Assembly (NCBI RefSeq): GCF_963675165.1
Contig: NC_087384.1
Span: 4,643,182 to 4,707,181 of the forward strand
Length of the DNA: 64,000 nt
Source of the DNA: Halichondria panicea
Lineage: Eukaryota > Porifera > Demospongiae > Suberitida > Halichondriidae
Direction of reading: 5' to 3'
In this document: positions 1-64,000 of the stretch, in pieces
Position numbering within the stretch: the stretch's first letter is position 1
Layout of the letters: every line of letters starts with the position of its first letter
Translations under genes and position numbers: made by a program
Notes under the pieces: model-generated
Told to the model about the DNA's origin: nothing
What the model saw: only the letters and a program-made list of their open reading frames with translations
Databases searched by the model: none

Positions 1-74
1 TGTCACCCTGAGAGAAAGTATGGAGTGGAATGTGCGTGGGTGTCCAATACTACTTACTATTCATGCACTCCTGC

Positions 75-285
75 TACCGTATAGAGGGTAATTTTCGTGG
101 GGCAAAATATTCGTGATTTTCGTGATTGAAGGTCTCGGCAACGAATATTTTATCCACGAACGAAGCGACCTTGCCTACCTTTACCTGCAGTGCAAGCAGC
201 AACCACGAAAATTATATCCATGAAATGACTAAATACTGCTCAACCACGAATATTTTGTCCCCCGAAAATTACCCGCTATACGGTA
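75..285. mobile_element. MITE-like TIR element, family 1, copy 1
   Basis: About 211 bp with imperfect terminal inverted repeats: the left end reads taccgtatagagggtaattt and the right end is its near reverse complement. The interior is rich in short CACGAATATTT-type words in both orientations, so the whole element can fold back. Related copies lie at 22956-23143 (inverted, one end lost) and 27292-27491. There is no coding potential. It is a non-autonomous DNA element; the superfamily is not identifiable from the ends alone. Confidence 0.7.
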
Positions 286-1530
286 TATTTTAGGAATAGT
301 AGCCTGAGAAACTACAAATGCATGGTATACTTGTATCCTTCATATAGTTTAGTTAAATTTTACAATTCTGCATGTATACCGTGAAGCTATGTATAGGCTT
401 GGGCGCATGCAGTAAGTGTGTATCCCTTTCCTTGCCATTTGTGAAATCTGGAACAGGAGCGTCTTTAGGTCGATCAATTAGTGTGGATCCGGCCTCACCA
501 TGCCTCCATGTCATTCTATTAGTCTAGATCCGGCTAGCAATTCTAGCTGGGACTCCCAGTTCTAGCTCCTTTTGTTTAGCGTGTCAGAGACTGGGAGAAG
601 ATGATTGGCACTCCCTGGCTCCTTTGGATGTACAGCTGTCCAGATCCCTAGAACATACCCTCCATTCTGACGAGTTATCAGTGCATAGGGTGCTTACTAG
701 ATTCTTGCCAGCCAGTACAGTTCAAGCTACACACAGCACCGCTCAACTATTCTCTACCCCATTATCTAGCTAAATCTGGTCCAACTAGACAGCAGACACA
801 GCTAGTTAATTCAGTAAAGCCAGGGGTAGCCCTACTTCTACGGTTGTTCAGTACCCACGGTAACAATTCCTCTGGGCTGGGCTAACTAGTTGAGCCACTC
901 CTCCCAATTCTCAAGGCTAGGTACATGTCTCTGTCTAGCTGCTTCTTCAGCTTCTTGCTCAGTTTTGTGGCTTAGAGAAAGGCCAGCTACTCAGGGGGAA
1001 GAGTCCAGATGAAAGTCTGGCAGCCAGGTGACGTCCAAACGGTCAGTTATTCTTTCCACCAACTTTTTAATCTAGTCTAGTCCTGCTTGCACTGCTACTA
1101 CTACTACTACTGCTACTCTTCCTACTACTACTGCTGCTACTCTTCCTAGCTAGTCAAAGGTGTCTTTTTTTTTTTTTTTTTTTTATAACTACATATGCAC
1201 AAAGAGACATCAAAGCTTACATCATATCAAAGGACACAGATTTTTAGCCTACTTGACTGATAAGGCCGTTACCTAGACTACAGTTTGTTTGTCAGGGAGG
1301 AGCTCACATACAACTTCATCTAATTCATCATAACGATTCCTTACCCATTGTTGTAATTTCTACAACAGATTGCCAAGGAAAGAGGTATAGGCCACGTACT
1401 TCAACTACCAAACCCCTTAGTCTGGGGGCCAGACCTAATAATTCGGGGGGGGGGGGGGCAAAATCAAGAGAGGTCTGCAGCATTTCTGTGTGCTCTAGCG
1501 GAATGTGCCCAGAGCCAATGAAATGCATAT
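286..1530. other. Non-coding flank; start of segmental duplication unit I
   Basis: No supported gene. The stretch from about 300 to 430 is repeated with small indels at about 7785-7900 and marks the left part of a duplicated unit that includes array copy A. A CTA/CTG-type trinucleotide microsatellite lies at about 1085-1147 and a run of T at 1168-1183. A G run sits near 1445-1458. The short open frame at 1328-1528 has no recognisable features. Confidence 0.5.
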
Positions 1531-1704
1531 CCTATGTCATGTGATTTTTAATCCAATGAAATGCGAGTATTGCCTTTGTGGAATTTGTCCTATGTCATGT
1601 GATTTTTAATCCAATGAAATGCGAGTATTGCCTTTGTGGAATTTGTCCTATGTCATGTGATTTTTAATCCAATGAAATGCGAGTATTGCCTTTGTGGAAT
1701 TTGG
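1531..1704. repeat. 58-bp tandem repeat, about three units
   Basis: Units begin at 1531, 1589 and 1647, a constant period of 58 bp. They are nearly identical across the motif cctatgtcatgtgattttta. Degenerate partial units (CCAATGAAATG words) extend to about 1745. Unit identity suggests recent expansion. Without spacer diversity or associated genes this is a minisatellite, not a CRISPR array. Confidence 0.85.
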
Positions 1705-1827
1705 ATTACAGCCAATGGAATTTAGATACAGCCAATGAAATGAGAGTATTGCTACATCTACTCCTTCTTTATAACCTCCAATATCACAGTCTCCTCCCTA
1801 TTGACATTCCAAGAGCACACGGAAGTG

Positions 1828-1885
1828 TAGCCTCGATTCCAGGCCGATTAAAATACGTATTTTAATCGGCCTTGAATCGAGGCTA
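1828..1885. mobile_element. 58-bp near-perfect palindromic element, 9-bp TSD
   Basis: The element starts TAGCCTCGATTCCAGGCCGA, meets its centre at ACGT, and ends with the reverse complement ending GAGGCTA (one mismatch). It is flanked by a perfect 9-bp direct repeat ACGGAAGTG at 1819-1827 and 1886-1894. The ends match the larger elements at 16515, 11372 and 36378, so this is a minimal foldback member of one family. A 9-bp target duplication fits Mutator-like transposition, but no transposase is seen here. Confidence 0.9.
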
Positions 1886-2178
1886 ACGGAAGTGCTGCAA
1901 GAGTCTCCAGACCTCTTTCTCTCTTCCCCCTCCCCCCTCTGAGAAAGAGGTCTGGCCCCCAGACTACCAAACCCCTATCCTCAGTTATATATGTCAAAGG
2001 TTTAAAGCCCGCCTTGGTCTGAATTACACTATAAACAGCAGCACTGTACGTATACATAAGGTATATTAATTTATGTCCAATGGCATGCATGCATGCAGTA
2101 TATGTTCATGCATGTTGTTGATATTCTTATCTACATTTGCTAGTAGCTAGTGTATTCTGCTAACAGCAGTTAATGTAA
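1886..2178. other. Non-coding; hairpin and 3' flank of array copy A
   Basis: A hairpin-forming stretch at about 1903-1968 pairs CCAGACCTCTTTCTC with GAGAAAGAGGTCTGG. From about 1975 to 2178 the sequence matches 7975-8200 with indels, so it is the 3' flank shared by array copies A and B. No gene is supported. Confidence 0.45.
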
Positions 2179-3819
2179 TCAAGTGGTTGATGGTAACAAT
2201 GGTGCGTATTCACTTGGGTCACTGATACGATGTGGAAGGGCTTCGTTATCTGTAGATGATCCTGTCTGGTGTGTAACTTGTCTTCGGCAGCAGCAGCTGA
2301 AACCACATCGGCTTGTGAAGGCAGATATCATCCACGAAGAAATGAACAATATTATGTACATACCTATAACGATAATCACCATAAAAATCCATCCAATATT
2401 CTTTAATACCACGCGGTAATTGTACCAAGATGACCCAATCGCCAATACTAGTAAAAGAAAAGAATCGAAATAGTTGTAACGGTCCTTCTTGTATGGTCGT
2501 AGGCCAAGGATAATAGCAGGTGTAATAATGAATATCATTTGATACACAACATGTTGGTACGCCTGAGCACTAAAGGCTATGAATATTATTTTCAGCAGTA
2601 GGGGGACTCCAGCAAACCATCGATAGTCCCTGGTACCAGGTATTGTGCCGTTCTTGAAATAGCCCTGTGTGATGTTTGCTAGCTCGTGAATTAGAACACA
2701 TTTAATTTTGCAGGAAAAGAGACATCTCCGAAAGAAACGATTCTGGTAAAATAGCAGAAACACTGCCGATAGAAGTACCATGGTAACAGTGAGGATTGAT
2801 GCTAGTATAGCAAGTGGAATGTATGTGCCCACATTGAAATCAGCTGCGAAGAAGAGAGTGTATGTTACATTTCCGTATTTGTCATATAAAGGTATTGGCT
2901 TTAAAAGGCTAATTGAAATTGAACAAAACTTGGTGTAGGATAGTAAGAAGAAGGTTGCAAATGCATTCACTACAGGACCTTTTAGTTCCCAGCGTCTTCG
3001 AAACCTTGCTAAGCACTTATGAAATGGCTTCCAGCAAATTACAATTATCTTGCATCCTCTGTCGTGGAGTGAAATGAGCAAGTAGACAGCCAAAGTGAAA
3101 GTGATTGGATATAGAGCTTCTAGGTACTCCAATGCTACGACTGTGAGTGTGCTCATGTGCTCACTGATGCAAAATGAAGGAATTAGAAACATGAAGAAGT
3201 CCAAATTAAATAGCCCCACAAAATCAGCGGAAAACTTATAAAAGGAATAAGAGTAGGTATATCCGCTTATATCAAATGGAAAATTACTACACATTGTCAC
3301 GTTTAGCACCTGAGCCATCAAAACAAAGCTATTCAGAACTGGATAGGCAAAATTTACCCGGAACACAATAACAATCACACAGATCAAAGTCAATGGTACT
3401 GTAAGCCTGACAAAGAAGAGTAACCATCCTAAAGGTTGTGGCATGCATTCCTTACACTCTTTATAGTAAGAGAAGACGTACGGCCGGTCCCAGTCCTGGT
3501 TGGCAGTGACTACAGAGCAGCCCTGTGCGATTGAGAGGACCACACATCTCCTCATCTAGCTTTGATACATCAAAGGGTACGTCCATGAATTTTGATAGTC
3601 GACTTTTCGTGTTGTATGGGCATCTGTGTCATTGTTGTAAGTTAAGCAGAAACCGTCTAATATTTTTATCTTGTTTGTCACATTCGAGCACTGCAATATA
3701 GTATTGATCTGTTGTCCACACTCACACTTGTTTGCTTGGCGTACAAACCATGTTGGGCATGCTTGACTGGACACTAGAACTACCTGTAGTACATTCAAAA
3801 TCACTCCAAGTATTGTCAT
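2179..3819 (-). pseudogene. Polytopic membrane protein array, copy A (frame-disrupted)
   Basis: Near-identical to intact copy B (8201-9856) but broken. On the - strand it starts at ATG 3819 with a signal peptide and the first Cys-rich part. A 13-bp deletion near 3622 (compared with copy B) shifts the frame and leads to TAG at 3556-3558. A 4-bp insertion near 3480 restores the original frame for the rest, including the hydrophobic segments and the C-terminal tail. The lost part is the second half of the ectodomain. The two indels nearly compensate, so only the stop between them prevents a full-length product. A gene model could begin at 3555 but would lack a signal peptide, so decay is more likely. 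Sequencing error is possible but two independent indels make it less so. Confidence 0.85.
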
Positions 3820-4649
3820 CTTTAAAGCTTAACTAAGATTCTGTTTTTCTCTTTTGATTTCTATGTGTTTTTTAAAGCAACTACATGCAGCTGCTTGTTA
3901 AAGCATGCAAACACTAAAAGTGTCATTGATGCAAAAGCACTGATAATATTGAAACCTAATACTGAAGTATTACTATCTATCGCCTAATCGTACTGTTAGT
4001 TTATTGTTAGTAAGAGCCAGGTGTTTTTGTTTGATCTCTTTTTAGAACCAATACTATGGTATGCAAAATATCAAAACACCAAGTATGCATGATTATACGG
4101 GTATAGGCATGCACACATGCAGCCGTACCGGGTATATTTCGAGGGTATAAACTTTCGCAGAAGGACCAGGACCGTTAGAAAGGTTTTTACTCGTGGAATA
4201 GTTACTGTAACCTTCTGCAGCATGCGGTATTAAATTTGTGGGTATATAAGTGTTCATGATACGTGCTAATAATGAGCGAAAACCATGAACATTTATACCC
4301 TCGAAATATACACGCTATATATATACTAGCTAGCTAGAGAGTGATGATTACTATTATAAAATTTGTTCATGTTATTCGATGTGCCTCCCCAGAAGCCGTT
4401 AGCTGCTATATCTTGGAGGTAGGGCCGCTCTCAGACCCTTCTTATACTTCCCGGCATGGTGGTGATGCAGATGCTCTTCAGTTCTTAAGTATAGAGTATA
4501 TACAGACTATATACTTGACTTGTTACATATCTATTATGTATATATACATGTAATCGTATTATGAAACTTACAGACCTCCTTGACTGTTGCAACGGTATGG
4601 CTCTAATTTGGCAAGCAAACGCCTCCTGACAAAAGGCGATGGTCGTGCT
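3820..4649. other. 5' flank of array copy A (duplicated at 9857-10985)
   Basis: No coding region is supported. Long stretches match the flank of copy B, for example GCAACTACATGCAGCTGCTTG near 3880 and near 9900, and the CCTCCCCAGAAGCC region near 4385 and near 10732. Both flanks are AT-rich and carry short fold-back words. No promoter motif could be assigned. Confidence 0.5.
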
Positions 4650-4937
4650 TAGTTGGGCGTGGCCCGACTGTCCCTAACGGGAGGTCGGGTTGCAAGCCTA
4701 TCTGGGATTTGTTCTGCATCATTATATAACACTGCCATGAATATTCTTCTTCTCAAAGTGGGTGTTAACCGACATGATGGCGTGGATAAACCACAGCATA
4801 CTGCATGTAGTTTCGCAACTAGATGCAAACGGAAGTGTAACCAAGCACGTGAAAAATGCTGCAATCTGATAGGGCAAATCCCAGATAGGCTTGCAACCCG
4901 ACCTCCCGTCAGGAGACAGTCGAGTCACGCCCAACTA
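4650..4937. mobile_element. 288-bp TIR element, TAG...CTA ends, 9-bp TSD
   Basis: Terminal inverted repeats of about 70 bp: left TAGTTGGGCGTGGCCCGACT, right ending CACGCCCAACTA, including a long match around ATCTGGGATTTG. It is flanked by the perfect 9-bp duplication GGTCGTGCT (4641-4649 and 4938-4946). The paralogous flank of copy B near 10987-11000 has a single GGTCGTGCT followed by CTGAGCCGC and no element, which is an empty-site proof of insertion. Short open frames inside are products of the inverted repeats. Confidence 0.92.
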
Positions 4938-5059
4938 GGTCGTGCTCTGAGCCGCTGGTACTTCCTCATTATACTCCCACTGAGCTATTTCAGCTCCACC
5001 CACAGTGCCACGCCCCATATATGGTCAAGATGGGCGTTTATTGACAAAGGCCACAATCG

Positions 5060-5460
5060 TTAATTAACTCACGGAACGGGTTATAGTAGTCCTTTGGTTT
5101 GTTTGTTAACCCGAGGCTGTGTTGCGGCCAGCGGGATGGTAGTCCGTTGGTTTGTTTGTGACATTTGAGCCTGCTCACCTGCTTACCACTGTGCTTACAG
5201 CATGGATGCCTCCACACAACAAGTTGTTAGCTTATATGCCTCGAGGCGTAGCCGCACGAGGGATACGGTAAAGCTGACTGTTTGTGTGTGTGTGTGTGTG
5301 TGCATGTGCGCGTGTGTTCTAGCTGTAACTGCTCAACGGTTGCAATGCGACTAAAACTAGCTCTATAGGCTTCTAGCCATGTTCTCTGGATTTTGATTCG
5401 TGGATTTTCCAACCGTACCGTGTGAACCAGCTGCCCTCTAAAAAATAGACTCACGATTAG
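5060..5460. repeat. Interspersed repeat R1, copy 1
   Basis: A roughly 400-bp segment with recurring blocks: AACGGGTTATAGTAGTCC, then TAGTCCGTTGGTTTGTTTGT, then GCGTAGCCGCACGAGGGATA, a TG microsatellite at about 5280-5305, and TGTAACTGCTCAACGGTTGC. Related segments occur at 12080-12480, 36285-36377 continuing at 37466-37600, 37690-37890 and 53300-53480. A - strand frame (5227-5454) is partly conserved in the copy at 12192-12473, but nothing identifies it as a gene. Confidence 0.7.
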
Positions 5461-5783
5461 GCCGCTCTTCTTTTAGAGGACGGCTGATTTATGAGACTAT
5501 ATAGCAGAAGCACAGTAGACGCTACCAGAGTAGGTCCGACAGGTGCAGTGCAGCTCAAGTAATTAGCCTCAGCAAAAACATACGACGTTGGCGGATAATT
5601 ATTTCTCAATCAAATACTAATTGCTTGAGCTGCACCACGCCTGTCGTAACTTCTCTGAGACACTACGCCTGAGACAGGGGGGGTCGGACAAGGGTGAACA
5701 AGATTCCATGACAGCCATAATTATTGATACTGGTATCTACGATAGCAGCTAGCTAGGTATTAGTGCTTTTGAAAGACTTTCTC

Positions 5784-5900
5784 ATGGCAGAGTTCGAGTT
5801 TGTGCAGGTGAAAATAACTTTTGATGACAAACTAAAGGTTGTTGAATTAGCTGAGGCTAATAAACGCCTCTCTCGAACAGTGACCTCTCTCAAATTTTAG
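5784..5900 (+). CDS. Conserved 38-residue short ORF, copy 1
   Basis: ATG at 5784 to TAG at 5900 encodes 38 residues beginning MAEFEFVQVKITFDDKLKVV and ending in SLKF. The duplicated flank carries the same ORF at 12784-12900 with the same start, stop and length. The differences seen are one synonymous change and two conservative or mild replacements (T to S, A to T), with no indel, while the surrounding duplicated DNA has many indels. That contrast is suggestive of coding constraint. The peptide is acidic and basic in alternation, has no signal peptide or membrane segment, and is not recognised. It could also be a first exon of a longer gene. Confidence 0.4.
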   Translation: MAEFEFVQVKITFDDKLKVVELAEANKRLSRTVTSLKF

Positions 5901-6930
5901 CCTCCTCTGCCAGTAAATTGATCACTTCATTTAATAGTGCATGTGTATATACTATAGTGGGATGCATGGAGTTACATTTGATGACTACTCAGTCAAATTC
6001 AGTTGAAATGTGATAGTTTCCTAGTTATTATACTATTATAATAATTATTGTATAGATCAATGCTTTCACCATAAACATCCACTGTACATGTAAATTGTAA
6101 GCATAAATGTGCAGTGCATGCATGTCGTTGATATTTAAATATCCTGTGTGTTTATCATAATTATGAAGTTCTTTTTTCTACATGTGCTACGTGTGTTCTG
6201 TAAACAGCTAAAAAATGTAATCAAGTGGTTGGTGGTAACAATGGTACATATTCCTTTGGGTCGCTGATGCGATGTGGAAGAGTTCGTTATCTGTAGATGA
6301 TCCTGTCAGGTGTTTAACTCGTCTTCCGCGGTAACAGCTGAAATCATGGCTAGTGAGGGCAGATATCATCCATGAAATGAACGATAATTATGACGTACAG
6401 CATTAGTATTCCTAGAGCAATAATCCATAAAAAAATCCATCCAATATTCTTGATTGCCTCGCGGTAAATGTATAAAGATAACCCTATTGCAAACACTAGT
6501 AGAAGAAAAACATCGAAATAGTTGTATATATATATTGTATATTCTTGTATGGTCGTAAGCCAAGGATGATAGCAGGTGTAATAATTAACTAAGATGATTT
6601 GGTACACAATAAGGTGGTACGCCTGAGTACCATTGGCTATGAATATTATTCTCAGCAGTAGGTAGACTCCATAATTATTATAGTGTTGTTATTTTCTGTG
6701 CATGGGATTTTTTATGATGATAGTTGACTTTTTGTGTTGTATGCATGGATAAGCTAGGCTCCAAAATGCTCTGTGTCATTGTTGTAAGTTATACAGAAAC
6801 TATTTACTTGTTTGTCAACACTCGAGCACTGCAATATTATAGTATTGATCTCTGCACTCACACTTGTTTGCTTGGCGTATAAACCATGTTGCCTGATTCT
6901 TTACTGGACACTATAGAACTACCTGTCCTG

Positions 6931-7258
6931 CAGTGGCGTAGGAAGATTTTTTGCAAGGGGGGCTCTAGTTGGGCGGAGTCCAACCAACGCTGCGCGAAGC
7001 GTTGGTTGGACTCCGCCCAACTAGGGGCTCATAGTAGTCTGGCCACGCCCTCCCCAACTTCGTATTCTTGCAAAGAAAGAGGCTGGAATTCGAGACTAGG
7101 CCGCCAGACTTTCAAAACCTAGCCCATCACGTAATTTACAGATAGCTGGCTGCATGTAGCTAAGCTAACTCTACAGTTCAAGCTAAACATTGCTAAACAT
7201 TGCTCTCCAACAAGGGGGGGCTCCAGCCTCTGGAGCCACCCCACTTTCTACGCCACTG
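6931..7258. mobile_element. MITE-like element, CAGTGGCGTAG ends
   Basis: Begins CAGTGGCGTAGGAAG and ends with the inverse TTCTACGCCACTG, inside the signal-peptide region of relic A'. Intact copies of the gene lack this insertion, so the boundaries are clear. A related element with the same ends lies at 58590-58852, and a lone left end (CAGGGGCGTAGCCAGGATTT) lies near 61821. The ends resemble widespread non-autonomous animal DNA elements. No clean target duplication is visible. Confidence 0.8.
6966..7023. mobile_element. 58-bp palindromic element nested in a MITE
   Basis: Starts TAGTTGGGCGGAGTCCAACC and ends with its reverse complement CCGCCCAACTA, with a GCGCGAAGC centre. It is directly flanked by GGGGCTC on both sides, 7 bp of a probable 9-bp duplication. 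The termini match the 288-bp element at 4650-4937, so it is a minimal version of that element inserted into the CAGTGGCGTAG element. Confidence 0.75.
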
Positions 7259-7315
7259 ACCTGCATGTAGTACCGTACAAGTACAATCGCAATCACTCCA
7301 ATTAAGTATCGTCAT

Positions 7316-8200
7316 CTTCAATAGAAGAAAGGTCGAGCACTCATCAACTTACAATACTACTAGAAGCCTATAGAAGCTTTTACTTGCACTTCATTGATCA
7401 GTGAGCAGCTGTAGCAGCCTATAGACAGACACACACACAAACACACTACCGTACCTCACCGCTTGCGCACATGCATGCGCAAACCGAGGCATAATAATAA
7501 TTATTGAAAGCCAATATACCCTATAAAATTATTGGTATGCAAGAACTTTAAATAAACAAGGCCATGCAAAGTTAATTTGTAGTTTTTCAGGCTCTCGCTC
7601 TTGGAATTTGGTAGCTTTCCATGTGGCCCCCCAAAAACACGAACTTGCGTATGTTTTTTAAGTCATGAATATAATTATGACTATTTAAATTTATACACTT
7701 TCGCTTTTTGAAATTGAGGGTGTTGAATATCATTGTCATTTTATCATTGTTGCCTCATTCCGCTTGCTATTTTAGCCTGAGAAACTACAAATTGACTTTT
7801 GCATGGACTATAATTATAAGTACATGTCCCTTCATAGTTTAATTCTGCATGTATACCGTGAAGCTATGTATAGGCTTGGGCACATGCAGTAAGTGCATAT
7901 ATAGGCTACTAAAAACGTACAGTTCTTTTATGCTCACTATAATTATATCCCCACAACCCACCACACTCCATCCTCAGTTATGTCAAGGGTTTAAAGCCCC
8001 TGGCCCGAATTAAAGCTTTCACTATAAACAGCAGCACTGTACATAAGGTATATGTCCAATGGCATGCATGCAGTATATGTTTATGCATGTTGTTGATATT
8101 TTTGTTGCTAAAAGAACACCTTACTGTTTATTAAATAATCTAAGCATGTATCTACTTTTACTAGTACTATAGTGTACTCCGCTAACAGCAGTTAATGTAA
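7316..8200. other. Spacer; start of segmental duplication unit II
   Basis: No gene is supported. From about 7785 on the sequence is the second copy of the unit seen from about 300, with the shared words CTGCATGTATACCGTGAAGC and CTATGTATAGGCTTGGGC. The last 220 bp are the 3' flank of array copy B. AATAATTATTA-type words are frequent, as throughout the window. Confidence 0.45.
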
Positions 8201-9856
8201 TCAAGTGGTTGGTGGTAACAACGGTGTGTATTCGCTTGGGTCACTGATACGATGTGGAAGGGCTTCGTTATCTGTAGACGATCCTGTCGGGTGTGCAACT
8301 CGTCTTCGGCAGCAGAAGCTAAAACCACATTGGCTTGTGAAGGCAGATATCATCCATGAAATAAACAATATTATGTACAGTATTAGTATACCTATAACGA
8401 TAATCACCGCAAAAATCCATCCAATATTCTTTAATACCTCACGGTAATTGTACCAAGATAACCCCATTGCCAATACTAGTGAAAGAAAAGAATCGAAATA
8501 GTTGTAACGATCCTTCTTGTATGGTCGTAGGCCAAGGATAATAGCAGGTGTAATAATGAATATCATTTGGTACACAATAAGGTGGTATGCCTGAGCACCA
8601 AAGGCTATGAATATTATTCTCAGCAGTAGGTAGACTCCAGCAAACCATCGACAGTCCCTAGTACCAGGTGTTGTGCCATTCTTGAAATAGCCCTGTGTGA
8701 TGTTTGCTAGCTCGTGAATTAGAACACATTTGATTTTGCAGGAAAAGAGGCATCTCTGAAAGAAACAATTCTGGTAAAATAGCAAAAACACTGCCGGTAG
8801 AAGTACCATGGTAACAGTGAGGATTGATGCTAGTATAGCAAGTGGAATGTATGTGCCCACATTGAAATCAGCTGCGAAGAAGAGAGTGTATGTTACATTT
8901 CCGTATTTGTCGTATAAAGGTATTGGCTTAAACAGGCTAATTGAAATTGAACAAAACTTGGTGTAGGATAGTAAGAAGAAGGTTGCAAATGCATTTACTA
9001 CAGGACCTTTTAGTTCCCAGCGTCTTCGAAACCTTGCTAAGCACTTGTGAAATGGCCTCCAGCAAATCACAATTATCTCGCATCCTCTGTCGTGGAGTGA
9101 AATGAGCAAGTAGATAGCCAAAGTGAAAGCGATTGGATACAGAGCTTCTAGGTACTCTAATGCTACGACTGTGAGTGTGCTCATGTGCTCACTGATGCAA
9201 AATGAAGGAATTAGAAACATGAAGAAGTCCAAATTAAATAGCCCCACAAAATCAGCGGAAAACTTATAAAAGGAATAAGAGTAGGTATATCCGCTTATAT
9301 CAAATGGGTAATTACTACACATTGTCACGTTTAGCACCTGAGCCATCAAAACGAAGCTATTCAGAACTGGAGAGGCAAAATTTATTCGGAACACAATAAC
9401 AATCACACAGATCAAAGTCAATGGTACTGTAAGCCTGACAAAGAAGAGTAACCATCCTAAAGGTTGTGGCATGCATTCCTTACACTCTTTATAGTAAGAG
9501 AAGACGGCTGGTCCCAGTCCTGGTTGGCAGCGACTACAGAGCAGCCCTGTGCGATTGAGAGGACCACACATCTCCTCATCTAGCTTTGATACATCAGAGG
9601 GTACATCCATGAATTTTGATAGTTGACTTTTCGTGTTGTATGGGCAGGCTCCAAAATGCTCTGTGTCATTGTTGTAAGTTAAGCAGAAACCATCTAATAT
9701 TTTTATCTTGTTTGTCACATTCGAGCACTGCAATATAGTATTGATCTGTTGTCCACACTCACACTTGTTTGCTTGGCGTACAAACCATGTTGGGCATGCT
9801 TGACTTGACACTAGAACTACCTGTAGTACAATCAAAATCACTCCAAGTATTGTCAT
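8201..9856 (-). CDS. Polytopic membrane protein, array copy B (intact)
   Basis: Intronless, 551 residues from ATG 9856; an in-frame TTG two codons upstream is less likely. Residues 1-19 form a signal peptide (MTILGVILIVLQVVLVSSQ). The ectodomain, about 20-134, has eleven Cys (21, 32, 34, 44, 58, 71, 97, 107, 110, 125, 128), N-glycosylation sequons (NVT, NDT, NRT) and a C-x2-C-x3-GLGP block. About ten hydrophobic segments follow (near 136-156, 163-180, 203-221, 228-254, 286-308, 336-361, 404-424, 426-443, 453-470, 478-501), with the conserved loop LGLRPYKKDRYNYFD before the ninth. The basic, Cys-rich, Ser-rich tail ends EYTPLLPPTT. A plasma-membrane receptor or transporter-like role is inferred from topology only. 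Similar multi-pass proteins are recalled from sponge genomes; no named family is claimed. Confidence 0.9.
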   Translation of the reverse strand: MTILGVILIVLQVVLVSSQACPTWFVRQANKCECGQQINTILQCSNVTNKIKILDGFCLTYNNDTEHFGACPYNTKSQLSKFMDVPSDVSKLDEEMCGPLNRTGLLCSRCQPGLGPAVFSYYKECKECMPQPLGWLLFFVRLTVPLTLICVIVIVFRINFASPVLNSFVLMAQVLNVTMCSNYPFDISGYTYSYSFYKFSADFVGLFNLDFFMFLIPSFCISEHMSTLTVVALEYLEALYPIAFTLAIYLLISLHDRGCEIIVICWRPFHKCLARFRRRWELKGPVVNAFATFFLLSYTKFCSISISLFKPIPLYDKYGNVTYTLFFAADFNVGTYIPLAILASILTVTMVLLPAVFLLFYQNCFFQRCLFSCKIKCVLIHELANITQGYFKNGTTPGTRDCRWFAGVYLLLRIIFIAFGAQAYHLIVYQMIFIITPAIILGLRPYKKDRYNYFDSFLSLVLAMGLSWYNYREVLKNIGWIFAVIIVIGILILYIILFISWMISAFTSQCGFSFCCRRRVAHPTGSSTDNEALPHRISDPSEYTPLLPPTT

Positions 9857-11371
9857 CTTCAAAGCTTAACTATAAAAAAGGATTCTGTTTTTTTTAAAGC
9901 AACTACATGCAGCTGCTTGCTGAAGCATGCAAACACTAAAAGTGTCACTGAATGCAAAAGCACTGATTATATTTGAAACCTAATACTGAATTATTTCTAT
10001 CGTACTGTTAGTTTATTCTGTTTTCTAGTGTTTTTTTAAAGCAACTACATGCAGCTGCTTGCTGAAGCATGCAAACACTAAAAGTGTCATTGAATGCAAA
10101 AGCACTGATTATATTGAAACCTAATACTCTATCGTACTGTTAGTTTATTGTTAGTAAGATCCGGTGTTTTTATTTGATCTCTTTTTAGAACCAACACTAT
10201 GAAAATACTGGTATGCAAAAATACACAAACACCAAGTATTCAGTGAAACCTACAGTATTCTATGATTATACGGGTGTAGGCATGCACACATGCAGCCGTA
10301 CCGGGTATATTTCGGGTATAAACTTTCGCAGAAGGACCGTTAGAAAGGTTTTCTACTCGTGGAATAGCAGCCTTCTGCAGCATGCGGTATTAAATTAGTG
10401 GGTATAAGTGTTCATGATACATGCTTAATCAGCGAAAACCGCGAATATTTATGCCCTCGAAATGTACACGCAATATACGGTACAGTAAGTGTATTTATAT
10501 TGGAAACCTTTACACCAAGGGTGTATAATTATAGAAAAGAGGGCATGCAACTCGCCGTCATAGCATCGAAATTCTTCATAGGTGTCTATTTAGCTACATG
10601 ATTGACCTTTGACCCTCGATCAGAGAGCCAAAATGTTGTACAGAGCATAAATTATAGTTAGCTAGCTAGAGAGTGATGATTATTATTATAAAATTTTTGT
10701 TTATGCTGAATTCTTGATACATTCATGTGCCTCCCCAGAAGCCATTAGCTGCTATATCTTGGAGGTAGGGCCGCTCTCAGACCCTTCCTATACTTTCATG
10801 GTGGTGATGCAGATGCTCTTCAGTTCTTAAGTAGAGTATACAGACTATTCAATTGACTTGTTACACATCTGTTATGTAATCGTATTTTAAGTAGCTGTAT
10901 GAAACTTACCAGTTACTTCATACCTCCTTGACTGTTGCAATGGTATGGCTCTAATTTGGCAAGCAAACGCCTCCTGACAAGAGGCGATGGTCGTGCTCTG
11001 AGCCGCTAGTACGTACTTCCTCACTATGCTCCCACTGAGTTTGAAACTTGATGACGTAGTCTTCTCTGTCTATAACTCATCGCTGGAAGTCCTGGACTCA
11101 CTAGCATGATCCATAGCTAGCTACACTAGATTCCGAAATACAGAAATAATAATTATGAAATACTCTGTAAACTGCAAAAGTTCGTGTCACTCTTATTATC
11201 TAGTACTCCATGAATATCATTCGAATTTCGATGAGTGGGTAGATGCTGAGTTGCATGCCCTCTCCAGCCTTTTGTGGTCGGTATACCCATTGTAAGGGAC
11301 TTACTAAATTTTCAAGCTATAAATATTTAAAGCTGGTGTTACAAATAGACTACTACATGCATGTGTATGAC
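9857..11371. other. 5' flank of array copy B (duplicated flank)
   Basis: Matches the flank of copy A (3820-4649 and 4940-5060) with indels. A short internal tandem duplication repeats the GCAACTACATGCAGCTGCTTG region near 9900 and near 10040. A segment present here but absent from the A flank spans about 10475-10665 and contains an AGGGCATGCAACT word shared with the TIR element at 42719-43354. The frames at 10213-10601 are not supported as genes. Confidence 0.45.
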
Positions 11372-11417
11372 TAGCCTCGATCCCAGGCCGCACTTCCTCG
11401 AATGGTGAAAGAGGCTA
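11372..11417. mobile_element. 46-bp minimal TAG...CTA element, 9-bp TSD
   Basis: Begins TAGCCTCGATCCCAGGCCGC and ends AAGAGGCTA. It is flanked by the perfect 9-bp direct repeat GTGTATGAC at 11363-11371 and 11418-11426. The left end is the same as that of the 1,088-bp element at 36378 and the 106-bp element at 16515. At 46 bp it retains little beyond the terminal 7-bp inverted repeat, so it is probably an internally deleted copy. Confidence 0.85.
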
Positions 11418-11727
11418 GTGTATGACCTGTGACTTATTAATTATGTAGTATAGGATTGTGCAGGATGATTCTATATAGTAATTTAGTAAGATTTGACAAG
11501 TCGATTCGTCATTTTGTGTATTAAAAGTAGGACTAGAATTATCTGTGTTGTTGTTGCTGGAAAAATCAAATCAAAGTTGGTACTGCTAAAAGTCCACTTG
11601 AGTATAATTACTACCTCACTCACTGTCAAGATCGAGAGTGTATATATATAGTTCCCTCACTAACAAAGCTATAGAGACAGTCTATTACCCCATTCACTTC
11701 ACCCCCCCCCCCCACACATGCACACAG

Positions 11728-11947
11728 ACCACAACCGTCTCAAGCATTCACCCCATACTCAGTTACCCTGGGCAACATAGTGCAGGAGCTTCATCGCAGC
11801 CTCCTGCTTGTCATGGCAACAGAGAGTCAGCATAATACACTGACGTGCACAGGTTGTCCATATACATTGGCGCCTATCACCAGCTGTCCGAAGGCTATGT
11901 GATGAGAGTCACAGCAGCGGCAATCAAACGTTATACTCTACACAGAG
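11728..11947 (+). pseudogene. Decayed copy of HEATR6 exon 8
   Basis: Matches exon 8 of the HEATR6 gene (41841-42070) from the acceptor CACACACAG to the donor GTGCGT, including the segment TCAAGCATTCACCCCATACT. It carries a deletion of roughly 20 bp in the middle and point changes that break the frame. It lies upstream of the gene start and next to array copy B, just as true exon 8 lies next to array copy E. It therefore travelled with an array gene during duplication. Confidence 0.88.
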
Positions 11948-12079
11948 GTGCGTTATACAACTGATTGTACAATATAGTCTGCATGTATGATGTTATGGTG
12001 CAAAACGAGATCTAGAAAAGGGAGAGTACTGACCAAATCTCTAAACGAGAGGTTGGTCACAATCGTTAATTAGTATCAT

Positions 12080-12480
12080 TAACTCACGGCCAGCGGGTTA
12101 TAGTAGTCCTTTGGTTTGTTTGTTAACCTGAGGCTGTGCTGCGGTCAGCGAGATGGTAGTCCGTTGGTTTGTTTGTGACATTTGAGCCTGCTCACCTGCT
12201 TAGCACTGTACTTACAGCATGGATGCCTCCACACAACAAGTTGTTAGTTTTTATGCCTCGAGGCGTAGCCCCACGAGGGATACGGTAAAGCTGAATGTTT
12301 GTGTGTGTGTCTGTCTGTTCTAGCTGTAACTGCTCAACGGTTGCAATACGACTAAAACTAGCTCTATAGGCTTCTAGCCACATTCTCTGGATTTTGATTC
12401 GTGGATTTGCCAACCATGTCAGAAACATAGTCTCGTGAACCAGCTGCCCTCTAAAACATAAACATAGACTCACGATTAGG
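12080..12480. repeat. Interspersed repeat R1, copy 2
   Basis: Second copy of the segment at 5060-5460, in the same position within duplication unit II. The TG microsatellite is shorter here (about 12300-12312). Blocks GGGATACGGTAAAGCTGA and TGTAACTGCTCAACGGTTGC are retained. The - strand open frame at 12192-12473 is a counterpart of the one in copy 1. Confidence 0.7.
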
Positions 12481-12783
12481 TGGCTGATTTATGAGACTAG
12501 CAGAAGCACAGTAGACGCTACCAGAGGAGGTCCGACAGGCACAGTGCAGCTCAAGCAATAGCCTCAGCAAAAACATACGATGTGGGCGGGGCGTGGGCGG
12601 ATAATTATTTGACTAATTGCTTGAGCTGCACCGCGCCTGTCGTACCTTCTCTGAGAGGCTACGGCTAAGACAGGGGGTGTCGGACAAAGGTGAATAAGAT
12701 TGCGTGGCAGCCATATTGATACTGGTATCTACGATTACAGCTAGCTAGGTAGCAGCTTGTTAGTGCTTTTGAAAGACTTTCTC

Positions 12784-12900
12784 ATGGCAGAGTTCGAGTT
12801 TGTGCAGGTGAAAATATCTTTTGATGACAAACTAAAGGTTGTCGAATTAGCTGAGACTAATAAACGCCTCTCTCGAACAGTGACCTCTCTCAAATTTTAG
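12784..12900 (+). CDS. Conserved 38-residue short ORF, copy 2
   Basis: Same ORF as 5784-5900, preserved in start, stop and length in the second duplication unit. It begins MAEFEFVQVKISFDDKLKVV. Replacements relative to copy 1 are T12S and A26T, with one synonymous GTT/GTC change. The flanks around it differ by several indels. No known domain was recognised. Whether it is translated is unknown. Confidence 0.4.
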   Translation: MAEFEFVQVKISFDDKLKVVELAETNKRLSRTVTSLKF

Positions 12901-13222
12901 CCTCCTCTGCCAGTAAATTTATCACTTCATTTAATAGTGCATGTGTATATACTATAGTGGGATGCAAGAGTTACATTTGATGACTACTCAGTCAAATTCA
13001 GTTGAAATGTGATAGTTTCCTAGTTATTATACTATAATAATATTGTATAGATCAATGCTCTCACCATAAACATCCACTGCATGTACATGTAAATTGTAAG
13101 CATAAATGCAGTGCATGCAGTCGTTCATATTTTTGTGTTTAAATATCCTGTGTGTTTATCATAATTATGAAGTTTTTTTCTACATGTGCTACGTGTGTTC
13201 TGCAAACAGCTAAAAAATGTTA

Positions 13223-14881
13223 TCAAGTGGTTGGTGGTAACAACGGTGCATATTCCTTTGGGTCGCTGATTCGATGTGGAAGAGTTTCATTATCTGTAGA
13301 TGATCCTGTCAGGTGTGTAACTTGTCTTCTGCGGCAGCAGCTGAAATCATGGCTAGTGAGGGCAGATATCAGTAATGAAATGAACAATATAACGTACAGT
13401 ATTACTATTCCTAAAACGTTAATCCATAAAAAAATCCGTCCAATATTCTGGAATGCCTCACGATCATTATATAAAGATAACCCTATCGCAAACACTAGTA
13501 GAAGAAAAGCATCAAAATAGTTGTAACGGTCTTTCTTGTACGGTCGTAGGCCAAGGATGATAGCAGGTGTAATAATTAAAATAATTTGGTACACAATAAG
13601 GTGGTACGCCTGTGCACCAATGGCTATGAATATTATTCTCAGCAGTAGGTAGACTCCAGCAAACCATCGACAGTCCCTAGTACCAGGTGTTGTGCCGTTC
13701 TTGAAATAGCCCTGTGTGATGTTTGCTAGCTCGTGAATTAGAACACATTTGATTTTGCAGGAAAAAAGACATCTCTGAAAGAAACGATTTTGATAGAATA
13801 GCAGAAATACTGCTGGTAGGAATACCATGGTAACACTGATGATTGATGAGAGTATAGCGAGTGGAATATATGTGCCCAAATTGAAATCAGCTGCGAAGAA
13901 GAGAGTGTATGTAAAATGTCCGTGTTTGTCATATAAAGGTACTGTTTTTAAGAGGCTTAAAGAAATCGAGCAAAACCTGCTGTAGGATAGTAAAAAGAAG
14001 GTTGTAAATGCATTCACTACAGGACCATTTAGTTCCCAGCGTCTCCGAAACCTTGCTAAGCACTTGTGAAATGGCCTCCAGCAAATTACAATTATCTTGC
14101 ATCCTCTGTCGTGGAGTGAAATGAACAAGTAGACAACCAAAGTGAAAGTGATTGGATATAGAGCTTCTAGGTACTCCAATGCTACGACTGTAAGTGTGCT
14201 CATGTGCTTACTGATGCAAAATGAAGGAATTAGAAACATAAAGAAGTCCAAATTGAATAGCCCCACAAAATCAGCGGCAAATTTATAAAAGGAATAAGAG
14301 GGTGTATATCCGTTTATATCAAATGGATAATTTCTACACAATATCGTGTTTATAACCTGAGCCATCAAAACAAAGCTATTCAGAACTGGAGAGGCGATAT
14401 TTATCCGGAACACAATAACAATAATACAGAACAAAGTCAATGGTACTGTAAGCCTGACAAAGAAGAGTAACCATCCTAAAGGTTGTGGCATGCATTCCTT
14501 ACACTCTTTGTAGTAAGAGAAGACAGCTGGTCCCAGTCCAGGTTGGCAGTTACTACAGAGCAGTCCTGTGCGATTGAGAGGACCACACATCTCCTCATCT
14601 AGCTTTGATACATCAGAGGGTACGTCCATGAATTTTGATAGTCGACTATTTGTGTTGTATGGGCAGCGTCCAAGATGCTCTGTGTCATTATTGTAAGTTA
14701 GGCAGAATCCATCTATTAGTTTTATCTTGTTTGTCAGATTCGAGCACTGCAATATAGTATTGATCGGTTGTCCACACTCACACTTGTTTGCTTGGCGTAC
14801 AAACCATGTTGGGCATGCTTGGCTGGACGCTAGAACTACTTGTAGTACTATCACAAGTACTCCAAGTATCGTCATCTCCAT
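13223..14881 (-). CDS. Polytopic membrane protein, array copy C (intact)
   Basis: Intronless, 552 residues from ATG 14881 (MEMTILGVLVIVLQVVLASS); an inner ATG at 14875 aligns with the other copies. The frame stays open upstream to 14932, adding a hydrophobic stretch, but the signal peptide at 14881 or 14875 and alignment with the family favour the later start. All ectodomain Cys and the hydrophobic segment pattern are kept. It differs from copy B mainly in segments two and three (for example INGYTPSYSFYKFAADF) and in the tail, which ends EYAPLLPPTT. Its 5' flank, 14882-17110, is duplicated at 58229-61110 beside copy G, so C and G are sister copies. Confidence 0.9.
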   Translation of the reverse strand: MEMTILGVLVIVLQVVLASSQACPTWFVRQANKCECGQPINTILQCSNLTNKIKLIDGFCLTYNNDTEHLGRCPYNTNSRLSKFMDVPSDVSKLDEEMCGPLNRTGLLCSNCQPGLGPAVFSYYKECKECMPQPLGWLLFFVRLTVPLTLFCIIVIVFRINIASPVLNSFVLMAQVINTILCRNYPFDINGYTPSYSFYKFAADFVGLFNLDFFMFLIPSFCISKHMSTLTVVALEYLEALYPITFTLVVYLFISLHDRGCKIIVICWRPFHKCLARFRRRWELNGPVVNAFTTFFLLSYSRFCSISLSLLKTVPLYDKHGHFTYTLFFAADFNLGTYIPLAILSSIISVTMVFLPAVFLLFYQNRFFQRCLFSCKIKCVLIHELANITQGYFKNGTTPGTRDCRWFAGVYLLLRIIFIAIGAQAYHLIVYQIILIITPAIILGLRPYKKDRYNYFDAFLLLVFAIGLSLYNDREAFQNIGRIFLWINVLGIVILYVILFISLLISALTSHDFSCCRRRQVTHLTGSSTDNETLPHRISDPKEYAPLLPPTT

Positions 14882-17110
14882 ACTTAACAACAGTACGTAG
14901 CTCATCAATAATGCAATGTTTAGGAGTGACACACTTACTTTATCTTATTTCAGAGCAGTGGCCCTGAATGCAATTGAATGTTGTTGTACAGTACTTCGTT
15001 TAGATTGCAGTTGAGCAATCAATATTGTGAATGACGCTAACTCATGTGTGATAACTATTGTGATAATTATAGTGTTGTTTTTTCTGGTGCATGGGATTTT
15101 TCAATAGTGATTGATGAATTTGCAATCAAAAGAATCTTGTTGAGGGCCCCACAAAACCATTAATTAATTTTACCAGGAACACAAAACACGTGGACTGCAC
15201 AGTGGTGAAACTGGATGGAGAAACAACAAGAGCTTGAGACGTTTATAAACCATGCTTGAGGATGCCATAGAACTTTAATACCTGTACACCCCTTTGAGAA
15301 CCACATACAGATTTTAGCGAGGGGGGCGCTCCCAAACATGGGAGAAACTTATACGCTTACGACATGCCTTGATTTGGGAAACTTTGTGTGTTAATTGTCT
15401 GCTGCAAGCACTCCAAATATATTGTCTTCTCCAGACCTAAGAGTGGCTCGCTCATCGATTAATGTTTGGGAGTGGTACACAGAACTAAATAACAATCACC
15501 ATCACGTACTCCAAGTATCGTCATCTTCAAACTTAACACAATGTTTCATTCATCATATACAATTGAAAGTGACGAACTCATGAGCTACAGATTTCAAATA
15601 AAACAACATTGCAGCTGCTGCAGCAGCTGATGAAACAAATTGAAAACAAATGCTAAATGATCAAAAACTCTATTAATGCATGCATGCTGTTAGTTAATTG
15701 ATGTTCTAGCCTATAACATCACAGTGACTGTATATGCATCACAGTGTACATTATAAACATTGCTAACACTTGTATCACACTTCTATGACACACATCATGT
15801 AGTGTACAGCCTCGGCTACACGCCAAACATCTCAGGGGTACTCAAACCTTGAAAGTGCTGAAAACAAAGCAAAGGGCACGACCCCTTCAAACCCCAGTTA
15901 AGTGGGGCTTTTGCTCCCCCTTTAAGAACCCTACATACAGATTTTAGCGAGGGGGCGCTCCCAAACATGGTTATACGCTTTCGATATACCTCAATTTGGG
16001 AAACTTTGTGTGTTGTCTGTGACATTTCTAGAGAAGGGCATCGTGTATGGCGCACATGCAACGGCAGGTAAAGGGCTACCTAACTTTGGAGCTGTGAGCA
16101 GGACCAGGGGGAACATATACCTTTCAGCATTTCAGCTAAAAAACCTACAGTCTTAACTTCTTTTTAGCTTTTGTATCCTGGCTTTCCTCTGCTGCACGGT
16201 TGCTATCAGACGTTAATGGTTGCCAATGGATAGTTGCACACAATTTTCATAATTCACGTGCACTCGGGATGTATTGCGATAACTTAATCCTCATGCGCGT
16301 ATTCGATACATTCCTTGTGTCCGTGATATAATAATTATAGTTTGACTGTTTGGAGGTGTCTATAGAATTATAAGCCCAAAGGAACTGCTTTGAGTATCTC
16401 GAGAGTAGCGAGAGTATAGTCTACTACGATCGGGAGTGCCTGCATAGGGGCTTCTAAATCATACGGAAACTGACAAAACAGTGTACTAGTATAGTGCATG
16501 CGCGTGCGCAAACCTAGCCTCGGTCCCAGGCCGATTTTTTTTTAATAGAACAAAGTTGAAAAATACCTAGTAGGCGACCTAGCGTTCAATTGGAGACGGA
16601 TCGGCCTGGGGTCGAGGCTAGCGCAAACCTTGCCTTGCATGAGGCTTGACTACAATGATCATTTTACCACCTCCGAGGCACTTTTCCCATATTATTCACC
16701 CCCTTTCCACACACCTAATTGCGACTTCAAGATCACACCATAGATAGTAGAGAAGAGGGATTGGAAACGGAAGTACCCTCGAAGTACAATCCATGTTTCC
16801 CCGCAGTTTTAATGAAGGCTTCTAACGTGGGAGTATAAACATGAGAATTGTTTTGCCGTCTATAAAAAGTTCCACAAGCATCAGTTCTGCTGCTAAACAT
16901 CAACTTCATAAAATATTTGTGGACATTTGGGACACAGCACACTACTTAGTGACAGAACCTTAGCTATATCATGCTAGACTAACACAAGTATGAAAAATCG
17001 CTCTGTATTATATATAATTAGTCTAGCTACTTCACGATGATCAACATTCATTTCCAAATGATATTTACCATCAGGGGGCATTTGTTTAAGTGTTGGAGGG
17101 GTCTCTGAGA
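14882..17110. repeat. Segmental duplication arm 1 (partner 58229-61110)
   Basis: About 2.2 kb upstream of copy C that matches the flank of copy G in the same order. Examples: TTATCTTATTTCAGAGCAGT (14940 and 58286), GCCTCGGCTACACGCCAAAC (15809 and 59934), and AGGAACTGCTTTGAGTATCT (16379 and 60484). It contains weak relics of the array signal-peptide region near 15405-15430 and 15505-15540. A fold-back of CACTCGGGATGTATTGCGAT type lies near 16260-16330. No gene is supported; the frames at 15816-16061 and 16733-16942 lack features. Confidence 0.85.
16515..16620. mobile_element. 106-bp TAG...CTA element, 9-bp TSD
   Basis: Begins TAGCCTCGGTCCCAGGCCGA and ends with the inverse TCGGCCTGGGGTCGAGGCTA. 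Perfect 9-bp duplication GCGCAAACC at 16506-16514 and 16621-16629. The sister segment at 60620-60640 reads GCATGCGCAAACGTTGCC without any insertion, an empty site that dates this insertion after the C/G duplication. Confidence 0.93.
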
Positions 17111-18296
17111 CGCATGCATTATAGACTCCATAAGTTTCCCGGGAAACTTATTATAAAGTTCCCGGATTAGAGACGAAACACGGATTACTTTCGAGCTACT
17201 ACGAAGACTTTATTGTAGAAGCATCACATGAACCGCTTTCGTTGCCAATCCCTTTCTCTTCTATCTATGATCACACTGTACTAACTCGCCTCTGGCGGCA
17301 TAGGAGCTTCATCGCAGCCTTCTCACACAGAGTAATAATTATACACTTTATTGCATATCTAATTAAGTAAAGGTGGTTTAATTTGAATACATGCAAAGTT
17401 TAACTTTTATAATACACTCTATTGGCGCTTACCTGGGATCACTACCTGTTACGTTATATGCACCATCGTTACAAAATGGCTCTTGGAAGATGTGCTCCTA
17501 CGAAAATCTGTTAGGCAGAACTACGATAGCCTATTTCTTTGAGTTTAAGATAATTATGTGTATATGTGTGAAGGGTGGTCAGTAATATAATTATTATAAT
17601 CAATGTTGCATGGTTATACAGTAATTATATATTTTATAGCTACATTGAGAGCCTGTAATTTGTGTTCTGATTTTCCAACCTTATTGATGCATGTTTATAT
17701 AGGTACACATTCTGTGATCGGTCGAAATCTAGACTATAGAAGTATCACTCCAATTTACTTGCTATAGGAATTTAATTGTTAGCTAGGAGTGTATGAAGTT
17801 TGTATTGCAGCTGCAATGATCTTATTCCCCCTACAGGCAACAACACATGTCATAGTAACCTTCTTCTCCTCCTAGAAGATGCATAACACCCGTCATGCAA
17901 GATACCAACCCCACTGAGTCACTGTTCCCGCACTGGTTCGTTGCTGATTCAAGGGAGGGCTATCACATGACCTACTAGTGGTTTATCAGTCCATATGTCA
18001 CGCCTGACATCCTCTGACATTTTAAAAACATACATTTTTCAGTAGACGTCTATGTACATTAATTTTGTACATAATTATGGGGTGTGTTTTTTGCTCCACT
18101 GTAAAATGATTAACTCCTTGAGGGTCATGCATGCTTGTGTGCTGATCGATAAAGTGTCCACAGTCACACATTAATTTACATGTGGGGGCGGTTGAGGCAC
18201 TGATTTTATGAATGGGTAAGGAGCTATATTTAGGAAAGTGATTAATTGACATTGGTGTAGTGAGAGGAGTGCCACACCTACCTACATGTATCCAGC
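17111..18296. other. Intergenic region upstream of HEATR6
   Basis: Contains the right arm of a TIR-like element at about 17228-17281 (CCAATCCCTTTCTCTTCTAT), partner of 16735-16775. A segment at about 17390-17530 resembles 62050-62175 in the GGCGCTTACC/CAAAATGGCT region and is a dispersed repeat. From about 17800 to 18296 nothing but HEATR6 5' flank is seen. No TATA or other promoter element could be assigned. Confidence 0.4.
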
Positions 18297-21200
18297 ATGG
18301 CTGCAAGAAATGCAGACACATGGAGGAGGAAAGCCAGTGAGCTGGGCAAGCTGCTGAAGGATGGAGGAGAGGAAGAGAAGAGAATGTCAGAAGCTCTGGG
18401 CTACCTCAGCTCCCTCATGTATCCATTGGAAGGCCTCACCACAGAGGTGAATTCGATCACTGATTGATTGTCAATTTACGTGTATCAACATCTTGCACTC
18501 ATGTACCGTATTAGTACAGCACCGCTCTATTAATATTAGCAACCTCGAAATTTTGAGCACCATCTAGAATTAATTTTTGTGTGTGTTTTAATTAATAGCT
18601 ACGATATTGTAGCTACGAGATGAACCTTCAATATCATGGCCGGCCACAGGCTGGGAAATGCACTCTCTGGAACATTTCCTGTAGATATATAATTATTGTC
18701 TAATACTATCCTTATAGTGGAGGGCAACCAGTCAAGAGCATGTTTACAGAGCGAGACTCTTTATACTTAGCAAATTCTGGGTCGTTGCTAATTAATACCA
18801 CACCCATTTTTAGGAAGTGTCCCAAAGCCCAAAGTCACCACGCAGCATTCTAATTGAAACACCAAATTCCAATTCTAAATGAGCACCAACTTTTTTTTCA
18901 CGGGAATACTTATTACCCTGAAGTTTTACCTGTGAGTATTCATTCTCACAATAAATCTTCCCCTATAGTTATTACTAGGCTATGACCAGTGTTAGGTCTA
19001 GCTCAGTAATTAAAGGTATTCATGTATTTATGAATTGCTCTTCACAGGTGATAGAGGTTCTGCTGAGGCAGTTTGCAGAGGGAAGGTGTGCTGAACTGAG
19101 TAGTGAGTGCACTGTCATGCTGGGACGACTCGTATCAAACCTCATCACCTATCAGAAGGTAAAACAGGCATGCAAATAATTTTTGTTCAAGAAAAAGTTG
19201 AAGCTGCTTGTTTTCTTGCTTTTGTTGAATTTTGGTTTTTTTCCTCCCTTAAATTGGTCAAACGCCATAGCCAAAGTTCGTCAGTGGGGAGTTTTTGTGA
19301 AGTCTATCTAGATTCCAACCTAGGTTCGAACTCATAATTATCAACAACACCATTACAACTGGACCATGTTACGTGTTACTATAACATTTTGTGGCTTATG
19401 GGCACTGAAAAAGCGAAAGCATCACTAGAGGAGAGGGTATTCACATAGAGGCTTAAGATCAGTTCATAATTATACGTCACTGTTTGGTTTGTTATTCCTA
19501 CCTTCTCTACATGCCTCAAATCATGCCACAAGAAAATTATTTTTTTCTCCATTCCTTGCTGCCTTGAATTGAGGCTACTGTAGCTCCCTTCCTACTGCAA
19601 TCCACACGTTTAATAAAACCAATATCTCTCTCCCTTCTCAGGCGTCCCTCTCGTCTTCGACCCAAGAGGGTCTTCTTTCTGTGTTCCTGTCACGACTCAC
19701 CTCAGTGAGACCCCCCACAGAGCTGCTCTACGCCTGTGCTGCACTCGCTCAGGCCGGTACCACACACTGTCAATCACAGGTCTGTAATAATTATACTAAC
19801 TAACTGAAACTCTAGTGACTTGAACTCTGACGAATTCAATCCTTCCCACATACCTTTAATTGGTCCGCCAATATTATTTTATGTTTTTGTGTTTATTCCT
19901 AGCATGTAGGAGATTTCTTAAGACCCTCATGATTTCCTACTTTACACTTTTGTTTTGTTTTACAGGATGTTAAAACGCTCCTTGAATCGTCAGGGACTGT
20001 GGTTAACATGGCAACAACGGGTTCCGTCGATGTGCAGAGGGCAGCCCTGAACTACATTAGCACCTTGTGTCAGGACAAGGATTTCAAGGGTGTCTCTACT
20101 CCCCAACTGTTGGAGCTCCTCCTCTCAGCATTTCTCTCCCCTACAAAAGAGACTGACACACTGCTGCAGATAAAGGTATGCATGCTTGTACCTCAGTGTT
20201 GATTTTGATTGGCTAGACATTTTTAGTCCGTTCTGAAAATATAACCAATACCGGCGAAAGATCTCAAAACAGTACCTACATGTAGCTAAGAATGTGCACT
20301 TTGATCTAGCCAAAGTAAAGTATTGTTAATCTATTCTATTTAAATTGGCAAAACATCATGTGTTGTGTGTTTGCAATCTGTGAGATACGCCATCCTCTTA
20401 CAAATGTACTTCGTCTGACGTACTGTTACAATAACAGTAGTCATAACGACACCCCCCCTCTCCTCCAGTTGGTTTTCTCCCAACTCAAGTGTCTCCAGGC
20501 ACTCCTCTCTCGCTCCCCCGTCCTCCAGTCCTCTCCCCACCTCACTAATCTCCTAGCCGTCCTCAGGGCAGCCATGACACTCGGTCTCCCCGGACAACCA
20601 CACACTCTTCAGGCGGCCCTCCCGTTGGCGCTACCTGTCGTTCAATCCCCTAAAATTGTCACACCACCACCACCCTCCCCAAAACAGAGGCCACAAATAA
20701 TCGCTGGACCTCAGCCGAGGAGGAGGCAAAAACGAGCCAAAGATCAGAAACATACGAATAAAATTGGACGTAGTCATGAGTCTAGTGATGGAGAAGCCTC
20801 GTTGGGTGATCACGTGAAACTCCGCCCTTCTGTTAGTTTTGGTGGCCGTGGCTGTTCGTGGTCCAGTTCCGAGAGTGACGTATCGGACAGTGAGCCAGCT
20901 CCTAGTCAGATCAAGGTAGTGCACGGCAAGATTCGACACCTGGCCTTCTCGTGTCTCACTGCTGTCTTCAAGGTGAGTATTGTATACATTTCTGTTTCGG
21001 TCTCGTCAAATCTCCTAATAGTATTGAAATTTCTCAATCCTGAACTTGTATTAATTACGTACAAGAACCCAAATGTGGCCTATACAAAACGTAAATTTTA
21101 TGTCCACTTCTCATTGCTGTGTATAGAGTTTGGACACTCACACTAAGTTCTCGTTTGGGCTGACGTTCCTCCCTGATGGACCACGCCCCCCAAACTCACC

Positions 21201-21600
21201 CCCCTCTCTAATGACATGCGTCCTCAAAGACCCACTGCCTAAGGTGAGATATCTACTGCCTTGCCAAATGTATACCTAACAGTATCTCACTAGACGGTTA
21301 TTGAAATGGGAGGCGATTAACTATAACTTGTATGTGAAAATGTTGGCTTGTGTCTATACAGCATTTTTTTCAATAGCTCTTAAAACCTGTTTCGTAGTTT
21401 GTGCAATAAAACATTGTCAATCTGGAATCTCCGTACCTTCAGTATTACACTGTATAGTTTTGTAGCGAAAATACGTTGTTTGTGTATTTATTTTCATAAC
21501 GAATGCTCTCCACACCCGTTTAGTGTCGAGGTGGAGCTCTGTCAGTTTTGTTTACATTGCTGGAGGGGTCAAAGGTCTACCTCGCTCCAGCAGATGACAG
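18297..21600 (+). CDS. HEATR6: HEAT repeat-containing protein 6, exons 1-7
   Basis: Exons 18297-18446, 19048-19158, 19642-19779, 19966-20175, 20469-20972, 21127-21243 and 21524-21600, all with GT-AG borders and compatible phases (exon 7 ends in phase 2). ATG 18297 opens MAARNADTWRRKASELGKLL. Helical HEAT-like segments fill exons 2-4. Exon 5 carries the Pro-rich and basic linker (RRRQKRAK) and a Ser-rich SSSESDVSDSE block that matches the linker remembered for vertebrate HEATR6. Exons 6-7 give LKDPLPKCRGGALSVLFTLL and LEGSKVYLAP, also close to that family. HEATR6 is a HEAT/ARM scaffold of unsettled cellular role. The gene continues 20 kb downstream at 41841. Confidence 0.88.
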
Positions 21601-24091
21601 GTGTGTGCAGCTCTCCCTATAATTATATGATTAGCCCATGCATGCATGTATGTAGCCACTGTTGAAATGGCGATGCTTTTTCTTCTAGTGTTACTGGCTT
21701 TAACTACATGTACATGTAGGATTGGCACCATTTTGGTACCTTAATTTTAGCATTTTGCAGTAGTAATAAATGTTATGAGTGCTATTAATCCCTTATTGCA
21801 CAAATAATATACTAATCATTATGCCTTGGTGTGCATGTCAGGCCTTCATACAGAATCAAATTCAGGGGGGCTAAAGTCACATTTCAGAAAAATTGGGGAC
21901 AAGCAGGGTATTTACAGGATTTTAAAGGCAATAAAGGCATGCGGAGTCTGTCGCCGGCTAGGGGAACCCAGGGGCAGCATGGCCACTTGGAAAATTGTTG
22001 TTAATTAGGTAGTCTTGGTGAATTCTGGTGGGTTTTGGGGTTGCCTTTGCATATACTCAGTCGTACAACTGGTACCTGAATGCACATTTTAGGGGGAATT
22101 TGAGCCTATCCTCCCGGCCTGTATGACACCCTGGGCCAAGCCAGATATACGTGTGCCTGACATCTAGGGTTTTATGAAGTACAGTATTGTAGAATGAAAG
22201 TTTTGCACCGATAACACAATATTGTAATTAAAAATTCATCGGCAACAGTTTGAGCTATGAGTCAGCTTATAATTATAGATGTGTCTATTCCCGTGGCTAC
22301 TGCATCGTTATAGAGCAAATCTTTTCCCAAACGACAAAACACAGCAACCTGAGCAAATGAAAATCGCTTTGGAATCGCTCCCTTTATTTATACAAAATAA
22401 TAGTGAATTGTGAACAGAAAGAGTAAAAGTTCATCCTGTGATTACTTTTGTAATAATTATTGTGGTAGAGTATTAAGACAAGATCTCTGTTTGGTTGATG
22501 TGTCACAGGCCATAACAAAATGTATTATTGGCCTAAAATAATAGTAATCCCATGTGGGGCGAATCTGTAGTCTGTTGGCCCCCCCCCCCTCCTATATTTA
22601 GCCCTGCATGCATATGCCCAGCAGTATATGATACAGTACGTAGTTGTGTTAAGTTACCGCTCTATAACTGTCCAACGGTTGCAATTTGAGCACAAGCAAG
22701 AGTTTTGGTACTAGCTTGTTTTCTTTTTTCTTGGATTGATTTGATAATTCTCTTAGTTTTACTTTCGTTGAAGGTCGTTTTAGGTTCTTCAATTATTGCA
22801 CAAAAACTTTTCTCTGCACCAGATCACTATAGCTACCAAAACAAGCAGCAACCAATAGACGTTTTCATCTTTTTTATCAACAGTCATGGTCAATTAATTA
22901 TCACTCTTTTGCACTGTACTGCATTTCGTGTACGTCTTTTTTGGTTAGACGTACCTACCGTATAGCGGGCAATTTTCGGGGGACAAAATATTTGTGGTTC
23001 AGCAATATTGAGACATTTCGTGGGTAATATTTTTGTGGTGGGAGCTTGCACTGCAGGTAAAGGTAAGCAAGGTCGCTTCATTCGTGGGTAAATATTCGTG
23101 GTCAAAACCACGAATATTTTGCCCCACGAAAATTATTACGATAATTTACACTGAGGTATCACAGCGTCTATGGTGATATTCTAGCGTTATTCAGAAGCAA
23201 CTGCAGAATTGTCAAGGGAGTATAGTTGACTTGACAATGTGCAATTGCTATTCCTGATGTTATTGCTATGAATAGCACCTTTGTCGTAGGTCATAATTAT
23301 GGATTTAACAAGTGTTGCAAGCTGTGCTGTGCTAATCTCTCGATCGCCATGTTATGCTTTCGCTCACAAGTATTAGAGTGTTATGACGGCATCCAGCTAT
23401 GACGTCACACGGTAATTACCAGCTTAGCACATTCCATCGCTGTGGTATCCTGACTTTACAATATTTAATATGATTATTATGTGTTGTTATTATATAGTTA
23501 TCCTTAGTTATGTAATCTCTTACCCTTTGTTATGTAATCCAGAGAATATTTTGGATTGTTTATTTTGTGATTCACTTTCGGTTTGAACTGGTTTTCTTCA
23601 GTCTCTGTATGCTCTCTTGTTTTGATCAGTGTTTTGGAATCGTGTGTGGATCTATAGTATAATCCTAGCTACAGCTAAAGTGTATCAGTCTATCTGTCTA
23701 GCTATAGATCACTACAATCGCTTATATGCAACAGGTCTATTTTGACAGAGAGGAGGGGTGGCGCTGTACCGTTTGCTTGGAAGGAGGGACTGGCTGCTTA
23801 TAATTATTTTGTCCAGGCTGGGCAATTGCGCAAGACTTTGAGTGTGGACAGGGCCCTGGTGTGGACAAGCTATTTTTTCCTGGTTGTCTTGTCAATATAG
23901 TGTTGCTATGTGCATGGTAGTCATGCAAGCTTATATAGGCTGGATGCATATTATAGCAGCCAATCAGCCAACCTGATGGGACATATATCAGTCGGGGTTT
24001 ATGATAGTAAACCTGAACATATTATACTTATAATTATATATAATTATATATTATTAATTATACTTAATTAACTATTGATTTATAAGCGTTT
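21601..24091. other. HEATR6 intron 7, proximal part
   Basis: Starts with a good donor (GTGTGTGCAG context). It holds an inverted family 1 MITE at 22956-23143 and otherwise AT-rich DNA with G- and C-runs (near 22580). Near 22660-22690 is a short piece related to repeat R1 (CGGTTGCAATTTGAG). The open frames at 21399-21665, 21826-22008, 22705-22965 and 23737-23949 show no domain, splice support or conservation. Confidence 0.5.
22956..23143. mobile_element. MITE-like TIR element, family 1, copy 2 (inverted)
   Basis: Starts TACCGTATAGCGGGCAATTT and matches the reverse complement of the copy at 27292-27491 through TTCAGCAATATTGAGACATT. The far terminal repeat is degenerate (GCCCCACGAAAATTATTACG). 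Shares CACTGCAGGTAAAGGTAAGC with the other members. Confidence 0.7.
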
Positions 24092-24310
24092 ATGATGAGG
24101 TTCTCTGCAGTTTTATTAACGTTTTCAGCTGTGGCCGTTATTCAAAAACAATTAATACGTTGTCATTGACAGTGGACAATTCTACAGGTAATTGCACGCT
24201 GTCAATGACGACGTGCAATTACTGGACCGGATTTGATACGGGATTAATTGCTGTACAAACTCCGGTTACAAATATCACATCATACGATTATCATATAAGT
24301 ATAATTATAA
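24092..24310 (+). pseudogene. Fragment of a secreted-protein gene
   Basis: ATG ATG at 24092-24097 opens a classic signal-peptide-like stretch, MMRFSAVLLTFSAVAVIQ, which runs into TGA at 24167. A second frame across the same region continues with LSLTVDNSTGNCTLSMTTCN and YWTGFDTGLIAVQTPVTNIT, which has extracellular character (Cys, Thr/Asn sequons). A single frameshift near 24140-24150 would join the two. No family was recognised. It sits about 60 bp beyond the 3' end of array copy D and inside HEATR6 intron 7. It may be a remnant of an extracellular-domain gene, or chance. Confidence 0.35.
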
Positions 24311-24361
24311 TCATGCATTTACATGTCTTTGTGTGTTCCGCTAACAGCAGTTAATGTATAA

Positions 24362-26014
24362 TCATGTGGTTGGTAACAACGGTGCATATTCGCTTGGGTC
24401 ACTGATACGATGTGGAAGGGTTTCGTTATCTGTAGACGATCCTGTCTGGTGTGTAACTCGTCTTCGGTGGCAGCAGCTATAACCACACCGACTAGTGAGG
24501 GAAGATTTCATCCATGAAATGAACATTACGATGTACAGCACTAGTATAAATGTAACAATAATAAAGACAAAAAACCATGGGCTATTCCTAAATGCCTCGT
24601 GGTAAATGTACCAAGCTGACCCCATTGCAAACAGTACTAGGAGAAAAGCATCAAAATAGTTGTAACGGTCTTTCTTGTATGGTCGTAGGCCAAGGATGAT
24701 AGCAGGTGTAATAATGAAGATCATTTGGTACACAATAAAGTGGTACGTCTGTGCACCAAAGGCTATGAATATTATTCTCAGCAGTAGGTAGACTCCAGCA
24801 AACCATCGACAGTCCCTAGTACCAGGTGTTGTGCCGTTCTTGAAATAGCCCTGTGTGATGTTTGCTAGCTCGTGAATTAGAACACATTTGATTTTGCAGG
24901 AAAAGAGACATCTCTGAAAGAAACGGTTCTGGTAAAATAGCAGAAACACTGCCGGTAAGAGTACCATGGTAACAGTGATGATTGATGAGAGTATAGCAAG
25001 TGGAACGTAGGTGCCTACGTTGAAATCAGCTGCATAGTAGAGAGTGTATGTTACATTTTCGTATTTATCATATAAAGATACTGGCTTTAAGAGGCTTAAA
25101 GAAATCGAGCAAAACCTGCTGTAGGATAGTAAAAAAAAGCTTGCAAATGCATTCACTACAGAACCTTTTAGTTCCCAGCGTCTCCGAAACCTTGCTAAGC
25201 ACTTTTGAAATGGCCTCCAGCAAAGTACAATTATCTTGCATCCTCTGTCGTGGAGTGAAATGAACAAGTAGACAGCCAAAGTGAAAGTGATTGGATATAG
25301 AGCTGCTAGGTACTCCAATGCTACGACTGTAAGTGTGCTCATGTGTTCACTGATGCAAAATGAAGGAATTAGAAACATAAAGAAGTCCAAATTGAATAGC
25401 CCCACAAAATCAGCGGCAAATTTATAACTGGAATAAGAGTGGGTATATCCATTTATATCAAATGGGTCATTTCTAAACAATATCGTGTTTAGCAATTGAG
25501 CAATCAAAACAAAACTGTACAGAACTGGGGAGGCAAAATTTATCCTGAACACAATGACAATAACACAAATCAAAGTCAATGGTACTGTAAGCCTGACAAA
25601 GAAGAGTAACCATCCTAAAGGCTGTGGCATGCATTCCTTACACTGTTTGTAGTAAGAGAAGACGGTTGGTCCCAGCCCTGGTTGGCAGTGACTACAGAGC
25701 AGTCCTGTGCGATTGAGAGGACCACACATCTCCTCGTCTAACTTTGATACATCAGAGGGTACGTCCATGAATTTTGATAGTCGACTTTTTGTGTTGTATG
25801 GGCACGGACCAAAATGTTCTGTATCATTGTTGTAGGTTATGCAGAAACCGTCTAATATTTCTATCTTTTTTGTCACATTCGAGCACTGCAATATAGTATT
25901 GATCTGTTGTCCGCACTCACACTTGTTTGTTTGGCGTATAAACCATGTTGGGCATGCTTGACTGGACACTAGAACTACCTGTAGTACGATCACAATCACT
26001 CCAAGTATCGTCAT
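24362..26014 (-). CDS. Polytopic membrane protein, array copy D (intact)
   Basis: Intronless, 550 residues from ATG 26014 (a TTG two codons upstream is not preferred). Signal peptide MTILGVIVIVLQVVLVSSQ, the same Cys pattern, NNDT and LNRTG sequons, about ten hydrophobic segments and the tail EYAPLLPTT. It is the most divergent intact copy in the last two hydrophobic segments (SPWFFVFIIVTFILVLYIVM). It lies antisense within HEATR6 intron 7. Function unknown; receptor-like topology. Confidence 0.9.
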   Translation of the reverse strand: MTILGVIVIVLQVVLVSSQACPTWFIRQTNKCECGQQINTILQCSNVTKKIEILDGFCITYNNDTEHFGPCPYNTKSRLSKFMDVPSDVSKLDEEMCGPLNRTGLLCSHCQPGLGPTVFSYYKQCKECMPQPLGWLLFFVRLTVPLTLICVIVIVFRINFASPVLYSFVLIAQLLNTILFRNDPFDINGYTHSYSSYKFAADFVGLFNLDFFMFLIPSFCISEHMSTLTVVALEYLAALYPITFTLAVYLFISLHDRGCKIIVLCWRPFQKCLARFRRRWELKGSVVNAFASFFLLSYSRFCSISLSLLKPVSLYDKYENVTYTLYYAADFNVGTYVPLAILSSIITVTMVLLPAVFLLFYQNRFFQRCLFSCKIKCVLIHELANITQGYFKNGTTPGTRDCRWFAGVYLLLRIIFIAFGAQTYHFIVYQMIFIITPAIILGLRPYKKDRYNYFDAFLLVLFAMGSAWYIYHEAFRNSPWFFVFIIVTFILVLYIVMFISWMKSSLTSRCGYSCCHRRRVTHQTGSSTDNETLPHRISDPSEYAPLLPTT

Positions 26015-26420
26015 CTTCAAATTCTAAACTATAGAGGTCTGTATACTCATCAACTATTGTTCTGAGTAGGAATATTATGAACTGAAACGTGTTTGGTATC
26101 TTTTTACAACTTCTGATACTAAAAACCAACACTAAAAAGTATCGGTATGCACGAACTCGGTCTAAGCATAAACACGGCACTGCATGTAGCTCTTCTTTAT
26201 CCTCATTTCTCCCGCATAGCCCTAGTTATATTGATTCTGAAATTATGCTTTCACTATAAACACTGCATGTACATGTATGTTCCTGCAGTGCATGCATGTT
26301 GTTGATATATTTATATTTAAAAAGAAACCCTGCGAGTGTGTTTATAATCAAACATAGTTTATAATCAAACATAGTAAGCTTATATCCCGTTGCTATGTTG
26401 TTGCCAAGTGCAATATGAAG

Positions 26421-26475
26421 CATATTGCACTGCTGAAAAGTCATATTGCACTGCTGAAAAGTCATATTGCACTGA
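26421..26475. repeat. 21-bp tandem repeat, about 2.5 units
   Basis: CATATTGCACTGCTGAAAAG plus T repeats at 26421, 26442 and 26463. Upstream, CAAGTGCAATATG at about 26406 is an inverted word, so the block can form a hairpin. Non-coding. Confidence 0.75.
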
Positions 26476-26819
26476 CCACAAAACGCCCCTCTGGCATAAT
26501 TAAATTAAATATTTTGTCATGAGAAATAACAAGTATCAAAGTAAGTCCAGCCATGCAGGAATGTTCAGCACTGCTGGAGTTTCTTCTTTACAACCATGCA
26601 GGTTTTTAAATCGTCCCAGGCTCATTTTGTGAAGATTCTGTGTTCCTAGACCTAGTCCTCCACTTTGATGCACGGTCAATTCTGGCTTCACCATAATATA
26701 GCACTAGAAGCGGCTCTTTTTGCAGGGGGCTTGAGCTGTTTTGCAGCAGTGTAGAGGCGAACTTCTTTGGCTTGGTTGTGATGCCGAGGATAGTGGAGGG
26801 GGCTGTTCGAGCAGCAGTT

Positions 26820-26960
26820 ACACTGAGTAGTATAGTGGGGTGGGGCTGTTTCTTCGCAGCAGTAAATGGGGTGGGGCTGTTTCTTTCCAGCAGTCTATAG
26901 CGGGGTGGGGCTGTTTTGCAGCACCAGAAGTGGGGTGGGGCTGTTTTGCAGTGGTTTCAG
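26820..26960. repeat. GGGGTGGGGCTGTTT minisatellite, four degenerate units
   Basis: The core GGGGTGGGGCTGTTT recurs four times with spacers containing CAGCAG or GCAGCA. The repeat is responsible for the overlapping Gly/Trp/Phe-rich open frames on the + strand, which are therefore not accepted as genes. The G-rich strand could form quadruplex structures (inference). Confidence 0.7.
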
Positions 26961-27129
26961 CGTTGGAACTCCAACAATTTTGTGTCAAGCCATTCGTCGG
27001 TCATGCCAATCTTATACGCTGCATATACTGGCGTCTAGGAGGAGAGAGAAGAGATGGAGCTGTGTCTAGAGTTGTCTTTGTCATCTTTTTGTGCAGTTTA
27101 TATTGTGTTACTAAGACAGTGTTATGTTC

Positions 27130-27265
27130 CTATGCCCTCGGGATATAAACTAGTTATTACACGTGCACTCGGGATGCATGGAATATATTGCACTCAGCCC
27201 TCGGGGCTGGCGCCCTCGTGCTTCAGTGCAATAATTATATTCCATACATCCCTTGTGCCTGTGTT
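27130..27265. repeat. Fold-back repeat with CCCTCGGG centre
   Basis: Words GCACTCGGGATGCATGGAATATATT and its partner AATATATTCCATACATCCCTTGTGCC (partly) flank a GCCCTCGGGGCTGGCGCCCT centre. Related fold-backs occur near 16256-16330 and 60346-60430 (CACTCGGGATGTATTGCGAT, ATTCCTTGTGTCCGTG) and a similar arrangement at about 34240-34330. A dispersed inverted repeat without coding capacity. Confidence 0.55.
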
Positions 27266-27291
27266 ATAACTATAACTTATATACCGTATAG

Positions 27292-27491
27292 AGGGTAATT
27301 TTCGTGGGGCAAAATATTCGTGGTTTTCGTGGTTGAAGATCTGACCACGAAATATTTTACCCACGAATGAAGCGACCTTGCTTACCTTTACCTGCAGTGC
27401 AAGCTCCAACCACGAAAATATTACCCACAAAATGTCTCAATATTGCTGAACCACGAATATTTTGTCTCCCGAAATTACCTGCTATACAGTA
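27292..27491. mobile_element. MITE-like TIR element, family 1, copy 3
   Basis: About 200 bp, TACCGTATAGAGGGTAATTT on the left and CCCGAAATTACCTGCTATAC near the right end. Interior matches copies 1 and 2 (AAGCGACCTTGCTTACCTTT). This is the best preserved member with copy 1. Confidence 0.75.
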
Positions 27492-27788
27492 GTCTCTATG
27501 TTATAGTTAAACAATGGCCTCGAGTCATTGCCAGCAATTGCCATTGTATTTTGGACACTATTGTTCTAGCATCCTGTCTAAATATTTGTTCTATTTATAT
27601 GAAAATTCAAATATTACTCAATCATTTTAACTACTGCGGAAATAAATGCTACTATAGACTATTGTAGTGCGTGCGCAAGATCTTCGCTGAACTAGCTACG
27701 TTCACTGCACTGGTGCTGGTGAGTAATATTATTGTTTACCTGTTGGTTGAGCTCATGTAGACTTCTGTGGTAGATTCTATCCTGTGGC

Positions 27789-27910
27789 AGATCTCTCTAG
27801 TCACTGTTACAGGCCGGTACAAGTAATAACAAAATACTGAGCATGCAGTACTGCCAGCTCAGTATTTTGTTATTACTTTTACCGGCCTGTAACAGTGACT
27901 AGAGAGATCT
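27789..27910. repeat. Long near-perfect hairpin
   Basis: Two arms of about 54 bp pair almost perfectly: AGATCTCTCTAGTCACTGTT, followed by ACAGGCCGGTACAAGTAATA and AACAAAATACTGAGC, against their reverse complement ending GAGAGATCT at 27910. The loop is about 14 bp. One mismatch is visible (C/T near CGGTACAAG). It could be a MITE or, if transcribed, a stable RNA hairpin. It lies 78 bp past the stop codon of the - strand gene at 27988. Confidence 0.85.
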
Positions 27911-27987
27911 ACCACAGTAAATAATTATATAGAACAGTACAGTATAGTAGTCAGTTCTCAGTCATATTCTTCTCAGTCCTGTTCTAG

Positions 27988-28500
27988 TTACAACACTTTT
28001 ACTAAATTAAATTTAACTTTCTTTCTTGGCTCTTTGTTGTCCGCTTCTTTTGTTTTTTTGGCTCTAAATCCTAGCAACGTGTAGTCTGGATTTAAAACTT
28101 CTGACACCTGGACATCGTATGTTTGGCTGAGCCTCACAACTTTCTTTAAATAGTTCTGGGCCTTTTTCTGAGACCCCATCGGAAAATAATGTGTTCCAGT
28201 ATCATCTGCTGTTGTAAAATAAAATTGTTTTCCCTCAGTTCCCATCTTTACTAGCGACCCAATAGGAAAGGAGTTCCTGTGGTGCCTGATCTCTCGTAAG
28301 TCGGAGTCGATGTAGTACGGGTACGGGTGGAAGTGGCAGCAATTTCCCATCTCAATTCTTTCTCTGTTCTTTTTTGTATAGTAATTTACTGATTCACATG
28401 ACAGTAATAGCATGCAATCAATGGTAGTAAAGTGTGTCAAATGAATAGAGATAAAATCTTTATGGTCACTAATTATTAATCTTCCAGCAGACCTGTTCAT
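27988..28500 (-). CDS. Uncharacterised 170-residue basic-tailed protein
   Basis: Single open frame of 170 residues from ATG 28500; an in-frame stop lies just upstream at 28525-28527. An internal ATG at 28350 would begin MGNCCHFHPYPYYIDSDLRE, whose MGxxC start resembles N-myristoylation plus palmitoylation signals. A central segment has regular polar and aromatic spacing (GSLVKMGTEGKQFYFTTADD). The C-terminus is Lys-rich (FRAKKTKEADNKEPRKKVKF). No family recognised. Its start is 16 bp from the start of the chromodomain gene on the other strand, so the two probably share a promoter region. The frame is free of stops over 513 bp in AT-rich DNA, which favours a real gene. Confidence 0.5.
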   Translation of the reverse strand: MNRSAGRLIISDHKDFISIHLTHFTTIDCMLLLSCESVNYYTKKNRERIEMGNCCHFHPYPYYIDSDLREIRHHRNSFPIGSLVKMGTEGKQFYFTTADDTGTHYFPMGSQKKAQNYLKKVVRLSQTYDVQVSEVLNPDYTLLGFRAKKTKEADNKEPRKKVKFNLVKVL

Positions 28501-28515
28501 GCAGATCGACCTGTT

Positions 28516-29340
28516 ATGGACTCGTCAAAGAGGCAACGACCTGAGAAAGGATACTATTCCTACCTCCATAATATAAGCTCGGCTGACATGGACTTATCTA
28601 GCATGCGGGAAGCACGAGATGTGAGAACCACTCTGAGCTGTAAGTCTGATGACAGTCTGCCAGAAGGGGTCTTCCTTGTTGAGAGGATAATTCATCATCG
28701 ACTAACTAAGGTACGTAACATTTTATGATATATAGCCCTATACGATTGATTCTATTTCTAGGGGAAAACGGAGTATTTGGTAAAGTGGGCTGGTTACTCA
28801 TTGGAACAGTCTTCATGGGTCGCTAAGGAAGATGTGACTATCTCTACTATCCAGTAAGATTATTAAGTATGGCATGGCAGTGCACTGTGTATTACTATAA
28901 TTATATCTGCACATTTCCCCCCTTTCAGATCATACAATACACCACAAGCACCACATACCGAGCTTATAAGCGACGCAACAAGAAGATTTGTTCTGTCCAT
29001 TCAATGTAGTTTAAATTTAGGTACTGTAAAATCCTGTAATTTAACTATAGATTTCCGGCTAGATGTATTTCGTTACCTATTTAAAGATCGAGGAACCCAA
29101 ATGACCCGCGGAAAGCTCCAACTTCAACAAACTGATTTTAACGATGAATATTTTATAGGTAGTTGGTATATTTTGTATGATAGATATGGCAATGGCTGCA
29201 CAGTAGATTTTCCTATTGTAGTATGTCCTAGAATTAAGTATGGACCGAAAACATATAGAAATAGCAATGGTGAAATGTTAGAGTCACCTAGACTACTATC
29301 TGAAATTGTATGTGTAAATCTGGTGAAAAAACGTTGTTGA
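28516..29340 (+). CDS. Chromodomain protein, three exons
   Basis: Exons 28516-28710, 28762-28853 and 28929-29340 join in phase to 232 residues. The chromodomain spans about 53-96: FLVERIIHHRLTKGKTEYLV, then KWAGYSLEQSSW. Residues matching the HP1 aromatic cage (F53, W74, Y77) are present, so methyl-lysine reading is plausible. Such domains bind methylated histone tails in HP1 and Polycomb, and they also occur in integrases. The C-terminal half (about 97-232) is unrecognised and has a run of aromatic and Cys residues (FIGSWYILYDRYGNGCTVDF). There is no chromoshadow domain. The two small introns (51 and 75 bp) argue against a freshly retroposed origin. Confidence 0.8.
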
Positions 29341-29628
29341 TCATTGTTAATTGTTAATTGTTAATGCATGCATGGCCCAACCTGAGCAGCCAATACGCAC
29401 TATGTGACTCATAACTAACTGCTTCAGGCCAATTCTCTACCATAATGCTTTTAATGACTCTCAAACAAATGGCTGGGTCAACACGCATCCCGACTTACAG
29501 CTAACCTTGTCAGCCTTCCATTAGAGAGCACGGATTTGCCTACAATTATACATAGACTATGTCATAGTTAAAGCTAGCACCAGATTTAAACATGAACGAA
29601 TGAATGTAAGACATAATTAGTCACATAG

Positions 29629-30755
29629 TCATTCAACATTAAGAGAAATGGTTTCTAAGCTAGGACGGTCATGAGCATGATAAGAAAGACATTCCTTAAT
29701 TACATGGGCAAGTTCAGTTGACTTAATTACAATGGAGTTCATCTTCTTCATTATTCTACCTAATGAGTATATATCGCTCTGTGTGCTCTGTAAAACAAGC
29801 CCATCGCGGAGGTCTGGAGCTACTTGAGTGTGTTCTTTTATGTAAATAACTTTCTGTTCCTCGGTCAGGCAGTACTTCTTAGCATGCTTTTCTTTACATG
29901 CCTTTCCAAAATCCACAATACATGGCCGGATACATTCTAACAAAGTAGTCCCTAATACTACGTTGTCTACTTTAAGATCATTGTGAAGAATACTCAGCTT
30001 GTGCATGTATGATAGACCATCACAAATTTGGATCAGTATTTGCATCCATGTCTTAGGGCTTAATTTAATTTCGTTAGTCGAATACAAGGCAGAATATAAT
30101 GAAACTTGTTGCTGCTTCACGCTTACATTAGACATTACTAAAGCTCTCCTGGTGGAACAAATACCAAAACAGTGTGGTATATAAGGGCTGGAATTTAATG
30201 TAAGTAATATACTGGCTTCATGCCTAATCGATTCGATTGAGGAGTCGGAAGTAAATGTTTTGACACAGACGTCAAAACACTCTTTAAAAATCATACGAGA
30301 GCATGTTCCAAACCGACCATTTCCTATATGAACATCACCACCCCCATCTGCTAAACATTTCTCACTTATCTCTGGAACTACAGTAACTCCTCGCATAATA
30401 TCAGCATTCGTACACATTCTTGGAGTTGCCTTGGGTAGACTGATTGCACTCGTCTTCATGGCTGCTGTTAGTAACTTTAGTGGTCGTTGGTGACTGCAGG
30501 ATGTTCCCAGAGTTCCTGTCCGTAATTGCTTAGCTCGATACACGTTGAGTTCCCTGTATGAACAATATTATTTACTGGCTGTTAATCAGCAACTTACAGT
30601 TTATAATCTATTGCCTTCTTCTTCCAATTCTGAACATTTTTCTCGGCACATTCAAGGCTCTTCTTCTCCATACACAGCTGCTTGCCAATTTTGTCAACTC
30701 TAGCTTTTCGATTGAGCCTCTTGAGCTTGGATCTTGAGAATGTCTGGTCAGCCAT
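29629..30755 (-). CDS. Protein kinase with coiled-coil-like N-terminus
   Basis: Two exons, 30598-30755 and 29629-30553, with a 44-bp intron, encode 360 residues. Residues 1-53 (MADQTFSRSKLKRLNRKARV onward) are highly charged and probably helical. The kinase domain has a Gly loop GNGRFG (130-135), Lys in CVKTF (151), Glu in HEASIL (165), catalytic loop HNDLKVDN (243-250), DFG (267-269), APD in place of APE (298-300), the helix F Asp (313) and Arg (349). All residues needed for catalysis are present, but the HRD Arg is Asn, so it is a non-RD kinase. The fold is a complete protein kinase core; substrate and pathway cannot be told. Its start faces the transposase-like gene 215 bp away. Confidence 0.85.
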
Positions 30756-30969
30756 TTTGTAATAAGTCTAAGAGAACCAGAGGTCGCAAAATACCCGCCA
30801 TAATGCATCTGAGAAGTGTTATCATGCTATTGAATGAGTACTGTGGTTAATTTAGTGGGTGATAACACCGCAGCCTATTCACCCGCCCACTCATATTGAC
30901 ATGGCTAATTAATTTTGTTACATAACAGCTCAAGGGACCTTTTGTTCCATTATCCCGGGCCTCCTAGCT

Positions 30970-33549
30970 ATGGCAGTAAACAAGCAGTCCAGAAGAGCAG
31001 AGAGCCTGTCCATCACCATCTCAAATTCAGCAAAGAAGTACTCTGACTTCAGCCACACAGAACCACAAGTACAGCCAAACTTCTCTCTCTCTATTCCTAT
31101 CGAGTTGCTGCATCATTGGTACATGAACAAGAAGGCAGAAGAGACATTCATTAGCTTAGTTAATAGCATGGTAACAATAGTTAAACTAGCACAAAGCGAT
31201 CGTCTGGAGAAAAGGCTTGCAGAACAAGCTAGCAAGGTAGCAAGAAGGATACGGGGGCTAAAAGGAAGAAGGAGGTATGCCGTACTTGCTGGAGAATACA
31301 ACCTCTTCGTGCTTGATGGAGAAGCAGAATCGTATTCTGAAATTGAGCAGCAACTATCCACTGAATCTCCACAGCCAACAACAATCCCCGAAACAAGTAG
31401 ACCTACCACAGCACACATCAACAAAGGCAAAAAAGTTCACGAGGTATCACCACGACAGGTAAAACGAAAGCTAGCACACTGTAAGAGCTCTGCAGAGCAA
31501 GCGCTTTGGTTTTGTGAATCATTCGGTCTTCAGCCAGAATCTTTAGAGCTACGCAAACAGACAGGATCTCCCATCAAATTCAATTTTTTATCTAGCCCAT
31601 CTCACAAGCCACAACATCAAACGCCAGCTCTTTCACCAAACGATTCTGCGAGGGTACAGCAAGCTCTTTATGTACTTGACAGGTTTGCTGTGAGTGACGA
31701 AGCTTATCATGAATTGAGCGTCGCATCTGATTTACCACCACTGTACCGAATCAAGGATGCTCGCCTCTCAATTAACAACTCTCTCGACATCCGACATCTC
31801 GAAGGTCCTTATCCTGGTGCTTATAGACCACCGAAAGCTGCAATCCAGGAAGAGCTAGCTAAGATCGTAAGTAAAGAAGAAATTATACATTATTATTATG
31901 GATTATTATTTTAGGTTCATTCAGGGAAAGCTATCACCCAACCAGTAAAAGTAAAACTCAGTGGTGACGGAGCCAGATTCACAAGATCATCCAATATCAT
32001 ACTTCTCTCATTTGCATTTCCAGAAATTCAAGACAATGTTTTATCAGGCATGGGTAAGCTTAACAATAAAAATATTAAACGAGAAAGTGGTGAAAATATT
32101 TTTATATTGACATTCATACAGGCAATCATACTTTTGCTGGCCTAAAAGCCGAAGAGTCGTATGAAACAATTAGTTCAGGACTATCTGAGGTATTGAAGGA
32201 GTTGAACGACATCATTTCACACCCACTACTCACTGTTGATGAAACAGAGTACCGCCTTGAGTTTTTCCTGGGTAGTGATTACAAGGTGAGAATGTATAGT
32301 TAATTACTGACTATAAAAATTGCATTATTAGTTTCTTTTACTGAGTATGGGCCTCAACAAAGCAACCTCTATGTACGCTTGTGTCTGGTGTACCATCAAG
32401 AAGGATGAAAGGTATATCTATAATTATTATATGCTTAAACCTAGCTTCCCCATTTGCCGCTATAGGTGGGATATGTCAAAGGATAGGGCTGACTACACCG
32501 TAACAAATGCAAGAACATTGAGTTCCCTACAAGCAAAAGGCGCACTTCCCAGCAGTAAACCAGCAAGTGTACGACTAGGATCAATTACAACACCACTACT
32601 GAACATAGAGCCAGACCATATAATACCCGATGAGCTACACCTACTCCTACGTATAGCTGACGTTTTAACAAGAAATCTCATTCTAGAGATAGTGGCATCT
32701 GCTAAACAAGACAGACAAGGAAACGCACATATACTCACTCACCTACAAACACTACAGACGATCATTAAAGACTGTGGTATCACGTTCAGGGTATGGGAAG
32801 CAAGGGGTCCAGATGGCAAAGCTTCTGGACATTACGAATGGACATCACTGCAGGGGAACGACACCAAGAAGTTTCTGGAACGTCTCCCAGTGAGGTTTGC
32901 TGACCTACTGAAGGAAGAAATTCAAGCTAAAATGGCCCAACTTTGGACAGTGAGTACTAATTAAATTTCCCTTCGCATTTTACAAACATAATTATTTATA
33001 TGGTCTGGCTCTATAGGAATTTCTCTCTTTGTATAAGATGGTTTCTAGCTGGACTCCACCTCCCAGTGAAGTGGTTGAGCAAAAGGTATAGTGTTAGTTT
33101 ACTAGTAGGGAGAACCATTGTATCTAATTTACTATAATCTATCATGATAGGCGAAAGACTGGATAAGGCTTTTCTTGAGCTTGAAGCACAAGTGTCAAGG
33201 GTTTCAGGAAAAGAATATTACGCCCTATATGCACACACTGGTCTTTCACTTCCCTTACTTTATTTCAAAATACGGAAATGTCAAGATGTTTAGTGGACAA
33301 GGTGAGTTCGAGTGTAAAGAGATAACATTTTAATCACCTTTTTCTCTAGGGGTGGAGAAAAATAATGATGACGCCAAGAGACACTACTTCTCCAGTAATC
33401 TGCATGACCCAGTGGGGGAGGTTCTGAAAGCTGAAGCGAGAATAGACGAGACATCACAATTTAAGCGAAAGAAACGAAAGTACATACGAAAAACTCCATT
33501 AGATTTAGTAGACATGAACAAACAGCCACGACTTGACTCTGAATCATGA
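30970..33549 (+). CDS. Spliced transposase-like protein (multi-copy metazoan family)
   Basis: Eight exons: 30970-31866, 31915-32053, 32122-32285, 32332-32411, 32466-32949, 33017-33085, 33151-33301, 33350-33549. All joins are in frame and give 727 residues without a stop. The N-terminal third is basic with a coiled-coil-like stretch (RLEKRLAEQASKVARRIRGL). Then follow KLSGDGARFTRS (Asp 317), GNHTF, FLGSDYKFL (Asp 398), a CVWC pair (417-420), DELHLLLRIADV and GQGVEKNNDDAKRHYF (Glu 664), and a basic tail. This order matches a large uncharacterised family remembered from cnidarians, sponges and other animals. The acidic triad suggests a DDE/RNase H-like fold (inference). Introns and an intact frame suggest either a domesticated gene or a spliced transposon gene. 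Confidence 0.8.
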
Positions 33550-34523
33550 TTAATTCTACCCAACATAATAATATAGTATACTATATATCCTGATAGATTG
33601 TACACATTTACTATCTTCAAGTAAATGACTGCTAGCCTATACTTACTTGCAGCCATATACACTCACTTTACATTGCTGGTACATTGCGATTAATGGGGAA
33701 TTCCCCAAATTAGTGGCTCTACGCAGCTCTTGGGTATGTGTAGATAATGCGATACGTCATTGATAATTGTGGATTTTTTGACAAAACTGGACACATTTTG
33801 GAACCGCTTAGTCCACTTTATATCGAGCAGCAGCCGCTTTAAGCAGCAGAGTAGGCCGTATATTTTTGCTGGCAATCGGCAAAAATGAAAATATATGTGT
33901 AAGAATGCCGCAAATCAAACACAAAAATACAAAATAATCAAATTTTACAATACAATACACGAGACAAGCGCTGAAACATTGATCAACAAAAGCAGTTAGG
34001 GAACTTATACAAGCTGGCTGGCTAGCTTCTTGTGGGATTCCAAGGTTAGCTAAGGTGTATTTCTTCTTCTTTGTATCGGCAAATCAACTGAAAGTAGCTC
34101 CCTACAAGGGAAAAAGGGAAGCATAGCCTTTGGTCTCATAAGAACACATATAAAATCATACCGTAATATACAGAAAATTACTAACTGATTTACTGACATA
34201 TTTTAATTGGTGTCCAGTCATTGCTGGCAATGGGTATATTTGATTTACACGCGAGAGTAATCTGATAAACCACGAGGCGCAGCCGAGTTGGTTTATCTGA
34301 TTACTCGAGCGTATAAAGCAAATATACCACGAGAGGCCATAGTTTAACTGGCTTGTACTATGTTTAGAACTGTACTACTATGTTTAGCTACTTCCTGTCA
34401 TGCTTCTTCAATGAATATGCTTATAACTACTGTTTGACGTCACTGTTGCTATAGCTATGCAATGAATTTGCTATTTTTTTAAAAAGCGATGGCTGATTCA
34501 AGCAAGCGTCTATGATTCAAGCA
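33550..34523. other. 3' flank and spacer within HEATR6 intron 7
   Basis: No gene is supported. A fold-back at about 34240-34330 pairs GTATATTTG/ATTACTCG words around a GAGGCGCAGCCGAG centre. The - strand frames at 33384-33662 and 33690-33875 are mainly antisense to the last exon or unsupported. Confidence 0.4.
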
Positions 34524-35296
34524 GAGATACAAAAGAAAGGGGATTGGAAACAAAATTTTTACGAAATTTTTGCGTGAAGCATTCCGTGTTATAGGGCGTG
34601 GCTAAAACTACAAAGGATTATATTTATAGTCAGCATGCTCATTACCTGTCTTGACTGCTCTACAATGTGCTGTACATAGAAACAGTGAAATTGATCATTT
34701 TTAATGTTGATTTTTCTAAAAAGTAAAGAGAATTTAGCTCTAAAAAGTCGACTAAGCAACGCAGCCACTATTACTAGACAAATAAATGCTATGCAAGAAG
34801 AAATAGCCTTTACTATGAAGTCGTAGGAGGGACAGGCCCGTGGTGTGTCTAAAAGTACACTAAAGCAGTTTAAAGGACTATACTGCAAACGTTTATGAAC
34901 AGTACAGCTTATTTATAGCATGAAGCCATTCTATGTAGCACTTAGATACATAATAACCAAGTCAAGCAATGTCCTTTGCTGTTTTGACTTCACAGGAGGG
35001 ACAGAGAAAAGTTGACATAGAGTAATTCAAGCTAAACTCAAAAAAATTGGAAACAGAGTAAAGACAACAGACTTAGAGCTTGTCAGTGGTATAAGCTTAC
35101 TTCTCTCAAGTATCTCCCAGGCCCTGAGTGATCTCTAGTGGATAGGAGAGCTAGAAACCAGGGATACAAAACCGTAGCGCAGTCCTCCATGTAATTATTT
35201 GCGAGCGCAATAATTACACGGAGTGCTTCACCGGATGTCAGTCCTTTTACATAGGGCGTGGGCGGTCGTTTCCAATCCCCTTTCTTTTGTATCTCT
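34524..35296. mobile_element. 773-bp TIR element, 9-bp TSD
   Basis: Left end AGAGATACAAAAGAAAGGGG followed by ATTGGAAAC, right end the inverse ending TTTTGTATCTCT. A perfect 9-bp duplication GATTCAAGC flanks it (34515-34523 and 35297-35305). No transposase is encoded; the - strand frames at 34589-34888 and 35083-35418 are short and lack motifs. The GGGATTGGAAACG-type subterminal word recurs at about 16762, 17250, 60770 and 63617, pointing to a dispersed family. Confidence 0.87.
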
Positions 35297-35825
35297 GATT
35301 CAAGCAAGCAATTGTGAAGGCTGTGTTTCTGCATCTTTATAGAAGGCACTTCAAGAAAGTACACTGGTGCTACTTGTCTACAAAGAGTGCAAATGTACCC
35401 CAAAATATCATTCCACAAGCCTACTGTACTGGCCCAGTGCAGTGCAGTCTCTTTAGTCTGAGAAACACTCGGCAGTCTGGACCCTTCTTACTGCTCCTGG
35501 TCCCATGCAGCAATGTAATAAGCAGGTTGTGACAACCAATGTTGAAAGTTGAAAAAAAGCAACACAAACAAACCAGTATCGTTCGATTCACGATCACGGA
35601 GTTCTTCGAAATTTGCCTCCTTTTTGGAACTATTCATCGCTCGAACTTGGCTCTTTTTATGTTGACTAAAATCATTAGTAGTCTGTTTTGTATTGAATTC
35701 TCTCTAACTCTAATATTGCTAATATTGATTGAATTGAGTAGTGTGTCATTGTTTTAATTGAAACAGTGTGTCAATTTTGTTGCAAAGGTGGGATACTGTA
35801 TTCAGTTCTAGCTGTACATGTAGTT

Positions 35826-35893
35826 TGACCACAGCCATGGTATATGGAAGTTATACACTAGGGTATAACTGCCATATACCATGGCTGTGGTCA
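35826..35893. repeat. 68-bp palindrome
   Basis: Arms TGACCACAGCCATGGTATAT plus GG and their inverse, with a second inner pairing GTTATAC/GTATAAC around CACTAGG. The perfect outer arm of 22 bp suggests a recent fold-back insertion or a former MITE. No flanking duplication is clear. Confidence 0.75.
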
Positions 35894-36026
35894 GACAGGT
35901 TGTATAAGTAGTATAAACTACAACTGAAGCCTTTGATCTTTGGTGCAACCATAGTACAAATATATATATCCATGTGCTATATAGTTAGTATAATTATGCT
36001 GCTAACAACTCCATGGAATTTTAATC

Positions 36027-36095
36027 GGTGCGTATTCGCTTGGGTCACTGATACGATGTAGAAGGGCTTCGTTATCTGTACACGTTCTGGTGTGC
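36027..36095 (-). pseudogene. Array relic: 3' terminal fragment only
   Basis: GTGCGTATTCGCTTGGGTCA and the following ATACGATGTAGAAGGGCTTC match the 3' coding end (tail region) of the membrane-protein genes, then the match ends. It shows that another array copy once lay here or that a tail fragment was moved. Confidence 0.75.
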
Positions 36096-36377
36096 ATGTG
36101 CAGGGCTCGAAATTACAGTCGGACAACTGACAAAATCTGGTCATTATGTGAACATGACCGATTACTGCACTTGTTAGTCAGACATTTTGTCAGAGCATAT
36201 ACGCGTATACATGTAGAGCTAGACAGAGATAGGGGTTAGCTGTTCTAGCCCTTGTCAGAGTTTTAGTAGTTTAGAAAATTATTCGTTTGAGGCGTAGCCG
36301 CATGTGGGATACGGTAAAGCTGACTCCGACTGTCTGTTTATGCATGTGTCTGTCTGTCTGTGTGTCTGTTCCAGCTG

Positions 36378-37465
36378 TAGCCTCGATCCCAGGCCGAGTT
36401 TTCGCTTTTATAACGGTTAGGCGAACAACTGGGCCTGGTACTAGTTGTCTGCGCATGCGTCAATCGTTCGTCAGATTCTGACGAATGGATATTCTCGTTC
36501 ACTTTCGTGACATTTATATTCGTGTACTATCGTGTACTAGAAGTCAGTTCCCGTTTTATCATTATTGGAATCGATTGGAATGGCTCTTAGCTGAAGCTTC
36601 TCTCTTCTCTGAAGCTTATTCTGAAGACTGAACAACAAGGGAAGAGGTATAAAGCTTTGTCAAGCTTGTTAAGGTCAGATATTTTTGTGTGGGCCCTATG
36701 GCCGGCTATGCTATCAAGTCTTGTTCATGTTTGGCAAGAATGTAGGTAGACTATAGTTTCATCATTAATATGGTGGATCAAGTGAAGAGTGTGAGCTAGA
36801 GAACTTGGTGCTGCCATCATCAGCTCGTCGACAATGACACTATAACCGAGAAATTTAATATGTATAGATCTACACGTATTTAAAATGTCTACTTCTCTGT
36901 ACAGGAGCAATGGCTAATATCCAGCTATCCCAACAGTGCTCCTCTTGGCTATACTAACGGACGAGACTGGACAGTTTGAGGTAAGGGTTTAACCGTCTTT
37001 GGTTTCTTTTAATATTGTCCTATACTCACAGACACAGGACTGGAGTATGACCTGCTCATTCGAGCGTTGCTGGGTAGCTCAGAGACATCAAGAGAATCTA
37101 CGTTTTCTCAAGCAATGAGTTACGAGTTGGGGCCTAGAATCAGAGAAGTCCAGCAGCCTGCTAAATCTTTTTGAAACGTAATTTGAAGGCATTCAATCAT
37201 CCTGAAGTTGCCCTGGGTCACTGTAATTGTGCTGCAGCACAACTGGCAACTCCCCAGGCCTTTGTGAAGCAGCTCCCTATGTGCATCTTTTGTGTACTCA
37301 CTCTGTGCATTTTCTGTGTACAAATTTCTATTATTGATTTATTAAATATTTTTGCCGACCACAAATATACAATGAAAATTTGACGCATGCGCAGACAACT
37401 AGTACCAGGCCCAGTTGTTCGCCTAACCGTTATAAAAGCGAAAACTCGGCCTGGGATCGAGGCTA
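36378..37465. mobile_element. 1,088-bp TAG...CTA element with about 85-bp TIRs
   Basis: Begins TAGCCTCGATCCCAGGCCGA, continues through GTTTTCGCTTTTATAACGGT to GCGCATGCGTCA, and ends with the full reverse complement. Perfect 9-bp duplication TTCCAGCTG at 36369-36377 and 37466-37474. The insertion splits a repeat R1 copy, and the uninterrupted R1 copies at about 5317 and 12318 (TTCTAGCTGTAACTGC) represent the empty site. The interior contains no long open frame, so it is non-autonomous. It is the largest member of the family seen at 1828, 11372 and 16515. Confidence 0.93.
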
Positions 37466-37890
37466 TTCCAGCTGTAACTGCATGCTTAACAGTTGTAATG
37501 CAATGAAAACTATAGGCTTCTAGCCACGTTCTCTTGATTCGTGGATTAGCTTTTTTCCTGAGTTATGGCTAGTTTGACTCACAGTGAAGGCTGTTGCAGT
37601 CTCTTTAGAATCTTTCATAGCATCATCTGTTCGCACAAACATTTAACTTATGAGTTAGCTTTGCACTAAAGCGCTAGCTGTTTGTTAGTTATACCCGAGG
37701 CCGTGCCGTGGCCAGCGGGTATAGTAGTTTGTTGATTTGTTTGTTTGTTTGTTACCCCGAGGCACGCGTGGGCGGCCACGGGTATAGTAGTCCGTTGGTT
37801 TGTTTGTCTGTCTGTTTGTAATAATTATGTGAGTCTTCTCACCTGGATGCCACAGCACTTCGTTTACAGCATGGATAGTCTTCACACAAT
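37466..37890. repeat. Repeat R1 pieces (right half and a second copy)
   Basis: 37466-37600 is the right half of the R1 copy interrupted by the 1,088-bp element. 37690-37890 repeats the left R1 blocks (GGCCAGCGGGTATAGTAGTT, TAGTCCGTTGGTTTGTTTGT) with a TTTG-type microsatellite. No gene is supported. Confidence 0.6.
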
Positions 37891-38248
37891 ACTTTTAATA
37901 GTGACAGCTTTCTATGTTAAAGCCTCGTTGTCGAATAAAAACAAGCAAAAGCTATGAACTTGCACGTTGGCCTCTAGCTTACAGGCGTCCTTTATTCGAG
38001 GTAGGCCTACGTATTTACAGCTGAAGTGATCCTGTACCAGGAACAATGGAAAAGGGTCACTAAAGTAGAAAGCTAGAATTGCTCCTAGCCCCAGAAGATA
38101 CCAGGAGCCATATTTCTAAGACTAGGCTTCTTTGCTGTGATCATAGTCCACAGTGCATGTATCATCCACACCAAATCTCCATTTTTAAAAGTTACAGCAT
38201 GCCTCTACAAGGGAAGGTGGGGATACACTCTCTTTACGCCGCTATAGT

Positions 38249-39175
38249 GCATGTTACATTTCCGTATTTGTCATAAAAGTAAATTGGCTTCAACAGGCTA
38301 ATTTAAATCGAACACAACTGGCTGTAAGATGTAAAGACAAAGTCAAACGCATTCACTATACAGAACGTTTTAGTTTTCCATGCAGCGCCTCCGAAACCTT
38401 GCTACACTTGTGAAATGGCTTTCAGCAAATTACAATTATTGTGTATCCTTTGCCGTGGAGTAAATGAACAAGTATAGACAGTTAAAGTGAAAGCGATTGC
38501 CTGGATATAGAGCTTCTATAGATACTCATTGCTAGACTGTATGTGTGCTCATGTGCTTGTTGATACAGAACGAAAGAACAAAAAGAATCCAACTAATAGC
38601 CCCACAAAATCAGCGGTAAATCTATAAAAGAACAATTTACAGCAAATGGGCCATTTCTACACAATGCTTAGTACTTCAGTAACCAAAACAAAGCTATTCA
38701 AAATTGGAGGAGCAATATTTATTTATTCTGAACACAATATAACAATCACACAGAGGAGTTCAATGCAAGGTACTGTTAGCCTGATAAAGAAGAATATATA
38801 GCCATCCTAAAGACTGTGGCATGCATGCCTTACACTCCTTTCACTCATTGTAGTATGAGACGGCTGGTCCCAGTTCTGCATGGTTGCATGGCAGTGATTA
38901 CAGAACAGCCCTATGCGATATAGGGGATCACATCTCCTCGTCTGCATGTACATCAATGAATTTTGATAGTTAACTTTTTGTGTCGTATGTCAGCGTCCAA
39001 GATGGTCTGTGCCATTGTGTAAGTTAAGCAGGAACCATCCAATATTTTTATCTTATTTGTCACATTCGAGCACTGAAGTGTTCATCTGTTATCCACACTT
39101 AAACATGTTTGTTTGGCGTATAAACCATGTTAGGCATACTTGACTAGACACTAGAACTATACCTGTAGTGCAAAC
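38249..39175 (-). pseudogene. Array relic with 5' half only
   Basis: Recognisable from the loop before hydrophobic segment six (GTTACATTTCCGTATTTGTC) back to the signal-peptide region (about 39160). It has numerous indels, substitutions and stops. The 3' half of the gene is absent. It lies just beyond the 3' end of intact copy E. It is the most decayed recognisable copy of substantial length. Confidence 0.85.
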
Positions 39176-39483
39176 ACAATGCATTGTCTAACGTTCTAAA
39201 TTGTAAGGATAACAAACTGAAACCAGTTTTTAAATGCTGAAAAAATAATTTTGAAAACCAACAATAAAAGTACATCGATCCCCTTATGTAGATTCTGAAA
39301 TTACATGCATACAACACTGTACATATATAATGTTGTAAGGTAGAATTTCCATGCAATGTATGTTATTTTTGTGTTTAAAAACAAACCCTGAGTGTTTGTC
39401 ATAATAATTACAGTGAGCATAATACAGTAATAGTAATTGTTCTACATGTGCTACGTATATTCTACTAACAGCTGAAAATGTAT

Positions 39484-41136
39484 TCAAGTGGTTGGTGGTA
39501 ACAACGGTGCGTATTCGCTTGGGTCGCTGATACGATGTGGAAGGGCTTCGTTATCTGTAGACGATCCTGTTTGGTGTGTAACTCGTCTTCCGCGGCAGCA
39601 GCTGAAAGTACGCCTAGGGAGAGCAGATACCGTCCATGAAATGAACAATACGATGTACAGCATTAGTATTCCTGTAGCAATAATCACCACAAAAAGCCAT
39701 CCAGTACTCTTGTATGCTTCGCGATAAGTGTACCAAGATGTCCCTATCGCCAACACTATTAAAAGAAAAGCATCGAAATAGTTGTAACGGTCTTTCTTGT
39801 ATGGTCGTAAGCCAAGGATGATAGCAGGTGTAATAATTAACATCATTTGGCACACAATAAGGTGGTACGTCTGTGCACTAGAGGCTATGAATATTATTCT
39901 CAGCAGTAGGTAGACTCCAGCAAACCATCGACAGTCCCTAGTACCAGGTGTTGTGCCGTTCTTGAAATAGCCCTGTGTGATGTTTGCTAGCTCGTGAATT
40001 AGAACACATTTGATTTTGCAGGAAAAGAGACATCTCTGAAAGAAACGATTCTGGTAGAATAGCAGAAACACTGCTGGTAGGAGTACCATGGTAATAGTGA
40101 GGATTGATGAGAGTATAGCGAGTGGAATATATGTGTTCATTTTGAAATCAGCTGCGAAGAAGAGAGTGTATGTTACATTTCCGTACTTGTCATATAAAGG
40201 TATTGGCTTCAAGACGTTTAAAGAAATCGAGCAAAACCTGCTGTAGGATAGTAAAAACAAAGTTGCAAATGCATTCACTACAGGAGCTTTTAGTTCCCAG
40301 CGTCTTCGAAACCTTGCTAAGCACTTGTGAAATGGCCTCCAGCAAATTACAATTATCTTGCATCCTCTGTCGTGGAGTGAAATGAACAAGTACACAACCA
40401 AAGTGAAAACGATTGGATATAGAGCTGCTAGGTACTCCAATGCTACTACTGTAAGTGTGTTCATGTGCTCACTGATACAAAACGAAGGAATTAGGAACAT
40501 GAAGAAGTCCAAATTGAATAGCCCCATAAAATCAGTGACAAATTTATAAAAGGAATAAGAAGGTGTATATCCGCTTATAGCAAATGGGTCGTTTCTACAC
40601 AATGCTGTGTTTAGCACCTGAGCCATCAAAACAAAGCTATTCAGAACTGGAGAGGCGATATTTATCTGGAACACAATAACAATAACACAGATCAAAGTCA
40701 ATGGTACTGTAAGCCTGACAAAGAAGAGTAACCATCCTAAAGGCTGTGGTATGCATTTCTTACACTCTTTGTAGTACGAGAAGACGGCCGGTCCCAGTCC
40801 TGGTTGGCAGTGACTACAGAGCAGCCCTGTGCGATTGAGAGGACCACACATCTCCTCATCTAGCTTTGATACATCAGAGGGTACATCCATGAGTTGTGAT
40901 AGTCGACTATTTGTGTTGTATGGGCAGGCTCCAAAATGCTCTGTATCATTGTTGTAAGTTAAGCAGAAACCCTCTAATATTTCTGTCTTGTTTGTCACAT
41001 TTGAGCACTGCAATATAGTATTGATCTGCTGTCCACACTCACACTTGTTTGCTTGGCGTATAAACCATGTTGGGCATTCTTGACTGGACACTAAAACTAC
41101 CTGTAGTACTATCACAAATATTCCAAGTGTCGTCAT
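39484..41136 (-). CDS. Polytopic membrane protein, array copy E (intact)
   Basis: Intronless, 550 residues from ATG 41136. A GTG five codons upstream extends the frame but is not needed. Signal peptide MTTLGIFVIVLQVVLVSSQ; the ectodomain Cys, about ten hydrophobic segments and the tail EYAPLLPPTT are conserved. Segments two and three differ from copies A and B (AISGYTPSYSFYKFVTDFMG), a version shared with truncated copy F. The start lies about 705 bp from HEATR6 exon 8 on the other strand, so the gene is nested antisense in HEATR6 intron 7. Confidence 0.9.
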   Translation of the reverse strand: MTTLGIFVIVLQVVLVSSQECPTWFIRQANKCECGQQINTILQCSNVTNKTEILEGFCLTYNNDTEHFGACPYNTNSRLSQLMDVPSDVSKLDEEMCGPLNRTGLLCSHCQPGLGPAVFSYYKECKKCIPQPLGWLLFFVRLTVPLTLICVIVIVFQINIASPVLNSFVLMAQVLNTALCRNDPFAISGYTPSYSFYKFVTDFMGLFNLDFFMFLIPSFCISEHMNTLTVVALEYLAALYPIVFTLVVYLFISLHDRGCKIIVICWRPFHKCLARFRRRWELKAPVVNAFATLFLLSYSRFCSISLNVLKPIPLYDKYGNVTYTLFFAADFKMNTYIPLAILSSILTITMVLLPAVFLLFYQNRFFQRCLFSCKIKCVLIHELANITQGYFKNGTTPGTRDCRWFAGVYLLLRIIFIASSAQTYHLIVCQMMLIITPAIILGLRPYKKDRYNYFDAFLLIVLAIGTSWYTYREAYKSTGWLFVVIIATGILMLYIVLFISWTVSALPRRTFSCCRGRRVTHQTGSSTDNEALPHRISDPSEYAPLLPPTT

Positions 41137-41840
41137 CTTCAAACTAAACACTTGCTAGCAAAAAGATAATATTATCTATTTTGTGCCTTCAACCTACTGC
41201 TGAAGCAAACACGAAAAAAGTGGTAGACAAAACTATGATTGTGTGTGAAACACAAACACTGAGTCATTGAAACCTAACAGAGTTATTGCATGTACTATCA
41301 TACGCCTATTATACAGATAGTTATATAGTTTAGTCTGACAAACTGAAATTGAAACTTTACTGAAAACAAATACAATTATGATCATATAAGTATACCGGAG
41401 TCCGTTTAAAGCTCAAACAGGGTGGCTGGAATAAGGCCGGGGGGAGGAGGGGAGCTAATATTTCTTGCCATTATTTGCCATATAGTTTCTCAATTCTCAA
41501 TGTTCTCACATAATTATGCAGTGGCACAATAAATGTACGTACTGTTGTCTCAGGATTTCCCCCAAATTCAATTAGCTTATCAACATGTACATAAAGACTT
41601 ACATATATACGGTATTCCCAAATTCAATTAGCTTGTCAAACAGGGTGGGCCCCCCTGTTCTTACTGTGTGTTCTACTGCTGTGGGGGGAAACACTGGTAT
41701 CCAGTATAGTGTACAGCCTACATAGCCTCACACCATGTGTATACATGCAGTGTATGGAAGTGTTTATTTTACTATGAGTCACCACTTAAAGCTCTTCTTT
41801 TATACCCATACCCCATACCCATTCCACCCCACACACACAG

Positions 41841-43986
41841 ACCACGACCGTCTCAAGCATTCACCCCATACTCAGTTACCCTGGGCAACATAGTGCAGGA
41901 GCTTCATCGCAGCCTCCTCCTTGCCATGGCAACAGAGAGTCAGCATAATACACTGACACAGGTGGTCCGTACATTGGCTCAGTTGGTGGCCAACTGCCCC
42001 TATCATCAGCTGTCTGATGGCTATGTGAGGAGGGTCACAGTGGCAATTGAACGTTACTCTACACACAGAGGTGCGTATAATATAGAGACGTGTAAATTAT
42101 ACTTGTCCGTACATGTGTAGATCTATATCTGGTATGTCGGGAGTGCAATTTATGAGCACTGAACTTGACTATACTGGAGTGGAAATACCTGAATTCAGGC
42201 AATGATACAACTCCATAATATAATTTTTTGTAATCACCACAACGTATATTATTGGGGCGAGCGAAGTGAGTCTCTTACCTAGTGAGATTTTGTCTGTCTG
42301 TCTGTCTGTGTGTCTGTCATGTACCGACACGATATTCGGTTTTTGTATTTGCGACCCTTTACCAATTTTTACGTGAAATACTGTGCATGGGCACAACAGC
42401 TAGCTACACTCAGCAACGAAGGCTCAGACAAGACACAGAGACTCTTCAGGCCACTGGCAAGCCGTCAGAGCAGCTCAGATGGAGACCTTCTGATCACACA
42501 GGCGCGCCTGCAGGACATCACAGCAACTTACTTGCTATTTTTCATCAAGGATATAGGTCACTAAATACTTGTGTTCAGCATGGTCTTGTGATAATAACCT
42601 GCTAGCTCAACAGGACAACACAGAGACCGGACACTACGGCAGGTCCAGAGTACCTCAGATAGAAACTTCTGAGGTCACACATGCATGTACCCTTACAACA
42701 TTAATATATAGGTCAGAGCAAGGGCGTATGAAGAGAAGAGGGCATGCAACTACAATCCATTGTATTATAAATGGGCGGGGGCTTATGTCTAAAAATAGTA
42801 AAGAATGCATTGCACGTGCACTGTTTTTGTGCGTGCACGATGAAAATATATGGAAACTTACAGAGAAAGTAGCTATTCTAGCTAAGCTAGCTAAGCTAAC
42901 ATACTGCAAATGATTGTAGCTCTCTATACTAGTAGTAAATGATGCTAACAATACTCCATGACACTAGAAAGTGAGTAGCATAGTCGTACTAGAAGCAACG
43001 AGCCAGAAACCACAAACTTTGAGTTGTTACTGCACTTCCTTCGTTTCTTTGACTCCTGTCTTGATGTAGCAGGTATAGCAGTCATAGTGTTAAACTACTA
43101 TACGACTCATAAACTAACAGGAAATGTTATACAAGAGAGATAAACGAGCTAATGGAAGAAAGTAGATAAAAAGTGCTGGCTCAGAGGTTTGGAGTTTTTA
43201 CATAGAAAACATAAGCTCACGTGAATCGTGCGTGACCAACCTCCTCTAGTGGGCGGTTGGCTAAATATAGCATATCCTGCTGACTCATCAATAATATGAC
43301 GCATACACAGTATACATTGTGAGTTGCATGCCCTCTTCTCTTCATACACCCTTGGTCAGTACTTGCCAAGGATTTTTCGCAGTACGTGGTAATTATACTT
43401 GTTATCCTTGTAACTAAAGCTCAGACAAGACACAGACTCTTGAGGCCACAGGCACACCTGCAGTAAAAACGTGTGATAATAAACCTTGCTTGTCACATAA
43501 ACATTAACAAAGAAGACAAACAACTTTGAAAAACTACTTCTGCATTTCTTAACGTCATTATAGCCTGCCGGCCATGCAGCTCAGTCTCAGTTAAGGTTTC
43601 AGAGTCACTAGCTAAACAGGATTGGTGACTGACCACATGAACAAAGTGCATCAAATTGAACTCAAACGCTTCCGCTCGCTCCATGACACCTTGTGTCACT
43701 GATATACTCTACCAACTAGAAGAGGATACATTTTGCAAATGATGATAATAATAGTTATTATTGCTCGAAATGAGCTAATAATTATTATTACTGCTATAGT
43801 TGTTTGTACTAACATTTCTCTTGCCCTCTAACCCTCCAGATACCAATGTCCAAGTTGCTTGTTTGACGTGTGCCGGTGCCGTGGTTTCCATCAGCCCTCT
43901 TCTGCCTGAGGTCATTAATTGGATCACTAATGAAGGGGGCTCCCCCTGGATCTTGGAATTCTGTCTCATACTACTGCAAACACAAA
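41841..43986 (+). CDS. HEATR6: HEATR6 exons 8 and 9 (continuation)
   Basis: Exon 8 (41841-42070) has acceptor CACACACAG and donor GTGCGT. It completes the AG left by exon 7 to Arg and reads RPRPSQAFTPYSVTLGNIVQ, then ELHRSLLLAMATESQHNTLT. This is very close to the vertebrate HEATR6 segment with AFTPFSV and ELHRCLLLAL. Exon 9 (43840-43986) continues DTNVQVACLTCAGAVVSISP and LLPEV, again matching the family. Phases agree with exon 7 at 21600 across a 20.2-kb intron. About 560 residues are present in the window; vertebrate HEATR6 is about 1,180. A possible mini-exon near 44542-44563 is too weak to claim. The C-terminal half is not found before 64000. Confidence 0.85.
42719..43354. mobile_element. 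636-bp TIR element in HEATR6 intron 8
   Basis: Left end CAAGGGCGTATGAAGAGAAG followed by AGGGCATGCAACT; the right end is the inverse, ending TTCATACACCCTTG. Flanking GTCAGAG and GTCAGTA are similar but not identical 7-8 bp words. Fragments of the same ends occur near 10515-10555 and 11243-11290. No transposase is encoded. The length of any target duplication is uncertain. Confidence 0.78.
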
Positions 43987-44670
43987 GTAAGTTGTGATGA
44001 TTAATTTGAATACGTATATATTAAACGAGTGTAGCAAGCGTGCGCTTGCCAATGCCTCTCGCCATGTTTTTGCTTTCGCTCAAAAGTATTAAAGTGTTAT
44101 AGAAGAGGTAAATAATTTGCAATGTGCTTTGATTGTTTCACAAGAAAGGAGTGTCCACAGTTAATAGTGTATACTGATCGTCTTAAATTGCCTGTAGCCA
44201 AACAGTGGGAGCAAAACTTTGTCGAAGGCATATAGTCAGTAGTCTGTGAGATATATAGTACAATTCAATCACAGAATTAAATCAACGATACTGAAGCAAC
44301 TGCATGTTATTTAAATGGCCTGTAGCCAAACAGTGGGAGCAAACCTTTGTCAAAGGCACAGAGAATTTAAGCACAGACAGTATAGACTAAGTATATATAA
44401 ACAAGCAAAAAGTGTGTATCTAATACTGAGAAGAAATGACTTGTGTACATGTAGCTATTGTTACCAGACTTGTGTACATGAATCTATTGTTATCTAGTCT
44501 ATATTGTATCATTTGTTTTGTGGCTTACCTGTATACCAGAACCTCAAGAAAAAGAAGTACAGTAACTGCCACACTGGATTCTCTAACATGTGGGGATGAG
44601 CCCGCATGCGCATTGCATCCACAGGAATAATTAAAGGATGTGTCCAAAGAGATCACAATGGCTACTATAG

Positions 44671-45632
44671 CTATACATTTCCGTATTTGTCATATAAAGG
44701 TATTGGCTTCAAGAGGTTTAAAGAAATCGAGCAAAACCTGCTGTAGGATAGTAAAAACAAAGTTGCAAATGCATTCACTACAGGAGCTTTTAGTTCCCAG
44801 CGCCTTCGAAACCTTGCTAAGCACTTGTGAAATGGCCTCCAGCAAATTACAATTATCTTGCATCCTCTGTCGTGGAGTGAAATGAAGTACACAACCAAAG
44901 TGAAAAGGATTGGATATAGAGCTGCTAGGTACTCCATTGCTACTACTGTCAGTGTGCTCATGTGCTCACTGATACAAAATGAAGGAATTAGGAACATGAA
45001 GAAGTCCAAATTGAATAGCCCCATAAAATCAGCGACAAATTTATAGAAGGAATAAGAAGGTGTATATCCGCTTATAGCAAATGGGTCGTTTCTACACAAT
45101 GCTGTGTTTAGCACCTGAGCCATAAAAACAAAGCTATTCAGAACTGGAGAGGCGATATTTATCTGGAACACAATAACAATAACACAGATCAAAGTCAATG
45201 GTACTGTAAGCCTGACAAAGAAGAGTAACCATCCTAAAGGCTGTAGCATGCATTCCTTACATCTTTGTAGTACGAGAAGACGGCCTGTCCCAGTCCTGGT
45301 TGGCAGTGACTACAGAGCAGCTCTGTGCGATTGAGAGGACCACACATCTCCTCATATAGCTTTGATAAATCAGAGGGTACATCCATGAGTTGTGATAGTC
45401 GACTATTTGTGTTGTATGGGCAGGCTCCAAAATGCTCTATATCATTGTTGTAGGTTAAGCAGAAACTCTCTAATATTTCTGTCTTGTTTGTCACATTCGA
45501 GCACTGCAATATAGTATTGATCTGTTGTCCACACTCACACTTGTTTGCTTGGCGTATAAACCATGTTGGGCATGTTTGGCTAGACACCAGAACTACCTGT
45601 AGTAAGATCACAATCACTCTGAGTATCGTCAT
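44671..45632 (-). pseudogene. Array copy F, 3'-truncated and frameshifted
   Basis: Starts at ATG 45632 (MTILRVIVILLQVVLVSS) and follows copy E closely. A 1-bp deletion near 45261 shifts the frame in FSYYKECKEC; the frame resumes from about 45249 to 44671. The gene stops abruptly at YDKYGNV, so four of the hydrophobic segments and the tail are missing. It is a partial duplicate of copy E, located after HEATR6 exon 9. Confidence 0.87.
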
Positions 45633-46583
45633 ATTCAAGCTTTTGACTAGGAGAAAGAAAGACCTGCACTCATTAATTAATGTTCTGATAAACTGAAACC
45701 GCGAGTTATCAAAATTAATGGTGAAACAATAATATTTAAAAACCAACATTAAAAGTACCGGTATAATTATATGCAAGAACTCAAAAGTATTATAATTATA
45801 CATGCACTAATTACTGTACGTATTACTAGAATGTTTTCCGAGAATCAAAAATAATTATGTGAACTTTGCGAGTTTCTGCTGAATTGACTCATTCGCAAAG
45901 GTTTTTCACTCGCATAATAGTTATTGGTATAAGTGCATGCATGTTTATAATATAATTATTCAACCCACCCCCCTGCTTCGACAGCGAACCGCATAACGTT
46001 CCTATACTTACGGTCAACGATACTTGCATGGTTGGCAGTCGTATGGCCAAGGCCAATATTTAATTTACGGCAGGAAGTACTTCCTGTTGTTCAATTGTAC
46101 CTGCGGTTTCAAGCTCAATTTATGCACAAACTTTAGCTTAGCATAACACTCTATTCCTTGAACGTACATGCAATACAACTGAATATTCTTTATTCTTATT
46201 CTATCCTCTTCATATAACAATATATATATCACAAGTTAAACACAGAGTCTTGCTCAACACAAAAGGTTTTTGTGCAGCCACCAAAACCTTGCGGTTTTGA
46301 CCTACCTGCACATTAGCTGATGCAAAATCAGTTCCCCATCCCATACCCAGTCCAGACTTGGAATAGAACTAATTCTAAGGTTGATGCTGATGTTTTCCAA
46401 AATTTGAACTGTTCTACCGCATATTCATTACGGTAGGGTATGTCAAAGTGGGCAAGGTTTTACACACATACCACATGGAATTCCAAGAGTTGACCATTAT
46501 TTGTTTGATCTGGTAAGCTATGAAAACAATGCACAATGTCATGCAGCATATACTGTGTATAATAGAATACAGAATCCAGCAAA
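45633..46583. other. Spacer between copy F and the transposase locus
   Basis: No gene is supported. AT-rich with a TATATATATC stretch near 46225. CAGTCGTATGGCCAAGGC at about 46036-46053 has a one-mismatch inverted partner at about 52341-52358, beyond the far side of the 46584-51842 coding region, and may mark the body of the element. Confidence 0.4.
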
Positions 46584-49500
46584 ATGAGATCTGCTAGAGA
46601 CGTTTCTAGCCAAAGAAGAGAGCCACGGGATGTGAATTCAGCAGTACATCCAGATCAACTATGCGAACAATGTGCTCTGTGCAAGAAGACAGACTTTTCC
46701 AAGTATTCCCACCCCAAATCCTGGAAGAATCCTTCACTACTCCAGCAACTCCAGGTCGCTGAGCCGTTTCTCAACATACAGCCTGAAAGCTGCATTTGCT
46801 TGCTGTGTAGGCGAGATGTGAGTAAAGTCAGTGATGTTAGCTTCTCACCTAGATGGAGAAGGTGTACAAATATAGTCAAATTGTGTTATATTCCCGATTG
46901 TCTAAACACTGACATTAAAGTTTCTAAGTCAGTAAATGTACAAGAGCTAGCACTATTTTTTCCAGTGGGAGACATAGATGATGCTACTGTTTCTACTGTG
47001 GACGGTACTGATGATATACCACTTTGCTCACATCACTATATGCAATGGTATAAGCATACGCATTCAGCACATAGTAACTGTAAAACGTGTGGTAAAAAAT
47101 TCAATAAGTACAGCAAAAGCCGTCCTGTACCAGAACCAGAACTACTTCAGCGTTTCTTAAACACCAACACTGAATTCAGTGACATCTTACACCCAGGTGA
47201 TCGTGTATGCTATGTTGGCTATAAGTCACATCTTGTCGCTGTAAAGCAAATGAACTATGAATTACTAACTGTAAGCACTGATGCAGGCCTGACAGTTGAT
47301 ATAAAGCAGAATCTTCCTACAACGTTAGAAACATGGGAAAATGTAATCGACTATACTGCTCGATCACTAGCTGTTAGAGTAGGCGAAGCCCTTCTAAAAC
47401 AGACTGCAATACTACTACCACGATTGTATGCGACTTTCAAGCTGGAAGTAGACTCGGTAGCCAAAAATATTAAGGTAGACAAGGAGGACCAAGATTTTCC
47501 TAGTAATGCTTGGGTAAGAAACTCTCTCTCATCTCTGCTACAGCATCACATGGCTTACAGATGTACCATTCGAAAGTATGGAACGCTACTATACCGCCAA
47601 GAGGGTGATCTTGTACATGCCCTTACTGTAGCTCTTGGGCAAGGCAACACAACTTTACAGTCTATTGATGACAATGCTACATGTATGCTTACAAAAGTAT
47701 GTGAGAATATTAATAACAAGCTACATGATCAGGCCAACAAATTGATTACAACTGACACGTACTGTAAAGCCACACAATATTGAACAATTCAATGTGGATG
47801 CATTTATTGATGACCTAGATCCTACAATCTGGAAGGCTGTATGTTTAATAACTCAACCACCGAACAAAAAACTAACGTACGTCCGAAAAGTCAGAACAGT
47901 ATTTGCTCTATGCCAGATACTTTTCACTATCAATCGGCAATGCTCTTTCCCTCTACATACACTCATAACAGACGCTATTGATATTTGTGGAGGATCCATT
48001 CGATTAAAAACCTTACTGAATCGCCTAGGTGTTTGTGCAAGCAGTGAAACACATGCTAGGTACGTACAATACAGAGTTGAGATGAGGCAAAGGGATGGGC
48101 CATTGGATGGACATATACTAGACTGTCCTATCATTGTTTCAGCTGATAATTTAGACTACCAGCAAAGTTTTGCTTGTGTCTACAGTGGCAACCAAAGTAT
48201 TGGCTGGCACGGTACCACTGTACAAATCTGCTTATCAAATTCTAAGAACCCACAGCAATGGAGACCAGTGCAGATATCCAACAGCCTACATGTACCACTA
48301 CCAGCCTTGTAAAAAGGGCATACTCAACACGTTCTCCTTATAAAACCCAAACTCTAAACTCTCCTAAACCTAAGAAAGTTAGACGAAGTAGAACTGGGGT
48401 TGAAACCCGAGGCACAACACAGTCAACAACAGCTGCTGCTATTACTATAGCCGCACAGATACAAGTAACTGATATGCAAACCATCTCAATGGAAAACTTT
48501 GAGTTAAAAACGGAAGAAAAACATTCACTGACGATATTAGGTGAAATCTGCGAGCAGTACATTGTGCTAAAATTGGCAAACGAACAGAATCCAGATTCAC
48601 TAGTTGGTATCCAGCAGTACTATTGTTTGTCACAGAATGTACCTTCTCCCGAGAAAACCTCAATAATTTACTATAAAGTTCTAGATGAAAAGTGTGACAC
48701 CAAAGAAACTCTACTCAGCATCATTAATGATCTCTACACAGAATTTATACTGTCTGGTAAGAAAACACATGTAATACTGGAGGGTGACCAAGCTACCTAC
48801 GAGAGATTGCACTCAATCAGAGTAGAATATGGGAATGAAAGCAAATGGCTCATCATCTTTCCAGGTGATTGGCATTTCTTAAAGAATTATCAGGAGGTAT
48901 TGATCAAGATATACTTCGATGCAGGTCTGAGTGACCTAGCAAGATCTAGTGGCTACCTGCCAAGGTCAATAGGTACTAACTTCAAACGTACTCACCGTTT
49001 TCTCCTTGAAGCATGGGAGGCACTGTACAGAGTCCTGTTGAGATACTTTCTCTCCAAGCAAGCTCCCAGTGAGTTCTTACAACAAGTATCAGCACTGCTT
49101 CAGAACTTTCCTCCTTCAGAGAACCAAGCAAACACTCACAGAAACCTGAATGAATTGATAGAAACAATTAGAGAGATAGGTAGTGATGCATCTGACTTCG
49201 AAAGCTACATGAGCAATGAATCAGAACAGAATCCCACCCTCAAGTTTTGGTTGCAATTTTTGTTCAAAGATTATTTAGCATATCTTGCACTATACTTGGC
49301 AATGCGAAGTGGGAACTGGGATTTGCGAATGGCAGCTATAAAATTGATGGGACCCCTCTTTACTGCCTTTGACCGGCCCAAGTACTCAAAGCTTATACCT
49401 CTTCACATAAAAGAGATGTTATCTGTCCCTGCTGATATTCTCTCTCACCTGAAAGAAGGCAGGTTCACTGTCAGTATCCTCGGGCGAGCCTGTCATTCGA

Positions 49501-51842
49501 TCGGTATTGATGAGGCGCACGAAATGTGCATCAACAAGGACTGCAAGGAGTATATCACTAGACCATCAGCAGAGAACATGAGTCGACTGGCGTCATTTTT
49601 ACCTACACGAGCAAAAGCAATCAAAAATTTAGAAACACAGATTTTTGCAGATAGTAAAGCTAAGAAGCCCGAGAAACAAGTTACCAATTTACACACAAGT
49701 GACCCAGAGAGCAAAAAGCATGAAGCCAATGTTAAGGTTCAAGTTCTCAAGATACACACTGACAACAAAGTACTTCCCACCTACCAGTCTCAGTTAACAG
49801 CTCTAAGCCATCTATTTAAAACTCAATCAGTTAGACCAGAACAAGCTAATGACCTTTCCAACTTCAGAGAGATAGGTCTTAATACTCTCAAACAGTACAT
49901 TGAGTACTACATTCTTAGAACACCGAGTGTTAAGCCACCAAAACACAGAAAGACGTTATTAACCTTTACTGAAAAACACGCATGACAAAAGAAAGGCTCT
50001 CAAGTAGAAAAGGAGCGGAAACTTCAGCTTGAAGTATGGAAAAAACGTGTCTCCTTTACTGTCACAACTGGTATTAAAGACAACATGTATTACAAACAGT
50101 GCATTGAACTCCCCCGAGCAATAGCCACTATTGATGGAAAGCCTATTAAAGGTGCGAAGGCAAACATAACCAAGGTATATGAGAAGCGATACAAGCACGT
50201 AACACCCCCAATTTTTACAACAGCACTAAAAGATGGGTGGTCACCAGACGCTGTGATTACTGAAGGCATGTTCCTGATAAACATCACCCCTTGGAGTTCT
50301 CACAGGACAATGGGAGACTATGCTGACTTTTTACTAAAACAGCACATCCTCCCTCATTTTAGAAATGAGTCAACATTAGAAGTTCACTTACTTTTTGATA
50401 ATCCTAACTGCCAACAGTACAGTCCAAAGTACTTTGAACGACTTCATAGAGATGAGATGAACCAGATACCAGACGATCACAGCTGCAGTGACTTCACAGC
50501 AGACACGATAATACCTCTCAAGTGGAGACAGAATGTGTTGAACTGTAGAAAATGCAAGCGACAATTAGTACGATTTATTTCGGAATACATTCTTCAGAAA
50601 ATTAGGTACAGACTTAAGCCCACCCAAAGGTTTGTAACAGCTGGAGGTTTACAAGGAAGTATGGCAGAGAAGGCAATGTTTGTTACACATCAAACAGAAC
50701 CCACAGTCGATGAAAGGCTAACCAGTAATGCTGAGGAGAGTGATACTCGAATATGGCTACACGTTCTTCACTCTGCAGGTACAAGAAAGTTTGTGCTAAG
50801 CCCTGATACAGATGTGTACCACATTGGGATGACAATAATTGCAGAAACTCAGCTAGATATAGTCGTACGGTTAAGCCCATTTAATTCTATTGAACAACGG
50901 TTACTTGACTTACCAGCTCTTCTGAGGAGCTTCAAGAACGATCCAGATTTGTCTGCAGTGGAAGAAAGAAAAATAGCACCAATCATCCAAACATTATTTA
51001 TTGCCACTGGTTGCGACTACATCTCTTTTTTCACTGGTCTAGGAAAAACCACCTTCTTAAATACATTGTTTGAATACACGGAGTTTATAACATCAAACTC
51101 AACAAGTACTCCTGGTACACTCACAGACGAACCAAATGGGTTTTTGTCTTTCTTGAGGCTAGTGGGGTGTGCCTATTTTAAGAAGCATAAGTCAGCCTTC
51201 TTACCTTCTTTTCCAACTCCAATGACTTTGTTCAACTCAGTCCAGTCAACTAGCGATCACCAACAGCGACATGAACAATGGCTTGACCTCATTCGAGACA
51301 GAATATGGATAAGAATTCAGTACGAGGAGGACATGACACCTTCACATGAAGCACTGTTTCGACATTGGAAGAGGAGTAGCTGGGTTTCATCCGTCTGGAA
51401 CCAAGCAACATCAAACCACATTGTCCATCCACCACTTGAAGACTTCGGCTGGAAAAAGCCTGATCCAACAACTCTCCTGATAGATTGGGATAGTGAAAGT
51501 AATTTGTCTCGAATCAGAGAACAAGTGGCGCTCATTCGAAAAGGCTGTGGCTGTAAAACAGGATGCTCCTCAGCACGCTGTAAATGCAAGAAACAGAAAG
51601 GTTACTGTGGTCCTGGCTGCAAATGTACTGGATGCACTAACCTCCCTGTTGAAGCTCTTGCAACAGAGCAGGAAGACAGTGATAGTGAAGTAAGAACTAA
51701 TAACGAACGTGATGAAGATTTGGATCTTGAAGTGAGCAGCAGCGATGGTAGTCACTTGGATGTTGAAGTCAACAAACTCATGTACGACATCTTTGGGGAC
51801 TCTGAAAGTGATGATTCACACAGCATGGGAGTCGGTTTCTGA
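46584..51842 (+). pseudogene. Academ-like transposase gene, lightly broken
   Basis: About 5.3 kb without introns. Four open frames follow one another: 46584-47783, 47794-48312 (other frame), 48258-49985 and 50085-51842 (same frame as the third, separated by one TGA at 49983-49985). Two frameshifts and one nonsense change would split one protein of about 1,750 residues. The N-terminal part has Cys pairs typical of Zn ribbons (CEQCALC, CLLC, CKTCGKKF). The middle has EGDQATY and PGDWHFLKN, candidate acidic catalytic positions. The C-terminal part has XPG/FEN-like motifs and a CXC domain. Academ transposons are described as encoding a transposase with an XPG nuclease region, so this assignment is the best fit but is inference. 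Low damage suggests recent inactivation or assembly errors. Confidence 0.7.
50085..51842 (+). CDS. XPG/FEN-like nuclease region plus CXC domain ORF
   Basis: The longest uninterrupted part of the transposase locus, 585 residues from an in-frame ATG; coding similarity in the same frame continues upstream to the TGA at 49985. EESDTRIWLHVL and SPDTDVYHIG (about 50730-50825) resemble the XPG-I acidic motifs. ATGCDYISFFTGLGKTTFLN (about 51005-51065) resembles the helix-hairpin-helix after them. Near the end lies a Cys-rich block with GCGCKTGCSSARCKCKKQKG and CGPGCKCTGCTN, the CXC signature of tesmin/TSO1 proteins, which binds DNA through zinc. An acidic Ser/Asp tail follows. If translated alone it would lack the presumed transposase core. 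Confidence 0.7.
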   Translation: MYYKQCIELPRAIATIDGKPIKGAKANITKVYEKRYKHVTPPIFTTALKDGWSPDAVITEGMFLINITPWSSHRTMGDYADFLLKQHILPHFRNESTLEVHLLFDNPNCQQYSPKYFERLHRDEMNQIPDDHSCSDFTADTIIPLKWRQNVLNCRKCKRQLVRFISEYILQKIRYRLKPTQRFVTAGGLQGSMAEKAMFVTHQTEPTVDERLTSNAEESDTRIWLHVLHSAGTRKFVLSPDTDVYHIGMTIIAETQLDIVVRLSPFNSIEQRLLDLPALLRSFKNDPDLSAVEERKIAPIIQTLFIATGCDYISFFTGLGKTTFLNTLFEYTEFITSNSTSTPGTLTDEPNGFLSFLRLVGCAYFKKHKSAFLPSFPTPMTLFNSVQSTSDHQQRHEQWLDLIRDRIWIRIQYEEDMTPSHEALFRHWKRSSWVSSVWNQATSNHIVHPPLEDFGWKKPDPTTLLIDWDSESNLSRIREQVALIRKGCGCKTGCSSARCKCKKQKGYCGPGCKCTGCTNLPVEALATEQEDSDSEVRTNNERDEDLDLEVSSSDGSHLDVEVNKLMYDIFGDSESDDSHSMGVGF

Positions 51843-53556
51843 TTATAAACATAAACTGTGTATCAGTATTGATTTTATTCACTTATACTATATTTATTTC
51901 ACTTACTACACATTGTACATGCTGAAAAACCACATACTATTTTAAACCTGCATAAAATCTAAACCAACAATGGGAACAACTAGCTAATAATTTAACAACA
52001 TAGAATAGACCTACCTGTACAACATCAACCACCTGAAAACTTGTGATCTAGTGGGGAACTGATTTTGCAGAAGCAGGAGTAAAGACACCTAAACACACTT
52101 GTTCTACACACTGGCTTGTAACTTCGTTCCAGTGTGATTACACTCCACAAACCTGATATCAACCTGTAGCTGGGATGATACCCTTCCAGTTTGTGGTGTT
52201 GTTTTTTACCATATGACCTACGCATGCTTCTAAACTAGCCTCAAACTCAAGCCCTCTTTTTTGTTTACTCTCCAGCATGACGTATTTGGAAATGCATATT
52301 AAATTAACCGTTAGGCATTTACATGGACTTCCGGTGCCTTGGCCATTCGACTGTATGTATGTATGTAGGTATCCGAACGACTTCCACTATAGAGATGTCT
52401 ATATACAGACGGTCAAGACTCCGTCCCTAAAGTCGGACTACGAGGGAACGAGACCTAGTCAATATAGCTGTGGGGGAATGTGATCATGGACCGCTTATAA
52501 TACCATCACGATGAAGGTGCATATAATTATGTGTGATTGGTGTGGTGTGTAATTATTACATGCATAGCTATTATATTATTCTTCAGCTTTGTCGGTATAT
52601 ATAATAGCTATCTAGCTTTGAGATTGTTAGGCAGAGCTAAATCCTGGACACTCACGTAGAGTTGCATGGGCACCCCTGCAATGTATAGTTTGTTTCTGGG
52701 AGGGCTATATCACATATGCATGACCACTATATAGATCTACTAGCTCCACACACAAGAGGCCTATAGGCACAACCACACAGGAGACACAACATCTGCGAGG
52801 CACAGGAAGTGTTTGATGCACCAAATTCTTTACCTCCAGGTCAAAATTAATTGTGTGTTACCTGGCATGCACAAGCACTGAGCTTTTTATAGCTGCTAAG
52901 AGTCTGATTTGCATAGGGATGCCTGGAGTTGCCACTTCAGAATCGTGCGTACGGTGTAACATAGCATCATGTGTTTGCACAAAGTTTGTATTCAAGCTAT
53001 GAGTTGTAACAACTATAAACAGATTCAAACGAGATTCTAACCGCTGACAGGAAACGCACTAGCTTCTCCTCTCAATCACATGCTGATGACAGAAATGTTA
53101 TGCAGGCCAGGGAGTTTAGTTGCTTTTTCTTCAATTAAATACACAAATATTAATAATTATTGGTTGTATGAAAATGATTCGTTGGTCCCTCTGTTCCAGC
53201 TCTCCATGCCATTTACACGGAGGGGTACCTCATTCAACTTATATGTCGTAAGTAACGTCATCAAAATCGACTAGACTCACACTTGAAGCGTTTGTTTATT
53301 TGTTGCCTCTAGCCATAGCCGTACAAGGGGGAAAGCTGACTGTGTGTTTCTGTGTATATTTCAGTTGTAACTGCTCAACGGTTGCACGAGAAAACTAACA
53401 GCTTCTATAATTATAGGCTTTTAGCCACGCTCTCTTGGATTTTGATTCATTGAGTTGCAATGAGTTAGAGCTATTATTTATGAGTTCGTCTCTCACGTAC
53501 TAAAGCGCTAGTATAGCTATATACAAGAACGAAAAAGATATGCAAAACTGACACGT
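51843..53556. other. Downstream of the transposase locus; repeat R1 fragment
   Basis: No gene is supported. The inverted partner of the 46036 word lies at about 52341-52358. A degraded R1 copy with TGTAACTGCTCAACGGTTGC lies at about 53300-53480. TATG-type microsatellite near 52353-52368. The frames at 52025-52225, 52277-52483 and 53080-53274 show nothing recognisable. Confidence 0.45.
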
Positions 53557-55244
53557 ACACTGTTAAAAACGGTGTGTTGAATAGCACACTACTTTTCACA
53601 GGTAATTTTTAGTGTGTGTTAATGTGCACACCTGTGCATATCTGTGTTCACTGACACTCAATTGTGTGTAATAGAACACTCAACTGCACAGTGTGTAACT
53701 GAACACTCCTGACATTCATCTATGGACAAAATTAGTTTAAGTACAAGGTGCTAATGTTAAAGAATTTTACTCAATGACATCGCTCTAAAATCTTATTGGT
53801 TAGTTTGTAGTTTTCTCACTTCACTGCCACATGTTTCTCTTTGAAACTCAAGAGAACCAGCTTGGAGAAGTTGGAGCTAGCTGAAGAAACAACTTGATCT
53901 AGTCTAGATATATAATGATATAATAGTATCTACCAGTTCTCCAAGGTCTTTTGGTCAAAGAGAGATCAATCCAGCACCCAAGGACGCGAGGACACGAGTG
54001 TATCAAAGCAAGACAGCTGTACATATAGCCAGGAGTACTCAGTCCTGATAATAGCAGCCATGTAAGTCATTTGTTATACACTATAGCTTAATAAAGGTTT
54101 ATCTTAATCTTTTTACACAGGGAGCTCGTCTACATGTCTATGCCAGTGAATAAGAACCATGTCAATTCTTGATGTGAGTATATATACATGTACCGTATTC
54201 ACCCGAATTACCGGGACACAATTTTAAAAATAATTATGGCTTGCAGTGTCCCTTGAAGAAAAATTACGTTAAAGTCGAAGTGTCCCTTGTATTAGGGTGT
54301 CCCGTAGTAATTAGAACGAATATTCCACATTTAAGGTACGTACGCGGCCTCGATTCTAGTAGAATCCAGGAGTTTCTAAGAGTTTTGAGTCTCTACCGAG
54401 CTGACGTTAGGGGCAAACTGTGTTGAGAATGACTAGACTATCTAGATCTGTTCCTTTGCCTACCCCCTCTTGCTGATTATTGTGTCTAGGAGCTTTCTCC
54501 ACTAAGCAACGAGCAGCCCCTCCCCTTCTAGTCACGCTCCCGCATTATGCATTACGCATGCTCTTTTTCGTTCTAATTAGATCGGGACGTCTAAAAATAT
54601 TTACATTTCCTGTTGTTCCTTAATATAGAGTGAAAAAAAATTACCTAAGTCCGAATTGTCCCTTAGAATAGAGTGTCCCGGTAATTCGAGTGAATACGGT
54701 ATACACGTGCTGAATATTTCTCTGTCTAATTATTATTATGATGCCTATAAATGTATTCATCCAGGCTGAAGAATGTGGAGACAAACATGAAGAGCCCATG
54801 ACAAGCATGTTATCCGTCAGACTGCTTCAGCAAAGAAAGTTCTTCAATTATGTGACTTTGTACAAAACTTGGTATAATTATATACTGCTTAGGTTTTTCA
54901 CTATATATATGTACGTTACATCGTTTTTTTCTTGTGTTTTATCAACCATTATACATACGTGTACTCTAATGTTTCATTACTGCTAATATTTTTATTGATC
55001 AGATGATTGTGTAATTGTTAAATGCATGCCATGCATATAGGCACGCTTTGGCGTACTAAGGGTGTTGCTTTACATTCATTACATGCTCTACAGCACACCA
55101 CAGCAGTGTCCCTGAACACTCTTGAAATGTGTTAAACAGCACTCTTCATAGGTGTGTTGTGTAGCACCCTAAAGTAGGTAAAACTTAAACAGTCATCCCA
55201 ACGCCCCAAAAGTGTGTTAATCAACACATCATTTTTAACAGTGT
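53557..55244. mobile_element. 1.69-kb TIR element (ACACTGTTAAAAA ends)
   Basis: Left end ACACTGTTAAAAACGGTGTG and right end the near inverse (ATCATTTTTAACAGTGT), matching over about 33 bp with a few mismatches. Subterminal GTGTGTT and AACACAC words repeat inside, as in many non-autonomous elements. It contains another element at 54191-54701. No transposase motif is found in the internal frames (54738-54986 included). Confidence 0.78.
54191..54701. mobile_element. 511-bp nested TIR element
   Basis: Left end TACCGTATTCACCCGAATTA followed by CCGGGACA; the right end is its inverse with one mismatch in 28 bp. Subterminal words TGTCCCTT recur on both sides. It sits inside the 53557-55244 element and is therefore the younger insertion. 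Confidence 0.88.
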
Positions 55245-55741
55245 ACATGTACATTTCCAGAAGCAGCAGTCATTGTGAATTTTGACCTCTATGCAGATCT
55301 TCCCCCTTCTTCGATTAAATTGATTCACTTTCCGTGCATGTATATCTTTTTTCATAAAAGTTTACACCAAACAACAAAGAGTTTACAACAAAATTGTGGG
55401 ATATATAGTGTACGTTGTTAGCACCCGGTATATCATTACGTTTGAGGTGACCATAAACATGATACATGTATAGACACAGTTATTATACTGAGTGGACCAA
55501 TCAGACTTCATCAGGTACCCCTGGTACAATTTTGCTTTTTAGTCCAATTAACGAAGTGAGGTTATGTTTAGGTCCTATTCGAGATTTTCCGTATGTTGTT
55601 CGTGGTTTTCGTTAACAAAAAGGAGCAGCCTTTTTGCAGCGTGATATTAAATTTGTGGTATAAATGTTCGCAGTACATGCTTAATCAGTGAAAAGCGCAA
55701 AAATTTACGTCCTCAAAATATACCCGCTACACAGTGTGTAG

Positions 55742-56205
55742 AGTTTAGATACTTACACTAAGTTCTCGTTCTGCATGGCTGACAGTTCTCTCTAATGGAC
55801 CACGCCCTGTAATATGCATAATTGCATCCTCAAATATCCACTTCAAATGGTGAGTGCATGTTAAAATATATAAATTGTAATAGTATCTCCTATAGAAGGT
55901 TCTTGATTTGGGAGGTATGCAACTGTCTATCTGTACAGTCATGTATGACTCGTGTGAATATGTTAATTGACTTGTGTTCACATTTTGGGGGTTTTGAATT
56001 AAACTGGCAATCCCCGACCTTCAATCAGTTGTATGCATTGAATAGTTTCGTAAGCCAAAAAATGTTGTTGGTATATCAGCTATATATAATTATGATATGC
56101 ATACCGAATTTTAATGTATTCTCTGCCACATATTTAGTGCCACGGTGGGGCTCAGTCATTTGTTCACGAGAGGTCAAAGGTCTACCTCTCTCCAGCAGAC
56201 AACAT
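55742..56205 (+). pseudogene. Decayed copy of HEATR6 exons 6 and 7
   Basis: 55742-55849 matches exon 6 (21127-21243), including ACTTACACTAAGTTCTCGTT and a conserved GGTGAG donor, but contains stops and deletions. 56138-56205 matches exon 7 (21524-21600) with GGTCAAAGGTCTACCTCTCT. The intron between them and the text after exon 7 (TGTGTGCAACTCTCCCTATA) are also alike. It lies about 380 bp past the 3' end of array copy G. Confidence 0.87.
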
Positions 56206-56289
56206 GTGTGTGCAACTCTCCCTATAATTATTAGCCCATGCACTGTTAAAGTAATTTTCCTTCGATACTTAAAAGCCAAAATTGGTTTT

Positions 56290-56362
56290 ATAATGGTTAG
56301 GCGAACAACTAGTTGTTCGCCTAATCGTTATAAAAGCGAAAACTCGGCCTGGGATCGAGGCG
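56290..56362. repeat. Fragment of the TAG...CTA element family
   Basis: GGTTAGGCGAACAACTAGTT and its inverse form a hairpin, followed by the right-end words TTATAAAAGCGAAAACTCGG and CCTGGGATCGAGGC. It corresponds to the terminal repeat of the 36378-37465 element with the interior lost. A further single end lies at about 61907-61960. Confidence 0.75.
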
Positions 56363-56582
56363 CTAGGTTTACCACTTGATCAATTACATGTACTTCTTCT
56401 AACAGATTATGCTTTCACTACAAACATCACGTACTGTACATTGTCTGCAGTGCATGCATATTGTTGATATTTTTGTAAAAATAAATGAAGAAACACTGAG
56501 TGTTTATCATAATTGCAGTAAGCATAATATAGTTACGTTTCTACATGTGCTACGTGTGTTCTGCTAACAGCAGGTAATGTAA

Positions 56583-58228
56583 TCAAGTGGTTGGTGGAAA
56601 CAACGGTGCGTATTCGCTTGGGTCACTGATACGATGTGGAAGAGTTTCGTTATTTGTGGACAGTCCTGTCGGATGTGTAACTCGTCTTTGGTGGCAGCAG
56701 CTAAAACCACACCGACTGGTAAGAGCAGATATCATCCATGAAATGAACAATACCATGTACAGCATTAGTATACCTATAGCGATAATCACTAAAAAAAACC
56801 CATCTAATATTCTTGAACACCTCACGATAATTGTATAAAGATAACCCTATCGCAAACACTAGTAGAAGAAAAACATCAAAATAGTTGTAACGGTCTTTCT
56901 TGTATGGTCGAAGGCCAAGGATAATGACAGGTGTAATAATGAAGACCATTTGGTACACAATATTGTGGTATGCCTGAGAACCAAAGGCTATGAATATTAT
57001 TCTCAACAGTAGGTAGACTCCAGCAAACCATCGACAGTCCCTAGTACCAGGTGTTGTGCCGTTCTTGAATAGCCCTGTGTGATGTTTGCTAGCTCGTGAA
57101 TTAGAACACATTTGATTTTGCAAAAATAGAGACATCTCTGAAAGAAACGATTCTGGTAGAATAGCTGAAACATTGCTGGTAGGAATACCGTGATAACAAT
57201 AATGATTGATGATATTATAGCTAGTGGAATATATGTGCCCACATTGAAATCGGCTGCAAAGAAGAGGGTGTATGTTACATTTCCGTATTTGTCATATAAA
57301 GGTACTGGCTTTAAAAGGCTTAAAGAAATCGAGCAAAACCTGCTATAGGACAGTAAAAAGAAGGTTACAAATTCATTCACTACAGAGCCTTTTAGTCTCC
57401 GAAACCTTGTTAAGCACTTGTGAAAAGGCCTCCAGCAAATCACAATTATCTTACATCCTTTGTCGTGGAGTAAAATAAACATTGTCAAGTAGACAGCCAA
57501 AGTAAAAGCGATTGGATATAGAGCTGCTAGGTACTCCATTGCTACGACTGTAAGTGTACTCGTGTGCTCACTGATGCAAAATGAAGGAATTAGGAACATA
57601 AAGAAGTCCAAATTGAATAGCCCCACAAAATCAGCGGCAAATTTATAAATGGAATAAGAGTGGGTATATCCGCTGATATCAAATGGGTAATTTCTACACA
57701 ATACAGTGTTTAGCACCTGAGCGATCAAAACAAAGCTATTCAGAACTGGAGAGGCAAAATTTATCCGGAACACAATCACAATAACACAAATCAAAGTCAA
57801 TGGTATTGTAAGCCTGACAAAGAAGAGTAGCCATCCTAAAGGCTGTGGCATGCATTTCTTACACTCTTTGTAGTAAGAGAAGACGGCCGGTCCCAGTCCT
57901 GGTTGACAGTGACTATAGAGCAGTCCTGTGCGATTGAGAGGACCACACATCTCTTCATCAAACTTTGATACATCAGAGGGTACATCCATGAGTTGTGATA
58001 GTCGACTGGGCAGCGTCCAAGATGCTCTGTGTCATTGTTGTAAGTTAGGCAGAATCCATCTAATAGTTTTATCTTTTTTGTCACATTCGAGCACTGCAAT
58101 ATAGTATTGATCGGTTGTCCGCACTCACACTTGTTTGTTTTGTGTACAAACCATGTTGGGCATTCTTGACTGGACGCTAGAACTACTTGTAGTACTGTTA
58201 CAAGTACTCCAAGTATCGTCATTTCCAT
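56583..58228 (-). pseudogene. Polytopic membrane protein array, copy G (broken)
   Basis: Starts at ATG 58228 (MEMTILGVLVTVLQVVLASS) like sister copy C. A 13-bp deletion near 58007 shifts the frame in the ectodomain. The frame is open again from 57989 to about 57075, where a missing A in CTTGAAATAG shifts it once more; another shift near 56790 precedes the last segment and the tail (EYAPLFPPTT). A deletion near 57396 also removes part of the RRRWEL loop, and an insertion near 57478 adds residues. The gene cannot give a full product. A conserved flank to 61110 matches the flank of copy C. Confidence 0.88.
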
Positions 58229-61110
58229 ACTTAACAACAGTAGCTCAGCAATAATGCAATGTTTAGGGACACACTTAAACCGTTCTTTATCTTATTTCAG
58301 AGCAGTGGCCCTGAATGCAATTGAACGTTGTTATAAAGTATTTTGTTTAGATTAACAATAGTAGCTCATCAATAATGCAATGTTTAGGGACACACTTAAA
58401 ACGGTTCTTTATCTTATTTCAGAGCAGTGGCCCTGAATGCAATTGAATGTTGTTATAAAGTATTTCGTTTAGATTGCAGTTGATTGTGAATAGGCCTGTG
58501 TCAAATATTTTGGAATAATATTGGCACTGTGAAAATAGTTTAATGATATTCATTGAGTTGCACATGCGGAGTAGCTCAGAATACGCCCACAGTGGCATAG
58601 CCCAGATTTTGGGCCAAAGCAGGCACTGGAATTTTACCTAAAAAAAAGGTCATCACTTTTCCTCCGCAGTAAGCATACGCATTACATGGCCCTTCCCACA
58701 TTTCCATTGAATGACATCATTCTAATATGCATGCAGTACAGTGCAGAATAGGATTGACTGATCACAGTGATACAAGCTAAGTTGGAGTTGATGGACCACA
58801 AAGGGGGGGGGGGGGCTCTAGCCCCGTGAGCCCCCCTCTGCCTACGCCACTGGCCCACATTTTACATGCCAGTAAATCTAATTTTAGTCCACAATGTTGA
58901 AACCACATTTTTTGTGCTAAAGTGTGTTATTTTGCTGCTGAAATTAAAAAGTAATCATTTAATCCCATTTTTTGGTGATATATAATTTATAGGTGTTTTA
59001 TTTTGCTGCTGTGTATGTCGAATAATAGGTTTCATCAATTTGAATAAAATAGGCTGATGAAGTTGAATAATACGCTGATCAAGTGAGAATAAATATTCAA
59101 ATTAATTAATTAGGTGAAAAAATTTGAATATTGGCACAGGTCTAATTGTGAATGACGCTAACTCATGTGACGCTAACTCATGTGTGATATTGTGATAATA
59201 ATTATTATTATAGTGTTTTTATTTTCTGTGCATGGGATTTTTTTAGATGAATTTGCAATCAAAAGAATCTTATTGAGGGCCCCACGAAACCAGGATTAAT
59301 TTTACCAGGAACACAAAACACACTGATAGACGTATATACTCTACAGCACCTGTGGTGAAACTGGATAGGGAAACAACAAGAGACGTTCATAAACCATGTT
59401 GGGCATGCTTGAGGACGCTTATAGATATATTATAGTACAATCACAAGCACTCCAAATATTGTCATCTCCAGGCCTATAAGAGTGGCTCGCTCATCATTAA
59501 TGTTTGGGAGAGTTGGAAGAGGCACACTTAAACTGCATGCTCTTTATTTATCTTTTTGTTCTTCAATTAATGCTGTTATATACATAGTACTTTATTTAAA
59601 CCATTATAGACATGTTTGACTGGAACACCAGAACTATATAATAATCACCATCACTCCAAGTATCGTCATCTTCAAACTTAACAATGTTGCATTCATCAAA
59701 CAATTGAAAGTGACGAACTGAGCCACAGAAAAAACAACATTGCAGCTGCTGCAAGCAGCTGATAAAACAAATTGAAAACAAATGCTTAATGATCAAAAAC
59801 ACTGTTAGTTAATTCGTGTTCTAGCCTATAACATCACTATAATTATTATATGCATCGCAGTGTATATTATAAACATTGCTATAATTATAACACTTGTATC
59901 ACTTCTATATGACGCACATTATGTAGCGTACAGCCTCGGCTACACGCCAAACATCTCAGGGGGGTACTCAAGCCTTAAAAGTGCCGAAAACAAAGCGAAG
60001 GGCACGACCTCTTTGAACCCCAGTTAAGTGGGGCTTTTGCATATATTTTAGCGAAGGAGGTGCTCCCAAACACATTACGCTTTACGACATGCCTCGATTT
60101 GGGCAACTTTGTGTGTTCTCTGTGACATTTCTAGAGAAGGGCACCGTGTATGGTGCACAAACGGCAGGTAAAGGGCTACCTAACTTTGGAGCTGTGAGCA
60201 GGACCAAGGGGAACATACCTTTCAGCTAAGAAACCTATAAATGGTCTTCTTTTTAGCTTTTGTATCCTGACTTTTCTCTGCTGCACGGTTGCTATCAGAC
60301 GTTAATGGTTGCCAATGCATGGATGTAGTTGCACATAATTATTATTTCACGTGCACTCGGGATGTATTGCGATAAAAAGTACTCCTCAATCGTCGTGCGC
60401 GTACTCGATATATTCCTTGTGTCCGTGATATATATAATAATTATACTTTGACTGTTTGGAGGTGTCTATAGAATTATAAGCCCAAAGGAACTGCTTTGAG
60501 TATCTCGAGAGTAGCGAGAGTATAGTCTACTACGAGTGCCTGCACGAGGGCTTCTAAATCATATGGAAACCAACAAAACAGTGTCTAACTCGTTCAGATA
60601 CTATAGTATAGTGCATGCGCATGCGCAAACGTTGCCTTGCATGAGGCTTGACTAATGTAACATGATCAGTTTACTTCCTCCAAGGCACTTTTCCCACATT
60701 ATTCACCCCCTCTCCCCACACACCTGATTGCCACTTCAAGCAATCACACCATAGATAGAAGAGGGATTATGAACGGAAGTACCCTCGAAGTACTATCCGT
60801 GTTTCCCCGCGGTTTTATTGGAGGCTTCTAACGTGGGAGTCTAAACATGAGAATTGTTTTTGCCGTCTATAAAAAGTCCACGAGCGTCAGTTCTGCTGCT
60901 AAACATCAACTTCATAATATTTGTGGCCATTTGGGACACAGCACACTACTCAGTGACAGAACCTTAGCTATATCATGCTAGACTAACACAAGTATGAAAA
61001 ATCGCTCTGTGTTAGTCTATAGCTACTTCACGACAATCATTTCCAAATGATATTTACCATCAGGGGGCATTTGTTTAAGTGTTGGAGGGGTCTTTGAGAC
61101 GCATGCATTA
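58229..61110. repeat. Segmental duplication arm 2 (partner 14882-17110)
   Basis: Same order of landmarks as 14882-17110, longer because of a local tandem repeat at about 58265-58480 (TTATCTTATTTCAGAGCAGT occurs twice), the 58590-58852 element and AT-rich insertions. Array signal-peptide relics lie at about 59400-59470 and 59607-59680. It lacks the 106-bp element found in arm 1. No gene is supported. Confidence 0.85.
58590..58852. mobile_element. MITE-like element, CAGTGGCATAG ends
   Basis: Begins CAGTGGCATAGCCCAGATTT and ends CTGCCTACGCCACTG, with a G run near 58804-58815. It belongs with the element at 6931-7258. Absent from the sister arm at the matching place, so inserted after the duplication. 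Confidence 0.75.
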
Positions 61111-62426
61111 GACTAGCCTCAACTTCAGCCCCTTCAATAGTGGGCCTGGTATTTACTGTTGGCGGTGCATGGTGGGTGGACAATTAATCTCATTGAACAT
61201 TATTATTTTTATCTTATTGTGATAAAGAACAGAAAAAAGAAAAAGGAGAGGCTACCTCTCTGTATATACTGTAGACAGAGACAGCTAAGTAAAACATCAG
61301 CTCTGTAGATTTATCCATTAACTTTAGGCTCGGATCGGATACACACTCAGATCACAAGTCAATCTCATAAGAAATTAGTTAAACCTGTGGGTAAAAAATA
61401 AATGTGGATAAGTACAGTGGCTGTGACGTAACATAATGTGAGGACTACTTATTGATTTACACAATAGATTTACCATTGAAAGCACTATCCATTAATACAC
61501 ACTCAAGCAACAAGTCCGGATACACACTCAAGCAACAAATCCCTCGGATCGGATACACATAAGTCCCTCGGATTGTAAACACATTCAGGCCACACAGTTC
61601 TCGGATCAGATACCACGTACTTACTCTGTGACCAATTTTCGACAAATTAATGTCACAACAATGCTTCCTTCCAGAGAGAATGGCACTGAACGTCGAACAG
61701 ATACACCAACACTTTGAAAATGGCTTCACTCAGAGAAATAAGAGGAGAAATCACCATCACAACACTTTTTTCAGAGAGAGGTGCACTGGTCCTGTCAAGC
61801 TTCACTGGAAAGCAGATGGACAGGGGCGTAGCCAGGATTTGAGAGAGGGGGGTGCTGGATGAATGGATTGTCTGAATTACCAGTGCGCGGAGTGCACCGG
61901 CTGGCGTAGCCTCGATCCCAGGCCGAGCTTTCGCTTTTATAACGGCTAGGCGAACAACTACAGTGCAACAACCAAAGAGAGTAGAACTTTTGTTTTTTTA
62001 CGTTTTTGTGTATATCTTCTAAACTAAATGTGATTGGATCAATTTGAGTGCAGGTACTGAAAGTTCAACTATTGGCGCTTCCAGTGGACCACCACCTGTT
62101 ACATCATATGACATCATCATTCCAAAATGGCTGCTAGAATATGTGTACAATGGAAAATATGTTAGGCATGGAACTATCTTATATGTTTGAGTTAAGATCT
62201 GAAATTTGTTGTGCAAGTACTTCATTACCTTGCACATCTTTGAGCTCCAGCGGAAGTGCAGGCTGTTAGTAGGTTCTGAGATACACAGAATTTTGTAAAT
62301 TTTTAGTAGCAAATGTGTTAGGCATTGATTTTTTGAGTTTATGCTAGTTAAGGTCTGATTTTTGAGGAGCATGTACTACAATAGTATACTTTTCATTTGT
62401 ACTAACTTACAGGAGCTAGACCAGTC
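61111..62426. other. Repeat-rich spacer
   Basis: Contains short direct repeats of CGGATACACACTCAAGCAAC type at about 61500-61545. A lone CAGGGGCGTAGCCAGGATTT end lies at 61821, a single TAGCCTCGATCCCAGGCCGA end at 61907, and a dispersed segment at 62050-62175 related to 17390-17530. The frames at 61457-61729, 61650-61862 and 62019-62372 are not supported as genes. Confidence 0.45.
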
Positions 62427-62720
62427 TCTTCTTTGCTAGAGTGGCCCTTTTTGCCAAAAATGGTGATTTTAGCTGATTTTCACAGTTTCTGTTGCGAAGT
62501 AGTGTAAGTTGCCACGCCCCTGTGACACATTATGACTGATCAACTGGGTGTAGTTACCAGGTTAGATCACATGAGCTTGGATGTAGCAAATAAAGACAAG
62601 ATGATTTGTGATGTCACAAATCAATGAATATCATTGCTTACGTCAGCAAAACGGGCAAAGAGCAGCAAAATGGAGCAAAATCACCATTTTTGACAAGAAG
62701 GGCCGCTCTAGCAAAGAAGA
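62427..62720. mobile_element. 294-bp TIR element
   Basis: Left end TCTTCTTTGCTAGAGTGGCC, continuing CTTTTTGCCAAAAATGGTGA; the right end is its inverse with three mismatches over about 44 bp. The interior has no open frame. Flanking target duplication not evident. Confidence 0.8.
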
Positions 62721-62845
62721 TAGCTATAATATAGCTATAATTATGATTAGTTTAGCACTCTAATCAGACAGTCTTAGATGGAGAGAAGCTGGTGAGGTAT
62801 ACAAGGGTGTATATATAATATTATAGCCGGAACAGCAGATAACAT

Positions 62846-63411
62846 TTACGAGGGCGGTGACGTGTAGGGGTGTAGAGAGGAGGGGTATTCTTTTGTCTTC
62901 TTTTCTTCAGCGTACTCAGTAAGTTTCGGCTTGCGAGGTATTGCTATACAAAATATAGATGAAACAGCAGTAGTAGATAAATATCTCGGGCCTACAGGCC
63001 CTTCACCACAATCTACTACCGGGCCAATAACAATTGTGAGGTAAAAATAGGTGACTACACATTCATGCACACAAAAGCTATACATCCACCTGATCCAAAA
63101 CTAATGCTCTTGGGGTGATCACCAATCATAAGGGAATGTATGCCTACAATTTAAATTTCTGTAACGCTTAGCGTATTCCCAAAAAAGGAATCTTTAGTGG
63201 TGCTCTTTAATTCAACTTTTTTTTAGCACTAAATTCTACCAGCTGATGTATGACTAATTTTCTTTGGCTTGGGGTGATACCACATGATTTACCAACAAGC
63301 ATACTGAAGTATACGACCTAAACATTAATCATTTCAGAGAAAAAGTGTACAATACAAGATTAAACTTACCTAAATTCAATGAAGAAGATAGTTGCAACGG
63401 TAAATAGAGCT
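62846..63411 (-). CDS. Possible 3'-terminal exons of an unknown gene
   Basis: A - strand frame at 62846-63089 ends in a plausible tail (FCIAIPRKPKLTEYAEEKKT, then PSSLHPYTSPPS and stop at 62846). It begins after an acceptor TTTTGGATCAG. A donor AG/GTAAGT at 63369-63370 ends a short upstream segment reading ALFTVATIFFIEF. Joining them across a 280-bp intron keeps frame and gives a hydrophobic stretch followed by a polar tail. No upstream exon or family is recognised. Confidence 0.25.
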
Positions 63412-64000
63412 TGAATAATGGTTATTCACTATCTATATAAAGCACAGTTGCACTGGATACTGGAGAACTTGACAGAATACTAGTGACAACTCATAAAATC
63501 CTAGATTTGCAATAATCTCAGTTACCCGCAAAGTTCCTGGGGAATAGATTAGCCATCATTAAGCGAGGCGCAGATGTTTAATCGAGGTCATACGTGAGGT
63601 ACATTGAAATCTACTTCCGTTTCCAATCCCTCTCTCCTACATCTATGATCTGATGATGTCCTATAAAATGCATAATTTTTTGAGTTGTGACAATTAAATC
63701 ATACAGGTTCTGCTTGTGAATTAGCAGGACAGGGTGGCAAGCCACTTGCAGTTGCAGTGCTGCTCTGTGAACTATAGGCTCAACTCAAAGAGTGACATGA
63801 TGATGATTGATGGCGATAGCTGCTGAACAGTCTGCGGGACCTTGGTATGCTCAGCCCACATAGCTTTGCGCATGTGCACTGATTTGAATATTTGGAGGTG
63901 GAGCTAGCTAGTTGGAGGTGGAGTTTTGAGTTGATCGAGCTCTAGTTCTCTCATATCATCAGCTAGTAGATGGGGGTGGCCCGCCTCCAAAAAAGGAGAC
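63412..64000. other. Window end, no feature seen
   Basis: Contains a CTTCCGTTTCCAATCCCTCT word at about 63612, the subterminal word of the dispersed element family noted at 34524. Near the end GTTGGAGGTGGAG is repeated twice at about 63894-63925. No gene is supported. Confidence 0.4.

Follow-up and report, generated by a model that had tools for sequence, protein, structure and literature searches.

A one-strand array of single-exon, multi-pass membrane protein genes in the sponge Halichondria panicea, with a candidate role in recognition

What kind of gene family leaves many copies of one membrane protein, intact and decayed, along a single strand of a sponge genome? We considered a stretch of 64,000 nucleotides from Halichondria panicea (contig NC_087384.1, positions 4,643,182 to 4,707,181), hereafter the window. 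The original prediction was of a birth-and-death receptor family, perhaps for recognition.

Gene copies in the window and the wider array

Copies and relics of the gene span positions 2179-59669 of the window, and every one lies on the minus strand. The pieces were detected at the protein level by tblastn with E-values from 0 to 1e-4. Pairwise DNA identity among them ranges from 72 to 96%. Four copies are intact. That at 8201-9856 encodes 551 amino acids, with a signal-peptide-like start, an 11-cysteine ectodomain, ten hydrophobic segments and a C-terminal P-x-R-x-x-x-P-x-x-Y tail. The copies at 24362-26014 and 39484-41136 are open frames of 550 residues each. The fourth, at 13223-14905, encodes 550 residues counted from the ATG at 14875 or 560 from an upstream ATG. 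Two full-length copies are broken. At 2179-3819, the ectodomain contains frameshifts and an in-frame stop, with the frame restored from about residue 117. At 56583-58222, there are frameshifts and stops. A further copy, at 44671-45632, is truncated (residues 1-321) and carries one frameshift.

To this point tblastn and DNA comparison agree with the original inventory, strand included. However, it listed three relics and we found four relic stretches. The piece at 38243-39180 covers residues 13-325 approximately, has several stops and is 72-76% identical to other copies at the DNA level. At 6221-6926, residues from about 12 to 80 and 407-551 remain, the middle is missing, and the downstream flank matches the one at the 13223 copy. 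A C-terminal tail (residues 524-549) was located by tblastn at 36014-36091. Two pieces of gene start at 59310-59669 are the weakest (protein E 1e-4).

The genes had been described as intronless. The coding sequence is indeed one exon; a leader intron 5' of the ATG is possible. A YAG occurs within 25 bases of the ATG in 14 of 16 genes of the wider array. The same is true of 2814 of 5000 random 25-mers from the window, so this is a weak lead only. Retro-copying is disfavoured as the origin of the single-exon genes because the array is all on one strand.

The window genes are part of an array that extends over 270 kb of contig C8 (4.455-4.725 Mb), all on one strand. Counted apart from the four window relics, this array has 28 listed loci, of which 16 are intact and 12 broken or partial. 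At least 115 loci of the family, here called the short branch, are spread over the 131-Mb genome. Silicatein-like exons in this genome point to a demosponge. In a tree of the arrays, clades are formed by C8 (support 1.0), C5a (0.91) and C5b (1.0). C10 is also a clade, with support of only 0.178. Six sequences grouped as C7 are not a clade, and C10 nests inside them. We conclude that this is a lineage-expanded tandem family of surface-type proteins, each with one coding exon. The array grew by tandem duplication, and many copies were lost through frameshift and truncation.

Most of the window (1646-60710) has a second copy upstream, at about 4.5718-4.6330 Mb of C8. We compared blocks other than upstream 4611300-4629500. 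The compared blocks are 95-100% identical, with indels between them. Most are 97-100% identical; the left edge reaches only about 95-96%. The duplicates also differ by large insertions. Two of the four genes intact in the window are broken upstream: the counterparts of 8201-9856 (99.3% identical) and 24362-26014 (99.6%) are frameshifted. Those of 13223-14905 and 39484-41136 are intact as well. The upstream counterpart of 44671-45632 matches across the truncation point (98.5%). Segmental duplication probably also contributed to array growth. The two segments could be haplotypes, a point to which we return.

Protein layout and distant relatives

Family members share a signal-peptide-like start, a Cys-rich ectodomain, ten hydrophobic segments and a tail with a common motif. 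Twelve Cys columns are conserved, C220 included. The count of hydrophobic segments agrees with the original prediction of about ten, but the third (203-221), which holds an invariant L-D and C220, probably does not cross the membrane. Charge distribution favours nine crossings over ten. With the N-terminus outside, the basic loop 254-285 and the tail would also come to lie outside if the number were even; ten crossings are therefore disfavoured. The predicted loops follow the positive-inside pattern. An N-x-S/T sequon in the supposedly cytoplasmic loop 361-402, found in 58 of 68 proteins, speaks against the assumed topology. The tail motif P-x-R-x-x-x-P-x-x-Y is present in 63 of 68 short-branch proteins, compared with 17 of 13,600 shuffled tails. 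In most window-type copies the tail ends in E-Y-x-P-L-L, which resembles sorting signals of the acidic dileucine or Y-x-x-hydrophobic type. Structure prediction for seven window sequences gave a mean pLDDT of 31.7 and no usable fold.

Searches of Pfam and PDB found no significant match over the membrane module. In PDB sequence searches one protein returned nothing, and two profiles returned only matches with E 1.4 or worse. A Pfam scan of 21 short-branch members, at E up to 10, listed 11 families and no GPCR or insect-receptor family. Among these members 10 match DUF7630 (PF24633) weakly, with a best E of 0.014. Two window members score 14.2 and 12.8 bits, below the cut-off of 27. A second group of proteins, the long branch, is just above the Pfam cut-off for DUF7630 in four loci and below it in two that were rescanned. 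The long branch occupies at least 176 places in the same genome; together the branches amount to roughly 290 or more gene copies.

Alignment of the two modules with hhalign gave a probability of 99.6% (E 9.9e-24; 392 columns; about 20% identity). BLASTP also links the branches (E 2e-6). These alignments indicate that both share a homologous multi-pass module over its length. Consistent with this, the long-branch module has R-x-G-x-L-C-x-x-C, N-L-D and L-L-S-Y, like the short. An [N/D]-P-x-x-Y tail is found in 6 of 13 long-branch stretches, some of which end before the tail. Long-branch genes have long open frames, and many of them lie in runs along contig C6. Unlike the short branch, the sole long-branch member scanned in full carries right-handed beta-helix or Chlam_PMP repeats (PF13229, E 1.3e-18) in an ectodomain several hundred residues long. 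No relatives were confirmed in the viral contigs searched. No paper among the literature matches listed deals with this membrane-protein family, and the name DUF7630 is in no paper of the literature searched.

Regional variation, selection and gene conversion

The segment two/three loop and the last two hydrophobic segments had been named as the places where variation among intact copies is concentrated. The latter part of the claim stands. Segments 9-10 vary above the gene mean in all four arrays tested (2.60 times in C8; 1.41, 1.75 and 2.24 times in the others). Column permutations were as high in 0, 24, 0 and 0 of 2000 cases. Under a stricter circular-shift control, which gives a weaker signal, 11 of 532, 81 of 621, 49 of 598 and 7 of 624 shifts were as high. 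The 2/3 loop is rejected as a hypervariable region of the C8 array, at 1.16 times the mean with 513 of 2000 permutations as high. Its variation is elevated in the three other arrays. For this loop 164 of 532, 2 of 621, 53 of 598 and 31 of 624 circular shifts were as high.

At the other extreme, the predicted cytoplasmic positions 363-404 have the lowest variation of seven regions in all but one of the four arrays (0.27, 0.30 and 0.32 times the mean). The exception is C5b, where the value is 0.50 and two regions are lower. Many recognition receptors have a variable ectodomain. Here, by contrast, the Cys-rich ectodomain varies less than the gene as a whole (0.75-0.91 times the mean). Outer loops are more variable than inner loops in all five sets compared (0, 0, 1, 25 and 108 of 5000 permutations as high), as occurs in many membrane proteins. 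Outer helix halves exceed inner halves in C8 only (84 of 5000); the other four sets gave 282, 969, 3169 and 1009 of 5000.

The intact genes are under purifying selection. For the 16 intact C8 genes dN/dS is 0.34 by a counting method and 0.45 under M0. By region it is 0.01 at 444-454, 0.08 at segment 3, 0.57 at TM9 and 0.77 at TM10; neither of the last two helices exceeds 1. Divergence thus differs by region, and the uniform neutral divergence that would have spoken against a receptor family was not seen. M8 fits better than M8a for C8 and C5a, both as whole sets and when split, and for C10core and C5b as whole sets. In the first part of C8, M2a gave no significant improvement over M1a (p 0.079). 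In each of the four arrays the PHI test detected recombination, with 0 of 1000 permutations giving so low a value. Hence, the M8 test can be inflated.

Synonymous divergence is itself uneven, with dS between 0.14 and 0.65 depending on the position in the gene. Over the final 110 codons it is high (0.31-0.65), and TM4, 254-285 and 363-422 form low patches (0.14-0.17). Internal peaks occur at loop 2/3 (0.45), segment 3 (0.51) and TM5 (0.43), and high variation often coincides with high dS. The nearly identical core of the original prediction is therefore partly a product of homogenisation. Homology between near-full-length window copies, with pairs 8201/2179 and 13223/56583 set aside, stops 0-19 bases 5' of the ATG and 19-118 bases 3' of the stop. 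Their coding DNA is 86-90% identical. We conclude that the copies are mosaics produced by recombination within the coding sequence. Gene conversion limited in this way can add to a pattern of conserved core and variable end that resembles the result of selection alone. The birth-and-death claim is well supported by one-strand arrays, the array-specific clades C8, C5a and C5b, purifying selection on intact copies and a near-identical segment, possibly the other haplotype, with differing broken genes. That account needs to include gene conversion as well.

A candidate receptor and its alternatives

Our best guess, from sequence features, is that the array encodes recognition or chemosensory receptors. 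Variable outer loops and last helices above conserved cytoplasmic loops and a tail motif fit this reading. Each protein would span the membrane nine times and act as a receptor. Ligand would be contacted at the outer face by the segment two/three loop and the last helices, and the Cys-rich domain would form a conserved cap. The conserved cytoplasmic loops (363-404 and an RPYK turn) and the P-x-R-x-x-x-P-x-x-Y tail could couple all copies to one intracellular machinery, for trafficking or signalling. The diverse copies might then form a repertoire for microbes, food, or self versus non-self. Taken whole, this account of a duplicating, converting and decaying nine-pass repertoire falls a little short of an even chance.

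The proteins may instead be channels, transporters or lipid-handling proteins with a Cys-rich lumenal cap, perhaps endosomal, with selection acting on the number of copies and not on their diversity. A multi-pass module, cytoplasmic loops among the most constrained parts and the sorting-signal-like tail of window copies would all suit such a role. The third segment, with its invariant L-D and C220, might enter the membrane and turn back, as re-entrant elements of channels do. The fungal Flc/Pkd2 TRP-like family (PF06011) has a signal peptide, a lumenal domain, about nine segments and a cytoplasmic tail, and is alike in general layout, nothing more. PF06011 is absent from the Pfam matches of the 21 members (E up to 10) and gave no match in the genome, where the control was likewise silent. 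Pfam, NCBIfam and PDB sequence searches gave no significant match to a transporter or channel, and the housekeeping-transporter match that would have counted against the original prediction did not appear in these sequence searches. Pure dosage selection would also not be expected to leave the same regions variable in several arrays. We consider this explanation unlikely. An ordinary multigene family without diversifying function, whose last helices and loops are relaxed and whose conversion halts at the edges of homology, is slightly less likely still. Homology that ends close to the ATG and stop, the uneven dS with its high 3' end, and significant PHI tests speak in its favour. However, conversion alone does not give the sharp regional differences in dN/dS (0.01 to 0.77), and separate clades vary at the same regions. 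The internal dS peaks indicate that an edge effect explains only part of the pattern.

Part of the array may be an assembly artefact, with the upstream duplicate representing the other haplotype set in tandem. Identity of 97-100% is in the range expected for alleles, and most duplicate blocks fall within it and differ by large insertions. The left edge is less similar than this, and the proposal touches that duplicate only, not the array remainder or the other arrays. We regard it as somewhat unlikely.

Little is settled about the ways in which animals without nerves, sponges among them, detect food, microbes and kin. An uncharacterised superfamily of this size with a conserved intracellular tail motif is a concrete candidate for such sensing. 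Returning to the receptor reading, a broader form is that this non-GPCR, roughly nine-pass class, with nearly 300 or more loci and either short Cys-rich or long beta-helix ectodomains, might be one of the main sensory or recognition repertoires of this demosponge. Diversity would lie in the outer loop and last helices, with output through one shared tail motif. We think this rather doubtful.

Vertebrate odorant and insect chemoreceptor families form tandem arrays with many pseudogenes, gene conversion and variable helices, and odorant receptors have a single coding exon. The sponge array shares all of these features. It differs in its ten hydrophobic segments, its Cys-rich ectodomain and the lack of GPCR or insect-receptor matches in Pfam. 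Tandem families are described in other sponges, namely metabotropic GABA receptors in Ephydatia (PMC7385117) and scavenger-receptor-domain genes in Amphimedon (PMC3447736). The passages describing these sets concern other families and do not mention the present module. In those passages both sets are, like the present array, big clusters or tandem arrays of demosponge surface-protein genes.

Array copies and a near-identical counterpart upstream

From 2179 to 59669, the window (C8:4643182–4707181) holds four intact frames (550–560 aa) of one gene, together with two copies that are full-length but broken, one that is truncated and four relics, all encoded on the - strand. The one-strand array of intact and decayed copies put forward in the original prediction is real and far beyond chance. 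Near-full-length copies share 86–90% DNA identity, rising to 94% between 2179 and 8201. The truncated copy is 86–96% identical to these, and the relics are 72–94% identical to other copies. We searched the genome (131 Mb in 39 contigs) with a window protein, which gave at least 81 rows (79 of 429 candidates scored). On C8, the contig carrying the window, all matches listed at 4.455–4.725 Mb are on the - strand. Rows merged by script gave 28 listed loci, a count that leaves out the four window relics. Of the 28, 16 run the full length with no stop codon, and the remaining 12 are partial or broken. Genes for CUE-domain and RRM proteins lie to the left of the array. To the right, at C8:4736597 on the opposite strand, is a relative from the family's long branch, described below.

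Seven loci fetched from upstream were collinear with window stretches. Identity was 95.6% for the counterpart of 2084–4016, 99.3% for 8104–10056, 99.9% for 13126–15075, 99.6% for 24265–26113, 99.3% for 39388–41336, 98.5% for 44575–46398 and 99.6% for 57514–58523. An extra left-edge copy between both segments (L001) is 96.1% identical to the window copy, slightly closer than the upstream counterpart. Further blocks of 95–100% identity are spread across 1646–60710. With upstream DNA compared except for 4611300–4629500, window 27525–34365 and two shorter stretches had no match at the settings used. Counterparts of the intact 8201 and 24362 genes carry small frameshifting indels, and those of the 13223 and 39484 genes are still intact. 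The broken counterparts reflect either gene death after recent duplication or tandem-assembled haplotypes.

Other frames lie within the array. A single-exon protein kinase frame (29629–30459, - strand; Pkinase E 3e-22) and two adjacent frames with no significant Pfam match (30970–32964, + strand) sit in the stretch 27525–34365. At 46584–51842 (+ strand), a mobile-element-like block includes one frame that matches DUF6589 (E 8e-15) and another that matches the CXC domain weakly.

Gene conversion was assessed with the PHI statistic, which was lower than all 1000 permutations in each of four arrays. Homology between near-full-length window copies ends 0–19 bases before the ATG and 19–118 after the stop, excluding pairs 8201/2179 and 13223/56583. 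In the 5′ flank, pairs exceeding the 99th percentile of random pairs numbered 5 of 21 at -20 to -170, 3 of 21 at -170 to -320 and 0 of 21 at -320 to -470. In the 3′ flank, 7 of 15 pairs did so at +40 to +190, but none of 15 at +190 to +340. Turnover of flanks by insertions is a possible cause of this loss of homology. Homogenisation of the coding parts is nonetheless probable, because neutral flanks at dS near 0.25 ought to still align. Along C8 genes, dS varies from 0.14 to 0.65. Hence, the nearly identical core noted originally is due in part to constraint, and the rest is ascribed to conversion. A YAG occurs within 25 bases before the ATG in 14 of 16 C8 genes (10 of 16 at 9–16 bases), compared with 2814 of 5000 (56%) random 25-mers. 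Placed where DNA homology ends, it gives a weak lead to a leader intron, whose 3′ splice site it could be.

Two branches of one family

A C5 member and a C10 member, used as genome queries, each returned at least 71 rows, with 70 of 388 candidates scored for the first and 71 of 426 for the second. Further arrays of the window-type, or short-branch, genes are on C5 at 1.43–1.57 Mb (mostly +) and 2.16–2.20 Mb (-), C10 at 4.86–4.94 Mb (both strands) and C7 at 4.40–4.42 Mb (-). Merging rows of the three genome searches gives at least 115 short-branch loci, broken ones included. In a tree of 68 fetched proteins, the array groups C8, C5a and C5b are clades with support of 1.0, 0.91 and 1.0. C10 is also a clade, with support of just 0.178; the six proteins grouped as C7 are not a clade and have C10 nested inside.

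The window-type protein has no significant match to Pfam, NCBIfam or PDB sequences. DUF7630 matched 10 of 21 short-branch members weakly (best E 0.014). Scanning the genome with DUF7630 picked out four further loci, at 27.6–27.9 bits (cut-off 27), in open frames of 717–1479 aa. The long-branch locus scanned in full encodes Beta_helix (E 1.3e-18), Chlam_PMP repeats and then a multi-pass module; DUF7630 scored 22.0 bits on rescan. In a second locus, where the fetched stretch is incomplete, Chlam_PMP falls slightly below cut-off and the same module is present. By sequence comparison this module is homologous to that of the window (BLASTP E 2e-6; profile-profile against the short branch, probability 99.6%, E 9.9e-24, 392 columns).

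Of two long-branch module queries, the first gave at least 98 rows, with 98 of 422 candidates scored, and the second at least 102 rows (102 of 401); 24 of these overlap. Hence, the long branch occupies at least 176 places, 128 of which fall in open frames at least 1000 aa long; the single fully scanned member has a beta-helix/PMP-repeat ectodomain and DUF7630. Among matches listed, C6 has 77 places, many in runs, C11 22, C4 17 and C14 11, plus others. None of these overlaps a listed short-branch locus, and the branches together comprise at least 291 loci. Amphimedon has many uncharacterised proteins of a similar kind, and such proteins are also present in cnidarians. No paper on this family was among the open-access matches listed.

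Topology, selection and a candidate receptor role

Hydropathy of the 68 short-branch proteins indicates a signal-like start, a Cys-rich ectodomain (20–131) and ten hydrophobic segments. K/R content is 20% in loop 254–285, 15% in 361–402 and 27% in 444–453, against 8% in 310–337. If the N-terminus is outside and 203–221 does not cross, the predicted topology is nine crossings and a cytoplasmic tail, because the basic-loop charges then fit. N-glycosylation sequons occur in loop 310–337 of 34 of 68 proteins. Counter to inside placement, 58 of 68 have them in 361–402. Conservation reaches at least 96% of proteins at each of eleven Cys columns in the ectodomain and at C220. With twelve in all, an even number, C220 may lie outside and form a disulphide; parity is no more than a hint, because ectodomain totals vary by group (10–11 in C8, as many as 18 in C10) and some are even. 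A P-x-R-x-x-x-P-x-x-Y tail motif occurs in 63 of 68 proteins but only 17 of 13,600 shuffled tails. Among long-branch tails such as those of L080, L083 and L091, some have a P-P-x-Y-like motif of WW-domain type; D-P-D-R-Y-I-T-P-P-I-like ends resemble the short-branch motif. Structure prediction for a window-type protein gave pLDDT 31.7, too low for a usable fold.

For 16 intact C8 genes, overall dN/dS was 0.34. By region, values were 0.01 (444–454), 0.08 (segment 3), 0.12 (cytoplasmic 363–404), 0.26 (loop 2/3), 0.33 (ectodomain), 0.57 (TM9) and 0.77 (TM10). We compared amino-acid difference with the mean in C8, C5a, C10core (a set from C10) and C5b, respectively. Ratios for TM9–10 were 2.60, 1.41, 1.75 and 2.24; column permutations as high numbered 0, 24, 0 and 0 of 2000, and circular shifts 11/532, 81/621, 49/598 and 7/624. 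For loop 2/3, ratios were 1.16, 2.37, 1.85 and 2.22, with 513, 0, 4 and 3 of 2000 permutations and 164/532, 2/621, 53/598 and 31/624 shifts as high. The ectodomain varied at 0.75–0.91 times the mean. Outer loops varied more than inner loops in five sets (0, 0, 1, 25 and 108 of 5000 permutations as high). For outer against inner helix halves, the excess was clear in C8 only (84 of 5000; others 282, 969, 3169 and 1009).

Site models were run with custom scripts, and recombination can inflate the results. M8 was favoured over M8a in whole C8 (2dlnL 37) and, when C8 was divided at residue 420 and each part given its own tree, in both parts (p 0.007 and 0.0006). The same was true of C5a (whole, p 5e-16; split, 0.0015 and 2e-7), C10core (p 0.006) and C5b (p 0.0009). 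M2a did not improve significantly on M1a in the first of the two C8 parts (p 0.079).

These patterns fit a surface receptor repertoire, the most likely reading of the sequences. Such a receptor would have a conserved cap, a variable part formed by the outer loop and last helices, and conserved cytoplasmic loops and tail. A channel, a transporter or plain relaxed constraint could possibly produce the same variation.

Elsewhere in the genome, Wnt matches occur at three places (C3, C6 and C12), which identifies the host as an animal. An active-site pattern search gave eight matches, compared with two for the reversed control pattern. Five of six loci fetched for it have C-G-[A/S]-S-Y-A-F in a cathepsin-like setting, with the Cys-to-Ser change typical of the silicatein active site; these five silicatein-like exons are at C2 656913–667886 and C6 200201–204452, and they make a siliceous demosponge the probable host. 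In the nuclear assembly, C1:5280527–5280718 (L075) is a COX1-like fragment with two TGA codons, perhaps a mitochondrial insertion.
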